Below, piece after piece: positions 1 to 64,000 of a stretch of DNA of 64,000 nt. The translations under genes were made by a program, and so were the position numbers. Source of the stretch: Paenibacillus amylolyticus (lineage in GTDB: Bacteria > Bacillota > Bacilli > Paenibacillales > Paenibacillaceae); NCBI RefSeq assembly GCF_029689945.1, contig NZ_CP121451.1:992001-1056000 (forward strand). Direction: 5' to 3'. The first letter of the stretch is position 1. Every line of letters starts with the position of its first letter. The notes beneath the pieces were generated by a model. That model was not told where the DNA came from. It worked only from the letters and a program-made list of their open reading frames with translations, and ran no database searches.

Positions 1-574
1 TATGTGGAATAACGGTTCGCGCACGCTGTACCGCCTCGGTGATTCCGCCTGCACCCTTGATGTGATTATCCTTAATCATAACGGCATCGTAGAGTCCAAA
101 TCGATGATTTGCTCCGCCACCCACGCGCACTGCGTATTTCTCAACTAAGCGGTGACCCGGCGTTGTCTTGCGTGTATCCACCAATCTGGTCTCAAGACCA
201 TCCAGCACATCCACGTAGGCACGCGTACGCGTAGCTATTCCGGACATCCGTTGCAGCAAGTTGAGTGCCAACCGTTCTCCTGTAAGCAGTGAATGTGTAC
301 TTCCCTCTACCTCAGCCAAAATCGTGCCATGGGTAACCTTGTCTCCGTCGATTACCTTTGGTGTAAATACAAGACCCGGATCAACGACCTGAAATACAAG
401 CTCAGCTACAGCCATACCCGCAATAATCCCATTATCTTTGGCATGTATAATGGCCTTGGATTGGTTGCCTGCCGGGATCGTCACACTCGTTGTAACGTCA
501 CCTGCACCAACATCTTCACGAAGCCAGTTCTTGATTGATTCGATAAGCCCTTCATTATATCCGTTCAGTATCAT
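1..574 (-). CDS. nadC: Nicotinate-nucleotide pyrophosphorylase (quinolinate phosphoribosyltransferase), partial
   Basis: Converts quinolinate and PRPP to nicotinate mononucleotide, the third step of de novo NAD synthesis. Only the first 191 codons are inside the window; the 3' end lies beyond position 1. The start ATG overlaps the nadB stop as ATGA, so translation is probably coupled. The N-terminal part reads like the family: an early REDVGAGDVTT segment, LTGERLALNLLQRMSGIAT in the middle, then DTRKTTPGHR and KYAVRVGGGANHR, which hold the conserved substrate-binding Arg, Lys and His residues. It closes the nadA-nadB-nadC operon. Confidence 0.95.
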   Translation of the reverse strand, partial: MILNGYNEGLIESIKNWLREDVGAGDVTTSVTIPAGNQSKAIIHAKDNGIIAGMAVAELVFQVVDPGLVFTPKVIDGDKVTHGTILAEVEGSTHSLLTGERLALNLLQRMSGIATRTRAYVDVLDGLETRLVDTRKTTPGHRLVEKYAVRVGGGANHRFGLYDAVMIKDNHIKGAGGITEAVQRARTVIPH

Positions 575-2211
575 GACATCAATTCCTCCACAATGGCTTG
601 TTCTCGCTGCTGCAGACTATGTTTCTGCCACACGATATCATCACGTGACGGGAAATCCTCACGATAGTGAGCTCCCCGACTCTCCTCGCGGTGTAGTGCA
701 CCGCTGGTAACTAACCAGGCACAGGTCAGAAGATTGGCATACTCCAGCTCTTCCTTATGCGTGAGTGTCTGATCAAAATATTGCATTTCCTGTTGCAGTT
801 TGTCCATGGCCTTCTGCAGGTCCGCACCATTCCGGCGCAAGCCTACCTGACGAACCATCATTTTCTGTAATCGTAAGCGTCTTTCCGATACCGGCTTCTG
901 CTCTTCCTTGATCTTGTTGATCTTGCTATTCATGTCTACAGATGAAGGCGCAACCCCTCTTGCTTGTAACGAATCAAGCGGAGCAAGAGATTGAATACGA
1001 TCAACAATCCTCCGGCCAAATACAATGGCTTCAGATAAGGAGTTGCTCGCCAGACGGTTAGCTCCATGCACTCCTGTAGAGGACACCTCCCCACAAGCAA
1101 ATAATCGGGAGATGCTGCTCTCTCCACTTAAATCCGTTTTCACACCACCCATCATGTAATGGGCAGCAGGCGCAACGGGAATCCAGTCGGTTGTCATATC
1201 CAATCCATATCGCATGCAAGTCTCATATATGGTAGGGAAGCGATGCTTGATCATCTCTGGCTGTTCATGTGTAATATCCAGATACACAAAGGTGCTGTTG
1301 GTGGACTCCATCTCACTAACAATCGCTCGTGCCACGATATCGCGCGGGGCCAGCTCAAGCTGGTCATGGTAACGATCCATGAAGCGTTCACCCTTCACAT
1401 TGCGCAAGTATGCTCCTTCACCGCGTACGGCTTCTGACACAAGAAAACGTGGGGCACCCGGGTAACATAGCGAGGTGGGGTGGAATTGAATAAATTCCAT
1501 ATCACGAACAATCGCCCCTGCTCGATAAGCCATGGCTACACCATCGGCAGTAGCTACATCCGGATTCGTCGTATATCGGTACAATTGTCCTGCCCCGCCG
1601 GAGCATAGAACGGTTGCCTGTGCCTTTACGAACACTTGTGATCCGTCATCCTTCTGAACCAAAGCGCCAATGCATTCCCCTCGATTTCGATCTGTAATCA
1701 GATCAACAACAAAGTGCTCATCCCATACTTCAATCCCTGGATGCTCATTCACTTCGACAGCAAGCGCACGTACAATCTCATATCCCGTTGCGTCCCCGTT
1801 GGCATGCAAAATACGGCGGTGGCTATGCGCACCTTCCTGCGTCAATGCCAACTCGCCGTTCTCCAGATCGAACAAAGTACCCAAACGAATCAGTTCCTTC
1901 ACGCCGTCTGGACCCTCATTCACCAATACCTCTACCGCTTCGGAGCGGCATAGGCCCGCTCCTGCAACAAGTGTGTCCTGCAAGTGGTAAGCAGGTGAAT
2001 CATCCTCAGCAATAACCGCAGCGATTCCTCCCTGCGCATATCTGGTGTTGCTTTCAAGCAATGACTTCTTCGTGATCATTAATACACGTTGTTGTTGACT
2101 TGCCTTAATGGCAGTAAACAAACCGGCAATTCCTGAGCCTATAACCAGTACATCCGTCTCTACCATGGGTAGCGCAGACAGATCAAAATCAACTAAATAT
2201 TGCGGTATCAT
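571..2211 (-). CDS. nadB: L-aspartate oxidase
   Basis: FAD enzyme that oxidises L-aspartate to iminoaspartate, the substrate of NadA. The 546-residue protein begins with a dinucleotide-binding motif (VLVIGSGIAGLF) after about 20 residues. It carries the family segments RYAQGGIAAV, GDATGYEI, EFIQFHPTSL, GGVKTDLSGE and GANRLASNSLSEA, then a C-terminal helical domain. The reading frame stays open 57 codons further upstream, but the extra stretch runs through the nadA 3' end and matches no oxidase. The ATG at 2211 is preceded by an AGGTGA-like ribosome binding site and gives the normal family N-terminus. It lies 35 bases after nadA and overlaps nadC by 4 bases. Confidence 0.96.
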   Translation of the reverse strand: MIPQYLVDFDLSALPMVETDVLVIGSGIAGLFTAIKASQQQRVLMITKKSLLESNTRYAQGGIAAVIAEDDSPAYHLQDTLVAGAGLCRSEAVEVLVNEGPDGVKELIRLGTLFDLENGELALTQEGAHSHRRILHANGDATGYEIVRALAVEVNEHPGIEVWDEHFVVDLITDRNRGECIGALVQKDDGSQVFVKAQATVLCSGGAGQLYRYTTNPDVATADGVAMAYRAGAIVRDMEFIQFHPTSLCYPGAPRFLVSEAVRGEGAYLRNVKGERFMDRYHDQLELAPRDIVARAIVSEMESTNSTFVYLDITHEQPEMIKHRFPTIYETCMRYGLDMTTDWIPVAPAAHYMMGGVKTDLSGESSISRLFACGEVSSTGVHGANRLASNSLSEAIVFGRRIVDRIQSLAPLDSLQARGVAPSSVDMNSKINKIKEEQKPVSERRLRLQKMMVRQVGLRRNGADLQKAMDKLQQEMQYFDQTLTHKEELEYANLLTCAWLVTSGALHREESRGAHYREDFPSRDDIVWQKHSLQQREQAIVEELMS

Positions 2212-2246
2212 GTCATTCACCTGTCTTGGAGCAAGAGTAGCGCATC

Positions 2247-3185
2247 CTATTTTACCAACAACATGCGCTCTAGTGATTCTCTGGCTTTGTCGGCAACAGC
2301 CGGTGGCACGTAGATCTGCGGCTTCATCGTTTCCAGGCATTTCACCAGTTTCTTCAAATTGTTCACCTTCATGTTGGGACATACGAGGAATTTGGTAGCA
2401 AAATGGAATTGTTTATCCGGACTATCCAGACGAAGCTGATATCCTGTACCATCCTCGGTACCTACGATAAATTCCTTCGCTGATGAATTTTTGCAGTATT
2501 CCAGAATAGCTGTTGTACTGCCTACAAAATCACCCATTTCTACAACCTCAGGGCGGCACTCTGGATGGACAACAAACTCTGCGTTTGGATGCTTGGCTCT
2601 CATCTCCACCACATCTTTGACTGTGAGCATATCATGCGTGTTGCAGTACCCTTCCCAGATAATCATTTTCTTGTCTGTATGCTGCTGCACATAATGTCCC
2701 AGGTTTTTATCAGGTACCCAGATAATTTCGTCGGAATCCACCGATTGAATAACCCGTACTGCATTGGCAGATGTACAACAGATGTCCGTCTCTGCTTTGA
2801 TCTCAGCCGAGGAATTGATATACGTAACCACCTTGGCATTAGGGTGTTGTGCTTTCAATCTGCGTAATCCATCCACATTCACCATATCTGCCATTGGGCA
2901 TCCTGCTCGCTCATCCGGGATGATAACTGTTTTATTGGGTGCCAGAATTTTAGCGCTTTCACCCATAAAATGAACACCACAGAAAACGATCACATCCGCA
3001 TCGGTTTGTGCTGCCTTCTGGGCTAACAGAAATGAATCTCCGCGGAAGTCAGCAACCTCCTGTACCTCGTCACGTTGGTAATAATGGGCAAGAATAATAG
3101 CATTACGTTCCTTCTTCAGTTCCATCAGCCGCTCACGCAACTCGCGGTTCATCTCAGCCTTGCGCTCTAAAGCCAGAGCTTCCAC
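2247..3185 (-). CDS. nadA: Quinolinate synthase (4Fe-4S)
   Basis: Condenses iminoaspartate with dihydroxyacetone phosphate to quinolinate. At 312 residues it belongs to the short NadA type rather than the roughly 370-residue type of B. subtilis. Three cysteines at the expected cluster positions are visible: Cys96 (AGCPMADM), Cys181 (EGYCNTH) and Cys269 (FLVCPNM). The active-site stretches LAHYYQRDEVQ, GVHFMGESAKI and HPECRPEV are intact. The start is GTG; AAAGGAGAGG about 8 bases upstream decides for it over the in-frame ATG at codon 12. First gene of nadABC. Confidence 0.96.
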   Translation of the reverse strand: MEALALERKAEMNRELRERLMELKKERNAIILAHYYQRDEVQEVADFRGDSFLLAQKAAQTDADVIVFCGVHFMGESAKILAPNKTVIIPDERAGCPMADMVNVDGLRRLKAQHPNAKVVTYINSSAEIKAETDICCTSANAVRVIQSVDSDEIIWVPDKNLGHYVQQHTDKKMIIWEGYCNTHDMLTVKDVVEMRAKHPNAEFVVHPECRPEVVEMGDFVGSTTAILEYCKNSSAKEFIVGTEDGTGYQLRLDSPDKQFHFATKFLVCPNMKVNNLKKLVKCLETMKPQIYVPPAVADKARESLERMLLVK

Positions 3186-3289
3186 CTGTGATCCTCTCCT
3201 TTATCGGGACAGCGTCATACGCTGTTTCGTAGGGCCATCCTAAGTCGTTAATTTCGCTTGAGAAACGAATCACAAGCGGTTTAACAACT

Positions 3290-3318
3290 AATCTACACAA
3301 CGTTCACGACTCTGTCAA
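3290..3318 (-). promoter_or_regulatory. Probable sigma-A promoter of nadABC
   Basis: Minus strand: a perfect -35 TTGACA (3313-3318), a 17-base spacer and -10 TAGATT (3290-3295, 4 of 6 to consensus). Initiation would leave a leader of about 95 bases before the nadA GTG. The rest of the 3186-3475 gap holds only this and the ftsH terminator. Confidence 0.5.
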
Positions 3319-3421
3319 TAAATGAAAAAGGTCCAGAACCACGCTGTAACCACCCGTTTGCTAACTGGTTCGCCATCTAACCCCCGTTTATCTTTATCTA
3401 TCCCCCTTTCAAATAATGGAC

Positions 3422-3445
3422 AAAAAGAGAGCCCGAGGGCTCTCC
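3422..3445 (-). terminator. Rho-independent terminator after ftsH
   Basis: Minus-strand hairpin GAGAGCCC/GGGCTCTC followed by five T. It starts 31 bases beyond the ftsH stop and separates ftsH from nadABC. Confidence 0.85.
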
Positions 3446-3475
3446 TGATTTCACCTGCTGGCATAGCCAGATGTA

Positions 3476-5526
3476 TTATGCATTAAGACGTTGGCTTCGT
3501 TCCGCCATCATCCGGGTTATTGGTATTACCTTTTCCAGATTCGGAGACTCGTTTGGAATATCTCCGGCTGGTGGTTCAGGCGTTTCATCTTTACCTTGAA
3601 TACGAACACGCACATCACCGATGTTGTCGATGATCGGCTCTCCGCCTTCAGTTGGTGTGCCTTCACCATCATTGTCGTTCTCTGCTTTTGGAGTCAAGGA
3701 ACCTGTTTCGATCAATTGCTTGATCTGATCCATTTCCAACGTCTCTACCTCAAGCAAAGTTTGAGCAATCAAATGCATCTCTTTTGAATGTTTAACAAGC
3801 AAGTCTTTACATTTCTCATAACATTCATTAATAAAGCGTTGCATTTCCTGATCAATCTCATACGCAATGGAATCTGAGTAATTCTGTTCATGACCAATAT
3901 CCCGACCAAGGAATACCTGTCCTTGTGAACTTCCGAATTGCATAGGTCCCAATTTCTCACTCATACCGTATTCCATAACCATGCTGCGAACAATACCTGT
4001 CGCTTGCTGGAAGTCACTGTATGCACCAGTACCGATCTCTCCGATGAACAATTCTTCAGCTACACGACCTCCAAGAAGTCCGGTTACTTTATCCAACAGT
4101 TCCTGCTTGGTAACCAGCATACGGTCTTCTTTTGGCAACATGATTACATATCCACCCGCACGTCCGCGCGGAATAATGGTCACTTTATGTACCATATCAG
4201 CATGTTCGAGGAAGTATCCTACAATGGTATGGCCTGCTTCGTGATAAGCAACGATTCGTTTCTCACGATCACTGATGACACGGCTTTTCTTCTCCGTACC
4301 AACGATGACGCGGTCGATCGCTTCGTCAACTTCTTTCATGGAAATATCTTTACGATTACGACGTGCTGCCAGCAATGCCGCTTCGTTCAAGAGGTTCTCC
4401 AAATCCGCACCAGAGAAGCCTGTTGTACGCTTCGCGATAATATCCATCTTCACATCTTTGGTCAGTGGTTTATTCCGGGAATGTACCTTCAGGACAGCTT
4501 CACGACCTTTTACATCAGGGCGGTCAACCGTAATTTGACGGTCAAAACGTCCCGGACGCAGCAAGGCAGGGTCCAGAATATCTGCACGGTTCGTTGCAGC
4601 TACGATGATAATACCTTCGTTCGCTCCGAAACCGTCCATCTCAACGAGCAACTGGTTGAGTGTTTGCTCACGTTCATCGTGACCACCACCAAGACCAGCA
4701 CCACGCTGACGTCCTACAGCATCAATCTCATCGATAAAGATGATACATGGCGCATTTTTCTTCGCATTTTCAAACAAATCACGTACACGTGATGCACCGA
4801 CACCGACAAACATTTCTACGAAGTCGGAACCTGAAATACTGAAGAATGGTACACCCGCTTCACCGGCTACGGCACGAGCGAGCAACGTTTTACCGGTACC
4901 TGGAGGACCTACGAGCAATACACCCTTAGGAATCCGTGCACCTACTGCTGCGAATTTACGTGGGTCCTTGAGGAAGTCTACAACCTCAACAAGTTCCTGT
5001 TTCTCTTCGTCAGCACCCGCAACATCTTCAAATGTAACCCGCTTCTTCTCCTCGTTATAGAGACGAGCACGGCTTTTACCAAAGTTCATTACTTTACCGC
5101 CGCCGCCTTGAGCCTGATTGAACAGGAAGAAGAACAGCAGGAACATAATGATCAAAGGAATAAAGGAAGTCAGCAACGTCAACCAGATGCTGTCACCTTT
5201 CATTGGCTCCTGATGATATTGGAAATTGTTAGTTTCACTTGCAGCTACAAGCTCACTGATTGCCTCATCCGTAGGAGGAATATACGTTGAGAAATTTTCT
5301 GATTTGGCGCCATCGGGTGCCTTCTTGTATTGACCGGTCACGAGATACGTTTGACCGTTGAATTGAACCGTCAATTCAGAGACATTGTTGGCTTTGATCG
5401 CTGCACGCAACTGATCGTATCTAGGATTATCGGTGGCTTCGCCGCCATTGCTGACGAACTGGACTATCCCCACCACAACTAAAAAAGAATCAAATAAAAA
5501 CCAGAATTCCGGATGAACCGATTCAT
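3476..5526 (-). CDS. ftsH: ATP-dependent zinc metalloprotease FtsH (frameshifted near the start)
   Basis: Membrane-anchored AAA+ protease that degrades misfolded membrane proteins and regulatory proteins. The body is intact: second membrane helix near residues 115-136, Walker A GPPGTGKT near 207-214, Walker B FIDEID, the second region of homology with arginine fingers, and the zinc motif HEAGH near 430. The natural start is the ATG at 5526, with AGGAGG 5 bases upstream; it encodes [15 protein letters not shown], the classic FtsH first helix. That frame meets TAG right after a T6 run (A6 at 5481-5486 on the plus strand). One extra T joins it to LVVVGIVQF and the rest, giving 683 residues. An in-frame ATG at 5575 opens the downstream frame but encodes an N-terminus unlike FtsH and skips the good ribosome binding site. 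Likely a homopolymer error; slippage is the alternative. Confidence 0.93.
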
Positions 5527-5626
5527 CCCCTACCTCCTCTCGAGACACTTTAATTATTTTAACATAGCCCGACATGGCTTCTCAACAGAAGCCAAGAACA
5601 GCTCAAGGCTTGGGTCGGGCAGGATA

Positions 5627-6166
5627 TTAGCTGCTATAGACTTCCGGCTTCAAAATCCCGATATAGGGCAGGTTCCGGTACTTCTCCGCAAAATCCAAAC
5701 CGTAACCAACGATGAACGCGTCAGGAATGTCAAAGCCTGTGTAATGAGCTTCCAGCTCAACTTTACGACCTGAAGGCTTGTCGAACAACGTAACCACACG
5801 CACCGATTCGGCACCGCGGTTCTCCAGCAGTTCAATCAGATAGCTGAGTGTAAGTCCGCTGTCGATAATATCTTCGACAATCAGAACTTCCCGTCCTTCA
5901 ACGGATACATCCAGATCCTTAATAATTTTGACAACACCTGATGATTTGGTGGAAGCCCCGTAACTGGATACCGCCATAAAATCCATTTCAACAGGTACCG
6001 TTATGTTTTTAACCAAATCAGCCATAAATATAAACGCACCCTTGAGCACGCAAATGACCAAAGGATTGCGGTCTGCATATTCGGCACTTAGTGTTGCGCC
6101 TAATTCCTTGACTTTACTCTGAATTTCTTCTTCACTGATCAATACTTCCTGAATGTCGTTCTGCAA
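5627..6166 (-). CDS. hprT: Hypoxanthine-guanine phosphoribosyltransferase
   Basis: Purine salvage: hypoxanthine or guanine plus PRPP to IMP or GMP. The 179-residue protein has the PRPP loop [14 protein letters not shown] and the base-binding stretch [20 protein letters not shown]. The start is TTG at 6166: AGGAGG sits 9 bases upstream and no nearby ATG is in frame. It lies between tilS and ftsH, as in B. subtilis, where TilS and HprT also form a regulatory pair for ftsH. Confidence 0.96.
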
Positions 6167-6218
6167 CTGTGCGAACCTCCTAAGTTATACTATGAAAGCC
6201 TTACCTGAACCATAACCA

Positions 6219-7657
6219 CTACCCCTGAATCGCTGAATCGCCTACAGTCATGTACAGGATTGCGGAAGTGTCCTCCCTGACAGGAGCCACACTGGACCGT
6301 CGAACACCCGGTAACCAGATGATATGACCTGCTCCATTACATACCACAGGAATACGTGGACGGACAGATGGGGGATTTTCTCATCGATGAAAATATTTTT
6401 CACCTTTTTGCTTCCGTTTAATCCCATAACTTTCATGGTATCTCCAGGTAACCGTGAACGCACAACCAGCGGCAAAAGCAGTTGATCCGCATCAAATGCG
6501 GCTTGATCCGCCGATTCCGGTACATGATAGTCCTCGGGACTCACCGTCATCAACCGAATATACCGGTTAATTGGGGTGAGTGAAAGCTCATAAGTTCCAC
6601 TCCATTGCGCAAGACGATACTCGTAAGATTGATCCTGTACGTCCGTCCGTATGCCAAAAGAAATCAGATTATACTCCCGAGTGCAGGCGAGTGTCTGTCC
6701 TATATCCAGGCTCCAGGTCGTCACATGGGTCTCCATGACCTTGCGACGAATGGTTTCTATACGGGTAAAGTCGACAAAATCACTGTCCAAAGGCAGATAA
6801 TTCAATATTAGTTTAATCAACCTTCGTTGTAAAGCGACATGTAACTTCAAGAAGGAAGGCACCTCAAAGGTTTGCCTTCCGCCGTTCACCTGCACTAGAC
6901 ACCTGTATGTGTCATATGCACTCTGCTCCATGAAATCGTCTTCATCACCCACAATTTCGGCAAGCCGATTCAATGACGGCGTGAGTTGTCCATTATACTG
7001 CCCCAAAAAAGGAAGTACATCCAAGCGAATGGCATTACGCCGATATTTACGCAGGGCATTGCTCTCATCATTGAAATACGTAAAACCCTGGGTATTACAA
7101 GCTTCTACAAGGTCTGTCTTGTTTATACGAAGGCATGGACGAATAAGTTCCACATTTTTTTCTCGCCTTTTAAACTTCATTCCTGAGAGTCCCGACAAGC
7201 CGGTTCCACGAAGCAAATGAAGCATGACCGTCTCCGCCTGATCATCGGCATGATGTGCCAAAGCGATGCTTGCCGCATTATATTTGGAAGCTACTTCATG
7301 CAGAAAGGCATATCGCTTGTTGCGGGCCGCCTCCTGTGGTCCTTGACCCGTCAGATCCATATATGAAGGAACATCGGCCTTTGTCCATTCAAATGGAATT
7401 TCAAGCTGTTGTGCCAGTTCCATCATTTTATCCGCTTCATCATCCGATTCAGTCCGGAATCCATGATGCACATGGGCACAGATCAATTCAAGCGGGACAT
7501 GCCGCTTGCTGATCTCATGCATGATATGCAAAAAAGCCACCGAGTCCGGTCCGCCCGATACTGCGACGACAATCCGATCCCCGGGAACCCATAACTGATG
7601 CTCTTCCGCTGCATCCAGCACGTTATTCACCAGCATGTTCCAGCGTAAAGCCTCCAT
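6219..7657 (-). CDS. tilS: tRNA(Ile)-lysidine synthase (frameshifted near the C-terminus)
   Basis: Attaches lysine to C34 of the tRNA-Ile with CAU anticodon so that it reads AUA; essential in bacteria that need it. The N-terminal PP-loop motif SGGPDS is near residues 35-40, with AHVHHGFR and LAHHADDQAET following. The open frame ends at 6248 after an aberrant tail. In another frame the DNA encodes PSVRPRIPVVCNGAGHIIW followed by LPGVRRS, exactly the TilS C-terminal domain, ending at TAG 6219-6221. The switch point is a run of five C (five G at 6370-6374 on the plus strand) where six would be needed. Restored length is 479 residues. Confidence 0.93.
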
Positions 7658-7701
7658 ACCTGTTCCTCATTCCTTGCGTTATGTATATGCACTCTCACAG
7701 A

Positions 7702-8649
7702 TCAGAAACGTAGTGCATAGATGAGCACCCCAATAAGTAATATCACAGATACAGCAAATGCGTTCTTAAGCCAGCGCGGGGTTGTACTTTTGGAACGACG
7801 GCGAAGAGGCGTGGGGCGTGCCATCATTTCCTTCCATCCTTGTGCCGCATGACCTGCATCACGAAACTGACCTCGTAATGCCTGAATCGTCCATTTGCGA
7901 AAAGGACCCAGTCGTTCACTGCGCTCCACCAGTGCTACAAGCTGATTCACACTTCGCAGTTGCGGCAACCCTTCGGCTGCCAGTGCCTTGAGCGCATCGG
8001 CTTCAAGTACATGAATTAACAATAGTGCAAAAGCAAACACATCATAGGTACCATCTGCTGTTCGGCTGCCTGCATTCCAGAAGCCGCGATCATACCATTC
8101 GGTGAACTGCTTGACACTTCGACCAATAGACGTAACTCCGCCGTAGTCGATCAATTCCACCTGCCCATAATCGGACACCAGCACATTCTGAGGTTTGAGA
8201 TCACCAAACACCCATCCCGCCTGATGCAATTGTGCCAGCTTCTGCAAGAGTCTAAGGCCCACCAGAAGTGTCCAGTCCGTCCCCTGACGCCGAATGAAGT
8301 GATGAAGAGCCTCACCCCTAACGTAACGCATCACATAAAAGGGAATATCCCGGCCACGAACGGCATAATCATCCACATCTTTAAGATAGGAAGGAATGCC
8401 GCTCTGCCGAAGGGCTTCATGATTACGCTGTAGTTGGAAAGATTTGAGCACATTGACTTCCGATTGCAGATCTACCGGATCAAATCCCATTTTTAGCGCA
8501 TAGTGTTTGCCATTTTCACCCCGTTGGACAAGAAAAACGATGCCATTGGCTCCTTTGCCCAGTAGCTTCCGAATCGTATAACGACTGCGATTCCATTTCC
8601 CTGTGACCACTGTTCCTGGCGGGAAAGAGGCGTCAGACAACGTTGTCAC
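7702..8649 (-). CDS. yabT: Membrane-anchored Ser/Thr protein kinase, YabT type
   Basis: Hanks-type kinase with a glycine-rich loop (LGKGANGIVFLV), a catalytic Lys in HYALKMG and the catalytic loop GDLKPQN. The usual DFG is DYG. A basic stretch (PLRRRSKS) leads to one hydrophobic helix at the extreme C-terminus, so it looks tail-anchored with the kinase in the cytosol. In B. subtilis the orthologue acts during spore development and phosphorylates RecA. The frame is open up to a TTG at 8670, but the GTG at 8649 with AAGGGA upstream overlaps yabS less (17 bases) and fits better. Part of spoIIE-yabS-yabT. Confidence 0.88.
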   Translation of the reverse strand: MTTLSDASFPPGTVVTGKWNRSRYTIRKLLGKGANGIVFLVQRGENGKHYALKMGFDPVDLQSEVNVLKSFQLQRNHEALRQSGIPSYLKDVDDYAVRGRDIPFYVMRYVRGEALHHFIRRQGTDWTLLVGLRLLQKLAQLHQAGWVFGDLKPQNVLVSDYGQVELIDYGGVTSIGRSVKQFTEWYDRGFWNAGSRTADGTYDVFAFALLLIHVLEADALKALAAEGLPQLRSVNQLVALVERSERLGPFRKWTIQALRGQFRDAGHAAQGWKEMMARPTPLRRRSKSTTPRWLKNAFAVSVILLIGVLIYALRF

Positions 8650-9385
8650 CGAGCATCCCTTCTCTTTCAATGCGATAGTTCCCTTCTATTTCCTGCTGTT
8701 CCTCCAGTGTACCATAACGGTAAAAATCAATCACCTTCTGAATTGCAGGACCTGTGGGCGTTGCACCCTTCATCTGCAACCTTCCAAACAGGGACCGAAC
8801 ACGGCCTGGATCCGTTGTCCAGTCAATATCCATTACCGCATCTTCTCCACTGTGTCGTCCCGGGAAATGAAATACGGAAAGCTTGCTCTGACCCACACGC
8901 GCCTGCAAACTTAACATTAAATCGCGAATTCCTTCTTCTACCGCAGCCAGTTTGGGCTTCATGCTGGCACTGACGTCTATTAGCAATATCACCTGTAACG
9001 CTGCAGTTTCAGCCATATCATCCATCACTTCCACGACCCGGGCACGTTGTGCAGGTTCCAGATCGGTTACCGTTTTGGGCTCCTTCTCTCCCAAAATTTG
9101 TGTTAACTCTCTATTAACCGCCTGCTGAATCGTCTGAACCACCGTTTTTCTTGTCATCATCTGCATGGTATGGGCAAGCTGCCGTGTACCAACAATTTGA
9201 CTGATGCCACCTCCGGCTCTGGCAATATCCTCAATCTCTTGACTGCCCAACTGACCAATGGTGCCATAATCAATCACACCAACCACATTAACCGTAATCC
9301 CCTCTTCCTGTGCTTCGGCCGCTGCCAGCACCGGACTTGGTCCTACATTGGAACAACCGTCGGTGATCAACAAGATTTGCTTCAT
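8633..9385 (-). CDS. yabS: von Willebrand factor A domain protein, YabS type
   Basis: 250 residues. A MIDAS motif (LLIDVSASMKPK) near residue 137 and a following TGPA segment mark the second half as a VWA domain. The first half (LLITDGCSNVG) looks like a partial, circularly related VWA fold. No signal peptide or membrane helix is seen, so it should be cytosolic. An upstream GGAGG supports the ATG at 9385. It sits between the PP2C phosphatase SpoIIE and the kinase YabT. A scaffold role in that pair is a guess; the molecular function is unknown to me. Confidence 0.85.
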   Translation of the reverse strand: MKQILLITDGCSNVGPSPVLAAAEAQEEGITVNVVGVIDYGTIGQLGSQEIEDIARAGGGISQIVGTRQLAHTMQMMTRKTVVQTIQQAVNRELTQILGEKEPKTVTDLEPAQRARVVEVMDDMAETAALQVILLIDVSASMKPKLAAVEEGIRDLMLSLQARVGQSKLSVFHFPGRHSGEDAVMDIDWTTDPGRVRSLFGRLQMKGATPTGPAIQKVIDFYRYGTLEEQQEIEGNYRIEREGMLGDNVV

Positions 9386-9470
9386 CCGATATCCCTCCGT
9401 TATTCGTTACTCTCCAACTCTATGACTAGCATTGCCAGAATGAAGAGACTTCAAACAGAAGAATATGCAA

Positions 9471-11983
9471 TCAGCTGACGGTCCGTGGACGCTCCATCCG
9501 GTTGATGCCAGGCACACGCAGTGTGGCCCATTCAGGACGGAAATGCTCTACTTTTCCAACGACAACGGTCATATCATCCAAAATTTCATGCTGCTGATAT
9601 CTAATGACACTCTCAAGCAGGCAATCAGCCAAATCTTGCGGATCATCTGTATCAATCTCTTGAATGAGCCGTTTCATCCATAGCTCTTTGTTCACGGCAT
9701 ACCCCGGTGCATCATAGATGCCATCCGTCATCATAATGAGGATATCACCTGGTTGTAGCTGTACCGTCACCAGATCGACTTCAATATCTTTGATAATACC
9801 AATTGGCAAATTGCTGGCTGAGACTTGAATAACCTCCTGTCCTCGTTTGATAAAGCTTGGCGTCGATCCGATTTTCATAAAAGTGGTCTCTGCCGTATAT
9901 TCATCAATCAGCGCCATATCCACGGTGGCATACATCTCTTCAGGAGAGCGGAGCATCAGAACGGAGTTCACGGATTTGATCGCCAGTTTCTCGTCCATGC
10001 CGGACTGCAACAACTGTTCCAGTATGTTCAGCGCCGCGCTGCTCTCCATGCGTGCCCGTTCTCCATTGCCCATTCCATCACTGAGCGCCACCGCGAAAGT
10101 ACCATTGCCTAACTCCACTGTACTGAAGCTGTCGCCTGACATCACATCTCCCCCTTTTGCGGCGGCAGCAACACCCGTGGTCACCTCGAACGTTTTGGCT
10201 GAACCAAACGTAACGGTTGCCAGTCCCTGACGAGGGTCCGTCATGGTCTCATGCAGGACGGCGATATGTTCGTCCAATACATCCGATATCAGCGGAGCAA
10301 TCATTTTCCGGCACTCATCGAATCCACGTGTGTATGCATGTACAATCTCGATCTCCACATTGCCCGCTTCCAGATTGATTATCTCAATCGAGTGGATGGA
10401 CAAGCCCAGTGACTCCAATGCATCCCGAATCTGCTCCTCCTGCTGCACCATCTCCTCACTTTCCCGCTGAATTTCTTTGGCCAGGTCCTCCATGACCTGA
10501 GATACACCGGACAATTGCTCTGCAACCAGCTGCCGGCTATCGATAATCTGGCGTTTCCACTGCATATTATGTTGATGTAACCCATACTGGGCACGCATGA
10601 CCTCAAGGACCTCTTCCGGTTTTGCACACACCCTGTTCCATTCCACGGGAATCTGCTTGCCTGAGATCTCCGGGTTCCCTTCAATGGTGCTCATCACGTC
10701 GGTCATATATTTGTAGGTTTGAATAAACTTCGCATCCCAGCATTGCGTACGCTTGAAGCAGCTTGCACACGTGCCCTCGGCAACCGCATTCATGAAATGA
10801 TCCATCCCGCCTTCTTTCTGGATCGGTTCTCCCGCACCGGACATCTGATCGAAGCTGCGTGACAATTGACGGAATACCTGTGAGAACCGGGTCACCCGTT
10901 CTGCCGTGATATCCCTTATCCGTTTGGCATACTCATGCTGGGATTTCGTATGATCCTGCGTACCTGGTACATATTTGGATATCGCCGTCATCAAGCTCTT
11001 GGGGGTCAACATGAATAATACAATAGCAGCACACGTCTCCCATAATGAGTTCATAACATCGCCTGGTCCTCCCAGATATATGGATAGAATGGACGAACCC
11101 AGCAGCATGCCCAGTGCAACCGCCGCACGTTTGCCCTCTCGAAGCATACCCGCCAGCATCCCGGCAAAAGCAAGCAGGCTCATCTGATACACCGCTGACA
11201 TGTCAGCCAGACTCAGAATCAAGCCGGTAATGACACCAACCGAGGCTCCAAGGGGGCTCCGCCCACCAGCGCAAAGATTAATATGAGGTAACGGGAGAGC
11301 ATATGCTCGACGGACAAGGACTGAATGGTCCATCCAACAGCTCCCGTCATCACGGAAGCGAGTAATATGATTAGGCAGAGGATCTCCTCGTTCTTTAGGC
11401 TGAATTTCTTTTTGCGGTAGGTGAAGATCGGTATGGCTTGTATGAAAACAAGGGTGAGCACGAAGCTGAGTACCGAATCCATCGTGAGCATCAGCATGGC
11501 ATACCAGCTGAAGGATGGCCCGATCACAACGGCGAATAATTTGACCATAAATGTAGTCGTAAACACCATCGTTGGCGCATAAGATAATTCAGCACGATCA
11601 TACGACTCCAGTCCACGGAAGAGCAGATAAAAGATGGCGATCTCCGATGCAACAATGAGTGGTACGGGAAATGGTGCAAAGAGACTGCCTGCGAGCAGAG
11701 CGGCGCCTACCGGAATGATGTAATCCCTGCGCATGAAGGCAATTACGGCAAAGTATGCAATGGCAAAGGGAGATAACTCATTCAGGATCATTGCCTTTCC
11801 GAGCAGAAATCCCATAAACGTAAGCAGCAGTACCCATTTGCGGGAAGCAACCATTTGGACAGCCTTGCGGGAGCCCAGCCACTGTTTCAGACGTACCGAC
11901 AGCTCCTCCCGAGCTTCCGTACCTCCTTTACCTGCTTTCATTCCCGGAAATTGAATGACATTCCACTTTTCCATCATCCTCAA
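9471..11983 (-). CDS. spoIIE: Stage II sporulation protein E, PP2C phosphatase (frameshifted)
   Basis: Dephosphorylates SpoIIAA to release sigma-F in the forespore and works at the polar septum. The N-terminal 320 or so residues are strongly hydrophobic (about ten membrane segments). A central region with paired cysteines (CASCFKRTQC) follows, then a C-terminal PP2M domain with metal-binding aspartates in GDSFSTVE, SDGMGNG, MMTDGIYD and DDMTVVV. Two frames overlap near 11250; they join as GGAPLGASVGVITGL if the run of five C (G5, 11252-11256 plus strand) were six. Restored length about 837 residues. The start may be the TTG at 11983 or ATGs at 11977/11974; no spacing is clearly best. Confidence 0.93.
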
Positions 11984-12035
11984 GGCACCCCATTCGATTA
12001 ATTTGAATTTTCGTGTTTCGTTCTCGATGGTTCTG

Positions 12036-12068
12036 ATTATAGATAGATTAGAAGACGTAGTTTGTCAG
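12036..12068 (-). promoter_or_regulatory. spoIIE promoter with 21-bp spacer (Spo0A-activated type)
   Basis: Minus strand -35-like CTGACA (12063-12068) and a perfect -10 TATAAT (12036-12041), separated by 21 bases instead of 17. The same abnormal spacing characterises the Spo0A-dependent sigma-A promoters of spoIIE and spoIIG in B. subtilis. A TGTCGTA box (12095-12101), 6 of 7 to the 0A box, lies 26 bases upstream of the -35. Confidence 0.7.
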
Positions 12069-12094
12069 AATAGGTGGGCAGGGTTCAAAAAGTT

Positions 12095-12101
12095 TACGAC
12101 A
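12095..12101 (-). promoter_or_regulatory. Putative Spo0A box upstream of spoIIE
   Basis: TGTCGTA on the minus strand inside TTTTGTCGTAAA; consensus TGTCGAA. Its placement upstream of the -35 fits activation. Confidence 0.5.
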
Positions 12102-12380
12102 AAAGAAACAAGCCTGGCGCGGTGGAGCGAAACCCCCGGCCCTATTGTGGTTTCATTCATTCCCCTACCTGATTCCGACAATCGGAATGTCTGATTTTGA
12201 ATCGGAGCTGGTGTGGTCTCGCCATCATTTGAGCAGGATAACTGTGGAATGCCACGGAAACCTGTCGGTAAAAAATGGTAGACGACAAATGTTCTTATGG
12301 TTCCATTTTGCCGTGCAGAAAAACTAAGGATATGGAGCTTCACCTTACAAAAAAGCTATTCACTTACTCCAAGTGAAAGA
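12102..12380. other. Non-coding stretch between yabR terminator and spoIIE promoter
   Basis: No convincing gene. A short hairpin ATTCCGA/TCGGAAT lies at about 12172-12188. A minus-strand open frame of 92 codons (12065-12343) has no ribosome binding site and runs into the spoIIE promoter. The tRNA genes found at this spot in B. subtilis are not seen. Confidence 0.5.
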
Positions 12381-12383
12381 AAC

Positions 12384-12418
12384 GCAAAAAAACCGTTAGC
12401 CTGTAGGCTAACGGTTTT
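12384..12418 (-). terminator. Strong terminator after yabR
   Basis: Perfect 13-bp stem AAAACCGTTAGCC / GGCTAACGGTTTT with a 4-base loop, followed on the minus strand by more T. The A-run on the other side would let it work in both directions. Confidence 0.9.
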
Positions 12419-12448
12419 ACTTATATGTTCAGATCAGGTTGTGACAGA

Positions 12449-12979
12449 TTACACACGCTTGGCTCCACGGCCTCCGCGTTTGCCTTCTGTGTTCTTCTTA
12501 AGCGAAGAAATCCGCTCTTCACTATCTTTCAGGAAGCGTGACATTTTATCCTCAAATGAAGGTTTGCCTGCTGCGGGCTTGAAAGAACGGCCTCCACGGT
12601 CTCCGCGGTTAAATCCACCGCCGCCGCCACCACGACCTTGGCCACCACTTGGGCCTCCGCCGCTGAATCGTTCGCGATCTCCTCCACTGCGTTCCGGTCT
12701 AGGAGCTCTTGGGGGTCTGGATTGTGTTTGTTGCTCAACCGGTTTGTCAACAGCTTGCTTAATGGAAAGTCCGATCTTGCCATCCTTGTCAACGTTGATA
12801 ACCTTCACTGTAACGAGGTCATTCAGCTTCAGGTGGTCGTTGACATCCTTGACGTAATTGTCGGCGATTTCCGAGATGTGAACGAGACCCGTGACACCTC
12901 CTGACAGATCCACAAATGCTCCAAAATGCGTGATTCCTGTCACCTTGCCCTCTAACTTGGTGCCCACTTCAATTGCCAT
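12449..12979 (-). CDS. yabR: S1 RNA-binding domain protein with RGG-rich tail, YabR type
   Basis: One S1 domain occupies residues 1-75 (GTKLEGKVTGITHFGAFVD, TGLVHISEIADNYVKD, KVINVDKDGKIGLSIK), the fold found in ribosomal protein S1 and polynucleotide phosphorylase. It is followed by a low-complexity tail rich in Arg, Gly and Pro and a short charged helix. At 176 residues it is longer than the B. subtilis protein because of this tail. The ATG at 12979 gives the family start MAIEVG. GGGAGG lies 13 bases upstream, rather far. Confidence 0.9.
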   Translation of the reverse strand: MAIEVGTKLEGKVTGITHFGAFVDLSGGVTGLVHISEIADNYVKDVNDHLKLNDLVTVKVINVDKDGKIGLSIKQAVDKPVEQQTQSRPPRAPRPERSGGDRERFSGGGPSGGQGRGGGGGGFNRGDRGGRSFKPAAGKPSFEDKMSRFLKDSEERISSLKKNTEGKRGGRGAKRV

Positions 12980-13052
12980 AGAATAAAATGATCCTCCCTT
13001 AAAAATATACAACCCGATTTTTGAATGCCAAAATCAATGCTGCGCTAATGTA

Positions 13053-13082
13053 ATTATACCTTATGCCGTAAACCAAGGTCAA
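13053..13082 (-). promoter_or_regulatory. Sigma-A promoter of yabR
   Basis: Minus strand TTGACC (13077-13082), an 18-base spacer, TATAAT (13053-13058). It gives yabR its own transcription start after divIC. Confidence 0.7.
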
Positions 13083-13176
13083 CTGAACACTACCCCATCA
13101 GAGAGCCTATTTTTTCCGGTTTAACGGCTTCAGACACACGGATAACAAACCTAGCTCGGTAATGGACCGAATTCCA

Positions 13177-13512
13177 TCAGTTCCCTGACTCTTCAACCTG
13201 GATCGGTGTTTCCTCAGGAAGATAATATCCTTTTTTCCGTGCCAGCTGTCCTATGTATTCAGGGTCATTCAACCGGCTGACTTCGTACTTCAACTGTTCC
13301 AGCTTCTTCAACGTATCTTCCTTTGAAGCTTGCTGAGTGGCCAGATGAGAACTCTTGTCCGAAATTTGTGCAGTTTGCACAAGGAATGTATATCCTGCCC
13401 ATATTACAAATACAATCATAAACGTCATCCAAAGCATGAGGCGCCTTTTTGCACCGGCAGATTTTCCTTGGTTAGTTGGAGCCTTTGCTCTGCCCACAGG
13501 TGTTTTACCCAT
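13177..13512 (-). CDS. divIC: Septum formation initiator DivIC (FtsB family)
   Basis: Bitopic division protein that forms a complex with FtsL and DivIB at the septum. 111 residues: a basic cytoplasmic N-terminus (residues 1-25), one membrane helix (LMLWMTFMIVFVIWAGYTFL), then a coiled coil (residues 50-80) and the conserved end EYIGQLARKKGYYLPEETP. The ATG at 13512 has AAGGAGG 6 bases upstream. The frame stays open 27 codons further but without family similarity. Preceded by yabQ, as in other spore formers. Confidence 0.93.
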   Translation of the reverse strand: MGKTPVGRAKAPTNQGKSAGAKRRLMLWMTFMIVFVIWAGYTFLVQTAQISDKSSHLATQQASKEDTLKKLEQLKYEVSRLNDPEYIGQLARKKGYYLPEETPIQVEESGN

Positions 13513-13523
13513 TACGGACCTCC

Positions 13524-14093
13524 TTAAAACCAGCGTTTCCATATCGCTGCAATTCTTGTACCCACACGGATCATGAAGCGTGGCGTTACCCAATGTTTCA
13601 GGAGCGGCCTAAACATCCAGCGGAACAACTTGCCGAAAGGTACCAAACATTGCAGCACCAGCCTGCCCAAGAATAATAGTATCGCAATTACAAAACCGAA
13701 TAATACGCGAATTAACTTATATATTCCTTTAGCCGGCATAACGATCAGGATGTTAAGGATATGTCCACACCAATGAATCAGCGTTCTTGCGAGTTTAATT
13801 AACATTACCACAAAACGCTGGGTTGTAACACTTAAAAGCCAAAAATAGAAGCAAACCCCTATAATCAGCCCCAAAAAGACATAAAACCGCAACTGTCCGT
13901 GGTTTCCGGCGTATAGCATCCGAAAAACGAACAGCGCGGAAGCAACCCAGTACAACAGATCGAGTGTATGAATACTCCACCTCGGAAATCGCAGCTGTCC
14001 GGACAGTACCCGGTAACTGTCGTAGGCCATCCCCATCACGACCCCCGAAGTAAGCATCCACATCAATGTGATCCATTGAGTATCCGGACTCAT
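13524..14093 (-). CDS. yabQ: Spore cortex biosynthesis protein YabQ
   Basis: 189-residue polytopic membrane protein needed for cortex formation in B. subtilis. Hydrophobic segments cover roughly residues 5-25, 45-65, 70-90 and a long stretch 100-150, ending in a basic tail. The motif GVVMGMAYDSYRV at the first helix is typical. The ATG overlaps the yabP stop as ATGA, which indicates translational coupling. Expression under sigma-E is known for the family; I see no separate promoter here. Confidence 0.9.
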   Translation of the reverse strand: MSPDTQWITLMWMLTSGVVMGMAYDSYRVLSGQLRFPRWSIHTLDLLYWVASALFVFRMLYAGNHGQLRFYVFLGLIIGVCFYFWLLSVTTQRFVVMLIKLARTLIHWCGHILNILIVMPAKGIYKLIRVLFGFVIAILLFLGRLVLQCLVPFGKLFRWMFRPLLKHWVTPRFMIRVGTRIAAIWKRWF

Positions 14094-14374
14094 CGGAACA
14101 TCTTGCCAAACAGGCCTTTACCATTTTTGGACTGGGAACCGGGGTCCAGATATTGGAGCGAACTCACTGTACCTTCAATGGATAACAGACCTTCCTCCAG
14201 GCTCAGGTTTTTGATATGTAAATTGTGCCCCCGGATGGTCAGATGCCCAAGTTCAGTCTGCAGCAAAAATTCCTCACTGTCGAAGCTCTCCACGTTGGAG
14301 ACACCCGTCAGATCCAGCAGTTTCCGATTCTGCATGCTCAGATGATGCTGTTTGGCCTTACCGTGCTCAACCAT
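14090..14374 (-). CDS. yabP: Sporulation protein YabP
   Basis: 94-residue YabP/YqfC-family protein, required for sporulation and coupled to yabQ. Recognisable stretches are HHLSMQNRKLLDLTGV, SEEFLLQTELGHLTIRG and LSLEEGLLSIEG. AGGAGGGG lies 8 bases before the ATG. Soluble, no membrane helix. Separated from rqcP by a terminator, so the pair yabP-yabQ probably has its own sporulation promoter within 14375-14465. Confidence 0.9.
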   Translation of the reverse strand: MVEHGKAKQHHLSMQNRKLLDLTGVSNVESFDSEEFLLQTELGHLTIRGHNLHIKNLSLEEGLLSIEGTVSSLQYLDPGSQSKNGKGLFGKMFR

Positions 14375-14466
14375 GGCATGTACCCCTCCTTCTTACACCT
14401 AGCTTATGGATGGGGAGGTTGGAATAGAACCAGTGTTGTTGAACAAATAGCTCGGCATCCAGTAAA

Positions 14467-14503
14467 ACAAAAACGCCCTTCCCTGTTACAGGAGGACGTT
14501 TCG
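14467..14503 (-). terminator. Terminator between rqcP and yabP
   Basis: Minus-strand imperfect hairpin starting AAACGTCC and ending GGGCGTTTTTG, about 45 bases downstream of the restored rqcP stop. Confidence 0.65.
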
Positions 14504-14545
14504 ATTCAACTTGCATTGGATGTATGTTCAATACCGGATGTACTG

Positions 14546-14823
14546 TTACCAGTTCATCCCGTTATCCTTGGCGATCGGCTCTTCCTTCACCAAGGTGTAG
14601 AGGCTGCTCGCCTCATCCTTTTGGTACTCTCGGCAATTCGCTCCACCTTCACGGTAACCAGTTTCTGACCGAACTGAACCGTCAGCTCATCGCCTACTTT
14701 GACATTGGCGCTGGGCTTCGCTTCACGTCCGTTCACCAGAACACGTCCCTGTTCAGAGACGTCCTTGGCCACAGTGCGGCGTTTGATTAGCCGGGAGACC
14801 TTCAGGAATTTATCAAGACGCAT
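14546..14823 (-). CDS. rqcP: RNA-binding S4 domain protein RqcP (frameshifted at the end)
   Basis: S4-domain factor of the ribosome quality-control pathway; with RqcH it drives alanine tailing of stalled nascent chains. The S4 motif MRLDKFLKVSRLIKRRTVAK and LVNGREAKPS..KVGDELTVQFG are intact. The open frame stops at 14587 after an aberrant end. With one more A in the run of four (T4, 14619-14622 plus strand), the C-terminus becomes STKKDEASSLYTLVKEEP and ends at TAA 14546-14548, for 92 residues, close to the family's 86. The start ATG overlaps the hup stop by one base (TAATG). Confidence 0.93.
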
Positions 14824-15095
14824 TATTTTACGGCTTCTTTAAGTTTGTTGCCTGCTTTGAATGCAGGAACAGTGGACTCAGGAATCACGATTTCATTCCC
14901 TGTTTGTGGGTTACGTCCGGTACGACCGGAACGCTTGCGGGTCTCAAAAGTGCCAAAGCCGATCAATTGTACTTTGTCTCCGCTGGCAAGTGCATCTGTA
15001 ATTTCTCCCAAAAAGCCGTTCAATACGGACTCAACGTCTTTTTTAGTCAAACCACTTTTGGTTGAAATGTTGTTAATCAGATCTGTTTTGTTCAT
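14823..15095 (-). CDS. hup: DNA-binding protein HU
   Basis: Histone-like dimer that bends and compacts DNA. 90 residues with the HU signature GFGTFETRKRSGRTGRNPQTG and PAFKAGNKLKEAVK at the end. The ATG at 15095 has GGGAGG 8 bases upstream; the open frame further up has no similarity. Placement between mazG and rqcP differs from B. subtilis and matches the Paenibacillus arrangement I know. Confidence 0.96.
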   Translation of the reverse strand: MNKTDLINNISTKSGLTKKDVESVLNGFLGEITDALASGDKVQLIGFGTFETRKRSGRTGRNPQTGNEIVIPESTVPAFKAGNKLKEAVK

Positions 15096-15402
15096 TTTTA
15101 AAAGCCTCCCAAATTGAAAAAAAAGTATCTGCGATCCCTGACAATACATCGATTGCCGCTGATTCGCGTTAGGTCACTACACAAGTATTCTGGCTTGGCA
15201 TCTGAAATCCTGCCTCGGTCCACGACTTTTTTAGCTTTTTTGTCGATGATCCGCAGGGAACGGTCTAAGACCAGTACCCGAAACCATCCATGACTAAACA
15301 CTAATCCAGTCATTACAGTTGAACACATGTTCGTATTATCATAACATACTGCATAGCATGATGGAATAAGGTTTGTTGCTATTTTCCAGAAAATTGAACC
15401 CG
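15096..15402. other. hup upstream region
   Basis: 307 bases without a gene. The hup ribosome binding site is at the left edge. I see no convincing promoter by eye; a TATGAT-like sequence near 15340 has only a poor -35. A minus-strand open frame of 76 codons (15098-15328) is not credible. Confidence 0.4.
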
Positions 15403-16896
15403 TTACAATCCAGCCTTCTTCGCATCCTGCCAGAATTGCTCCATTTCCTCTACATTGCTATCTGCTGGTGTTCTTCCCTGTTCACGCAAACGCTCCTCGA
15501 TGTACTGGAACCGCCCGACGAACTTGCGGTTGGTCGCAGCAAGCGCCTCTTCCGGGTCCGTATCGATGAATCTCGCAACGTTCGCTGCCGCGAATAACAA
15601 ATCACCCAGTTCAAGCTTCCGTTCTTCCGCTGATTGGCCTTGTTGCACCGCTTCTTTCAATTCCGCCAGTTCTTCCTCGATCTTGGCAAACACACCTTCA
15701 ACATCATCCCAGTCAAAGCCCACTTTGGCTGCTTTCTTCTGTAACTTGTATCCTTTCATCAATGCAGGCAGGTCACGAGGTATGCCATCCAGAACGGACA
15801 CCTTCTGCTGATCCTGGCCCTTGCGCTTCTTCTCCTCTGCTTTCATCTGTTCCCAGTTCTGAAGAGCTTCATTCGCATCTTCTGCCTGATGTTCGCCAAA
15901 AACATGGGGATGACGGAAGATCAGCTTATCATTCAGACCTTCGATGACATCATACACATTAAATGTGCCCACTTCTTCTTCCATCTGGGAATGCAATAAA
16001 ATCTGCAGCAACAGATCGCCCAGCTCTTCTTTCATATGGTCAGGGTCATCCTCATCGATCGTTTCAATGACCTCATACGTCTCTTCAATCAGGTTTTTGC
16101 GGATGGACTGATGGGTCTGCTCCTGATCCCACGGACAGCCACCCGGACTGCGGAGAATGTTCACGATCTCATGCAAACGCGCAAAGGAACGACGACGCAA
16201 GGCATCATCCGTGTTCTTCGGTACATAAATCAGGGACAGATTGCCATATCCTTCGATCCGGTCCAGTTCGTGTAGCGGAATCTTGTGAATGACCTCCTGG
16301 CCCTGCACACCTAGCGCATGTCCAACAAATACGGGATAATCATCCGGGTAAACCTCCATCAGGCAGAGTTTCACGTCCGAAGCCGTGAACACGTCGTAGA
16401 CTTGTCCGATCAACGTATGTAGCTGTGGTTGTACCAGTTCTGTGTTCAGGCTGCTGGCATCCAGGAGTTGAAAGCCTTCAATTGGGTCAAAGCCAAGCCG
16501 GATAAAGGCTTCGTCCAGGAAGCTCTCTCCGCCCATAACACGCAGGGAAATGCCCATCTGCGGACAACGTTCTTTGAGCAGGCGTACACTTGCTTCTGCC
16601 ACCATCGGATGACCGGGTACGGCATACACGATCTCGGTTCCGGCCTCACCTTTGCGAGCGGCCTCGATCAGTTGGTTCGCGATCTCATCATACACCTCGG
16701 GGAAGGAGGACTTCGCCTCATAGATGGCATCAAATGAGGTCATCTCCAATCCCTCTTGCTTCAGATCATTCAATACGGGATGATCCAGCGTACGCACATA
16801 CAGCGTAGCTGCATGTTTCATTTTTTTGATAATACCTACGGTCAGCTGGTCTGCATCGCCAGATCCCAGACCCACTATGGTTAAAGCTGCACTCAT
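15403..16896 (-). CDS. yabN: YabN: tetrapyrrole methylase-like domain fused to MazG
   Basis: 497 residues, two parts. Residues 1-225 form a SAM-dependent tetrapyrrole methylase-like domain (TIVGLGSGDADQLT, AVPGHPMVAEASV). Residues 240-490 carry a duplicated MazG nucleoside triphosphate pyrophosphohydrolase (SPGGCPWDQEQTHQSIRKNL, EETYEVIETI, EELGDLLLQILLHSQM; then EELAELKEA and ELGDLLFAAANVARF), which clears non-canonical NTPs. GGAGG precedes the ATG. It follows the flippase gene and precedes hup, as in the yabM-yabN order of B. subtilis. Confidence 0.94.
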   Translation of the reverse strand: MSAALTIVGLGSGDADQLTVGIIKKMKHAATLYVRTLDHPVLNDLKQEGLEMTSFDAIYEAKSSFPEVYDEIANQLIEAARKGEAGTEIVYAVPGHPMVAEASVRLLKERCPQMGISLRVMGGESFLDEAFIRLGFDPIEGFQLLDASSLNTELVQPQLHTLIGQVYDVFTASDVKLCLMEVYPDDYPVFVGHALGVQGQEVIHKIPLHELDRIEGYGNLSLIYVPKNTDDALRRRSFARLHEIVNILRSPGGCPWDQEQTHQSIRKNLIEETYEVIETIDEDDPDHMKEELGDLLLQILLHSQMEEEVGTFNVYDVIEGLNDKLIFRHPHVFGEHQAEDANEALQNWEQMKAEEKKRKGQDQQKVSVLDGIPRDLPALMKGYKLQKKAAKVGFDWDDVEGVFAKIEEELAELKEAVQQGQSAEERKLELGDLLFAAANVARFIDTDPEEALAATNRKFVGRFQYIEERLREQGRTPADSNVEEMEQFWQDAKKAGL

Positions 16897-17055
16897 TACG
16901 TAAAACCTCCATCCGAATCATCCTGTTCAAGTTCATTGATTCATCGTGCCTGTCTAGGATGGCACTCTATAATTACACGTATTATACCAGAATCATTCGA
17001 TATCCTATAATTGCATATGGGCTGTGCTTCATGCAGAAGCTCCGTGAGCATGAAA

Positions 17056-18802
17056 TTAGCGCAGCACACGCAGTCTGCGCAGCAGCTTGGCCAGGCGAGG
17101 CCCCAGACTTGGGCACAGCCGTCAGTTCCGCGGCGGTCGGCAGCCCTGTCCGGGCCGCCGCCAGCAATAACACGGCTGAGCCTGCGGCAATGCCCAGCAG
17201 GCTCACGCCCATCGCGGCCAGCCTGCCATCGGCCGCGACCCCCATGCCGCCGAGTACGGCTTCGGCGGCCCAGGCAGTGCCTAACGCCGCCAGACTCATG
17301 GCGGCGATCACCAGCGCCGGCTTCGCCAGGACGGCGCCAGGGGCAGGGCGCAGGGCGACAAGTCGCGCCAGCAGCGCCACATTCAGGCCAGCCGCCAGCA
17401 TGTAGGCGGCTGCGCCTGCCAGGGCCGCGCCGCTGATGCCCAGCGCCGGCACAAGCATAACGTTTAGCAGCGCCTTGACGCCTGCGGCGGCCAGCATGCT
17501 AAACGCGGGTGCGCGCACGGCGCCGAGGCCTTGCAGCAGCGCCGCCGCAATAATGCTGACGGTGCTGCCCGAGCCGTCAGCGCCATGTACCGCAGTGCTT
17601 CGGTGCCTGCGGCATCTCCGTACAGCATGCGGTTAATCGGCTCCGCCAGCACCGCGAGACCCGCGGATGCCGCCAGGCCGATCAACCAGAACCAGCGCAG
17701 CGCGAGGCCTGCCTGCTGCCGGACGGCTTCTGGCCCGCCTTTTAACCGGGCTTCCGCCATCGCCGGAATAAACAACACGGACAGTGACGTGGCCAGCATC
17801 GTCACCAGTTGAACCAGCGGCAAGCCACGGTTGTAGATGCCGAAGGAAACCATGGACTGGAGTTCATCCAGTCCTTCTCCCCGCAGAAGCCGTGGAACAG
17901 TGAAGGTGTCCACCAGATTCATCAGCGGTACGGCCAGCGACCCAAGACAGACGGGAATGGCGTACATGAGAAGCGTCCTGATCCACTCACCGTTGGATCG
18001 TGTTCGTTCTGCCAGAGCGGGGTTATTAGCCCTCACCGTTTTCAACTGCGGCGTAATCGACCCATGTTGATGATGATTATGCCCATCTGTTCTAGTCTCC
18101 CCGCCTTCACTGCTCCATGCTGAATCCAAACGTCCCGTTCCCACTTCCTTGCCTTTCCGCCGGTGACGGACCAAGTATCCTAACATGGTAACAGCCCAAC
18201 CAATCCACCGGCAACGGAGCCCATCATGGCTCCAGCGGCAATCGTTTCAAGCGAAGCTTCCCGTCTCATCAACCACAGAAGCAGAACAATCATGACGGTA
18301 ACACGTATCGTCTGCTCCACCACTTGCGATACTGCTGTTGGCACCATCTGCTGCAAGCCCTGAAAATATCCACGCAGTCCTGTCATCACCGGAACGAACA
18401 ACAAAGCCCACGAAGCTGCACGAATGGATGGAACCACATGGCGATTGCCAATGATGTCAGCGATCAGCGGCGCACCTGCATACATCAAGATTCCCATAAT
18501 GAACCCAATCCCACCAAGCAGCATGGAAGATAACCGGATAATCCTTCTGCTCTCGTTCGGTCTTCCAAGTGCATTCTGTTCCGCTACGAATTTGGATACG
18601 GCCAGAGGCAGTCCGGCAGCAGCAAGCGTAACCATGAGCATATATAACGGGTACACCGTATTGTAAATGCCAAAAACACCGTCTCCCCCAGATTCTGCAA
18701 CGGAATCTTCTGAAAAGCACCAATGATTTTGGAGATAATGGCGGCAAGCCCAAGCACAAATGCACCCTGTAGCAGCCTTGAGCCTGTAGACGGCTGTTTC
18801 AT
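17056..18802 (-). CDS. Polysaccharide/lipid flippase, SpoVB-MurJ (YabM) family (four indels)
   Basis: MATE/MOP-type membrane exporter of the YabM/SpoVB group, presumably moving a lipid-linked cell-wall precursor. The coding region is split over four frames that join at: G6 read as five (C5 at 18685-18689 plus strand), giving LQNLGGDGVFGIYNTVYP; one base missing near 18186-18193 (VGLL-TMLGYLVRHR); one missing near 17573 (ALTASGSTVSIIAAALLQG); and one extra G in CCCC 17101-17104, restoring the end GPRLAKLLRRLRVLR before TAA 17056-17058. The corrected length is 582 residues and a whole number of codons. GGGAGG lies just before the ATG at 18802. The last 600 bases are markedly GC-rich and the protein there is Ala-rich. 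A genuine decayed gene is possible, but the pattern matches indels elsewhere in the window. Confidence 0.85.
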
Positions 18803-18923
18803 AAGTTCCTCCCATATGTATCCTGGCATTCAAAAAGAAGCACAAAGCATTCTTTTGTTATTATACCTGCCAGAAGACACAGAGACGAATTCCTGGATCA
18901 ACAATCAAACGATTATAAAAAGC

Positions 18924-18962
18924 AAAAACTCCCGTATGCCCAAATCAAGGCACCAGGAGTTG
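18924..18962 (-). terminator. Terminator after spoVT
   Basis: Minus-strand hairpin AACTCC..GTGCC / GGGC..GGGAGTT followed by TTTTTGC, ten bases beyond the spoVT stop. Confidence 0.8.
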
Positions 18963-18971
18963 ATCTGCTAT

Positions 18972-19514
18972 CTATTGTTCCATTTGCTTGCCAAGGAAAC
19001 CGGCAGCGGTCTCGGACATTTTCACTTCCATCTGAGACATCTTCACGGATTCATCCTTATTGAACAGGATCACTGTTCCGATGGGGTCACCACCTGAAAT
19101 AATCGGCGCAATAACAAAAGAGGATAACGTCTCGTCATGATCTTTGCTAAGCTCATATGAACCGTTGTTTGTTTCCAAAATGGTCTTTCTGTTTTCCATA
19201 CAGCCTTCCAACAGTTGACCTACCTGCTTGTCCAGGTACTCTTTCTTGGAGCCCCCTGCCACCGTGATAATGGTATCCCGGTCGGAGATCATGGTTACGT
19301 GACCTGTACTCTCATACAGGGATTCTGCATATTCCTTGGCAAAATCACCAAGCTCGCCAATTGGCGAATATTTTTTAAGAATAACTTCTCCATCACGGTC
19401 CACGAAAATTTCCAGTGGATCACCTTCACGAATACGTAACGTACGGCGGATTTCTTTTGGAATGACCACACGACCAAGGTCATCTATACGGCGGACAATA
19501 CCAGTAGCTTTCAT
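18972..19514 (-). CDS. spoVT: Stage V sporulation protein T (AbrB-family regulator)
   Basis: Transcription factor that tunes sigma-G genes in the forespore. 180 residues: an N-terminal swapped-hairpin AbrB domain (MKATGIVRRIDDLGRVVIPK, EIRRTLRIREGDPLEIF) and a C-terminal GAF-like domain from residue 55 (STGHVTMISDRDTIITVAGG, GSYELSKDHDETLSSFV). Length equals the family norm. A sigma-G-like promoter lies about 100 bases upstream. The ribosome binding site is weak (AAGTGGGG, 11 bases off). Confidence 0.96.
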   Translation of the reverse strand: MKATGIVRRIDDLGRVVIPKEIRRTLRIREGDPLEIFVDRDGEVILKKYSPIGELGDFAKEYAESLYESTGHVTMISDRDTIITVAGGSKKEYLDKQVGQLLEGCMENRKTILETNNGSYELSKDHDETLSSFVIAPIISGGDPIGTVILFNKDESVKMSQMEVKMSETAAGFLGKQMEQ

Positions 19515-19611
19515 TTCACATGTTGCCCCACTTTCTCGAGAAGATTTTTCAACTACTGTTCCTTAATGGGTAGAGGAAAGTCCCAGAACGTTTAGTGTGA
19601 TATCTTGACCA

Positions 19612-19642
19612 TAGTATTCATCTGTTCCCATTTCCTTATACA
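19612..19642 (-). promoter_or_regulatory. Sigma-G-type promoter of spoVT
   Basis: Minus strand -35 TGTATA (19637-19642) and -10 AATACTA (19612-19618), 18 bases apart. The sigma-G consensus is TGAATA and CATACTA. This fits the known forespore expression of spoVT. Confidence 0.6.
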
Positions 19643-19717
19643 TGCTTCGGAGAATATAGTTGTGTAACTTTCGAAGAAGGCGACCATATACCCATACGCC
19701 TTGTATATAGACAGGAA

Positions 19718-19755
19718 GAAGCAAGAAGGAGGTCCTAAGTCCTCCCCTTGCTTCT
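19718..19755 (-). terminator. Hairpin after the PrsA-like gene
   Basis: Minus-strand stem GAAGCAAGgGGAGG / CCTCCttCTTGCTTC with an 8-base loop, about 90 bases past the foldase stop. Only a pyrimidine tract rather than a clean T-run follows, so termination is probable but not certain. Confidence 0.5.
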
Positions 19756-19843
19756 CTGTATGGTTGTCCATATATACGTAGTACAAGGCATTGATTCGGG
19801 CAAATTAACCCTGAACGTGTGCTAAACAGCCATGTTTTCTCGC

Positions 19844-21004
19844 TTATTTACTGCTTGTACCTTCATCTGTCTTTGCATCTTTATCTGTGCCAGTCGTACC
19901 TTGGTCCGTCTTGGTATCTGTACCTTTGGAGTCATCCGTTGTTGGTTCGGTTGTTTTCTCTCCTTCGGTTCCTGTACCCGTTGTACCCTCAGTCGTACCT
20001 TCCGTTGTGCCTTCTTCAGCTTTTTCTGTTTTCGGCAGTTTCACTTCTTTTACGATTTTGTCCAATTCATTTTGCATGAACGTATCGATCTCAGCAGCGG
20101 CCAATTGGCTCTTCAGGCTTTCTTTTTGCTCAGCCGTCAGTTTGGTGAAGTCTGCTTCTGTACGAGCTTCCACTTTCATAATGTGGTATCCGTACTCCGT
20201 TTCAACTGGATCACTGATTTTGTTCAGCGGCAATGTTTTGGCAGCTTCCTTGAATGCCTCTACCCAGCTGCCTACAGGTGTTTCTTCATACAGTCCACCC
20301 TTTTCAGCAGAACCTGGATCTTCGGAATATTCTTTTGCAATTTCAGCAAAATCAGCTCCACCATCCAACTTGGCTTTTACTTCTTTTGCAATTTTCAGTG
20401 CATCTTCTTTTTTACGCTCTTTTTGCGTTTTTGGATCTGTGAAGTTAATCAACACGTGGCGAACGGAAGCTGTTGTGAACTGATCTTTGTTTTTCTCAAA
20501 CTCAGCTTTGACTGCATCTTCTGTAACGCCTGTTTCTTTGTCTTTAATCACTGTCATGATTCGAGTCATATAGTCTTTAATGTTATCGTCTGTCAAATTC
20601 TGAGCTTTGAGCATTTCCGTCCATTGATCTGCCTGAACAGAAGCTTTCATTTTATCGAATTGCTCGGTTGCCGCTTTGGCACCCGCTGTTTTGGCTTCTT
20701 CACTTGCTTTGCCACTCAAATATTCATAGGCAACTTCCTGTTTCACCAGATATTCTTTGAAATCGTCCATATCCATCATTTGTGCATACTCCGGATAGAG
20801 GAATTTCATGACACGTTGCTCCATGTCGAATTCATTGGCTGTAATGGTACCACCTTCATACGTAGCGACTACAGCACTCGTATCCGTCGATTCAGGTGTT
20901 TTTGCTTCTTCCTTCTTGCCACAAGCAGCAAGCAGTGATAAGGAAAGTACTGCAACCATACTTACTGATAGTACCTTTCCTACTTTTTTATACTTTGCTA
21001 ACAT
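19844..21004 (-). CDS. PrsA-like foldase lipoprotein (PpiC-type peptidyl-prolyl isomerase)
   Basis: 386 residues. A lipoprotein signal peptide with lipobox LLAAC puts the mature Cys at about residue 28, so the protein is anchored outside the membrane. A SurA-N-like helical region follows. The parvulin domain is near residues 180-275 (SVRHVLINFTDPKTQKE, FAEIAKEYSEDPGSAEKGG, PVETEYGYHIMKVE). The last 55 residues are a Thr/Glu/Asp/Gly-rich low-complexity tail with TEGT repeats, perhaps a wall-spanning linker. It should help fold exported proteins. The start overlaps the mfd 3' end by 17 bases; AGGGGG precedes the ATG. Confidence 0.9.
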   Translation of the reverse strand: MLAKYKKVGKVLSVSMVAVLSLSLLAACGKKEEAKTPESTDTSAVVATYEGGTITANEFDMEQRVMKFLYPEYAQMMDMDDFKEYLVKQEVAYEYLSGKASEEAKTAGAKAATEQFDKMKASVQADQWTEMLKAQNLTDDNIKDYMTRIMTVIKDKETGVTEDAVKAEFEKNKDQFTTASVRHVLINFTDPKTQKERKKEDALKIAKEVKAKLDGGADFAEIAKEYSEDPGSAEKGGLYEETPVGSWVEAFKEAAKTLPLNKISDPVETEYGYHIMKVEARTEADFTKLTAEQKESLKSQLAAAEIDTFMQNELDKIVKEVKLPKTEKAEEGTTEGTTEGTTGTGTEGEKTTEPTTDDSKGTDTKTDQGTTGTDKDAKTDEGTSSK

Positions 21005-24000
21005 CTTTTAGTTCCCCCTTTGATTTAAAAGCAGTCTTCATGGACTCCAGAATTTTCTCTACCAGCTCCATCAGTTGCTTATCCCCAAGCCCCTTGCCTT
21101 TAGCGTGAATCAGCATATGGGGTCCTTGTTCAAATTGTACACGTCTTTCGAACTGATTTCCAATGTGCGCGATTTTCGAGAGTTCAAAGGCATGTTCACG
21201 GCCTTCATAGAACTTCACGGTAATGTCCTCACCACGTTGGGAAATGGATTCAATACCGTAGATTTTGCCGTATACTTTCATCCGCGCAACAGCCAGCAAG
21301 TTGATAACGGCCTCCGGAAGATCACCGAATCGGTCAACCAATTCGTCTTCCAGCTCCATCGCATCGTCGAAGGATGCAATGACCGCCACTTTTTTGTAGA
21401 TCTCGATCTTCTGAATACTGTCATAGATATAATCGGACGGCAAGTAGGCATCGATACTGAGATCCAGGGTTGTGTTCCACTGGTCGGAAGGTACCGGTTC
21501 TTCGCCAAGCATCGTAACTTTGCGTTTGTTGATCTCCTCCGCAAGCATCTGGGAATACAGGTCGAACCCGACAGAAGCGATGAAGCCATGCTGCTCTGCC
21601 CCCAGCAGATTTCCCGCACCACGAATCGACAAGTCGCGCATGGCGATCTTGAATCCCGAACCCAGTTCGGTAAATTCTTTGATGGATTGCAGGCGCTTCT
21701 CTGCAACTTCCGTAAGTACTTTGTCCCGTTGGTACGTAAAATAGGCATACGCAATACGATTGGAACGACCCACACGCCCGCGCAGCTGATACAGCTGGGA
21801 GAGCCCCATTTTATCCGCATCATGTACGATCAGTGTATTTACATTCGGAATATCTACCCCGGTCTCGATGATACTTGTGCTCACAAGCACGTCATATTCA
21901 CCATCCAGGAAGTCCAGAATCGTCTTCTCCAGCTCTGTTTCCGACATCTGGCCATGTCCCACACCAACCTTGGCTTCAGGCACAAGGTCAGAAATCTCAG
22001 CAGCCATCTCCTGAATTCCCTGAACACGGTTGTAGAGGTAATACACTTGCCCACCGCGAGCAAGCTCACGCTCAATGGCTTCACGGACAAGCGCCTGGCT
22101 GTGTTCAACGACATAGGTCTGTACCGGGAAACGATTCTCTGGCGGAGTCTCAATAACGGACAGATCACGCACACCCAGCATGGACATATGAAGTGTACGC
22201 GGAATCGGCGTTGCCGTCAGCGTCAGCACGTCCACATTGGTTTTCAGCTTCTTCAGTTTCTCCTTATGGGTGACTCCAAAGCGCTGTTCTTCATCAACAA
22301 TGAGCAGTCCCAGGTCCTTGAACACCAGATCCTGCGACAGCAATCGATGCGTCCCGATGACGATATCCACTGTGCCTGCCTTGATGCCTTTGGCTGTTTC
22401 ATTCTGCTCTTTACGGGAGCGGAACCGGCTAAGCACATGAATGTTGAAGGGATAACCGGAGAACCGCTCACGGAACGTCTCAAAATGCTGCTGTGCCAAA
22501 ATCGTTGTTGGAACGAGGACAGCCACCTGTTTGCCTTCAATAGCCGCTTTAAATGCAGCCCGAATAGCTACCTCTGTTTTGCCGTAACCCACATCCCCAC
22601 ACAATAAACGGTCCATTGGACGGTTTTGTTCCATGTCCTTCTTGATTTCTTCGATGGCACGTACCTGATCACGAGTCTCATCGTAAGGGAACATGTCCTC
22701 AAACTCCTGCTGCTCTGCAGAATCCTTGTCGAATCCAAACCCTTTGGAGGTCTGACGTTCTGCATACAGCTTGATCAGATCATCAGCAATATCCTGTACG
22801 GATGTGCGGACCTTATTTTTAACCCGTGTCCACTCATTGCCGCCCAGCTTGTATATTTTCGGTTCTTTCTCTTCGGAACCAACATATTTCTGAATCAGAT
22901 CGATCTGCTCAATAGGTACAGACAGTTTGTCTCCACCCGCATAGAGAATATGCATATAGTCTTTATGAATGCCGCCAACTTCGAGGGTACCGATCCCAAG
23001 GTACTTACCAATCCCGTGGTTCTGGTGAACGACATAATCGCCCACTTTTAGCTCACTATAGGATTTGATCCGTTCCGCATTGTCTACATTTCGAATCGGT
23101 TTGCGTACTTTACGCTGTTTTTGCGAGAACATCTCGCCCTCGGTCACGACAGCCAAATGAATGGACGGCATTTCAAAACCCGTTTGCAGGTTACCGATCA
23201 TCATCTCTGGCTCTGGAATATCATAGTCCATCAGTACCCGGCGCATCCGCTCGAGTCGCTCCTCACCGTTCGCCAGCATGAGCACTTGAACTCCAGCCTT
23301 CTGCCAGCGTTCCATCTCTGCCTTCAGTACATTCATCTGCCCATGGAAATCCTGCATGCCACGACTGATGAAGTTCAGAATGTTCTGTGGTTGGGTGTGT
23401 GGAACCTGCCGCAAAAAGATCGACATGAACAGCGTCTGGAATGGACGCTCATACAACAGTTCATCACCGTCTGCGGATAATGGAAGATCCGGAAGTGTTT
23501 TTCCGTTTTGCATCAAGTGCAGATTCCACTCCGATTCATCACGGTCCAGCTGTTTCGATGTCTCCGAAAGTCTGGCAGGCTCATCTAGGACAAGCAGGGT
23601 ATCTTCGGGCATATAGTCGTAAATCGTTTTATTCTCCGGATAGAGCGGAGAAATATATTTGTACATTTCGGAGAAATACACGTGCTCCCGCAAAAGCTCA
23701 ATCTCCCGGTGAATTTCTTCACGAAGACGCAGCTTCGCCTGCCGGTCCGTCATTTTCTCCAGCTGTTGTTCGAGCAAAAGAGCAGCCGCGTCAGCAGCCT
23801 TTTCCATTCGCTCGCGGTCTGCAATTAATTCCTTGCATGGCAAAACGGTAATCTCTTCAATTCGTTCAATTGAACGCTGATCGGCTGGGTCGAATGTCCG
23901 AATGGAGTCGATCTCATCATCAAATAACTCCACCCGATACGCAATCGATGAAGTAACCGGATAGAAGTCGATGATCCCTCCGCGTACACTCAACTCACCA

Positions 24001-24515
24001 CGAGATTCCACACGCTCCACTCGCTCATATCCGAGCTTTACCATCTCCAGCAGGAAGGCGTCCAGTTGAAGTGTGTTGCCTTGTTTAATCAAAATACGAG
24101 CATTGGCCATCACTTCCGGAAGCGGAACATAACGTCTTACCCCGGAAAAAGGAATAACAACAACGCCCCTGAATCCTTGGGCGCAGCGGACCAACACCTC
24201 GATGCGCTGACCCAAGGTTTCCGGGCTGGAAACAGCGGCTTCAGCAGCAACAAGTTCGTTGGCAGGATAGATCAATACCTGATCAGGTGAAAGCGCTTCC
24301 TGTAAATCTTCTGCAATTTTTTGAGCTGAAAACATATTGTGCGTTACTACGAGCAATGGTCGGTTCATTTCCTGATGCAGAGCAGCCAGCATAATCTGAC
24401 GCGCCGAGCCGGATAGACCCGAAACCAATTGTTCCTTCATGCCGGACTTGATTCCGGCTGTAATGGATCCGAAGTCCGGATCTTTGGAAAAAGCCTGTAT
24501 AAGTGCTTGTAACAA
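20988..24515 (-). CDS. mfd: Transcription-repair coupling factor Mfd
   Basis: Large ATPase that removes RNA polymerase stalled at DNA damage and recruits UvrA. Domains in order: UvrB-like N-terminal region (ELSVRGGIIDFYPV), polymerase-interacting domain (VHQNHGIGKYLGI), RecG-like motor with Walker A CGDVGYGKTEVA, DEEQ box, TATPIPRTLHMSM, the TRG segment, and a C-terminal domain. About 1175 residues, as usual. The frame opens with GTG at 24524. AGAGAGGTG sits 6 bases before TTG at 24515, which therefore seems the better start. On this strand fin precedes it. Confidence 0.95.
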   Translation of the reverse strand: MLQALIQAFSKDPDFGSITAGIKSGMKEQLVSGLSGSARQIMLAALHQEMNRPLLVVTHNMFSAQKIAEDLQEALSPDQVLIYPANELVAAEAAVSSPETLGQRIEVLVRCAQGFRGVVVIPFSGVRRYVPLPEVMANARILIKQGNTLQLDAFLLEMVKLGYERVERVESRGELSVRGGIIDFYPVTSSIAYRVELFDDEIDSIRTFDPADQRSIERIEEITVLPCKELIADRERMEKAADAAALLLEQQLEKMTDRQAKLRLREEIHREIELLREHVYFSEMYKYISPLYPENKTIYDYMPEDTLLVLDEPARLSETSKQLDRDESEWNLHLMQNGKTLPDLPLSADGDELLYERPFQTLFMSIFLRQVPHTQPQNILNFISRGMQDFHGQMNVLKAEMERWQKAGVQVLMLANGEERLERMRRVLMDYDIPEPEMMIGNLQTGFEMPSIHLAVVTEGEMFSQKQRKVRKPIRNVDNAERIKSYSELKVGDYVVHQNHGIGKYLGIGTLEVGGIHKDYMHILYAGGDKLSVPIEQIDLIQKYVGSEEKEPKIYKLGGNEWTRVKNKVRTSVQDIADDLIKLYAERQTSKGFGFDKDSAEQQEFEDMFPYDETRDQVRAIEEIKKDMEQNRPMDRLLCGDVGYGKTEVAIRAAFKAAIEGKQVAVLVPTTILAQQHFETFRERFSGYPFNIHVLSRFRSRKEQNETAKGIKAGTVDIVIGTHRLLSQDLVFKDLGLLIVDEEQRFGVTHKEKLKKLKTNVDVLTLTATPIPRTLHMSMLGVRDLSVIETPPENRFPVQTYVVEHSQALVREAIERELARGGQVYYLYNRVQGIQEMAAEISDLVPEAKVGVGHGQMSETELEKTILDFLDGEYDVLVSTSIIETGVDIPNVNTLIVHDADKMGLSQLYQLRGRVGRSNRIAYAYFTYQRDKVLTEVAEKRLQSIKEFTELGSGFKIAMRDLSIRGAGNLLGAEQHGFIASVGFDLYSQMLAEEINKRKVTMLGEEPVPSDQWNTTLDLSIDAYLPSDYIYDSIQKIEIYKKVAVIASFDDAMELEDELVDRFGDLPEAVINLLAVARMKVYGKIYGIESISQRGEDITVKFYEGREHAFELSKIAHIGNQFERRVQFEQGPHMLIHAKGKGLGDKQLMELVEKILESMKTAFKSKGELKDVSKV

Positions 24516-24693
24516 AAGGGGCACCTCTCTTATAACTTACTTGATTATCTCACGCATACGCGTAGCATCACTATTAAAATGGATACAAATTCCTTTTTGT
24601 CCTGTTTCATCATATCGGATTACTCGCAACATTGCCACATCTGTTGATGCGGCTAAGCCTAATTTTGAGCTAGTCATGGCTTTCATGCCAACT

Positions 24694-24724
24694 GAAAAGA
24701 AGCCTCAGCAGGCTGCCAAGGCTA
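24694..24724 (-). terminator. Possible terminator between fin and mfd
   Basis: Minus-strand imperfect hairpin AGCCT..CAG / CTG..AGGCT followed by TCTTTTC. The remaining 24525-24788 gap shows no gene. Confidence 0.35.
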
Positions 24725-24788
24725 TAAAAAGGTGGAGCGTTATAACGCAACCGCCCTCAACTGTCATTTGATCCTGTACGGGCGATGT

Positions 24789-25018
24789 CTACTGAAGCGG
24801 ACTCGCGAGCAGGCTAAGCTCCGGATTGTGCTCCAGGGCTTCTTTACAGTAATCACATGTAATCCGAACGGTAATGTCACCACCGGAATTATACGCTATT
24901 ATATCCCTCCGCTCGTCGGGGTCAAGAAATGAAAGCCAAGCTCTGCTTCCGTTATTCGGGCAGAATCAATTCGTCCAATAAATGTACGGCAATGCCTACA
25001 TACGTAATTCACTGACAT
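24789..25018 (-). CDS. fin: Anti-sigma-F factor Fin (frameshifted)
   Basis: Small zinc-ribbon protein that shuts off sigma-F and helps the switch to sigma-G in the forespore. The two metal-binding pairs are CRHC at residues 7-10 and CDYC near 55-58. From ATG 25018 (AGGAGG 7 bases upstream) the frame hits a stop after 40 codons. If the C4 run (G4, 24918-24921 plus strand) had five C, the protein continues DERRDIIAYNSGGDITVRIT, then CDYCKEALEHNP, and ends at TAG 24789-24791. The corrected length is 76 residues, the same as B. subtilis Fin (YabK). Gene order pth-fin-mfd supports the identification. Confidence 0.88.
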
Positions 25019-25117
25019 GTTTATGCCTCCTGAACATGGTTTATACGTCCAGTATGTCCAGTATGGCTGAATTGAACCCGTCTTCTTATGATCATTTTAC
25101 CAGGTTATCTTACAGAA

Positions 25118-25678
25118 TTAACCGTTAAACTTCGCCATGGTTTGTTCAAACGTATGAGTCAAGCTATGCTCCAGAGCATCACATGTTTGCTCAATGGTCT
25201 GCTCAAGGGCTTCCTTTTCTTTCTTCATGAATGTCGACAGTACATAATCGACAATGGCATGTCCTGGATCAGGGCGGGATATTCCCATGCGTACCCGGTT
25301 AAACTGCTGTGTACCGGTGTGCTTAATAATGGACTTGATTCCATTATGTCCGCCTGCACTTCCCTGGTAACGCAATCTGACCTTGCCAATCTCTGTATCC
25401 ATGTCATCGTACACAACAATCAGATCTTCAAGGCTAACTTTATAAAAATCCATATATGCTCGAACCGATTCACCCGACAAATTCATATAGGTCATTGGTT
25501 TGATCAGCACGGTCTTCACACCGCCAATGTTGCCTTCTCCAATCAGCGCCTTACATTTACTCTGTGTGATGGAGATATTATGGCGATCCGCCAATCGGTC
25601 CAGTGCCATAAAACCGATATTATGACGTGTTTTGGCATAATTCGAGCCTGGATTACCAAGTCCGACAATCCACTTCAT
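25118..25678 (-). CDS. pth: Peptidyl-tRNA hydrolase
   Basis: Releases tRNA from peptidyl-tRNAs dropped off the ribosome. 186 residues, family length. Seen: GLGNPGSNYAKTRHNIGF with the catalytic His, KPMTYMNLSG, VVYDDMDTEIGKVRL with the catalytic Asp, and GSAGGHNGIKSI. GAAGGAGGG precedes the ATG at 25678. The 5' side faces a divergent plus-strand gene across about 140 bases. Confidence 0.97.
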   Translation of the reverse strand: MKWIVGLGNPGSNYAKTRHNIGFMALDRLADRHNISITQSKCKALIGEGNIGGVKTVLIKPMTYMNLSGESVRAYMDFYKVSLEDLIVVYDDMDTEIGKVRLRYQGSAGGHNGIKSIIKHTGTQQFNRVRMGISRPDPGHAIVDYVLSTFMKKEKEALEQTIEQTCDALEHSLTHTFEQTMAKFNG

Positions 25679-25714
25679 CTTGTTCCCTCCTTCGGATTAG
25701 CCTGAGGTGAGGCA

Positions 25715-25743
25715 TAGACTTCGAATGTTATATTTCATATAAT
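25715..25743 (+). promoter_or_regulatory. Candidate sigma-A promoter of the orphan plus-strand gene
   Basis: TAGACT (25715-25720), a 17-base spacer, TATAAT (25738-25743). The start point would fall near 25750, directly before the palindrome at 25765-25787. Confidence 0.5.
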
Positions 25744-25764
25744 ATCAGGAAAGTAAAGATCGAT

Positions 25765-25787
25765 TTTACTGTAGTATCTACAGTAAA
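25765..25787. promoter_or_regulatory. Perfect inverted repeat, operator-like
   Basis: TTTACTGTAG and CTACAGTAAA separated by TAT: ten perfect base pairs. It lies in the divergent gap between pth and the plus-strand gene, just downstream of a candidate promoter, where a repressor would act. I cannot name the regulator. It could alternatively fold as a leader hairpin before AU-rich sequence. Confidence 0.6.
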
Positions 25788-25818
25788 TATTTTATTGACC
25801 CAGGAAGGTGAGCGGGTT

Positions 25819-26019
25819 TTGCGCGAAGACAACGGACAACTGACTCAACATAGCGATTTTATCTATCATTTAGAATACCACGTACCTGTACAGGTATACG
25901 ACCGCGACACCCATATTGAGATTGGTCTAATCACACGTTTCGATAATCAATTCGTCGAAATTGCCGACACGCTTTTCCATCGGCGTCGTTTCCGATTTAT
26001 CTCCCGCCCAGGGTATTAA
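25819..26019 (+). CDS. Small conserved-looking protein of unknown function
   Basis: I do not recognise this gene. 66 residues if started at TTG 25819, which has AGGAAGGTGA about 7 bases upstream; an earlier TTG at 25795 lacks a site. The sequence has an HLEYHVPVQVYDRDTHIEIG segment, then LITRFDNQFVEIADTLFHRR and an Arg-rich end. It reads like a compact beta-rich domain without membrane segment or cysteines. It is one of few plus-strand genes here, placed between pth and prs where B. subtilis has ctc on the other strand. Codon use looks native. Confidence 0.65.
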   Translation: MREDNGQLTQHSDFIYHLEYHVPVQVYDRDTHIEIGLITRFDNQFVEIADTLFHRRRFRFISRPGY

Positions 26020-26152
26020 CCAAATAAGGTGAACGAACCATTTTACATTGGATCACTGCGTGTGCAGAAACATCTTCTGGTGTATATGAGTAGTTCAACT
26101 TGTATGGACTGATCAGCGGCTGTTTCACTTTTTTATAAAACGGCACGCCGAC

Positions 26153-26192
26153 AGGGGTTACATTTTCCATTGAACCGGAAAACGTAACCCCT
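26153..26192. terminator. Long hairpin between the orphan gene and prs (convergent)
   Basis: AGGGGTTAC..TTTTCC / GGAAAA..GTAACCCCT, two stacked stems of 9 and 6 bp with an 8-base loop, lying between two converging stops. No clean T-run on either side. On the minus strand a short CGGC/GCCG hairpin followed by TTTTAT lies just beyond. Confidence 0.5.
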
Positions 26193-26214
26193 CTACTACT
26201 TTATGCAGACATCC

Positions 26215-27168
26215 TTATTCAATTTCAAACAGCTTGCTGATTGACAATTCCTCATGAACACGGATAATCGCTTCTCCGAGCAAAGGCGCTACAGACAACA
26301 CTTTGAGTTTGCTTGTCGGATTCGCATGCGTAATTGGAATGGTATCCGTTACGATGACTTCCTTCAATGGTGCATTCTCCAAACGTTCCATCGCAGGTCC
26401 GGACAATACCGGGTGAGTACAGCATGCGTATACTTCTTTCACGCCGCCTTCCATCAGAGCATTCGCTCCCAGTACAATCGTTCCCGCTGTGTCAATAATG
26501 TCATCGATCAGAATGGCTGTTTTACCCTCGATGTTACCGATGATGTTCATCACTTCACTCACATTTGGCTCAGGACGACGTTTATCGATAATCGCCAGAG
26601 GTGCATTCAGGAAATCAGCCAGTTTACGTGCGCGCACTACGCCACCGTGGTCAGGCGACACAACAACCGGATTTTCGATCTGTTTCGACCGGAAATATTG
26701 AGCCAGAATTGGCACGCCAAGCAAATGGTCGACCGGAATGTCGAAGAATCCCTGGATCTGCATAGCATGCAAATCCATTGCGATGACACGGGTTGCACCC
26801 GCTTTTTCAATCAGGTTGGCAACCAGTTTCGCTGTAATCGGGTCACGCGAACGTGCCTTGCGATCCTGTCTTGCATAGCCATAGTAAGGAATAACGACGT
26901 TAATCGTCTTGGCAGATGCCCGTTTGAGTGCATCAATCATAACGAGCATTTCCATCAGGTTATCATTAACCGGCAAGCAAGTGGACTGCACGATGTAAAC
27001 GTGACAGCCCCGAACACTCTCGGAGAGTTTCACTTGAATCTCGCCATCACTGAAGCTGGTTGTGTGAGATTCACCCATAGGGATCCCGATATAATCAGCA
27101 ATTTGATGGGCAAGCTTGGGGTTAGAATTGCAAGTAAATATTTTTAATTTCGAATCAAAATAAGTCAT
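26215..27168 (-). CDS. prs: Ribose-phosphate pyrophosphokinase (PRPP synthase)
   Basis: Makes PRPP from ribose 5-phosphate and ATP; the product feeds NadC, HprT, purine synthesis and PurR sensing, all encoded in this window. 317 residues. Motifs: [67 protein letters not shown], and the PRPP loop [19 protein letters not shown] lies about 11 bases before the ATG at 27168. Confidence 0.97.
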
Positions 27169-27220
27169 AAAATAAAAACCCTCCGTGCTGGTTCATTGGA
27201 ATCTATAAGCGTCTGCGACA

Positions 27221-27247
27221 TGTCGGCACCTCCCGGATCTTCGGGAG
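27221..27247. repeat. Hairpin in the glmU-prs gap
   Basis: CCTCCCG and CGGGAGG around a short loop. No T-run follows on the minus strand, so it is not a typical terminator. It could be a processing or stability element in a glmU-prs transcript. Confidence 0.4.
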
Positions 27248-27269
27248 GCAATCTTGTTATCTAAACCCC

Positions 27270-28670
27270 TTATTGGGGTTTTGCATTTTGTTTCTTGGCT
27301 TTGGCACGTCCGCGAATCTTCTCCGCATAACCAGGTTTGTTCTCCTGACGTGGACGAGCAATGGCCAGATCATTCTCGGGAATGGAATGGGTAACGGTGG
27401 AGCCAGCAACCACATAAGCGCCTTTTCCTACCGTAATCGGTGCAATCAGATTGACGTTGCTGCCTACAAAAGCGTCATCTTCAATCGTCGTCACAGCTTT
27501 ATTATAACCATCATAATTGACAGTTATTGCCCCGCATCCAACATTTACGTTTTTCCCTACTTTGGCATCTCCAATATAGCTGAGATGAGATACTTTGGAA
27601 CCTTCGTCAATTGTAGCATTTTTCACTTCAACAAAGTCACCAATTTTTACGTTACGACCGAGTTTAGTCCCTGGACGCAAATTGGCAAATGGACCCACCG
27701 TTGCATCAGAACCCACTTCGGCATTGGACAACACCGAATGTTTGATTGTAACTCCGTCCTGAATAACGCTGTCTTCCACATCTGCATGAGGACCAATATG
27801 ACATGCTTCACCGATCGACGTCGTGCCTTTGAGAATGGTCCCTGGATACAGTACTGTATCTGATCCAATCGTAACATCCGCACCGATATATGTCGATGAC
27901 GGATCAATGATTGTAACACCGTTCAACATATGGCGTACAGCCAGACGTTCACGCATGAAGGCTTCTGCTTGCGAAAGAGCGAGTCGGTCATTAACTCCGA
28001 TGGATTCTGAAATGTCATCTGACATGTAGGCTTCAACCACTTCTCCATCCTTGCGGAAAATGCCAACGACGTCTGTGAGATAATACTCTCCCTGCGCGTT
28101 CTCATTCGTCACTTTTTCCAGAGCAGCGAACAATTTTGCATTATCAAAACAGTAAGTGCCTGTGTTAATCTCATTCACAGCATCTTCCTGCTCCGTGCAA
28201 TCCTTTTGTTCCACAATCCGTTGCACAGATCCATCTTCTCCGCGAATCACGCGACCATAACCTTTGGGATTATCCAACTGAGCCGTAAGAACTGTCGCTG
28301 CTGCTCCGCTACTCTCATGGAGCTTCATCAGACCTTCCAACGTCTCACTGGTTACAAGCGGTGTATCTCCACAGACCACAATTGTAGAACCAGTCTCTCC
28401 GCCAAGCAAGGATTTAACCTGCTTCACTGCATGACCTGTACCCAATTGTTCCGCCTGAAGTGCGTACTCCGCTCTGGAACCCAAAAAGGACTGCACCGCT
28501 TCGGCACCATGACCGACGACAACTACACTGCGTTCAACGCCTGCGCTGAGTGCTGCATCCAGCACATGTCCAACCATAGGTTTACCGCATACGGGATGCA
28601 GTACTTTGTACAATTTTGATTTCATTCGTTTCCCTTGCCCTGCGGCAAGCACGATCGCCATTCGTTTCAA
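27270..28670 (-). CDS. glmU: Bifunctional UDP-GlcNAc pyrophosphorylase / glucosamine-1-phosphate acetyltransferase
   Basis: Makes UDP-N-acetylglucosamine for peptidoglycan and teichoic acids. 466 residues: an N-terminal uridyltransferase ([27 protein letters not shown]), a linker helix near 230-250, and a C-terminal left-handed beta-helix of hexapeptide repeats ([27 protein letters not shown]). AGGAGG lies 9 bases before TTG 28670, which decides for TTG over the ATG three codons later. A basic tail ends the protein. Confidence 0.97.
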
Positions 28671-28742
28671 AATTTACGACCTCCTGTTCTGAAAATCCCA
28701 TTGAATTTCATAGCTTGTTGATATCCAATGAGTATCGTTCAG

Positions 28743-28757
28743 CCGGCTTCAAGCCGG
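28743..28757. repeat. Inverted repeat upstream of glmU
   Basis: CCGGCTT and AAGCCGG around one base, in the 290-base stretch between the spoVG terminator and glmU. No gene is seen in that stretch. A regulatory role for glmU is possible but untested. Confidence 0.35.
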
Positions 28758-28963
28758 TCTTGTTCATCGCTTGCTGTCTCTGTAATCACACGTAACAACG
28801 CGGACACCAACAAATCGTGACCTATATGTATACGCCGTGTACCTGCGAGCTTAACCGAATCCCAATGATTCCTAAGATGCCGCCCTGCCACCAAGCGCAC
28901 GATGCGCTTTTGTTTTCTGCTAAATAAACTCAATACTGAATATATCTTATTCCGATCAAAAAG

Positions 28964-28994
28964 AAAAGAGAGCCATAAGACATGGCTCTCTTTT
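28964..28994 (-). terminator. Terminator after spoVG
   Basis: AAAAGAGAGCCAT / ATGGCTCTCTTTT with a 5-base loop; symmetrical A and T tracts could make it work both ways. Confidence 0.9.
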
Positions 28995-29016
28995 CCTTCG
29001 AACCCCAATAATGTTC

Positions 29017-29301
29017 TCAGGCACCTTCTTCAATGACTTCTTCCTCAGTTGCCGCACGATCGTATTCAGTCAAAACTGCTGCCTGAATCTTCTCACGCGT
29101 ACCGGAAGAGATCGGGTGGGCGATATCACGGAACTCTCCATCAGGAGTACGTTTGCTCGGCATAGCAACAAACATTCCGTTGTTACCATCAATGACACGA
29201 ATGTCATGAACGACGAATTCGTTATCGATGGTAATGGATGCGATAGCCTTCATTCTCCCCTCCGAGTTAACACGGCGGAGTCTGACATCCGTAATTTGCA
29301 T
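29017..29301 (-). CDS. spoVG: RNA/DNA-binding regulator SpoVG
   Basis: Nucleic-acid-binding protein affecting septation and stationary-phase genes. 94 residues, near identical in pattern to the family: [56 protein letters not shown]. The ATG at 29301 gives the normal start MQITDVRL; an upstream GTG at 29316 lacks spacing to a site. The ridA (yabJ) gene that often stands between purR and spoVG is missing. Transcribed from a sigma-H-type promoter. Confidence 0.96.
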
Positions 29302-29342
29302 GTGTGTGTTCACCACCTTTTTCCATCAGAACTTGGTGTATA

Positions 29343-29370
29343 ATTCCACACAGCATATACGAACTCCTTC
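29343..29370 (-). promoter_or_regulatory. Sigma-H promoter of spoVG
   Basis: Minus strand AAGGAGTT (ending at 29362) and GTGGAAT (29343-29349), 12 bases apart; the consensus is RnAGGAwWW, 11-12 bases, RnnGAAT. spoVG is a classic sigma-H gene. Confidence 0.7.
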
Positions 29371-29384
29371 TTTTTATAACCATA

Positions 29385-29415
29385 AAAACTTCCTAATTTC
29401 AGGAATTTTTTTATT
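29385..29415 (-). terminator. Weak terminator after purR
   Basis: TTCCT / AGGAA hairpin with GTTTTTAT on the minus strand and a T7 run on the plus strand. Confidence 0.5.
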
Positions 29416-29489
29416 TAATACACAATTCGACAACGTTAGTGCCAGGTCGATGGAAAAGACCTTTTACCGACATCACATTCGTCATCTTT

Positions 29490-30317
29490 CTACAGGTCGA
29501 AATAGTTGCCAGGCTTGACGGAAATCTGTCTGCTCTTGGCATCAACCGCTGTCAGCTTCGCCAGAGATACGTAATCAGTCAGCAGACGTTCCTCTGAATC
29601 TACAGAACCAGATTCCACCAGTACCCCTACCCCGGCAACTGTAGCATTAAACTCGGCCAAAAGATCGATCATTCCTTGCACCGTACCCCCAGCCTTCATG
29701 AAGTCATCCACAATAAGTACTCTGGAATGCTCACGCATCGCCCTACGAGAGAGGGACATGGTATGCAGACTTTTATGGGACCCGGATACATAATTGATAC
29801 TTACGGCCGATCCTTCTGTAGCCTGATGGTCCCTGCGTACGAGCACGACAGGCAGGTTGAGCTGGGCACCGGTCGCATAAGCCAGTGGAATTCCTTTGGT
29901 CTCTACCGTCATAACCACATCAATATTCATATTGCCAAAGGCCGTTGCAAAGATCTTGCCGGCTTCATTCATCAATGCGGGCTGACCAAGCAAGTCGGAC
30001 ATGTACAGGTATTCTCCAGGCAAGATCCGATCCGGTTGCGCGAGCTGGGTCGAGAGCCGCTCCGCAAATGCAAGTGCCAGTTCTCGGGATACCTTCGGAA
30101 TCCATCTTACTCCCCCGGCTGCTCCAGCCAGAGTATGCAGTTCTCCTGACCCACCTTCTTCGAACACTTCCTTAATAATCGCCAAATCTTCACTAATTGA
30201 AGACTTTGCGGCTCCATAGCGTTCGGCAAATGTGGTGAGCGGAATAACCGTATGCGGTCTGGACAATAAGTATTGCGTCATTTCAACCAGCCTTGCGCTT
30301 CGTTTTAACTTCTTCAC
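29490..30317 (-). CDS. purR: Pur operon repressor PurR
   Basis: PRPP-responsive repressor of purine genes. 275 residues: an N-terminal winged helix (residues 1-75, KRSARLVEMTQYLLSRPHTV) and a type I phosphoribosyltransferase-like effector domain with VLIVDDFMKAGGTVQGM, the PRPP motif. Length is normal. The start is GTG 30317 with GAGG about 10 bases upstream. Together with prs and hprT it forms the PRPP/purine theme of the region. Confidence 0.96.
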   Translation of the reverse strand: MKKLKRSARLVEMTQYLLSRPHTVIPLTTFAERYGAAKSSISEDLAIIKEVFEEGGSGELHTLAGAAGGVRWIPKVSRELALAFAERLSTQLAQPDRILPGEYLYMSDLLGQPALMNEAGKIFATAFGNMNIDVVMTVETKGIPLAYATGAQLNLPVVLVRRDHQATEGSAVSINYVSGSHKSLHTMSLSRRAMREHSRVLIVDDFMKAGGTVQGMIDLLAEFNATVAGVGVLVESGSVDSEERLLTDYVSLAKLTAVDAKSRQISVKPGNYFDL

Positions 30318-30414
30318 AGAGATCCATCCTCACGATCACGGAAACATCCAAATCCGAATAATTATTTAAAAATATACCACCTTTATACGTGTTTGTACAT
30401 TATAAAAGCGAATT

Positions 30415-31278
30415 TTACGTCAACATACGTACAGCATACACTTCTTTGCAGAAACCACGCAGACCATTATATATCCGGGCAACCTTGGATTCCTTGGAGA
30501 CCAGTCCAAACACCGTTGGACCGCTGCCGGACATCAACACGCCGTCTGCACCCAACCGAATCATGGCATCCTTCAAATGCTGAACTTCCGGATACAGCTT
30601 CAACGTTACATCTTCAAGTACATTGCCCATCTGGTTACACACTTCCGTAAAGGATTGGTTGCGAATCGCCTGCTCCATTTTAGCCGCACTTGGATGACGA
30701 ACAATCTTATCACTGCGGAAACGTCCGTACACATCGGCTGTAGACACATTGATTGGAGGCTTGGCCAGAATTACCCAGCATTGCGGCGGATTAGGCATAG
30801 GGGCCAACTTCTCACCACGACCTGTAGCGAGTGCAGTCCCTCCTGTGATACAGAATGGAACATCCGAACCGAGTTCAGCTCCAAGCTCCTGCAGTTCGTG
30901 ATCCGGTATATCAAGTCGCCACAGACGATTCAATCCGCGCAGAGCGGCTGCTGCATCACCGCTGCCTCCGGCAAGTCCGGCTGCAACTGGAATCTTTTTA
31001 TCCAGATGAATATGGACGCCCGTACGCACGTTATAGCGCTCCTTAATCAGTCTGGCTGCCTGGAAAGCCAGATTCTTCTCATCCAGCGGGATATAACCCG
31101 CCTGACTGGAGATGAAAATGGTATCGCGCGGCAGCTCCGACATTTCCAGCCGATCAGCCAGATCAACCATGGTCATGATCATTTCAACTTCATGGAATCC
31201 ATCGCTTCTTTTATGTAAAACGTCCAGCATCAAATTAATTTTAGCAGGCGCTTTTTCGTAAATTTTCAAGACGTTCAC
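30415..31278 (-). CDS. ispE: 4-(cytidine-5'-diphospho)-2-C-methyl-D-erythritol kinase
   Basis: GHMP-family kinase of the MEP route to isoprenoids. 287 residues: [15 protein letters not shown] near the start, the ATP loop [20 protein letters not shown] near residues 95-114, and the C-terminal [12 protein letters not shown]. The GTG at 31278 is supported by GGTGAGG 5 bases upstream. Follows sspF and precedes purR as in B. subtilis. Confidence 0.96.
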
Positions 31279-31362
31279 CCGTCCTCACCTTTTCCCTAAG
31301 ACAACTTAACATATTATATCAAAATGGGGCTGTCAAGTCATTTCTATTCCGCATCTAAGGGG

Positions 31363-31397
31363 AAAAGCGGGGGTGTCCCTGAAGGATTTCCCCGCTC
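31363..31397 (-). terminator. Terminator after sspF
   Basis: Minus-strand AGCGGGG / CCCCGCT stem followed by TTTTCCCC, about 20 bases past the sspF stop. Confidence 0.75.
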
Positions 31398-31417
31398 TTC
31401 AGTCTGCTTGAACCGGA

Positions 31418-31594
31418 TTAGGATTTGCGCGCAGCCTGCTCAGCAAGTTGAATTGCACGTTTCACCATGTTTCCTGCATCCTTGGCTTTAATTCCGCCCC
31501 ATCCTTCCTGTTGGACCGTATCATAGAAACCCAGGTCTTTCGCCAGCTCATTCTTCAGATCCTCTGACATGACACTTCTTCTTCTGCGACTCAT
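31418..31594 (-). CDS. sspF: Small acid-soluble spore protein SspF (alpha/beta type)
   Basis: 58-residue DNA-protecting spore protein. The reading ATG-AGT-CGC gives [20 protein letters not shown], then [19 protein letters not shown], and [19 protein letters not shown]. It has the SASP motif [16 protein letters not shown] with Lys variants. GAGGAGGAGG precedes the ATG at 31594. The order veg-sspF-ispE is that of B. subtilis. A sigma-G-type promoter stands upstream. Confidence 0.95.
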
Positions 31595-31719
31595 GAACCA
31601 TCCTCCTCCTCGTATCCGTCATGATGTGATGAGTCCGTTCACGTTTTAGACAACATGTCCCAGGTAGAGTTCAGTTTTTCTGCCTAATGCTTAAGAAACT
31701 GCCCCTTCGCCTGTTCAAT

Positions 31720-31750
31720 TAGTATGCCGCGACCGTTACTCGCTCATTCC
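31720..31750 (-). promoter_or_regulatory. Sigma-G-type promoter of sspF
   Basis: Minus strand -35 GGAATG (31745-31750), 18-base spacer, perfect -10 CATACTA (31720-31726). It fits forespore expression of SASP genes. Confidence 0.65.
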
Positions 31751-31801
31751 TGACGAAGTATGGTTAACCTCAAAGGAAGATTTGTTGATGTTGTAAAATA
31801 A

Positions 31802-31834
31802 CAAAAAGCGATCCGCCTTGAGGGGCGAATCGCC
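31802..31834 (-). terminator. Terminator after veg
   Basis: Minus-strand GCGATtCGCC / GGCGgATCGC hairpin followed by TTTTTG. Confidence 0.85.
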
Positions 31835-31847
31835 TGTAAAACGATAC

Positions 31848-32123
31848 TTACGTCTCCATGTAGGAGCTATGTGTCTGGCTGCCCGGGTCAAAAACCATGA
31901 CTTCCACAGACTCCGTAAGTATATCCGCATAACTATAAGATACTCGCTTGAAGGTTTCTTGTTCTTCATCAAGCTTAACAATAAAAACAGAAGGGTACGT
32001 TTCTTCCAATACACCAGTACGCTCAATGGTCTTACGGCGGCCACCATTAGCCCGCAGCATAATTTTCTGACCAATATGTGCATCGAGATTGCGTTTGATA
32101 TCCAACAGCGTGTTTTTAGCCAT
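31848..32123 (-). CDS. veg: Veg protein
   Basis: 91-residue small beta-barrel-like protein, abundant in growing cells and linked to biofilm and sporulation control. Family pattern: [59 protein letters not shown] precedes the ATG at 32123. Two near-consensus promoters drive it. Confidence 0.96.
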
Positions 32124-32150
32124 TGTCGACGACCACCTCTTTTCTTGTCC

Positions 32151-32179
32151 ATTATACCGGATTTTACAGTCATTGTCAA
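32151..32179 (-). promoter_or_regulatory. veg promoter, proximal
   Basis: Perfect TTGACA (32174-32179) and perfect TATAAT (32151-32156), 17 bases apart. Confidence 0.9.
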
Positions 32180-32192
32180 ATCAAAACTAATT

Positions 32193-32222
32193 ATTATATC
32201 AGCATCAAAAAGTTGTTGTCAA
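32193..32222 (-). promoter_or_regulatory. veg promoter, distal
   Basis: Perfect TTGACA (32217-32222) and perfect TATAAT (32193-32198), 18 bases apart, 40 bases upstream of the proximal promoter. Confidence 0.85.
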
Positions 32223-32238
32223 TGAATTTTTTTGCAAA

Positions 32239-32262
32239 CAAAAAAAGCCCCAAATTGGGACT
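32239..32262 (-). terminator. Terminator after yabG
   Basis: Minus-strand AGTCCCAA / TTGGGGCT hairpin followed by a T7 run; shields veg promoters from yabG transcription. Confidence 0.85.
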
Positions 32263-32276
32263 TTAAATGGCCTACA

Positions 32277-33172
32277 TCACACTGCCGACGGGTTCACTTT
32301 TAGCGTAGATAAATCATTCAGCCCTGGCAGACCTACCCGGTAACTCCCCCGTGTCTCGACACCACCCACACCTTGGCTGCCACTGATGGTATTGTGCAGG
32401 ACATCACTCATGTTAACCGTATCCCGCACAGATGTGAAGGAAGCCTTGGCTGCCACATAGACCGGATCAAGTGCATGAATGAGAATTCGGCCTGGAGAGC
32501 TGGCAAAATTCGCTCCAGCGCGCAGCAGTGCCTCAAAATGGGACTGACAGGCACCTGCCACAATAGTGAGTGCGTCCAGATGACGTTCATATTGCCTAGC
32601 CACCTGAATGGCGGCCACAAAATTTTGCGAGTTCTTATAACTACCAAGACTATATAAGTCATAAGGCTGACGTGTCTTTAGCACCCCATCATGACCCGTA
32701 ATGACCACGATATCCGGACGCACTTTGGGTAATAAACGGTATAAGGTATCCGCCATTGCCGATTCATGGACATATTGTCCCTCTGCTGGCACACGAAGTT
32801 GCTCATAGAGATCCATACTTTTTTTCAAATAGTTCGGATCACCATCCAGATGAAGCACCTTTCCAGGCATTTCAAAATAAGCCGGTTCCTGCTGAGCAGA
32901 CCAATCCTGTGCCAGACCTTCACGATTCCGCTCAGCCTGTTCCATACGATTCTGCTGCAGACGGGACAGGGTCTGATGAGCTTTAATATGCGCCTGCCTT
33001 GTCTTCGCGCTTTGTGGTTCGTAGGGAACCTGTATCAAGTCGTCCACCGGGGAATCGGCAAGAGCTGGAACTCAGTCCCTTTAATGACCGCAGCATCCAA
33101 CTGGAGGCCTTCCACCCGAAAAGTCACATCGCCGCCGTATGACTTCCGAACGACCAAGTCTCCGATATTCAT
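32277..33172 (-). CDS. yabG: Sporulation-specific protease YabG (frameshifted)
   Basis: Processes spore coat proteins in the mother cell. The main part contains FEMPGKVLHLDGDPNYLKKS, VVITGHDG, AGACQSHFEALLRAGANFAS, SPGRILIHALDPVYVAAK and GGVETRG, all family signatures. The N-terminus MNIGDLVVRKSYGGDVTFRV starts at ATG 33172 (AGAGGTGAT 9 bases upstream) in another frame and joins at LLADSPVDDLIQVPY if one G is added at 33058-33059. Restored length is 298 residues (B. subtilis about 290). A sigma-K-like promoter precedes it. Confidence 0.92.
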
Positions 33173-33192
33173 CAACGTAATCACCTCTACCC

Positions 33193-33220
33193 CATCGTAT
33201 GGGCAGAGACCCGGTTTGGT
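33193..33220 (-). promoter_or_regulatory. Possible sigma-K promoter of yabG
   Basis: Minus strand ACC (33218-33220), 16 bases, CATACGATG (33193-33201); consensus AC and CATAnnnTA. One mismatch in the -10. yabG is known to depend on sigma-K. Confidence 0.4.
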
Positions 33221-33231
33221 TCATTCAAATT

Positions 33232-34682
<1,451 letters not shown>

Positions 34683-34706
34683 GTTCCATTTCTTCCTTTC
34701 TAACGC

Positions 34707-34731
34707 AAAAAGAAGAGGAATATCCTCTTCT
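34707..34731 (-). terminator. Terminator after rpfB
   Basis: Minus-strand GAAGAGGA / TCCTCTTC followed by TTTTTGC. A second hairpin with GGCGG/CCGCC ends lies at 34741-34771, nearer rpfB. Confidence 0.85.
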
Positions 34732-34836
34732 CTGCCAAACGGCGGGGAGACTGAAATCAGACCCCTCCGCCGCATATTCCGCATGAATCATTCATGCAAC
34801 TATTTTATAGCATTCCCATTTCAAAGTAAAACGATT

Positions 34837-36039
34837 TTAGTTCGCTTCCGGCTTTACCGGACCGATTACGTAGACCGTCTTGCCTTTCTTGCGTCCAAAA
34901 TTCAGGGCATGCTTCACACTGTCATAATAAACATCAATTTTATTGCCTTTAATGGCACCGCCTGTATCTTCCGCACGTCGGAAGCCCAGACCTTCGATAT
35001 ATACCCACCAGCCAATTGGAATGACTTTGGGATCAACCGCGATGGTGCGCCCTTCCGTTACACGAGTACCGGAAGCTGTTTTCGTGCCAATGCCAGGCTC
35101 TTCGGAAGAGTAGGCAGTCATGGATACATTTTTAAGTACTTTGGAGTATTTAAAAGAAGTCCCGGATACGGTAATCACTTTGCTGCCCGAGGCAGATGTT
35201 TTCTTCGAGTTCGTTGTTGTAGCCTTTTTGGTTGTTGAAGTTTGAGCCGATACGGTCTGAATCTCAGGTTTTTTCACGACCGGTTTTGCTTTGGTGCCGA
35301 CAGCGATCACTTTATCTACACGATTATTCGCGACAGATTTGCCGACCATTTTTTTGGAGACCAATTCTCCATCCTGAAATACCTTTTCGATGTGCTGTAC
35401 AAGTGTACCTTCTTTGCCGTTCACAACGACACGGTTATCCCCTTTGTACAAGCTAGGGTCAGCCGTTTTAATTACTTTGTAAGCGATCGGTTGTTCTACA
35501 TCCACTGTACGCTTTGTTACACGCACTACACGGATCTTCATATCCGCTTTGATCGCAGTTCCAAGCGCCGGATACACTTTATCATTGTTCTCAACTTGAA
35601 TACCTGATTTTTGAATTGCATCTTCTACCGATGAATCCGTTGTATACAGAGTCTTGGTGTCTCCGTCTGCCGTAATGTTGACTGGAACGGCCCGCTCAAT
35701 AACGATTCGGTCTCCATCTGTAATCGCCCCATTCATGGACATGGATACCTTGTCGTGAGGGCTGACTGTGATCGACTGCTCCTCCAGCATTTCCTGAAGC
35801 ATTCCTGTACGAGTCTCTACCACCTGAGCTTTGCCATCAATAACCAGCGAAATTTGTTTCCCGGCCTGACCGTAAACGACTAACAAGATCATGATTGTAA
35901 GCGCAATTGAGAAAATCGCGATCAATGCCATTTGACGCATGTTCTCATGCTTCCACCGCAACGCGAAAGACTTACTGGATGATCGTGACTCATGGGTCTC
36001 TTCTGGTTGGAATGTGCCCACTTCTCCGTCCTCCTTCAT
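34837..36039 (-). CDS. yabE: Cell-wall-active RpfB/YabE-type protein (DUF348, G5, 3D domains)
   Basis: Secreted or membrane-anchored muralytic factor related to resuscitation-promoting factors. 400 residues: a cytosolic N-terminus of about 35 residues, one membrane helix (ALIAIFSIALTIMILLVVYG), two or three DUF348 repeats (VVETRTGMLQEMLEEQSITV, LYTTDSSVEDAIQKSGIQV), a G5 domain near 180-255, a Ser/Thr/Lys linker, and a C-terminal 3D lytic domain with TASGTRVTEGRTIAVDP and EDTGGAIKGNKIDVYYDS. The ATG at 36039 is chosen; GAGG lies 3 bases before. A c-di-AMP riboswitch and terminator lie 180-510 bases upstream, so c-di-AMP should lower its expression. Confidence 0.92.
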   Translation of the reverse strand: MKEDGEVGTFQPEETHESRSSSKSFALRWKHENMRQMALIAIFSIALTIMILLVVYGQAGKQISLVIDGKAQVVETRTGMLQEMLEEQSITVSPHDKVSMSMNGAITDGDRIVIERAVPVNITADGDTKTLYTTDSSVEDAIQKSGIQVENNDKVYPALGTAIKADMKIRVVRVTKRTVDVEQPIAYKVIKTADPSLYKGDNRVVVNGKEGTLVQHIEKVFQDGELVSKKMVGKSVANNRVDKVIAVGTKAKPVVKKPEIQTVSAQTSTTKKATTTNSKKTSASGSKVITVSGTSFKYSKVLKNVSMTAYSSEEPGIGTKTASGTRVTEGRTIAVDPKVIPIGWWVYIEGLGFRRAEDTGGAIKGNKIDVYYDSVKHALNFGRKKGKTVYVIGPVKPEAN

Positions 36040-36217
36040 AGCCTCGCCGTCTAAAGTAATAATGCATGATGTCTTTGACGTGACTATACCAAATTTTCTA
36101 CAGAACACAGATCGGACCAACATAATCCGGTTCTGCACCATGAATCAATCTTCGCAACATGATGTCATCCTCCTGAATACCTACCGTATGATGACAACAT
36201 TTCTTTTATTCAAAAAC

Positions 36218-36262
36218 AAAAAAGCCAAAGAAAGAGTGTAAGAGGAACTCTTTCGTGGCTTC
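36218..36262 (-). terminator. Expression-platform terminator of the c-di-AMP riboswitch
   Basis: Minus-strand GCCacGAAAGAG / CTCTTTCttTGGC hairpin with a 12-base loop followed by TTTTTTG. It lies directly 3' of the aptamer and 180 bases before yabE. Confidence 0.85.
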
Positions 36263-36284
36263 CGAATGATTTTGAATATCGGAA

Positions 36285-36548
36285 ATTCATGCACGAGGTT
36301 GCCTCTCTTTTCCGCTTGCGAGGTTAGCTGTCGGGTTCGGGCGAAAGAGAGCCGCCCTATCTTGGGTCACCCGCTCATGGCGGACGCCCTTGAATTCACC
36401 CCGAGACCCAAAGAAGAAATCAAATACGGCTTCGCAGTTCCCTCAGCTGCTTTTGGGTCAGCGAACGTTGCGCATCGGCCAAATACACCGATGTTTAAGC
36501 CCTATTGGTTCCCCCGCTCTCCGTTAACGGAGACTCAGCGAGACTGAT
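36285..36548 (-). ncRNA. c-di-AMP riboswitch (ydaO/yuaA class)
   Basis: The minus strand shows the conserved blocks of this aptamer in order: GAGCGGGGGAACCAA, GGGGTGAATTC, GCCCGAACCCGACAGCTAAC and CCTCGCAAGCGG followed by AAGAGAGG. c-di-AMP binding would favour the downstream terminator and turn yabE off. The segment between the GGGGGAACC and GGGGTGAATTC blocks is about 105 bases, longer than in the B. subtilis examples I know, and probably forms an extended stem. A plus-strand open frame of 93 codons over this stretch is a shadow. Confidence 0.9.
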
Positions 36549-36638
36549 TCATGAAAGTAATGTTGTTTCATCGGAAAGTGTCCCTTTGTTCATCCCCGAA
36601 CATCTGTCCAATTTTCCGCACAACAATTCACTGAAAAG

Positions 36639-36668
36639 ATGATATCCTGTTTTGATGCATGTTGTAAA
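36639..36668 (-). promoter_or_regulatory. Sigma-A promoter of the riboswitch-yabE transcript
   Basis: Minus strand TTTACA (36663-36668), 18 bases, TATCAT (36639-36644). A start near 36630 would leave about 80 bases before the aptamer. No gene is seen in 36549-36790. Confidence 0.55.
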
Positions 36669-36790
36669 GCGTTGATCAAGTACGTTTTTCTGAATATTTG
36701 GTTAAAATATTGTAATATTCTTGATTTATTTGGATCAAAGGGCAAATTAACTCCGCTTACCTGCCTTTTTCACCCCATTTACTCGTTTTT

Positions 36791-37560
36791 TTAACGAATT
36801 CCAAATCGTTCCATGGCATTTTTGGTGGTTATTGCAGCAATTTCCTCCACCGAAATGCCTTTAATTTCCGCAGCTGCCTCTGCAACCAGACGTACATGCG
36901 CTGTCTCATTTCGTTTCCCGCGATAAGGGTGAGGTGTCAAATACGGAGCATCGGTTTCGATGAAAAATCGGTCCATAGGAACCTTCGCCAGCACCTCTTT
37001 GGGTTGCTTTGCGTTTTGAATGTAATCGGTCCTCCGAAGGAGAGATGGAAGCCCATATCTAGACAACTTTTCGCTGTTTCCCAGCTGCCCGAGAACGAAT
37101 GCATCACACCACCAACTTCACTCGCCTTCTCTTCACGCAAAATTTTTACGATATCCTCATGTGCATCCCGATTATGGATGACAATCGGCATGTTCACTTC
37201 ACGTGCCAAAGCAATTTGTTGTCGTAATACGCGATGCTGTATTTCCTTCGGTGAAGTATCCCAGTGATAATCCAATCCAATCTCACCGATAGCAACCACT
37301 TTTTCATGCTTGCATAAAGATGCAATCCACTCCAGATCGCCCTCCTGCATTGTAATCGCATCGACGGGATGCCACCCTACAGCTGCATAAATAAAGTCAT
37401 ATGTCTCAGCAAGTTTCATTGTCGTTGGAATCGTCTCCCGGTTAAAGCCAATGTTGATCATGCGACCAACCCCTGCATCCACAGCACGCTGAATCATGTC
37501 CTCACGGTCCTCGTCGAATTGTGGTGCATCCAGATGTGTATGTGTGTCGAACAGCATCAT
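36791..37560 (-). CDS. tatD: TatD-family deoxyribonuclease (frameshifted)
   Basis: Metal-dependent amidohydrolase-fold nuclease. FDTHTHLDAPQFDEDR with the HxH pair, AVGWHPVD, GEIGLDYHWD with the bridging Glu, NMPIVIHNRDA, GVMHSFSGSWE, then after the shift MDRFFIETDAPYLTPHPYRG with the metal Asp. The frames join at GPITFKNAKQPKEVL if the A4 run (T4, 37014-37017 plus strand) had five A. Restored length is 256 residues, the family norm. ATG 37560 has AAGGGAG 9 bases upstream. The usual upstream neighbour metS is replaced by a YwfO-type gene. Confidence 0.93.
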
Positions 37561-37892
37561 GTTTGTATCTCCCTTCATGTCGAAATAACGACTATCTTCT
37601 GTTGAAAATTCAATTTGTAAAATTCAATAATTCATGGACTCCTACATAAAACATTTTGGGTAATCTGTTTATTACCTCATTCCGTTTGTTTCTTCACAAC
37701 TACAATATATAGAAGAAAGACGGATATTCGGATCTATATATTGCTGATTGTACCCATTTGGCCTGCTTATATTTACAAAATTATGTCGATCTACATATAC
37801 GCCCCATTAAAGCAGATTACTGTATCATGAAAAATAGCTCTTTTAGAAAGTCTTTTGATCCCGAAATTCTTCATTGGATTATACCCACAGGA
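37561..37892. other. Gap between the HD hydrolase gene and tatD
   Basis: 332 AT-rich bases without a convincing gene. Inverted copies of TACGCCCC and GGGGCGTA lie at about 37798 and 37905, the second just inside the 3' end of the HD gene. No clear terminator or promoter was found by eye. Confidence 0.4.
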
Positions 37893-39170
37893 TTACAAGA
37901 AATAGGGGCGTATGTGTGACGGCAATTCATGTATAATCGCATCCACCTTGTTTTGCGGGTAATACAAATGGTGTTTCCCTCGGTGAAGCCCGCTGATGGA
38001 ACGGACAATGTCAGATACTTCTGACAACTCACGTAACTTGTCCTGTCGATCCAGAAGAAGAATCTGCTTATCCGTGGATTCATCCGGACGAAACACATCA
38101 TACGGATTATCCGATGGAAAATCAATTTCAAGATCATATTCGGGATCGAGGCCCGCCTGTACAAAAGCTTCCCGAATCTCTTCCATCATGTTCAAGTCGA
38201 CCTGTTCAAGCTCTACATACTTATATAACTTGCGATCCATAAAACGTTCGCACAACTCACTCAGAACAGTATCGTCCTCCTTGCGCCACTGCGCAAATGC
38301 CGTTTGAATTAATGCTTCATCCAACTGCAAATATTCATCTACCGATAAGTCCCCTCCAAATAATTGAGGGAGTGGATCAATCATGAAGCGAAATTGAAAG
38401 CCATGCTGTATGAGCATCTTTGCTCGCTTGAATATTTGCCGCAATATAATCTCAGAACTGCGAGTTACCGGATGGAAGTAAATCTGCCAATACATCTGAT
38501 ACCGAGACATGAGGTAGTCCTCCACAGCATGCATGCCTGACTCCTTGACTACAATCCGTCCATGATAGGGACGCAGCATCCGAAGGATTCGATCAAGGTC
38601 AATCGTGCCGTAATTTACACCTGTGAAATAAGCATCCCTGAGCAAATAGTCCATGCGGTCTGCATCAAGCGGGCTGGTCACCAAGTTCACCACAATCGGT
38701 TTTTCGTACGTTTTCTGAATGACAGACGCGACTTTCTCAGGAAAATCAGGAGCATACCGTCTTAAGATCGCCCCTACTTCGGTATCCCCTGTAATAATGC
38801 GACAAGTCCAATCCTCGTGATTCATGTCAAAAGCTTCCTCGATGGAGTGAGAGAACGGCCCATGCCCGAGATCATGAAGTAGAGCTGCGCACAGAGCCAC
38901 AATTTTTTCTTCCTTCGGCCAATCCGAATAATGACTTCTTTCAAATTGAGAGATAATCTTGCGTGTAATCTCATAAACACCTAGTGAATGTGAGAACCGA
39001 CTATGCTCTGCTCCGTGAAAGGTGAGGTAAGAAGTACCCAGTTGACGGATCCGGCGTAAACGCTGAAATTCCGGGGTGTTAATTAACTGCCATATAACCG
39101 GATCTTGCACGTGGATATAATTATGTACCGGATCTTTAAACACTTTCTCTTCCGTTAAACGTTGTTCCAT
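37893..39170 (-). CDS. ywfO: HD-domain nucleotide phosphohydrolase, YwfO type
   Basis: SAMHD1-related HD hydrolase, 425 residues. HD motif residues appear in HGAEHSRFSHSLGVYE, LLHDLGHGPFSHSIEE and SPLDADRMDYLLRDA. B. subtilis YwfO has the same layout; dNTP or related nucleotide hydrolysis is the family expectation, not shown here. AAAGGAG precedes the ATG at 39170. It faces abrB divergently across 317 bases packed with Spo0A boxes, so control by Spo0A is plausible. Confidence 0.88.
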   Translation of the reverse strand: MEQRLTEEKVFKDPVHNYIHVQDPVIWQLINTPEFQRLRRIRQLGTSYLTFHGAEHSRFSHSLGVYEITRKIISQFERSHYSDWPKEEKIVALCAALLHDLGHGPFSHSIEEAFDMNHEDWTCRIITGDTEVGAILRRYAPDFPEKVASVIQKTYEKPIVVNLVTSPLDADRMDYLLRDAYFTGVNYGTIDLDRILRMLRPYHGRIVVKESGMHAVEDYLMSRYQMYWQIYFHPVTRSSEIILRQIFKRAKMLIQHGFQFRFMIDPLPQLFGGDLSVDEYLQLDEALIQTAFAQWRKEDDTVLSELCERFMDRKLYKYVELEQVDLNMMEEIREAFVQAGLDPEYDLEIDFPSDNPYDVFRPDESTDKQILLLDRQDKLRELSEVSDIVRSISGLHRGKHHLYYPQNKVDAIIHELPSHIRPYFL

Positions 39171-39231
39171 GTCGACTCACTCCTTTAATTTCTTTTATAT
39201 TAACGCTTTGAGCTCTGCGATTCATCTAAGA

Positions 39232-39291
39232 TTCGACACGTTATGACGAACTTTGTCGAATGTAGTAGTTTTGTCGTTTTCCAAATCGACA
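39232..39291. promoter_or_regulatory. Cluster of five Spo0A-box-like sites between ywfO and abrB
   Basis: TGTCGAA-type heptamers at 39232 (minus strand, perfect), 39244 (TGACGAA), 39254 (perfect), 39272 (TGTCGTT) and 39285 (minus strand, TGTCGAT). The sites at 39244 and 39254 are exactly 10 bases apart, the tandem spacing of known Spo0A dimer sites. They lie 60-120 bases upstream of ywfO and 100-160 upstream of the abrB promoter. Confidence 0.7.
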
Positions 39292-39388
39292 AAGCTGGCA
39301 TTGATGTTTAAATGTGAAAAATGGCTACCAATCCCTTACCACCAGTAACCTTGTGAAAAACAGCCTTAATTTTAAGCTAATTTTAAGG

Positions 39389-39417
39389 TTGACTGTTTTG
39401 GGAATCGTTGGTATGAT
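39389..39417 (+). promoter_or_regulatory. abrB promoter
   Basis: TTGACT (39389-39394), 17 bases, TATGAT (39412-39417). The transcript start would be near 39424. Confidence 0.75.
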
Positions 39418-39440
39418 GGGTATCATAAAACATAAAATAA

Positions 39441-39447
39441 TGTCGAA
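39441..39447 (+). promoter_or_regulatory. Spo0A box downstream of the abrB start point
   Basis: Perfect TGTCGAA about 20 bases after the expected start point. In B. subtilis, Spo0A represses abrB through boxes at the same relative place. Confidence 0.7.
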
Positions 39448-39487
39448 TAATGACAATGATAGTTAGCTGAGAGGAGCACTGATTATA

Positions 39488-39742
39488 ATGATGAAATCAA
39501 CAGGTATTGTAAGAAAAGTGGACGAACTGGGACGGGTAGTTATTCCAATCGAATTGCGCCGTACGCTCGGTATTGGTGAAAAAGATGCTCTGGAAATCTA
39601 CGTTGATGGCGAGCGCATCATGTTGAAAAAATATGAGCCTGCTTGTATCTTCTGTGGCAATGCAGAGAACGTTACTTATTTCAAAGGTAAAATTGTTTGT
39701 AACGAATGTATTTCCGAAATCCCTGCACCTGTGACAAAATAA
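39488..39742 (+). CDS. abrB: Transition-state regulator AbrB
   Basis: DNA-binding repressor of post-exponential genes, lifted when Spo0A-P rises. 84 residues: STGIVRKVDELGRVVIPIEL is the swapped-hairpin DNA-binding part. A C-terminal half with CIFCGNAENV and VCNECISEIP carries a CxxC pair twice, as in the short zinc-ribbon-like AbrB version. GAGAGGAG lies upstream of two consecutive ATGs; the first gives better spacing. One of few plus-strand genes, divergent from ywfO. Confidence 0.95.
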   Translation: MMKSTGIVRKVDELGRVVIPIELRRTLGIGEKDALEIYVDGERIMLKKYEPACIFCGNAENVTYFKGKIVCNECISEIPAPVTK

Positions 39743-39807
39743 GAAAAACCAGGTATACTGAACTTATCCAAATTGTTATTTCTAACCTTTTTAATATTCC
39801 TTAATAG

Positions 39808-39846
39808 CCTTCCCGGTGTGAACCCCACCGTGGAAGGTATTTTTTT
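39808..39846 (+). terminator. Terminator after abrB
   Basis: CCTTCC-CGGTG / CACCG-GGAAGG stem followed by TATTTTTTT. A second weaker hairpin with AACGAT/ATCGTT ends and a T-run lies near 39903-39950. The rest up to 40023 shows nothing. Confidence 0.85.
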
Positions 39847-40023
39847 GTCCTGTTATGGATTCCATTACCCAAAATGATCCTGTCACATGCGAGGGGAGGC
39901 AAAACGATGCATTGGTTTTAAATTTTTTTAAATCGTTCTGCTTTTTTTAACATTCCGTTAAGGTTGCATATAACGTTCTTTTCAGGTTGTGTTCCCATAA
40001 CAGAACATATATACCTGGATTGG

Positions 40024-40908
40024 CTACTCAATTAACGCATTATATACATCCCGCTTTGTGAGACCACGATCGGTCGCCGTTTTTTTCATCGCATCTTTGC
40101 GGTTATGTCCTTCACCCTCATAATGACTGACATGATCCGCGAGCGACATCAGCTGCCACCAAGCTTCGCGCTCAGCTTTACGCTCCTCTTCCTTAATGCC
40201 TTCTACCAGCAAACAGTACTCGCCAAGAGGTGGATGCTCATCAAGCCAGTCTATGCATTCCTTCACCGTGCCCCTTGCGAATTCCTCATGACGCTTGGTT
40301 AGTTCACGAGCCAGGACAATCGAGCGATCACCCAGAATCTCTTCGAGCTGGACTAATGTTTTTCGTATACGGTGAGGTGATTCATAAAATAACAAAGTCC
40401 CATTGGATTCGTCAAAAGCCTCCAGCACTTTTCGCATGTCCTTTTTCTCCCGCGGCAAAAAACCGCCGAATGTGAAACGCTCCGTCGGTAATCCGGACAC
40501 GATCAGAGCAGACAAAGCAGCATTGGGTCCAGGGATGGGAATGACCGTTATTCCAGCTTCCAGCGCAAGCTGTACAAGGTCGGAACCAGGGTCCGAAATG
40601 GCCGGCAGACCGGCATCACTGACAAGTGCCAGATTTTTTCCTTCTATTATATAGCGTATCAGTTCAGGTCCACTCGCCCCCTTGTTATGCTCATGATAAC
40701 TAAACAGCATTGAAGGTGTAATTTCAAAATGGGTAAGCAGCTTTTGGGTCTGGCGTGTGTCTTCTGCTGCAATGATGTCACAACTCTGCAATGTCTTGAT
40801 GGCTCGGAAGGTCATATCCTCCAGATTACCAATGGGTGTTCCAACCAGATATAGCTTGCCCGATCCTTCAAGCTGCTCCGCATAGCTTTTCTGAATATGC
40901 AAAGTCAT
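40024..40908 (-). CDS. rsmI: 16S rRNA (cytidine-2'-O)-methyltransferase RsmI
   Basis: Methylates the ribose of C1402 in 16S rRNA. 294 residues, tetrapyrrole-methylase fold: LYLVGTPIGNLEDMTFRAIK, AAEDTRQTQKLL, LVSDAGLPAISDPG, PIPGPNAALSALIVSGLPT, and the C-terminal helical domain ending TDRGLTKRDVYNALIE. AAGGAGG sits 7 bases before the ATG; the trmN6 stop directly abuts it, so the two are co-translated. Confidence 0.96.
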   Translation of the reverse strand: MTLHIQKSYAEQLEGSGKLYLVGTPIGNLEDMTFRAIKTLQSCDIIAAEDTRQTQKLLTHFEITPSMLFSYHEHNKGASGPELIRYIIEGKNLALVSDAGLPAISDPGSDLVQLALEAGITVIPIPGPNAALSALIVSGLPTERFTFGGFLPREKKDMRKVLEAFDESNGTLLFYESPHRIRKTLVQLEEILGDRSIVLARELTKRHEEFARGTVKECIDWLDEHPPLGEYCLLVEGIKEEERKAEREAWWQLMSLADHVSHYEGEGHNRKDAMKKTATDRGLTKRDVYNALIE

Positions 40909-41691
40909 CTACAGTCCTCCTTTCGTCGTAGTACGCTCAGCATGTTGCTGGCCATAGTAAATATCCATAATCTCTTCGCAGTATTTCCCTTCTTCATTGT
41001 AGACAATGAGTGGAGGAAGCATCCTTACTTCCGGTTTGCCATCTTTCATGCCTTCAATTAATATCATGTTGGCTTCCAGGTGAGCACGGGGATGTACCAT
41101 CCGAATCCGTTTCGGCTCCAGCTTATATTCACGCATGAGTGAGATAATCTCGCCAAGACGCTGCGGACGATGAACCATCGATACTTTGCCGCCATTTCGT
41201 ACAAGGCGACTACAAGCCTGGATTACTTCTTCCAGGGTACATCCAATCTCATGACGTGCCATTGCCTGATGTGTGTTCATTTTGAGGTCACTTCCATTCA
41301 GAGGCATGTATGGAGGATTTACCGTTATTGCATCAAATACCGCATGTCCTGTTTCTTTCACCAGTTCTCGCAAATCACCTTCACGAATCATAATGGAGTC
41401 ATCCAGTTCATTTAATTGCACACTGCGACGCGCCATATCAGCCAAACGAGGCTGAATTTCGATCCCCTCCAGACTAGCCTGTGTACGCGTTGTAAGCAAA
41501 ATGGGAACGACCCCATTACCCGTACACAAATCAAGTACGCGACCCCGTTTAGGTACGGAAGCAAACCGGGCTAACAATACCGCATCCATCGAAAAACTGA
41601 ACACTTCATCACTTTGAATAATTCTCAGATCATGAGAGAGCAGATCATCAATCCGCTCTGACTCCTGTAACGCGACTTCATTTGCTTTCAT
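40909..41691 (-). CDS. trmN6: tRNA1(Val) (adenine37-N6)-methyltransferase, YabB type
   Basis: Class I SAM methyltransferase, 260 residues. RVLDLCTGNGVVPILL is the SAM motif; the catalytic NPPYMPLNGSD (NPPY) is characteristic of N6-adenine methylation. It lies between yabA and rsmI, as yabB in B. subtilis; the small GIY-YIG gene (yazA) that often separates them is absent. Confidence 0.92.
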   Translation of the reverse strand: MKANEVALQESERIDDLLSHDLRIIQSDEVFSFSMDAVLLARFASVPKRGRVLDLCTGNGVVPILLTTRTQASLEGIEIQPRLADMARRSVQLNELDDSIMIREGDLRELVKETGHAVFDAITVNPPYMPLNGSDLKMNTHQAMARHEIGCTLEEVIQACSRLVRNGGKVSMVHRPQRLGEIISLMREYKLEPKRIRMVHPRAHLEANMILIEGMKDGKPEVRMLPPLIVYNEEGKYCEEIMDIYYGQQHAERTTTKGGL

Positions 41692-41753
41692 ATGTTACGC
41701 TCATCCTCCGGTATTCTATATCACATGTTTGTTATTTTTAGGTTTGTAACCTT

Positions 41754-41783
41754 GAAAAAAAACCGTAGGGGATCCCTACGGTC
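41754..41783 (-). terminator. Terminator after yabA
   Basis: Minus-strand ACCGTAGGG / CCCTACGGT followed by T8. Confidence 0.9.
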
Positions 41784-41786
41784 ACA

Positions 41787-42155
41787 TCATTTATTCAAAA
41801 AAGACAGGCAGAACAGACAATCGCCTTCCGTCCGCAGATGTCCATAATAGACGTTGCAGATATGGAAGCCTTCGTGATACAACCGGGCCAGATTATCATA
41901 ACCTTCACCCACAACATCTTCACCTGTAGCTGGACCTGCTGGTCTTGCTGCGGGAGCGAGTGCTGAGGAGATCGGCAGATCTGCCGGAGCCTCACGTTTG
42001 AGCAGTTTGCGTAACTGCTCATTCTCGATGGTAAGCCGCTGATTATCCTCAAGCAGCTCCTTCACAATCATTTTTAACTCTCCTAAATCACCGTGCAACT
42101 GACCCAGTTGGGTTTCCATTTCATGAATGTGCGTAAACAGATTTTTCTTTTCCAA
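41787..42155 (-). CDS. yabA: Initiation-control protein YabA
   Basis: Binds DnaA and DnaN and restrains replication initiation. 122 residues: an N-terminal leucine-zipper coiled coil (residues 1-60, with repeated ENxQLR), a Pro/Ala linker, and a C-terminal zinc domain [17 protein letters not shown] followed by CLFCLSFL. The start is TTG 42155, with GGGGTGG 5 bases upstream, and gives MEKKNLF, matching the B. subtilis start. The open frame six codons further has no such site. Confidence 0.94.
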
Positions 42156-42183
42156 GTTTCCACCCCGAAGCAACCTTTATGGT

Positions 42184-42983
42184 TTACTTGATAACGACGT
42201 CATCCAGCGGAAGTTCTTTGACTTTACTGATGTCGAACAATTGAACATGGACTGTGCGGCTACCGGCATTAATTCCGACAACTTTTCCTTCACCCAACGA
42301 GGTGACGACCAATTTGCCTACAGCTGGCAGTTCTTCTCTCACACTTTCATAGTTATCATGCTCAAATTTCAGACAGCACATGAGTCTTCCGCACAACCCT
42401 GAAATTTTCGTCGGATTCAGTGACAGGCTCTGATCTTTAGCCATCTTGATTGATACCGGCTCAAAGTCTCCCAGCCAGGAGGAACAACACAACACACGGC
42501 CGCAAGGTCCGATTCCGCCAAGCATCTTCGCTTCATCACGTACACCAATCTGTCTCAGCTCGATTCGTGTCCGGAATATGCTTGCCAGATCCTTGACCAG
42601 CTCCCGGAAGTCGACTCTTCCTTCAGCTGTAAAATAAAATATGATTTTATTGCGATCAAACGTAAATTCCACATCGACCAGCTTCATTTTGAGGCCATGG
42701 TCTTTGATTTTATTTAAACAAGTACCGAATGCTTCCTTCGCTGCACGCTTGTTCTCATCAACCACACGAGCATCGGTCTCGCCCGCAACTCGGATGACTT
42801 TCTTCAGCGGCAGCACCACATCGGACTCGCCCACTTCCTTCTTACCAACAACAACCTTACCGTACTCTACCCCCGCGCTGTCTCCACGATAACGCAGTTT
42901 TCTTTCTCAATGGGAAGGTCCAGGGGATCGAAGTAATAAATTTTGCCCGCTTTTTTGAAACGGACACCCACTACACTGTACAA
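42184..42983 (-). CDS. ricT: RicT (YaaT), Fe-S-associated PSP1 domain protein (frameshifted)
   Basis: Member of the RicA-RicF-RicT (Y-) complex that supports RNase Y processing and Spo0A phosphorelay. TTG 42983 (AAGGGGG 8 bases upstream) starts YSVVGVRFKKAGKIYYFDPL. That frame meets TAG after VETARG. Adding one G to the run of five (C5, 42870-42874 plus strand) yields ARGVEYGKVVVGKKEVGE and the rest. Cysteine motifs GPCGRVLCC and GLCGRLMCCLKFE are present. Corrected length is 266 residues. Follows holB as in B. subtilis. Confidence 0.94.
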
Positions 42984-43100
42984 AAAATTAACCCCCTTGT
43001 AAGCCAACCCCACTTCGTCTGAAGCCCCGTCTTCTTAGGGGAACGGTCGAAGTTATAACCGTTTGCATATGATTGGAACTAACGTATCCCTCTCCCAGTC

Positions 43101-44072
43101 TTATGCCAAACCGATCAAAAATTGCTCCAGACAAAGCTGGCCATTGACGTTGAAACGCAATTTTTTTCTGCATGCTGCGGCCAGATCCATATAGGAGACC
43201 CACTGCTCTGTGCTGCGGGTATGTGCCAACTGAGACAGCATGTCTAACTGATCTATAAAAACGATATGTTCATGCCTACCGTACTGAACATACAGCATGT
43301 CCCTAAACCATAGATGGAACAAACTAAGTAACATGTCCAGATGTTCAGAGAGTCCGGTTTTAAAAAGCTTCTGCTGTGCAGAGATTAATGATGTACTTCC
43401 TCTACCCAGGGACTCCTTCCCTAATTGTAACATTACGTTTCTAATTTCTGCAAACCAATTCTGCTGGAGAATTTCTCTACATGCTTCCAATCCTGACGCT
43501 AAATGGACGGCAGAGCGAGCCAGATTGGCAGGGTGCCCTTCCTCTATGAGTGATTGCAGCATCTCTTCCGGATTCAGTGCGCTGAACGGCACCAATTGGG
43601 AACGTGAACGAATCGTAGGCAACATGGCCTGTCCATTATCTGTAATCAGAATGCCGACTGCCGGTACCTGTGGTTCCTCCAGAAATTTCAACAGACTGTT
43701 TGCTGCCTGCACCGTCATTTTCTCGGCTTGTTCTATAATATATACTTTGGGATGGCCCGCTTCTGATCGGTATGAAAAAATACGCTGCAGATCCCGGATT
43801 TGATCTATTTTAATGTTGTTTCCATCTGGTGCAAGCAAGGTTAGATCCGGATGGTTACCATGATCCACCTTACGACATTCAAGGCACTGCCCGCAGGCGT
43901 CATCTTCAAGCTCTGTACAGAAGATAGCCTTGGCAAAGGTAATTGCTGTCTTACGCTGCCCGCTACCAGCTGGACCGCTAAACAAATACGCGTGGCTTAT
44001 TGCATGACGCCTCAAACTGCTTTGTAACATTTGCTTGGCCGCTTGTTGACCCATAATCTGTTGAAAGGACAT
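43101..44072 (-). CDS. holB: DNA polymerase III delta' subunit
   Basis: Clamp-loader subunit. 323 residues. Degenerate Walker A SGPAGSGQRKT near residues 32-42, and a zinc module with Cys in CTELEDDACGQCLECR. KIDQIRDLQ, YIIEQAEKMTVQAANSLLKF and LEEPQ form the sensor region, followed by TIRSRSQLVPF. AGGAGG precedes the ATG at 44072. Confidence 0.94.
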   Translation of the reverse strand: MSFQQIMGQQAAKQMLQSSLRRHAISHAYLFSGPAGSGQRKTAITFAKAIFCTELEDDACGQCLECRKVDHGNHPDLTLLAPDGNNIKIDQIRDLQRIFSYRSEAGHPKVYIIEQAEKMTVQAANSLLKFLEEPQVPAVGILITDNGQAMLPTIRSRSQLVPFSALNPEEMLQSLIEEGHPANLARSAVHLASGLEACREILQQNWFAEIRNVMLQLGKESLGRGSTSLISAQQKLFKTGLSEHLDMLLSLFHLWFRDMLYVQYGRHEHIVFIDQLDMLSQLAHTRSTEQWVSYMDLAAACRKKLRFNVNGQLCLEQFLIGLA

Positions 44073-44081
44073 ACTTCCTCC

Positions 44082-44525
44082 TCAGAAGCTTAAATTAATA
44101 AGCATCCCCCGAATTTCGCCTACTTGTTGCAATAGAGAGATTTTTCCTTCTTCTGTATCCAGCAATTCGTCAGCCATGGATAACAGAGCGGAGTCAATTT
44201 CATCAATCAGCTTATAACGCTTGCCTCTGCCACGACGATCCCAACCCCTTGTCTCTTTCATGGATACACCGCGACGAACGGTCTCTTCCAGGAACCTTTT
44301 AACAAGTTGCTTATACGCCTTCAGTTCACGAATCGTCATGGAACGTGCCAGACGATCGCCCTGAAGCTGGATTTCACTAAACCGGCGATTCAGTTCAGCT
44401 TGTGAGGCCCGTTCCCCCTGGTGGTTCATCATATCAGAGAAATTTTTGGATTGAACCGGTTTGGAACCTGAATCAGTAGAACTGATCCCGCTCTGAATCG
44501 GTCTGAATCCAGGATTGATTTTCAT
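44082..44525 (-). CDS. yaaR: YaaR family protein (DUF327)
   Basis: 147-residue helical protein of unknown function found between darA and holB in Bacillales. The N-terminal 40 residues look disordered; the rest is a charged helical bundle (LARSMTIRELKAYKQLVKRF, GRGKRYKLIDEIDSALLSMA, GKISLLQQVGEIRGMLINLS). No membrane segment. Its stop lies 9 bases before holB, so the two are probably co-transcribed. Confidence 0.88.
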   Translation of the reverse strand: MKINPGFRPIQSGISSTDSGSKPVQSKNFSDMMNHQGERASQAELNRRFSEIQLQGDRLARSMTIRELKAYKQLVKRFLEETVRRGVSMKETRGWDRRGRGKRYKLIDEIDSALLSMADELLDTEEGKISLLQQVGEIRGMLINLSF

Positions 44526-44870
44526 GGATACGCCCGCTTTCTATCATAGTTAGCCAATCGCCCATCAGCACAGTGCGCGTTGCGCCTGTGCGTGAGGATG
44601 AGGCTTTTATATATGCTGATCACACTCTATATATAATGGTAGATATACATCACCATCAAGGACTTGTTGTTTGTAGTCAGCCTCTTTCCGGATGGGCATT
44701 CCCTGCTAGGAGATGCTCATCCGAAAGAGTGTGCCCATTCTTCTGATCAAGAAAGGCTGTTCCATACGTGGTACGCACGAACTCCATTGCAATCTTTTTG
44801 CATCCATCGTTTCCAACATGCTATTCATCATGAAAGACCCTCATGGGATGTTTCATGCAAAAAGTTTAAA
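44526..44870. other. Hairpin-rich gap between darA and yaaR
   Basis: 345 bases with no gene but three strong hairpins: 44568-44591 (GCACAG..GCGC / GCGC..CTGTGC), 44681-44728 (CTCTTTC-GGATG-GCAT paired with ATGC-CATCC-AAAGAG), and 44828-44858 (CATGAAA / TTTCATG with an inner CCC/GGG). None is followed by a T-run. A possible minus-strand promoter TTGATG, 17 bases, TTATAT lies near 44634-44660. Confidence 0.6.
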
Positions 44871-45215
<345 letters not shown>

Positions 45216-45261
45216 TCAGAATAAGCACCTTGATTAAATGCCCTGTCTATATATTAGACAA

Positions 45262-45909
45262 TTACTCGTCAAAATCCTTCAAAATCCCTGTCTCAAGCGA
45301 CAAAATCATCGCCGCCAGGACTTCCTCCTGCTTCATGGAAGCATCAATAACTCTGAATCGTTCCGGGAACTGCTCTTTTAATAGGAAGTAACCCTCTCGC
45401 ACTTTACGGTGAAACTCCAGATTCTCCAGATCCAGACGGTTCACTTCGCGGCCATCATGAGCGTCGATCCGGGCAAGCCCCACTTCAGGCTCAATGTCCA
45501 GATATAAGGTCACATCCGGCATAAGATCACCGATCGCAAAGCGATTAATGGCCCATACATTCTCGATCCCAAGTCCACGGGCGTATCCTTGGTAGACCAG
45601 ACTACTATCGACAAATCGATCACAGATGACTGTTTTTCCGGCTCTCAGCGCAGGTTCTACCTTCTCCGCCAGATGCTGGCTGCGTGCAGCTGCATACAAT
45701 AGCGCTTCGGTGCGAGCATCCATTGCCGTATGAAGAGGGTCCAGAATAATGGAACGTATTTTCTCCGCAATCTCAATGCCACCAGGCTCTCGCGTAACTA
45801 CGTAAGGTATACCCCGTTCTTCAAAATAAGAACCTATTCTACCAATCATCGTTGTTTTACCGGAACCCTCTCCCCCTTCCAGCGTAATGAATTTACCTCT
45901 GCCCTGCAT
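45262..45909 (-). CDS. tmk: Thymidylate kinase
   Basis: dTMP to dTDP. 215 residues. P-loop [17 protein letters not shown] near residues 9-25, the DR(E/Y) region [27 protein letters not shown], and a lid region. First gene of tmk-darA-yaaR-holB-ricT-yabA. Confidence 0.96.
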
Positions 45910-46114
45910 ATGCTTCCCTGCTTTCTATGTCGATAATTGCATCTATTGCTGCTGTAATAAATATGCCTAGACCCTCTTGCTACAGGATATGATATCCCCG
46001 CCCAGAGGTGTATAGCTACAGCCATATCGGTACGTATTCATGACACCAAGGTCATACAAGCTTGTTTTCTTTCTATAATACTATAACTTCAACATGAACA
46101 ACAAAGTAAAACGT

Positions 46115-46807
46115 TCAACCGTAGATCATCCATACCCATAATGGAAGCATAATTGATCCGGCAATGGCACTGACAATCATGGATACTGAACTGAGGGCTA
46201 CTGCATTCTCTCCATATTCAAAAGACCTTGCCATGCCGAGGGCATGAGATGCGGAGCCCAGTCCAATACCATAGGCATTTTTACTGCGGACTTTGGCCCA
46301 TTTTAAGAGCATCGGCCCCAGTAATATTCCTGAGAAACCTGCAATCATCACAAATAATGATGTAAATGAGGCATTCCCGCCAACTTGATTAGCAAGTTGA
46401 ATAGCAACAGGCGTTGTCACGGATTTCGGCAATAAAGCGATGACCATCTCTTGAGGATAGCCAAGCAGAATGGCGATCAAAGCACCTGTAGACACACCTG
46501 TAATACTTCCTCCAATCGTTCCTCCAATAATTGGAATGATGTTTTGTTTCAGCACATGCAGATGTCTGGACAAGGGAAAAGCGAGAGATACAACTGCTGG
46601 GCCCAAGAGTTCCTGTATCCATTTGCCACCCAACATATATGTGTCCAGCTTTATACCGGAAATTACTAGGATTAGGATTAGTATGGCAGTCGTTGTGAGT
46701 ACAGGCATAAGTATCGGCCATTTCAGCCTTTTATATAGACGAGTGGCTGGAATATATACAGCGATGGTTAGCGCGATCATTCCAATTCCGAGGATGAATG
46801 CTGACAC
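46115..46807 (-). CDS. lrgB: LrgB/CidB-type membrane protein
   Basis: 230 residues with about seven hydrophobic segments; GGTIGGSITGVSTGALIAIL and LLPKSVTTPVAIQLANQVGG are family signatures, as is GLGSASHALGMARSFEYGE. Partner of LrgA in holin-like systems that affect autolysis or pyruvate/metabolite transport. It overlaps lrgA by 31 bases. Not part of the B. subtilis tmk neighbourhood, so an insertion in this lineage. Confidence 0.9.
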   Translation of the reverse strand: MSAFILGIGMIALTIAVYIPATRLYKRLKWPILMPVLTTTAILILILVISGIKLDTYMLGGKWIQELLGPAVVSLAFPLSRHLHVLKQNIIPIIGGTIGGSITGVSTGALIAILLGYPQEMVIALLPKSVTTPVAIQLANQVGGNASFTSLFVMIAGFSGILLGPMLLKWAKVRSKNAYGIGLGSASHALGMARSFEYGENAVALSSVSMIVSAIAGSIMLPLWVWMIYG

Positions 46808-47205
46808 GTGATCGCCTCCTTTTTACCTGAATGAGACAATCTCCATGACATGAGCCACTCACTTAATTTGGCAGATACCAGACATGTGATTAATGTGCTA
46901 ACGATCAAACCAAGAACGAGTAACAAGGTGTTTGCTCTAAAGAAATCAAAATGATTAATAATGCCTACCGTTGGCGGGATGAACAACAATTGCAGATGAG
47001 ATTGAAGCCATGTCGAGCCTTCCTCTCCCCAACTCATTTTGACCCAACCCAGTTGAATGGTGATAAACAACACCAGCATGCCGACAATACTGCCTGTTAA
47101 CGGCAGATGCAATACAGATTGAATCAAGTTTCCAATCCAATAGAAACCGTACATCAACAAAACCTGCAGGACTATTCCTGTATATTTTTTTAGCGGAATA
47201 CCCAA
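46777..47205 (-). CDS. lrgA: LrgA/CidA holin-like protein
   Basis: 142 residues with four membrane helices in the first 120 (VLLMYGFYWIGNLIQSVL, PLTGSIVGMLVLFITIQLG, LLFIPPTVGIINHF, LLLVLGLIVSTLITCLVSA) and a soluble His/Ser-rich tail. PLTGSIVGM and FIPPTVGI are typical. The TTG start at 47205 has AAGGGAA 7 bases upstream. Co-transcribed with lrgB. A LytTR-type regulator is not seen beside it. Confidence 0.88.
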   Translation of the reverse strand: MGIPLKKYTGIVLQVLLMYGFYWIGNLIQSVLHLPLTGSIVGMLVLFITIQLGWVKMSWGEEGSTWLQSHLQLLFIPPTVGIINHFDFFRANTLLLVLGLIVSTLITCLVSAKLSEWLMSWRLSHSGKKEAITCQHSSSELE

Positions 47206-47718
47206 AGTGTTCCCTTCTTTCTTATGTCTATCTCTTTACGTTGAAATAGAGCGTGTCTTCAAATCTGCCGAAGCCGGAACGCAATTGAACGTGTCTGGAG
47301 CAGACCATGGAGCGGGAGCGATAACGACCCTGTGACGTCTTATTCAGCGATTTGATGCACCCACAGCAATTGAGGGAATCTGAGACAAGCTATATTGAAA
47401 TAACCAGCTGTTTAGAGCGCATTTGTTAGGTGACTTTGATTAATAACGTGTCTCAGGTTCCTTACAAAACAAAAGGAGGACTCGAAGGCTAAATAAGACG
47501 TCCTCGGTTCCTTAGAAAATGGTCTGGACTATTCGCCAGGATCAGCAATCCTTGACTTCAAGATGTTGACCCTGACATCCTTCAACGTATTGCATGCCTG
47601 AGTTTGAAGATACACCTGGCAACTAGATTAATGACCAAGAGACCCTCACATGTGTAGGGTCAAGTATTGGTATTGATCATATAGACTACCTAATGCAATT
47701 CAGTTTTTCATCTTTCCT
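47206..47718. repeat. Non-coding stretch with palindromic, degenerate repeat units
   Basis: No gene in 513 bases. 47375-47462 has facing ends GGAATCTGAGACAAGCTAT and (minus strand) GGAACCTGAGACACGTTAT, 15 of 19 matching, around an 88-base unit. 47476-47505 has GAGGAC / GTCCTC. The phrase GGTTCCTTA-AAAA recurs at 47456 and 47506, 50 bases apart. A GACCCT / AGGGTC hairpin lies at 47641-47661. It looks like a dispersed intergenic repeat. Confidence 0.55.
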
Positions 47719-49560
47719 TCAATCCTGCATGACCTTTAATACCTTTAGCGATGCATCTGATACCCCATGAAACTTTGCTCCTTCATCGCGCAGGAGTTGC
47801 ATACGTGCCACCATCGATGGACTTATGCGTTCACCGGGATATACAAGCGGAATCCCTGGAGGGTATGGAATGACCATCTCAGCTGATCGACAGCCTGCGC
47901 TTTCTTCTATCGGGATATTAATTGTATCGGTATCCACAATCGGTTGAAGTGTAAAGGAGATCGGTTCCGAGTAGGGCGTGTGTTCTTGTAAATTGTTCCA
48001 CGTGGAAATATAATTCGCCGAACCTTTCGCAAGCTGATGTGACGACTCTGCATTGGATTGATCCTGCTCATGTCCATCGGCAGAGCTGATCTGGTGTAGA
48101 GCCTGCAACAGGTGCTGAGCATCTTGCACCGTTGAGCCCAGGCTGAAGAGCAAGACGACGTATCGTTCGTCGCTCATCTCGGGCACACAGCCGCATGCTT
48201 CCAGCTGCTGCTGTAGCCCATAACCGCTCAGCACCCCTGCGCCGTCATAGATGACGGCCTTGAATGGGTCCTGAGCGGTATACCCCGCGGCGGATGGCAT
48301 CGCCGCCGCGGTCAGGCCATCCCGTGTCTGCTGCGCAGCGGACACGGACAGGGACAGGCCAGCCGGCTTCGCTGTTCCGGCTGGCGGTTCCGGCTGCAGC
48401 GGCTGTGCAGGCTGCAGCAATTGAAAGCGCGGCAGACTCCGCGAGGCCGCACTTAAAAGCGTTCACGGCGGCGAGCCCCGCCGTGAATGTGTTCGCGCCC
48501 TGCATATGCAGCAGCCGACGCGCCAGATCAAGCGAAGCCATCACCGGGTATGATGGGCTTGAGCTTTGCACCATGGCCAGGCGCTGCCTTAACAGGGACC
48601 GGTTTAACCGGGGTCCCTGAATGTGCAGCATGGCACCCATGGTGAAGGCCGTCAGCATCTTATGCGTCGACTGCACAACACCGTCTGCTCCGCACGACAG
48701 TGCTGAGACAGGCAGCTCCGGATGCTGCCCATAATGCGCGCCATGCGCTTCATCCACGAGCAATGGCATGCCAGCAGCGTGGCACACCTCGGCGATGGGC
48801 GTCAGATCAGCGCCCATGCCGTAATAATTGGGCAACGTGACGAGTACGCCCTTTGCCTCAGTATAGGACTGGACAGCTGCCTGAACCGTCTCCACCGACG
48901 GCATGACCGCAAGTCCAGACGCAGGATCAACCCACGGCTCCAGAAATACAGCTCTTGCGCCGGCCAGCATTAACCCGTGAATAACGGATTTGTGTACATT
49001 CCGTTGTACGAGCACAATACTGTTCGGCTCATCACACACGGTGAGCAGTAAGGACAGATTACCAGCCGTACTGCCTCCCACAAGGAAGAAACTCTCCTCG
49101 GCTCCAAAACAATCTGCCGCAAGCTCCTGCGCTTCCTGAATCACACCTTCCGCATGATGCAAATCATCGGTGCCCGTAATCTCCGTAACATCCATCTCCA
49201 TCATCTCCAGGAATGAACGAACCGGTACCAGCTCTATTTCGGAGCGGCCTCCTTCATTGTCATAAGTTTTCCCACTCTCCGGGTCAGCACCATATTCATC
49301 TACCGATCTGCGAAGCTCTACCCTCTGGTTATCCTTTTTCCTTCACCGTTCCCAGTCTCTGTGTTAAGCGGGGATTCCGCATTAAACATATCCTTCATAT
49401 TCGTAACAGAAGATTGTTCCGATTCTGCTTCTTCCACCAACTGTCGGTAAGCTTGTCCATTTTTATGCCCAGGCACATGAAAAGAACGCTGCTTTGAATC
49501 ACGATACGCAAGCAACGCTTCATATAAAGGGGCTCTACTTGATTTAGTGTTATGATCCAT
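47719..49560 (-). CDS. yaaO: Orn/Lys/Arg decarboxylase-family PLP enzyme, YaaO type (two indels)
   Basis: Fold-type I PLP enzyme; substrate unknown, basic amino acid by family. N-terminus APLYEALLAY, SFHVPGHKNG; middle part TGTDDLHHAEGVIQEAQELA, GGSTAGNLSLLLTVCD, LLVDEAHGAHYGQHPELPVS and the PLP-lysine motif VVQSTHKMLTAFT; C-terminal domain with YPPGIPLVYPGERIS. The coding sequence changes frame at GGG 49321-49323 (needs GGGG on the coding strand) and near 48431 (one base extra or two missing). Restored length is about 613 residues, longer than the usual 480-490. About 70 extra residues lie between PGHKNG and TGTDDLHH, and the GC-rich, Ala-rich section near 48.3-48.5 kb adds more. Confidence 0.85.
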
Positions 49561-49733
49561 GAAATAACCATCCTGTACATATATAATGTGCGTTCGATGC
49601 GCTCTTGAATGCTTCTATTCCTAAGAACACCTTTTTCCCAACTCCATACGCGCTCACTGCTAATTGTCTATATCATAATATCAGCATACGCCTTCCTAAT
49701 ATGGCAGACAAGACTCTCTCTCATAAAAACAGA

Positions 49734-49752
49734 AAAAGGCCCATCGGGCCTC
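49734..49752 (-). terminator. Terminator after csfB
   Basis: Minus-strand AGGCCC / GGGCCT followed by TTTTTC. The remaining 49561-49811 shows no gene. Confidence 0.8.
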
Positions 49753-49811
49753 TATGCACATCAGCATTTTACAATGTGATGTTTCGCTTCTACTTTTATT
49801 GGCAATAATCA

Positions 49812-49997
49812 TTATGCGTTTTTTTGTACCCAGATTTGCTTCATTTGATGAATAAAATAATTGTACTTGGCATCCTGCGCATCGGTATGAACCATCTCTG
49901 CTTCACAAGCATCACATATGAATTCAGATACAATAAAAATGCCTTCTTTTTTTCTTTGCTCGCAAATAATACATGTGTGTTCGGCATGTTCTTCCAT
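49812..49997 (-). CDS. csfB: Anti-sigma-G factor Gin (CsfB)
   Basis: Small forespore protein that binds and holds sigma-G (and sigma-E) inactive. 61 residues with two zinc-type pairs, CIIC at residues 9-12 and CDAC near 28-31, and EGIFIVSEFICDACEAEMV as in the family. The ATG at 49997 has AAGGTGG 7-8 bases upstream; an earlier GTG lacks a site. It stands between the rrn side and yaaO, as in B. subtilis. Confidence 0.93.
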   Translation of the reverse strand: MEEHAEHTCIICEQRKKEGIFIVSEFICDACEAEMVHTDAQDAKYNYFIHQMKQIWVQKNA

Positions 49998-50028
49998 GAA
50001 CCATCCCACCTTGTTTTACGTTTACTAT

Positions 50029-50058
50029 CAGTATTGCACAGTTTCTATTATTTTATAC
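50029..50058 (-). promoter_or_regulatory. Sigma-F-like promoter of csfB
   Basis: Minus strand GTATA (50054-50058), 15 bases, TGCAATACTG (50029-50038), close to the sigma-F pattern GYATA and GGnnAnAnTR. csfB is a sigma-F gene in B. subtilis. Confidence 0.5.
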
Positions 50059-50495
50059 ATTTTCATAGTGCTTTCTTTCTATAAAATATATATATTCGCC
50101 CACCCCCTCCGGGGTGTCTGTACCGAAAAATACATTCATGCTTCTTATAAAAAGCCTTCTCTCTGCTCAAATCTACACAGGTATCCTGCATCCATCGCAT
50201 TTTCCTATAAATCGCGTATACCGTAGCCTGGCTCAAAACTTATATTCAAATTTCTTAAAAAAACTTGGAATCTCAGCCGATATATAATACATGATAACGA
50301 TATCATAGCCTGACAGTCCGTGCATTCGAGAGTATACTGAGATAAGCTCAGTTGAATCTCAATATCTTTTACAATCGTTAGGTGATATACAAGGTTCATA
50401 TATACATACAGGATTCATTCCCATTTACACGTGTAAGAAACCAAACGAATACCTATCCCGCACAAACGTGAATTTGAAGGAGGATATATAATCGT
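50059..50495. other. Divergent gap between csfB and the orphan membrane-protein gene
   Basis: No gene. Short perfect palindromes: ATGATA/TATCAT (50291-50306), CTGAG/CTCAG (50337-50351) and TTACACGTGTAA (50425-50436), possibly operators for the downstream gene. A CACCCC/GGGGTG hairpin lies near 50101-50116. Confidence 0.4.
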
Positions 50496-51019
50496 ATGAT
50501 CGCCGAACCGGAGAATAAAGCAACATTTTATCAGTACCGGCTCTTGAAAAAAAAGGCTATCGCCCGCAGCGTCATCTATAGTTATCTGTGCCTGCCGGTC
50601 ATCATGCTCTTATTCAATCTGCTTGCATTCTCCTGGACGGGCCTCTTCTTTTTGTACTGGCAGGCCCAATCACCATCTGGATTCATTATGTCATCGCCAG
50701 AACGATATTACTTCTGGTACGTACCTCATATGCCAAACGGTGGCGCTGGAATCTGCGTATGCCCTGGTTGGGTTATATCCCTGATCAGCATTTCAGCTTC
50801 CGTATGTTTGTCCGGGTACACCTTAACATGAGTTGGATTGGACTATGTATCATTACAGTGTGTTTAATATGGTCGCCATTGTCCTTCACCCTCTCGCTGA
50901 TCTTCTGGCATTTATGGTTGCTGGGCCCTCGCTTATATGTGGTAATGGTACTCTCCCGCGAGCGCAAAGATGGACTCATCAAATTAAATGAACAAGATGT
51001 ATCATACTATCTGCAATAA
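50496..51019 (+). CDS. Orphan integral membrane protein (frameshifted)
   Basis: I do not recognise a family. From ATG 50496 (AAGGAGG upstream, spacing about 13) the first frame gives a basic N-terminus and a hydrophobic segment SVIYSYLCLPVIMLLFNLLA, SWTGLFFLYWQ. It then loses frame; adding one G at 50663-50664 continues GPITIWIHYVIARTILLLVR, a basic loop, HLNMSWIGLCIITVCLIW, SPLSFTLSLIFWHLWLLGP and a soluble end EQDVSYYLQ. About 174 residues with four membrane helices. It is on the plus strand, against its neighbours, between csfB and the rrn operon. Confidence 0.65.
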
Positions 51020-51080
51020 TTATTGCCCTTTCATCCATTCAATTTGTTTATCGTCTATTCAACTCAGTCTCACAAGCTCC

Positions 51081-51113
51081 AATAAAGGTTATCCACTGTG
51101 GATAACCTTTATT
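51081..51113 (+). terminator. Long perfect hairpin after the membrane-protein gene
   Basis: AATAAAGGTTATCCAC / GTGGATAACCTTTATT around one base, 16 perfect pairs, 60 bases after the stop. It may act as a terminator although no long T-run follows; its arms are DnaA boxes. Confidence 0.55.
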
Positions 51114-51172
51114 GTTCTTCACCTTCATTCTCCTTATCCACAGCGTGGGTATAGTTAAATGAGTTATCCCCA
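51089..51172. promoter_or_regulatory. Cluster of DnaA boxes
   Basis: Within 84 bases: TTATCCACT (51089-51097, one mismatch), TTATCCACA on the minus strand (51097-51105, perfect), TTATCCACA (51134-51142, perfect) and TTATCCCCA (51164-51172, one mismatch). Two perfect 9-mers this close are unlikely by chance. About 12 kb from gyrB, so not oriC itself; B. subtilis has comparable DnaA-box clusters near its origin. Confidence 0.65.
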
Positions 51173-51399
51173 CGAGGCACTCCATTCAACTGTTTCTTAT
51201 CGCCTGCTGTTCCATATCTCATAACCCCAGATACCTCGTAGATCTACACCTTTGAATGATCTCGCGCCCAGTCTTAACCCTATCTCGCTTCTTACCTTGC
51301 CCTTCATCAGCCATCAATCTGCACTGTACCCTTTATAGCCTTTCCTGCATTACAGCCTAGATACTCCTGTCTCTCTAGACTCTACTTCATAAATAACAA

Positions 51400-51429
51400 A
51401 AAGCCCCCGATCAAGTACATGGGAGCTTT
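51400..51429 (-). terminator. Terminator after the lipoprotein gene
   Basis: Minus-strand AAGCTCCC / GGGGGCTT with TTTTTG. 51173-51399 shows no gene. Confidence 0.8.
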
Positions 51430-51485
51430 ACTATATCGGGAACATCACAGCGTTAATTTTCATATCCGCACTTACACGCAATAGC

Positions 51486-51926
51486 TCAATCGTCTTCAGC
51501 CAAAGATTTAACTGTCGTTTGAGTAACATCATTTCTAGGAACCATTAATGTAAAGGAACCATCATGTACTGCTAAATGCACAGTATGTCCTTCCTTTGCA
51601 AATACACGCAAGGTACTGGATTCATTGGATGTACCCTTGGCTTGCCTCTCTGTCCAACCCCAGCTTTTAATCTCGTCTAGATATACCTCAGGCAAGCTAG
51701 TGCTCTCACTAATACCAGACAGCGTATATCGAACATAATCCATATCCGAATTATTCTCGGACTGGTCAGATTTATTCGCTACTTTAGGCACCGGAAAACT
51801 CTTCTCGTTCACCGCACCTTCATATGAAGTCCATACAGAACCTGAAGCTTCACCGCATCCTGCCAGAACAACGGTCAAACAAAGCAACAGAATTGATTGT
51901 AGTCCAAGTCTCCGCCAACTTAACAC
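51486..51926 (-). CDS. Lipoprotein of unknown function
   Basis: 146 residues if started at GTG 51926, where AAAGGAGG stands 6 bases upstream; the frame begins at GTG 51944, which overlaps the site. Signal peptide WRRLGLQSILLLCLTVVLAGC with lipobox LAGC, so it should be attached to the outer face of the membrane. The mature part has a Ser/Asn-rich linker, then DYVRYTLSGISESTSLPEVY and LRVFAKEGHTVHLAVHDGSF, a small alpha/beta domain I cannot place. It is the first gene after the rrn operon. Confidence 0.75.
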   Translation of the reverse strand: MLSWRRLGLQSILLLCLTVVLAGCGEASGSVWTSYEGAVNEKSFPVPKVANKSDQSENNSDMDYVRYTLSGISESTSLPEVYLDEIKSWGWTERQAKGTSNESSTLRVFAKEGHTVHLAVHDGSFTLMVPRNDVTQTTVKSLAEDD

Positions 51927-52099
51927 ACACACCCTCCTTTTCACAGCTGCACATTCCAGCTCTGTGGTCAGGTACTTTTAGCATATTTAACATAGTCCTA
52001 TTATACTGGTTTTGCCGCTGTTATCCGTAACAAAAATGTTACCTTCATTTGACGATCATGTTAGAGCCTCTGCGCATCCTCTTTAATCCTATAAACAAA

Positions 52100-52133
52100 T
52101 AAAAACCACCACCGAATAACATCGGCAGTGGTT
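52100..52133 (-). terminator. rrn operon terminator
   Basis: Minus-strand AACCAC-TgCCGA / TCGG-GTGGTT hairpin followed by TTTTATTTG, directly after 5S. Confidence 0.9.
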
Positions 52134-52137
52134 CTTT

Positions 52138-52254
52138 GCTTGGCGGCATCCTACTCTCCCAGGACCCTGCGGTCCAAGTACCATCGGCGCTAGAGGGCTT
52201 AACGGTCGTGTTCGGGATGGGTACGTGTGGAACCCCTCCGCCATCGCCACCAAA
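52138..52254 (-). rRNA. rrf: 5S ribosomal RNA
   Basis: 117 bases. Minus strand begins TTTGGTGGCGATGGCGG and has CCATCCCGAACACGACCG and the closing GGATGCCGCCAAGC. Family-length; last gene of the operon. Ends estimated from B. subtilis 5S. Confidence 0.97.
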
Positions 52255-52392
52255 CGAGCATTTGTGTAACAAATGCGTTCGCGTTCCATTCGGTCCGACA
52301 CTGCTGTGTGGATGAATGGTTCAGCGCATATTCAGAGATCATTCTCTGAAAACTAGATTCGAAACGAAAGTCTGCGAACTATCACTTGCTAT
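52255..52392. other. 23S-5S spacer
   Basis: Contains the CTAGTTTTCAGAGAATGA stretch typical of Bacillales spacers; no tRNA. Confidence 0.7.
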
Positions 52393-57181
<4,789 letters not shown>

Positions 57182-57377
57182 GTATTGAAAAGAGCGATAA
57201 GCTCATTTTGAATCTGACGAGATTAAAATCTCATTTGTGCTCCAGTCGACTCAAGCCAAGGCTTGTTTCCAACTTTTGCGTTCATTCTGCAAGCAGAATG
57301 TTTACTCACTCGTTGTTCAGTTTTCAAAGATCAAACTTGTTTTGTTACCGAGTCTTGTTCTCCTCAGCAACTTTTAT

Positions 57378-57406
57378 ATCTTACCACATCCGAACCAACT
57401 TTGCAA
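57378..57406 (-). promoter_or_regulatory. rrn promoter P2
   Basis: Minus strand TTGCAA (57401-57406), 17 bases, TAAGAT (57378-57383). A TTTGATCTTTGAAAACTGAA antitermination-like leader follows. Confidence 0.65.
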
Positions 57407-57488
57407 GCTCTTTTTTTCAAGCTTCTTTCGAAGCTTATTTGATTTGCTTGCCGCACCGTGTAAACTGTGTTTTCTTGGCCGGAATTAG

Positions 57489-57517
57489 AATATACCATGT
57501 ACAGATTTTGATTGCAA
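57489..57517 (-). promoter_or_regulatory. rrn promoter P1
   Basis: Minus strand TTGCAA (57512-57517), 17 bases, TATATT (57489-57494), 111 bases upstream of P2. Tandem promoters are usual for rrn operons. Confidence 0.65.
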
Positions 57518-57546
57518 GTCTTTTTTTGAGTAATGACGTACTAAAC

Positions 57547-57574
57547 AAAAAAGCCTATCTATAAAAGAAAGGCT
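57547..57574 (-). terminator. Terminator after the HD-GYP gene
   Basis: Minus-strand AGCCT..TATAGATAGGCT hairpin with TTTTTTG; separates gyrA/HD-GYP transcription from rrn. Confidence 0.8.
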
Positions 57575-57603
57575 CTCTGCTAAATTTGCTCTAATAGCTA
57601 TAG

Positions 57604-58722
57604 TTAACTGATAACCTCTTGTATGTGTAGTCGCCGTTGCTGCATTAAGTTAATGATGGTTCCTTCCACCGATACCATAGGCCGCGTAGGATGATCTCGA
57701 TCAGAGAATACGATCTCTCCAATTTGGTTATTGCTGAGCTTTACTCGGATGCCATTATGAATCTGGGTAGACCGTTGAACAAATACTCTTACAATTGCAG
57801 GATCCAATTTGCCAAATGCCTCACTCTGGATCTGTTCTAAAACTAGATACGGTGATTGTGCCTTACGATAAATTTTCTCCAGCGTCATGGCGTGGAAAAT
57901 ATCAGCGATGGCTACAATCTTGGCATATATATGAATCTGCGTCCCACTAAGCTGCAATGGATAGCCTGATCCGTCAACTTTTTCATGATGCTGCAAAGCT
58001 GCAAGTCTGGCTCCTTCATTAATGGCTTTAGCCTGTTTCAGAATCTGATAACCATATTTAGTATGCTGCCGGATCTCCTGCTGCTCTGTAAACGTCAATG
58101 TAGAAGGCTTATGGAGAATTTGCGGATCTACTTTATTATTGCCGATATCATGGAACAAGCCTGCAAACGCAACTTGCATCCAATCCTTAGAGGGAAGATC
58201 TATCCACTGTGCCAATTGATAGGATGTAATTGCACTCAGTACAGCATGGTGATAGACATAATCATGTTCTTGCATTACGCGTGGGCTGAAGGTAAGCACA
58301 TTATATTGTTTGAGATGCGCAAACACAGCCTCTAACTGTGTACGCAACTCATATATGGGCAATTCAGCAGCCAGAGAGGACAAGAATGCATTTTTAGTTA
58401 GTCCGACCATCTTCTCATATTCATCCTGTAGAGACGTTGCTACAGGGGCTGTAGTGACGTTCCCTGTCTTCCCTGTCCGTTCACCATTCTTCTCGTTTGC
58501 TGTACTGCCTGCGGACACAGATGCACCTTTGGTTCCTGTACTACTCGACCCCAGTCTCTCTTGCTCAATATCCACCTGGTGAATCATAAAGGCTCTCAGC
58601 ACTTCCATATCCTTGGGTAGAATGACTTTGCCCTTCTGAAGCAAGACATTGCCACGAAGCGTTTGTACATCACTCCCAAGTTTGAGTCCTGGTTTGACTT
58701 CTGACAGGGTGATTAGTCCCAT
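57604..58722 (-). CDS. HD-GYP domain protein, putative c-di-GMP phosphodiesterase
   Basis: 372 residues. An N-terminal DUF3391-like region (LSEVKPGLKLGSDVQTLRGN), a Ser/Thr/Gly linker near 60-90, then the HD-GYP domain with YHHAVLSAITSYQLAQ, LFHDIGNNKVDPQILHK, LQHHEKVDGSGYP and ADIFHAMTLEKIYRK. Motif residues for metal binding are intact, though the GYP motif is embedded in DGSGYPLQL. The ATG at 58722 has GAGGGG 9 bases upstream. It stands between gyrA and the rrn operon, a Paenibacillus arrangement. Confidence 0.88.
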   Translation of the reverse strand: MGLITLSEVKPGLKLGSDVQTLRGNVLLQKGKVILPKDMEVLRAFMIHQVDIEQERLGSSSTGTKGASVSAGSTANEKNGERTGKTGNVTTAPVATSLQDEYEKMVGLTKNAFLSSLAAELPIYELRTQLEAVFAHLKQYNVLTFSPRVMQEHDYVYHHAVLSAITSYQLAQWIDLPSKDWMQVAFAGLFHDIGNNKVDPQILHKPSTLTFTEQQEIRQHTKYGYQILKQAKAINEGARLAALQHHEKVDGSGYPLQLSGTQIHIYAKIVAIADIFHAMTLEKIYRKAQSPYLVLEQIQSEAFGKLDPAIVRVFVQRSTQIHNGIRVKLSNNQIGEIVFSDRDHPTRPMVSVEGTIINLMQQRRLHIQEVIS

Positions 58723-58868
58723 GTATATTCCCCTCACTCATCGTTCTTCTATGTTAATAGCAAACAAGACCATAGTCCCGGTTTTTCGTGATATTTCCCA
58801 TTATATTACTCAGGTATCAGGCTGTACATCCCGGATTCGGAAGAATAAATGGAGAGATACCCTATGTA

Positions 58869-58898
58869 TAACAAAAGGGCTCCCAATGGGAGCCCTCG
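58869..58898 (-). terminator. Terminator after gyrA
   Basis: Minus-strand GAGGGCTCCCA / GGGAGCCCTTTTG, 45 bases past the gyrA stop. Confidence 0.9.
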
Positions 58899-58942
58899 AA
58901 GCTACTTCCAATCTCCAAGAGATTGGTTTGATAACAATATGT

Positions 58943-61513
58943 TTATGTTTCCGAACCGGAATCGTCACCCTCAATTTCAGCGTCAGCATCAGCGTCCGCG
59001 TCAGAAACGGTTCCTTCTTCCAGGCTTACTGCCGGAGCTTGGGTTTCCCCGCCTTCCACACCTTCAAGTGACTCATCGTCTGGTTCTTCTTCATTTTTGT
59101 CAATACGGCTAACCGTAGCGACTGAATCCTCGTCACGAATATGAATCAGCTTCACACCCTGCGTGTATCGACCCATAGTGGATATGCCTTCCATGCTCAT
59201 CCGGATCAACGTACCGCTAGATGTGATGATCATCAGATCCTCTTCGGTTTTAACCATTTTGAGGCTGACTACTGCGCCGTTCTTCTCTGTGACATTAATC
59301 GTCTTGATCCCTTTACCGCCACGAGTCTGCATTCGATAGTCACTGACAGGTGTACGTTTACCGTAACCTTTGGCTGTAACGATCAGAACATCCAGATCTT
59401 TATCAACGACATCCATGCCGATAACGGCATCCTGTTCATCCAATGTGATCCCTTTAACCCCGGTGGCACTGCGTCCCATGGAACGTACATTGCCTTCGGA
59501 GAATCGAATCGACATTCCGTGAGCTGTACCCATAATGATCTCTTGCTGTCCATCAGTCAGCTTAACATCGATCAGAACGTCATCATCACGCAAGGAAATA
59601 CCGATCAAGCCGCCTTTGCGGATATTGGTGTAATCCTCAAGTGGCGTTTTCTTTACAACCCCTTGGCGGGTAGCAAAGAACAAGTATCTGTCACTTTCAA
59701 ATTCCTGAACTGGAATTACGGCATTAACCGATTCACCTTGCTCAATCTGGATCAGGTTGATAATCGGCGTTCCCCGTGCGGTACGTCCAAGCTCTGGAAT
59801 CTCGTAGGCTTTGAGACGATACACTTTACCTTTATCCGTAAAGAACATGAGGTAATTGTGAGAGTTCGTCACGAACAGATGCTCAACAAAGTCGGTATCT
59901 TTCGTATCCATACCCACGACCCCACGTCCACCACGTTTCTGGCTGCGGTATGTGGATACCGGCAGACGTTTCACGTAGCCTGTATGAGTAATCGTAATGA
60001 TAACCTCTTCACGTGGAATCAGGTCCTCATCCAGAATACTCTCTTCACCCACAGTGATCTCCGTACGACGATCATCACTAAAACGATCGCGGATCTCTTG
60101 CAGCTCTGTGCTGATAATCTCAAGCACCAGATGCTCATTGGCCAGAATCTCGCGATACTCTCTGATTTTGACCATCAGTTCGTTATATTCATTTTCAATA
60201 CGTTCGCGTTCCAGACCTGTGAGGCGTTGCAAACGCATATCGAGAATAGCTTGAGCCTGATCATGGCTGAGTGAAAAACGCTCAATCAAACCTTCTCTGG
60301 CTGCATCTGTATTACTGGATGAACGAATCAATGTAATAATCTCATCGATATGATCCAGCGCAATGCGCAAGCCTTCCAGAATATGTGCACGAGCTTCGGC
60401 CTTCTTCAGTTCAAACTGCGTACGTCTGCGAATAACCTCAATCTGATGCTGCAGGTAGTGATACAACACTTCACGCAAGTTCAGAATTTTAGGTTCTTTA
60501 TTAACAATCGCAAGCATGTTAATCCCGAAAGTGGATTGCATCGATGTGTGTTTGTACAGGTTGTTCAGAACAACTCCCGGATTCACGTCTCTGCGAAGCT
60601 CAATTACTATCCGCATACCATTACGGTCAGACTCATCACGAAGGTCAGTAATGCCATCGATCTTTTTATCACGTACCAACTCGGCGATTTTCTCAACGAG
60701 TCTCGCCTTGTTTACCTGATAAGGTAACTCCGTAACGATAATTCGTGCTTTGTTGTTGTTCTCTTCAATGTTGGTTTTCGCCCGCATCGTTACAGAACCA
60801 CGTCCGGTCTGATACGCCTGGCGAATGCCTGAGCGTCCCAAAATATAGCCGGATGTAGGGAAGTCTGGTCCCTGAATGTAATCCATGAGTTCCATGGATG
60901 TAATGTCCGGATTTTGAATCATGGCCTGTACACCATCAATGACCTCACCCAGATTATGAGGAGGAATATTGGTGGCCATACCTACCGCGATCCCGCCGAC
61001 CCCATTGACAAGCAAGTTAGGAAAACGAGCAGGCAGAACGATTGGTTCATGTTCCTCACCATCATAGTTCGGCTGGAAATCAATCGTATCCTTGTTGATA
61101 TCTCGAAGCATTTCCATAGCAATCTTGGACAAACGAGCTTCGGTATACCGCATGGCTGCTGCCATATCACCATCGACCGATCCAAAGTTACCATGCCCAT
61201 CTACATGCATATAGCGCAGGGAGAAATCCTGTGCCATCCGTACCATCGTCTCGTATACAGCAGAGTCACCGTGTGGGTGATACTTACCGATAACTTCGCC
61301 GACGATTCTGGCCGATTTTTTATGTGGTTTATCGGGTGTCATGCCGAGCTCTGACATTGCGTACAGAATCCGCCGGTGAACTGGCTTCAATCCATCACGT
61401 ACGTCAGGCAAGGCACGGCTAACGATGATGCTCATCGCATAATCCATAAACGATTCACGCATCTCGACGCCTATATCCCGATCTGTAATCTGAGAGTTCA
61501 TTTCTTCCGCCAT
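58943..61513 (-). CDS. gyrA: DNA gyrase subunit A
   Basis: Breakage-reunion subunit. 856 residues. The quinolone-determining region reads [20 protein letters not shown] with the usual Ser, so no common resistance change. The catalytic Tyr is in RYTEARLSK, and [13 protein letters not shown] belongs to the six-bladed beta-pinwheel (GyrA box QRRGGRGV-like [11 protein letters not shown]). The C-terminal tail is long and acidic. AGGAGG lies 6 bases before the ATG at 61513. Confidence 0.98.
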
Positions 61514-61623
61514 GCTGGACCTCCTTCTTGTCCTTCAACAAACGTTCCATTCCGTCATGCAAAAAAATTGATTATATGTGAAAAGCCTAACAAGGCTAAA
61601 ACCGCGCAAGAACGCTACTCTTT

Positions 61624-61652
61624 ATTATATTACTTTCACAAAAGTTACACAA
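61624..61652 (-). promoter_or_regulatory. Candidate gyrA promoter
   Basis: Minus strand TTGTGT (61647-61652), 17 bases, TATAAT (61624-61629). A second TATAAT at 61571-61576 has a poor -35. A TTGTGC/GCACAA inverted repeat (61814-61833) lies nearer the divergent ATP-grasp gene. No other gene in 61514-61939. Confidence 0.5.
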
Positions 61653-61939
61653 TTAAACGTCCGCTGGGCAATAGCCTTTCTTCCGGGAACTTCTGCGTGT
61701 CTGGGGATACGCCCTGCCTTCCTCCCCAATTGCACATACAATGCTAGAAAAGCGGCATATGTACTGTGCCCACCGAGGCTAGAGCTGTTCCCATCCTACG
61801 CTCAAACTGCAAATTGTGCAGCTCATCGCACAAAACGCCATATTTCTCTATTATACCACTGAAATCGTCTCTTGTCCTTTGATTTCTCTGTGTCTTTCCC
61901 TCTTTAGAACCAAGTAAAACATGAAAGGACTGATCCACC

Positions 61940-62887
61940 TTGGGTATCCAACGTGTCTCCAGCAAATGGGCCAAAACAGCTGTGTTACAACGCAGTCGCA
62001 TTGTGAATGAATATATCCCAGTGACCCGAAAATATAGTCGTCAGACACTGGAACGAATGACTGAGTTATTTGAGTCCAACTATATCAAACCAGACCGCGG
62101 TACTTACGGTAATGGCGTTATGCGCGTGAAAACCAACCGTTTATATCAGCCTGTTATTAATGCTGAAAATTCCAACACCGATGAAGAAGTTTCGGAAGAA
62201 TCCAACGATCCACAACTAATCGCTGAACCGGAAGCAAGTACAGTTATGTCCACAGCTACCTATCTCACAACAACATATCAACTCCATTACGGTACAGAGG
62301 AGCGAACTTTTCACTCCCTGGATGAACTCGAAGGAGCACTGAATGATCGCATTCAGGATCGTGATTATATCATTCAACAGGGAATCTCTCTGATGAAGCA
62401 TGAAGATTTGCCTTTTGACTTGCGTGTGTTAACTCAGAAAAATCTGCAACACAATTGGGAAACAACCGGTGTATTGGGACGTGTTGCTGCACCGGGCAAA
62501 ATTATCACCAACATTCATGGTGGTGGGCGACTGGCCACGTTTGAAGAACTCGTACTCCCCCATCTGGAGCAGGAGGGCTTCAAAAAACTTCGCAATGAGC
62601 TGTACCGCTTAGGTATTCATACCGCTGTGCAATTGCAAACATCTTTTCCCAGACTCAAAGAGATTGGTATTGATATTGCGCTAGACGAAGCAGGGCGTCC
62701 CTGGATTCTTGAAGTCAACACACTGCCGGGCATTTATGCGTTTGGCCTATTACCGGACAAGGAGAAATATCGGAAGATCAGACGCTATGCCATTGCGTAC
62801 GGTCGTTTACCCTCGAAAAAGGGTAAGAGCTCTCGTCCATCCGCTAAGGCGCTGGCCTCATCTGCCAAAAAACGTGTACGCCGCTAA
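61940..62887 (+). CDS. YheC/YheD-like ATP-grasp protein
   Basis: 315 residues on the plus strand, between gyrA and gyrB. N-terminus GIQRVSSKWAKTAVLQRS; then KPDRGTYGNGVMRVK (ATP-grasp lysine and glycine loop), QQGISLMKHEDLPFDLRVL, HGGGRLATFEELV, ALDEAGRPWILEVNTLPGIY with the metal-binding Glu-x-Asn, and a basic tail ending KKRVRR. B. subtilis Yhe proteins of this type are spore-coat associated. The TTG start at 61940 has GAAAGGA about 11 bases upstream. Substrate unknown. Confidence 0.8.
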   Translation: MGIQRVSSKWAKTAVLQRSRIVNEYIPVTRKYSRQTLERMTELFESNYIKPDRGTYGNGVMRVKTNRLYQPVINAENSNTDEEVSEESNDPQLIAEPEASTVMSTATYLTTTYQLHYGTEERTFHSLDELEGALNDRIQDRDYIIQQGISLMKHEDLPFDLRVLTQKNLQHNWETTGVLGRVAAPGKIITNIHGGGRLATFEELVLPHLEQEGFKKLRNELYRLGIHTAVQLQTSFPRLKEIGIDIALDEAGRPWILEVNTLPGIYAFGLLPDKEKYRKIRRYAIAYGRLPSKKGKSSRPSAKALASSAKKRVRR

Positions 62888-62935
62888 CTATGAAACGGGA
62901 GTCTGCTGCTTTCTATAGCGTGTTTCCAATAATAT

Positions 62936-62961
62936 AAAAAGGCGCCCTCACAGGCGCCTCT
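62936..62961. terminator. Bidirectional terminator between the ATP-grasp gene and gyrB
   Basis: AGGCGCC..GGGCGCCT; on the minus strand followed by TTTTTAT. It ends gyrB and lies 48 bases beyond the convergent plus-strand stop. Confidence 0.85.
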
Positions 62962-62970
62962 TCGAATATG

Positions 62971-64000
<1,030 letters not shown>

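Follow-up and report, generated by a model that had tools for sequence, protein, structure and literature searches.

Frame-changing differences in the window

The window analyzed here, a stretch of 64,000 nucleotides, belongs to a contig of 6.82 Mb from a Paenibacillus close to P. xylanexedens. A first-pass annotation had claimed that single-base insertions and deletions, mostly deletions in homopolymers, break the reading frames of at least twelve of its conserved genes, which raises the question of whether the frameshifts belong to the bacterium or to the assembly. They are almost certainly long-read sequencing errors, an artefact of an ordinary, well-known kind, and not mutations in a living bacterium.

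The genome carrying the window (G000) was compared with five close relatives fetched across the window (G023, G016, G022, G011, and G008). Up to 16 further sequences (L009–L023 and L069) spanned only positions 10988–34524 of the window. Because L012 and G008 come from one genome, the resulting 21 sequences represent at most 20 genomes. L069 is a sequence of Paenibacillus sp. OVF10 (CP094668; L069, L240–L242). The protein-coding genes affected in the window, with differences given relative to these sequences, are as follows.

3483..5526, minus strand, ftsH: net one base short near 5481 (A/T run) and near 3529; 5/5 relatives longer at both; TIGR01241 in the G023 orthologue
6219..7657, minus strand, tilS: one short, G/C run near 6370; 5/5 relatives; TilS domains
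9471..11983, minus strand, spoIIE: one short, G/C run near 11250; 18/19 sequences longer, the exception being L069 (OVF10)
14587..14823, minus strand, rqcP (S4-domain protein): one short near 14621, outside a long run; 21/21 sequences; S4 PF01479
17056..18812, minus strand, SpoVB/MurJ-like flippase: four one-base changes, longer near 17106 and shorter near 17572, 18189, and 18685 (21/21, 21/21, 18/18, and 20/21 sequences differ from the window, respectively)
24789..25020 (approximate), minus strand, fin: one short, G/C run near 24918; 21/21 sequences; Fin NF053765
32277..33184, minus strand, yabG: one short near 33063; 21/21 sequences; TIGR02855
33232..34156, minus strand, rsmA/ksgA: two short near 33628; 21/21 sequences two longer; TIGR00755
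36791..37627, minus strand, tatD: one short, A/T run near 37014; 5/5 relatives; TIGR00010
42184..43013, minus strand, ricT: one short, G/C run near 42870; 5/5 relatives; NF041131
47719..49608, minus strand, yaaO (Orn/Lys/Arg decarboxylase): one longer near 48436 (5/5 relatives); net one short near 49334–49341; PF01276 and PF03711
50496..51019, plus strand, membrane protein: one short, T run near 50648; 5/5 relatives; two ORF pieces

Net frame-changing length differences from the close relatives were found at all 16 sites named by the first-pass annotation, in twelve genes. At 14 of these sites, the difference lay at or within approximately 6 bases of the proposed place and all five relatives were concordant; at the nine of the 14 that fall within 10988–34524, the additional sequences also agreed, except L069 at spoIIE and at 18685. 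The membrane-protein gene is changed in frame relative to all five relatives, but approximately 15 bases from 50663–50664, the place first proposed, where the difference was zero. Similarly, the net change that had been put at 49321–49323 of yaaO was recovered, but it aligned at approximately 49334–49341, in a diverged stretch where the values for G022 and G008 varied with the alignment. The three sites for which a correction of the other sense had been proposed also held: the window is one base longer than the relatives near 17106 and 48436 and two bases shorter near 33628. The last of these, previously without a gene name, is in rsmA/ksgA.

Correction had been expected to restore proteins like those of relatives, and ORF pieces in two frames jointly spanned most of the lengths of the relatives' proteins. 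For instance, the two pieces of tilS corresponded to residues 1–429 and 438–479 of 479, and SpoIIE domains were found in both pieces of spoIIE. Family models confirmed the names of FtsH, TilS, YabG, RsmA/KsgA, TatD, RicT, and Fin, and domain matches confirmed SpoIIE, the S4-domain protein, and the decarboxylase. The flippase matched PF01943 above cutoff, but its score with the SpoVB model TIGR02900 was below cutoff. Family searches with the membrane protein, which has 174 amino acid residues in G023, returned no match. Beyond the 16 sites named by the first-pass annotation, changes were also observed at the second ftsH site near 3529, in the rRNA genes, and in a c-di-AMP riboswitch.

Excess and run-length dependence of the indels

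Private one-base indels numbered 46 in the window vs. 11–21 per relative, and private one-base deletions 34 vs. 3–8 in the five relatives. The underlying alignment covered 62,903 of the 64,000 bases; the site within 50553–51399, which lay outside it, was aligned separately, and G008 was dropped to the right of 51000. Private substitutions were equally numerous in G008 and the window (1151 each), and the private deletions of G008 fell within the 3–8 of the relatives. In a coding set of our own selection, consisting of relative ORFs intact in at least three other relatives, minus six small ORFs judged doubtful (one of which, 39488–39742, may be a real gene) and plus two hand-set intervals for rqcP and fin, the window had 16 private one-base indels vs. 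0–2 per relative. The claim that the changes are mostly deletions was also borne out: one-base indels flanked by ten matching bases on either side comprised 62 deletions and 15 insertions in the window genome vs. 5 and 4 in one relative and 3 and 4 in another.

Shortening of G/C runs was scored over 409 kb (408,857 of 464,000 bases, after removal of chunks that contained large gaps). It affected 4/1459, 3/387, 9/72, and 8/14 runs of three, four, five, and six bases, i.e., 0.3, 0.8, 12.5, and 57%, respectively. For A/T runs of five to eight bases, the counts were 4/175, 5/68, 5/25, and 2/5. Shortening was near zero in the G023 and G016 controls, which were scored only where G000 and the other relative agreed. 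A second region of 290 kb (290,075 of 340,000 bases) displayed the same trend, except that none of its three six-base G/C runs was shortened. The proposed concentration in runs holds only in part, as eight of the 16 sites were in runs of at least five bases in the relatives and the other eight were outside such runs.

Two leftover contigs duplicate chromosomal sequence. One (C3) differed from its chromosomal copy at only three places, all of them run lengths; the other (C2) had eight differences, which were five indels, three of them at runs, and three substitutions. Spike-in DNA or a plasmid was considered for both and rejected, given this duplication; C2 had no match in the phage collection and C3 none in the plasmid collection. 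Moreover, among 280 genes over 464 kb that are unbroken in two relatives, 75 were split in G000 and none in two controls. Names were assigned to ten ORFs out of the 32 longest, and rho and guaB were in pieces in G000 and whole in G016. The completeness of G000 was 95.84% vs. 99–100% in 21 of 23 same-genus genomes; since the other two were lower still, at 92 and 94%, this value was rejected as proof of error and is taken as supportive.

Ribosomal RNA genes and the riboswitch

The damage was irrespective of function, affecting 16S and 23S rRNA as well as tilS, rho, and guaB, and some damaged genes are essential. The affected non-coding features are as follows.

36298..36550, minus strand, c-di-AMP riboswitch (RF00379, 76.8 bits): one short near 36308; 5/5 relatives longer, OVF10 not longer
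52392..55314, minus strand, 23S rRNA: three one-base shortfalls near 53841, 54095, and 54573; 4/4 relatives longer
55630..57180, minus strand, 16S rRNA: one short near 56628, GGGGG run

Four one-base rRNA indels were private to the window, vs. none in the four relatives aligned there. The 16S GGGGG run, which we take to be in the 530-loop region, was short in 12/12 copies of G000 and full in 4/4 relatives, and the window copy also had a gap at this conserved run against the Rfam consensus. Gene conversion could be another source of a change found in all 12 copies. The 23S copies within G000 disagreed, differing singly; at a six-G run, one of ten copies had a G absent from the other nine. This comparison included 10 of 12 copies, as the other two, whose matches were divided in two by an insert of ~130 bases, were removed by the length filter. 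The shortfall near 54095 may be a natural difference and not an error: the change common to the ten aligned copies lies at the hairpin where those two further copies have their insert.

Comparison with OVF10

The first-pass annotation had held that relatives with the same frameshifts would speak against sequencing error. At the 14 sites that could be scored where the first-pass annotation had put them, none of the five relatives had the change of the window. OVF10, however, had the same shortened run at six of the 16 sites, which by itself would suggest inherited mutations. The available text on the OVF10 assembly (PMC9145963) describes nanopore R9.4.1 sequencing with Guppy and Canu, and that text contains no mention of Illumina. 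Where two assemblies may stem from similar machines, a shared frameshift does not prove descent. OVF10 was 94.8% identical to the window vs. 97.0–97.3% identical to G011 and G022, both of which had full runs. The sharing tracks run length and not kinship. Similar to G000, OVF10 had a like indel signature across the same region, with six of six six-base G/C runs short. Different from G000, it had more broken genes (22/45 window genes vs. 10/45, in a count from which seven small ORFs were dropped, rqcP and fin were outside, ftsH was whole by a 93% rule, and 46777–47262, counted among the ten of G000, was short in G016 too), fewer short five-base G/C runs (1/14 vs. 4/16), and a full 16S GGGGG run.

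Origin of the frameshifts

The best explanation of the frameshifts, to which we give a probability of about 0.97, is error in the consensus of a long-read assembly that was polished too little; the Oxford Nanopore R9 type is the likeliest source. The reading as homopolymer miscalling is supported, with the amendment that half of the 16 sites are outside homopolymers of at least five bases. Runs of identical bases would cause little change of signal in the pore, and their lengths would be under-called. Because most reads would err alike, averaging would be no cure and the consensus run would stay one base short, which in a coding region reads as a frameshift; the remaining share of errors would fall outside runs. 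The living strain would have intact ftsH, tilS, spoIIE, and the rest. The platform, the signal mechanism, and the error status of each single site are what we infer. Six expectations of homopolymer miscalling were observed: deletion excess, run-length dependence, rRNA damage, disagreement of duplicates, unrelaxed selection, and recurrence in an assembly made in a like manner.

Real pseudogenisation, i.e., loss of genes in a decaying or mutator lineage, would be consistent with the presence of the changes in the deposited sequence and of six of them in OVF10. It would, however, mean that 75 of the 280 conserved genes are broken, with rho and guaB in pieces too, with 16S and 23S rRNA also affected, and OVF10 is nearer to G011 and G022 than to the window. 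In addition, relaxed selection, which is expected of real pseudogenes, was not found in the ten broken genes tested (rqcP and fin omitted). The nonsynonymous share of codon changes in them was 0.228 in the window vs. 0.165–0.243 in the relatives, of which G016 had the highest, and synonymous to nonsynonymous changes were 158:3 in spoIIE and 63:1 in ksgA. The broken genes keep purifying selection, and pseudogenisation is very improbable. Programmed ribosomal frameshifting or transcriptional slippage would make whole proteins from real frameshifts, and several sites are A or G runs, a type of place at which slippage occurs. Nevertheless, the relatives have an open frame for which no slippage is needed, long runs are absent from half of the sites, and the shortfalls in rRNA, the riboswitch, and duplicate contigs would have no account; we consider it exceedingly improbable.

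Assembly errors from a different platform are unlikely, although PacBio CLR, 454, and Ion Torrent all make run-length errors and PacBio CLR with poor polishing may be the source. Run-length errors are also described for PacBio CCS in the available text of PMC12007338. However, one 6.82-Mb contig with 12 16S genes would require long reads, and the deletion bias and its rise with run length are like those of the documented R9.4.1 assembly of OVF10 and those in the accessible part of PMC8486125. As to the out-of-run half of the errors, five such changes in the window were at GCAGC in the relatives. Over 464 kb, 10/647 GCAGC were affected vs. a background of 0.39%, taken over every 5-mer that lacks a three-base run, with four of the ten touching C runs of at least three, and in a fresh 340 kb the count was 3/414 vs. 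a background of 0.36%; GCAGC was therefore not established as a methylation motif. The part of PMC8486125 consulted names CAG as one pattern that follows nanopore deletions outside runs, by which these changes would be explicable without methylation. That the out-of-run errors mark modified bases, and map an unknown GCAGC-like methylation motif of the strain, is quite improbable.

Relation to known nanopore assemblies

Taken at face value, the assembly would have about a quarter of the 280 sampled conserved genes (75) broken and a lesion in a conserved loop of 16S rRNA. This calls for caution in annotating genomes, in studying gene loss, and in compiling 16S reference sets. In the available text of the Homopolish report (PMC8011154), the errors of nanopore-only bacterial assemblies are mainly frame-shifting homopolymer indels, and R9.4 genomes polished with Racon-Medaka had 151–5298 pseudogenes. 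G000 resembles these assemblies in its frame-shifting homopolymer indels. Different from them, the platform of G000 is one that we infer, and eight of the 16 sites are not in long runs. Similar to G000, a published study of indel errors, in the portion accessible, found mostly false deletions after runs of the same base and a minority outside runs. That portion, however, reports more deletions counted at A/T than at G/C runs, whereas in G000 the rate was higher in G/C runs at equal length, which is a different measure.

Private Indels and Affected Genes

The genome under study (G000) consists of 6.83 Mb in three contigs, of which contig 1 has 6,824,844 bases and the remaining two have 3,533 and 3,943. 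The window spans 64 kb of contig 1 (992001–1056000) and contains one rRNA operon and one c-di-AMP riboswitch. It was aligned with five relatives (G023, G016, G022, G011, and G008, the last being the same genome as L012) at 93–95% identity, and four of the five were assembled in one or two contigs. Over 62,903 aligned bases, the window possessed 70 private indels, including 34 one-base deletions and 12 one-base insertions, compared with 14–32 private indels per relative, including 3–8 one-base deletions and 4–13 one-base insertions. The window and G008 each had 1151 private substitutions, and thus the excess of indels is not explained by branch length. In a coding set that we chose (45,922 bases), private one-base indels numbered 16 in the window and 1, 1, 0, 2, and 1 in G023, G016, G022, G011, and G008, respectively. 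The rRNA genes of the window had four, and those of the four relatives aligned there had none.

The first-pass annotation had proposed 16 small indels that break at least twelve conserved genes. At 14 of these sites, a net change was found against all five relatives, either at the position proposed or no more than about 6 bases from it. The change in the membrane-protein gene was also real, with its true position near 50648, about 15 bases from where it had been placed. In yaaO, the net one-base change placed near 49321 was seen near 49334–49341, in a diverged stretch where the values for G022 and G008 depend on the alignment. The genes affected were indeed twelve, and the site near 33625 that had been left without a name is in rsmA/ksgA. 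The proposed concentration in runs applied to half of the sites: eight of the 16 were in runs of at least five bases in the relatives' sequence, and the other eight were not. A second ftsH change, four rRNA changes, and one riboswitch change were absent from the proposed list. The flippase gene (17056–18812, 1.76 kb) had four one-base changes, the most of any protein gene in the window, and is also highly variable among the relatives.

Dependence on Run Length

Runs were scored over 409 kb against G023 and G016, where the runs of both relatives were identical and had eight matching bases on each flank. The G/C runs shortened in G000 were 4 of 1459 with three bases, 3 of 387 with four, 9 of 72 with five, and 8 of 14 with six, and the shortened A/T runs were 4 of 175 with five bases, 5 of 68 with six, 5 of 25 with seven, and 2 of 5 with eight. 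One A/T run of seven was lengthened. In an extra 290 kb scored against G023 alone, short G/C runs were 9/230 (four bases), 10/53 (five), and 0/3 (six), and short A/T runs were 2/123 (five), 8/43 (six), 3/10 (seven), and 1/3 (eight). The mirrored test, which scores only runs where G000 equals the other relative and omits those that G000 got wrong, found that one run of at least five bases differed in G023 and two in G016. In the window region, six-base G/C runs tested against other relatives were whole in 3 of 3 cases in each of G016, G022, and G011.

Passages of published accounts describe nanopore systematic errors as chiefly frame-shifting homopolymer indels and report 151–5298 pseudogenes in R9.4 genomes after Racon-Medaka (PMC8011154). 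They also describe a tendency to underestimate run length above about five bases (PMC8486125) and false deletions, mainly near runs, as the majority of indel errors (PMC12007338). The sequencing platform of the G000 assembly is one that we infer. Judged from the sequence, the frameshifts of the window are best read as an ordinary long-read consensus artefact.

Out-of-run changes were found at GCAGC of the relatives (window 17572, 18189, 33063, 33628, and 48436), and an excess of indels at GCAGC was not confirmed in the fresh sequence checked. A second context for such errors may lie in hairpins. At position 869411 of contig 1, a one-base deletion with no run was inside a perfect palindrome.

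rRNA Copies and Small Contigs

All 12 copies of the 16S gene in G000 are without one G of GGGGG in ACGTAGGGGGCAAGCG, which is present in four relatives, and the window 16S also shows a gap at this run against the Rfam consensus. Among ten aligned 23S copies, one change was in 10/10, one in 9/10, one in 4/10, and eight were in single copies. Copies of such genes normally remain uniform, and differences confined to one of them indicate misreading. The change in all ten copies (window near 54095) is at a small hairpin, GATGC-AAA-GCATC, and is one base shorter than in four relatives. At the same hairpin, the two of the 12 23S copies that lay outside the alignment have an insert of ~130 bases (L127:2965–3099 and L133:11397–11531), which we take to resemble an intervening sequence of 23S rRNA. 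This spot is thus naturally variable, and the all-copy change was not counted as an error. Between the 5S and 23S genes, window 52263–52332 contains insertions of 11 and 44 bases that the four aligned relatives are without.

The small contigs C2 and C3 each repeat a chromosomal stretch almost exactly and are therefore probably assembly leftovers rather than plasmids. All three differences between C3 and its chromosomal copy are in run lengths. The eight differences of C2 are five indels, three of them at runs, and three substitutions. Should C2 represent a genuine second copy, its differences may be partly real.

Extent of Broken Genes and Selection

Over 464 kb, 280 ORFs of G023 with at least 150 amino acid residues were intact in G016 and matched in G000, where 186 were intact, 75 split, and 19 shortened otherwise. 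In two controls, whose ORFs were chosen as intact in G000, 0 of 182 (two shortened otherwise) and 0 of 186 were split. The genes for Rho and IMP dehydrogenase were fragmented in G000 and whole in G016.

Drift is expected in genes that are really lost. Codon changes from G023 were counted in ten broken genes, with rqcP and fin excluded and the membrane protein represented by 19 codons only. The window had 541 synonymous and 160 nonsynonymous changes, a nonsynonymous share of 0.228, and the shares for the same genes were 0.243 in G016, 0.177 in G022, 0.165 in G011, and 0.184 in G008. The synonymous to nonsynonymous counts of the window were 158:3 for spoIIE, 63:1 for ksgA, 9:0 for ricT, and 44:3 for ftsH. 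They were 76:47 for the flippase and 81:76 for yaaO, whose nonsynonymous changes were also high in the relatives.

Comparison with Paenibacillus sp. OVF10

Relatives with the same frameshifts had been held to count against an artefact. One relative, OVF10 (CP094668), is as long as the window at six of the 16 sites, namely those in ftsH, tilS, spoIIE, the flippase (18685), ricT, and the membrane protein, and at the remaining ten it agrees in length with the relatives. It also matches the window at the riboswitch and one 23S site. At each of the six shared sites, the relatives have a run of six or seven bases. The identity of OVF10 is 97.3% to G022 and 97.0% to G011, both of which have full runs, and 94.8% to the window. 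In the same region, OVF10 was short at 6/6 six-base G/C, 6/12 seven-base A/T, and 1/14 five-base G/C runs. Among 45 genes, 22 were broken in OVF10, 10 in G000, 2 in G016, and none in G022 and G011. Those broken in OVF10 include the gene at window 20988–24524, whose product in the window is 99% identical to its counterpart in Paenibacillus xylanexedens and kin. Among 102 runs of at least five bases scored in both genomes, 11 were changed in G000, and six of these were also changed in OVF10 (Fisher p = 0.0017), an association that mostly restates the effect of run length, because longer runs fail more in both.

According to its paper (PMC9145963), OVF10 was sequenced by native nanopore on an R9.4.1 flow cell with Guppy 4.3.4 and Canu, and "Illumina" has no occurrence in the main text. 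The first-pass reading of these indels as homopolymer miscalling, reached from the raw sequence alone, is sound. Since the sharing between OVF10 and the window tracks runs and not the tree, OVF10, a seeming refutation, is in effect a positive control.
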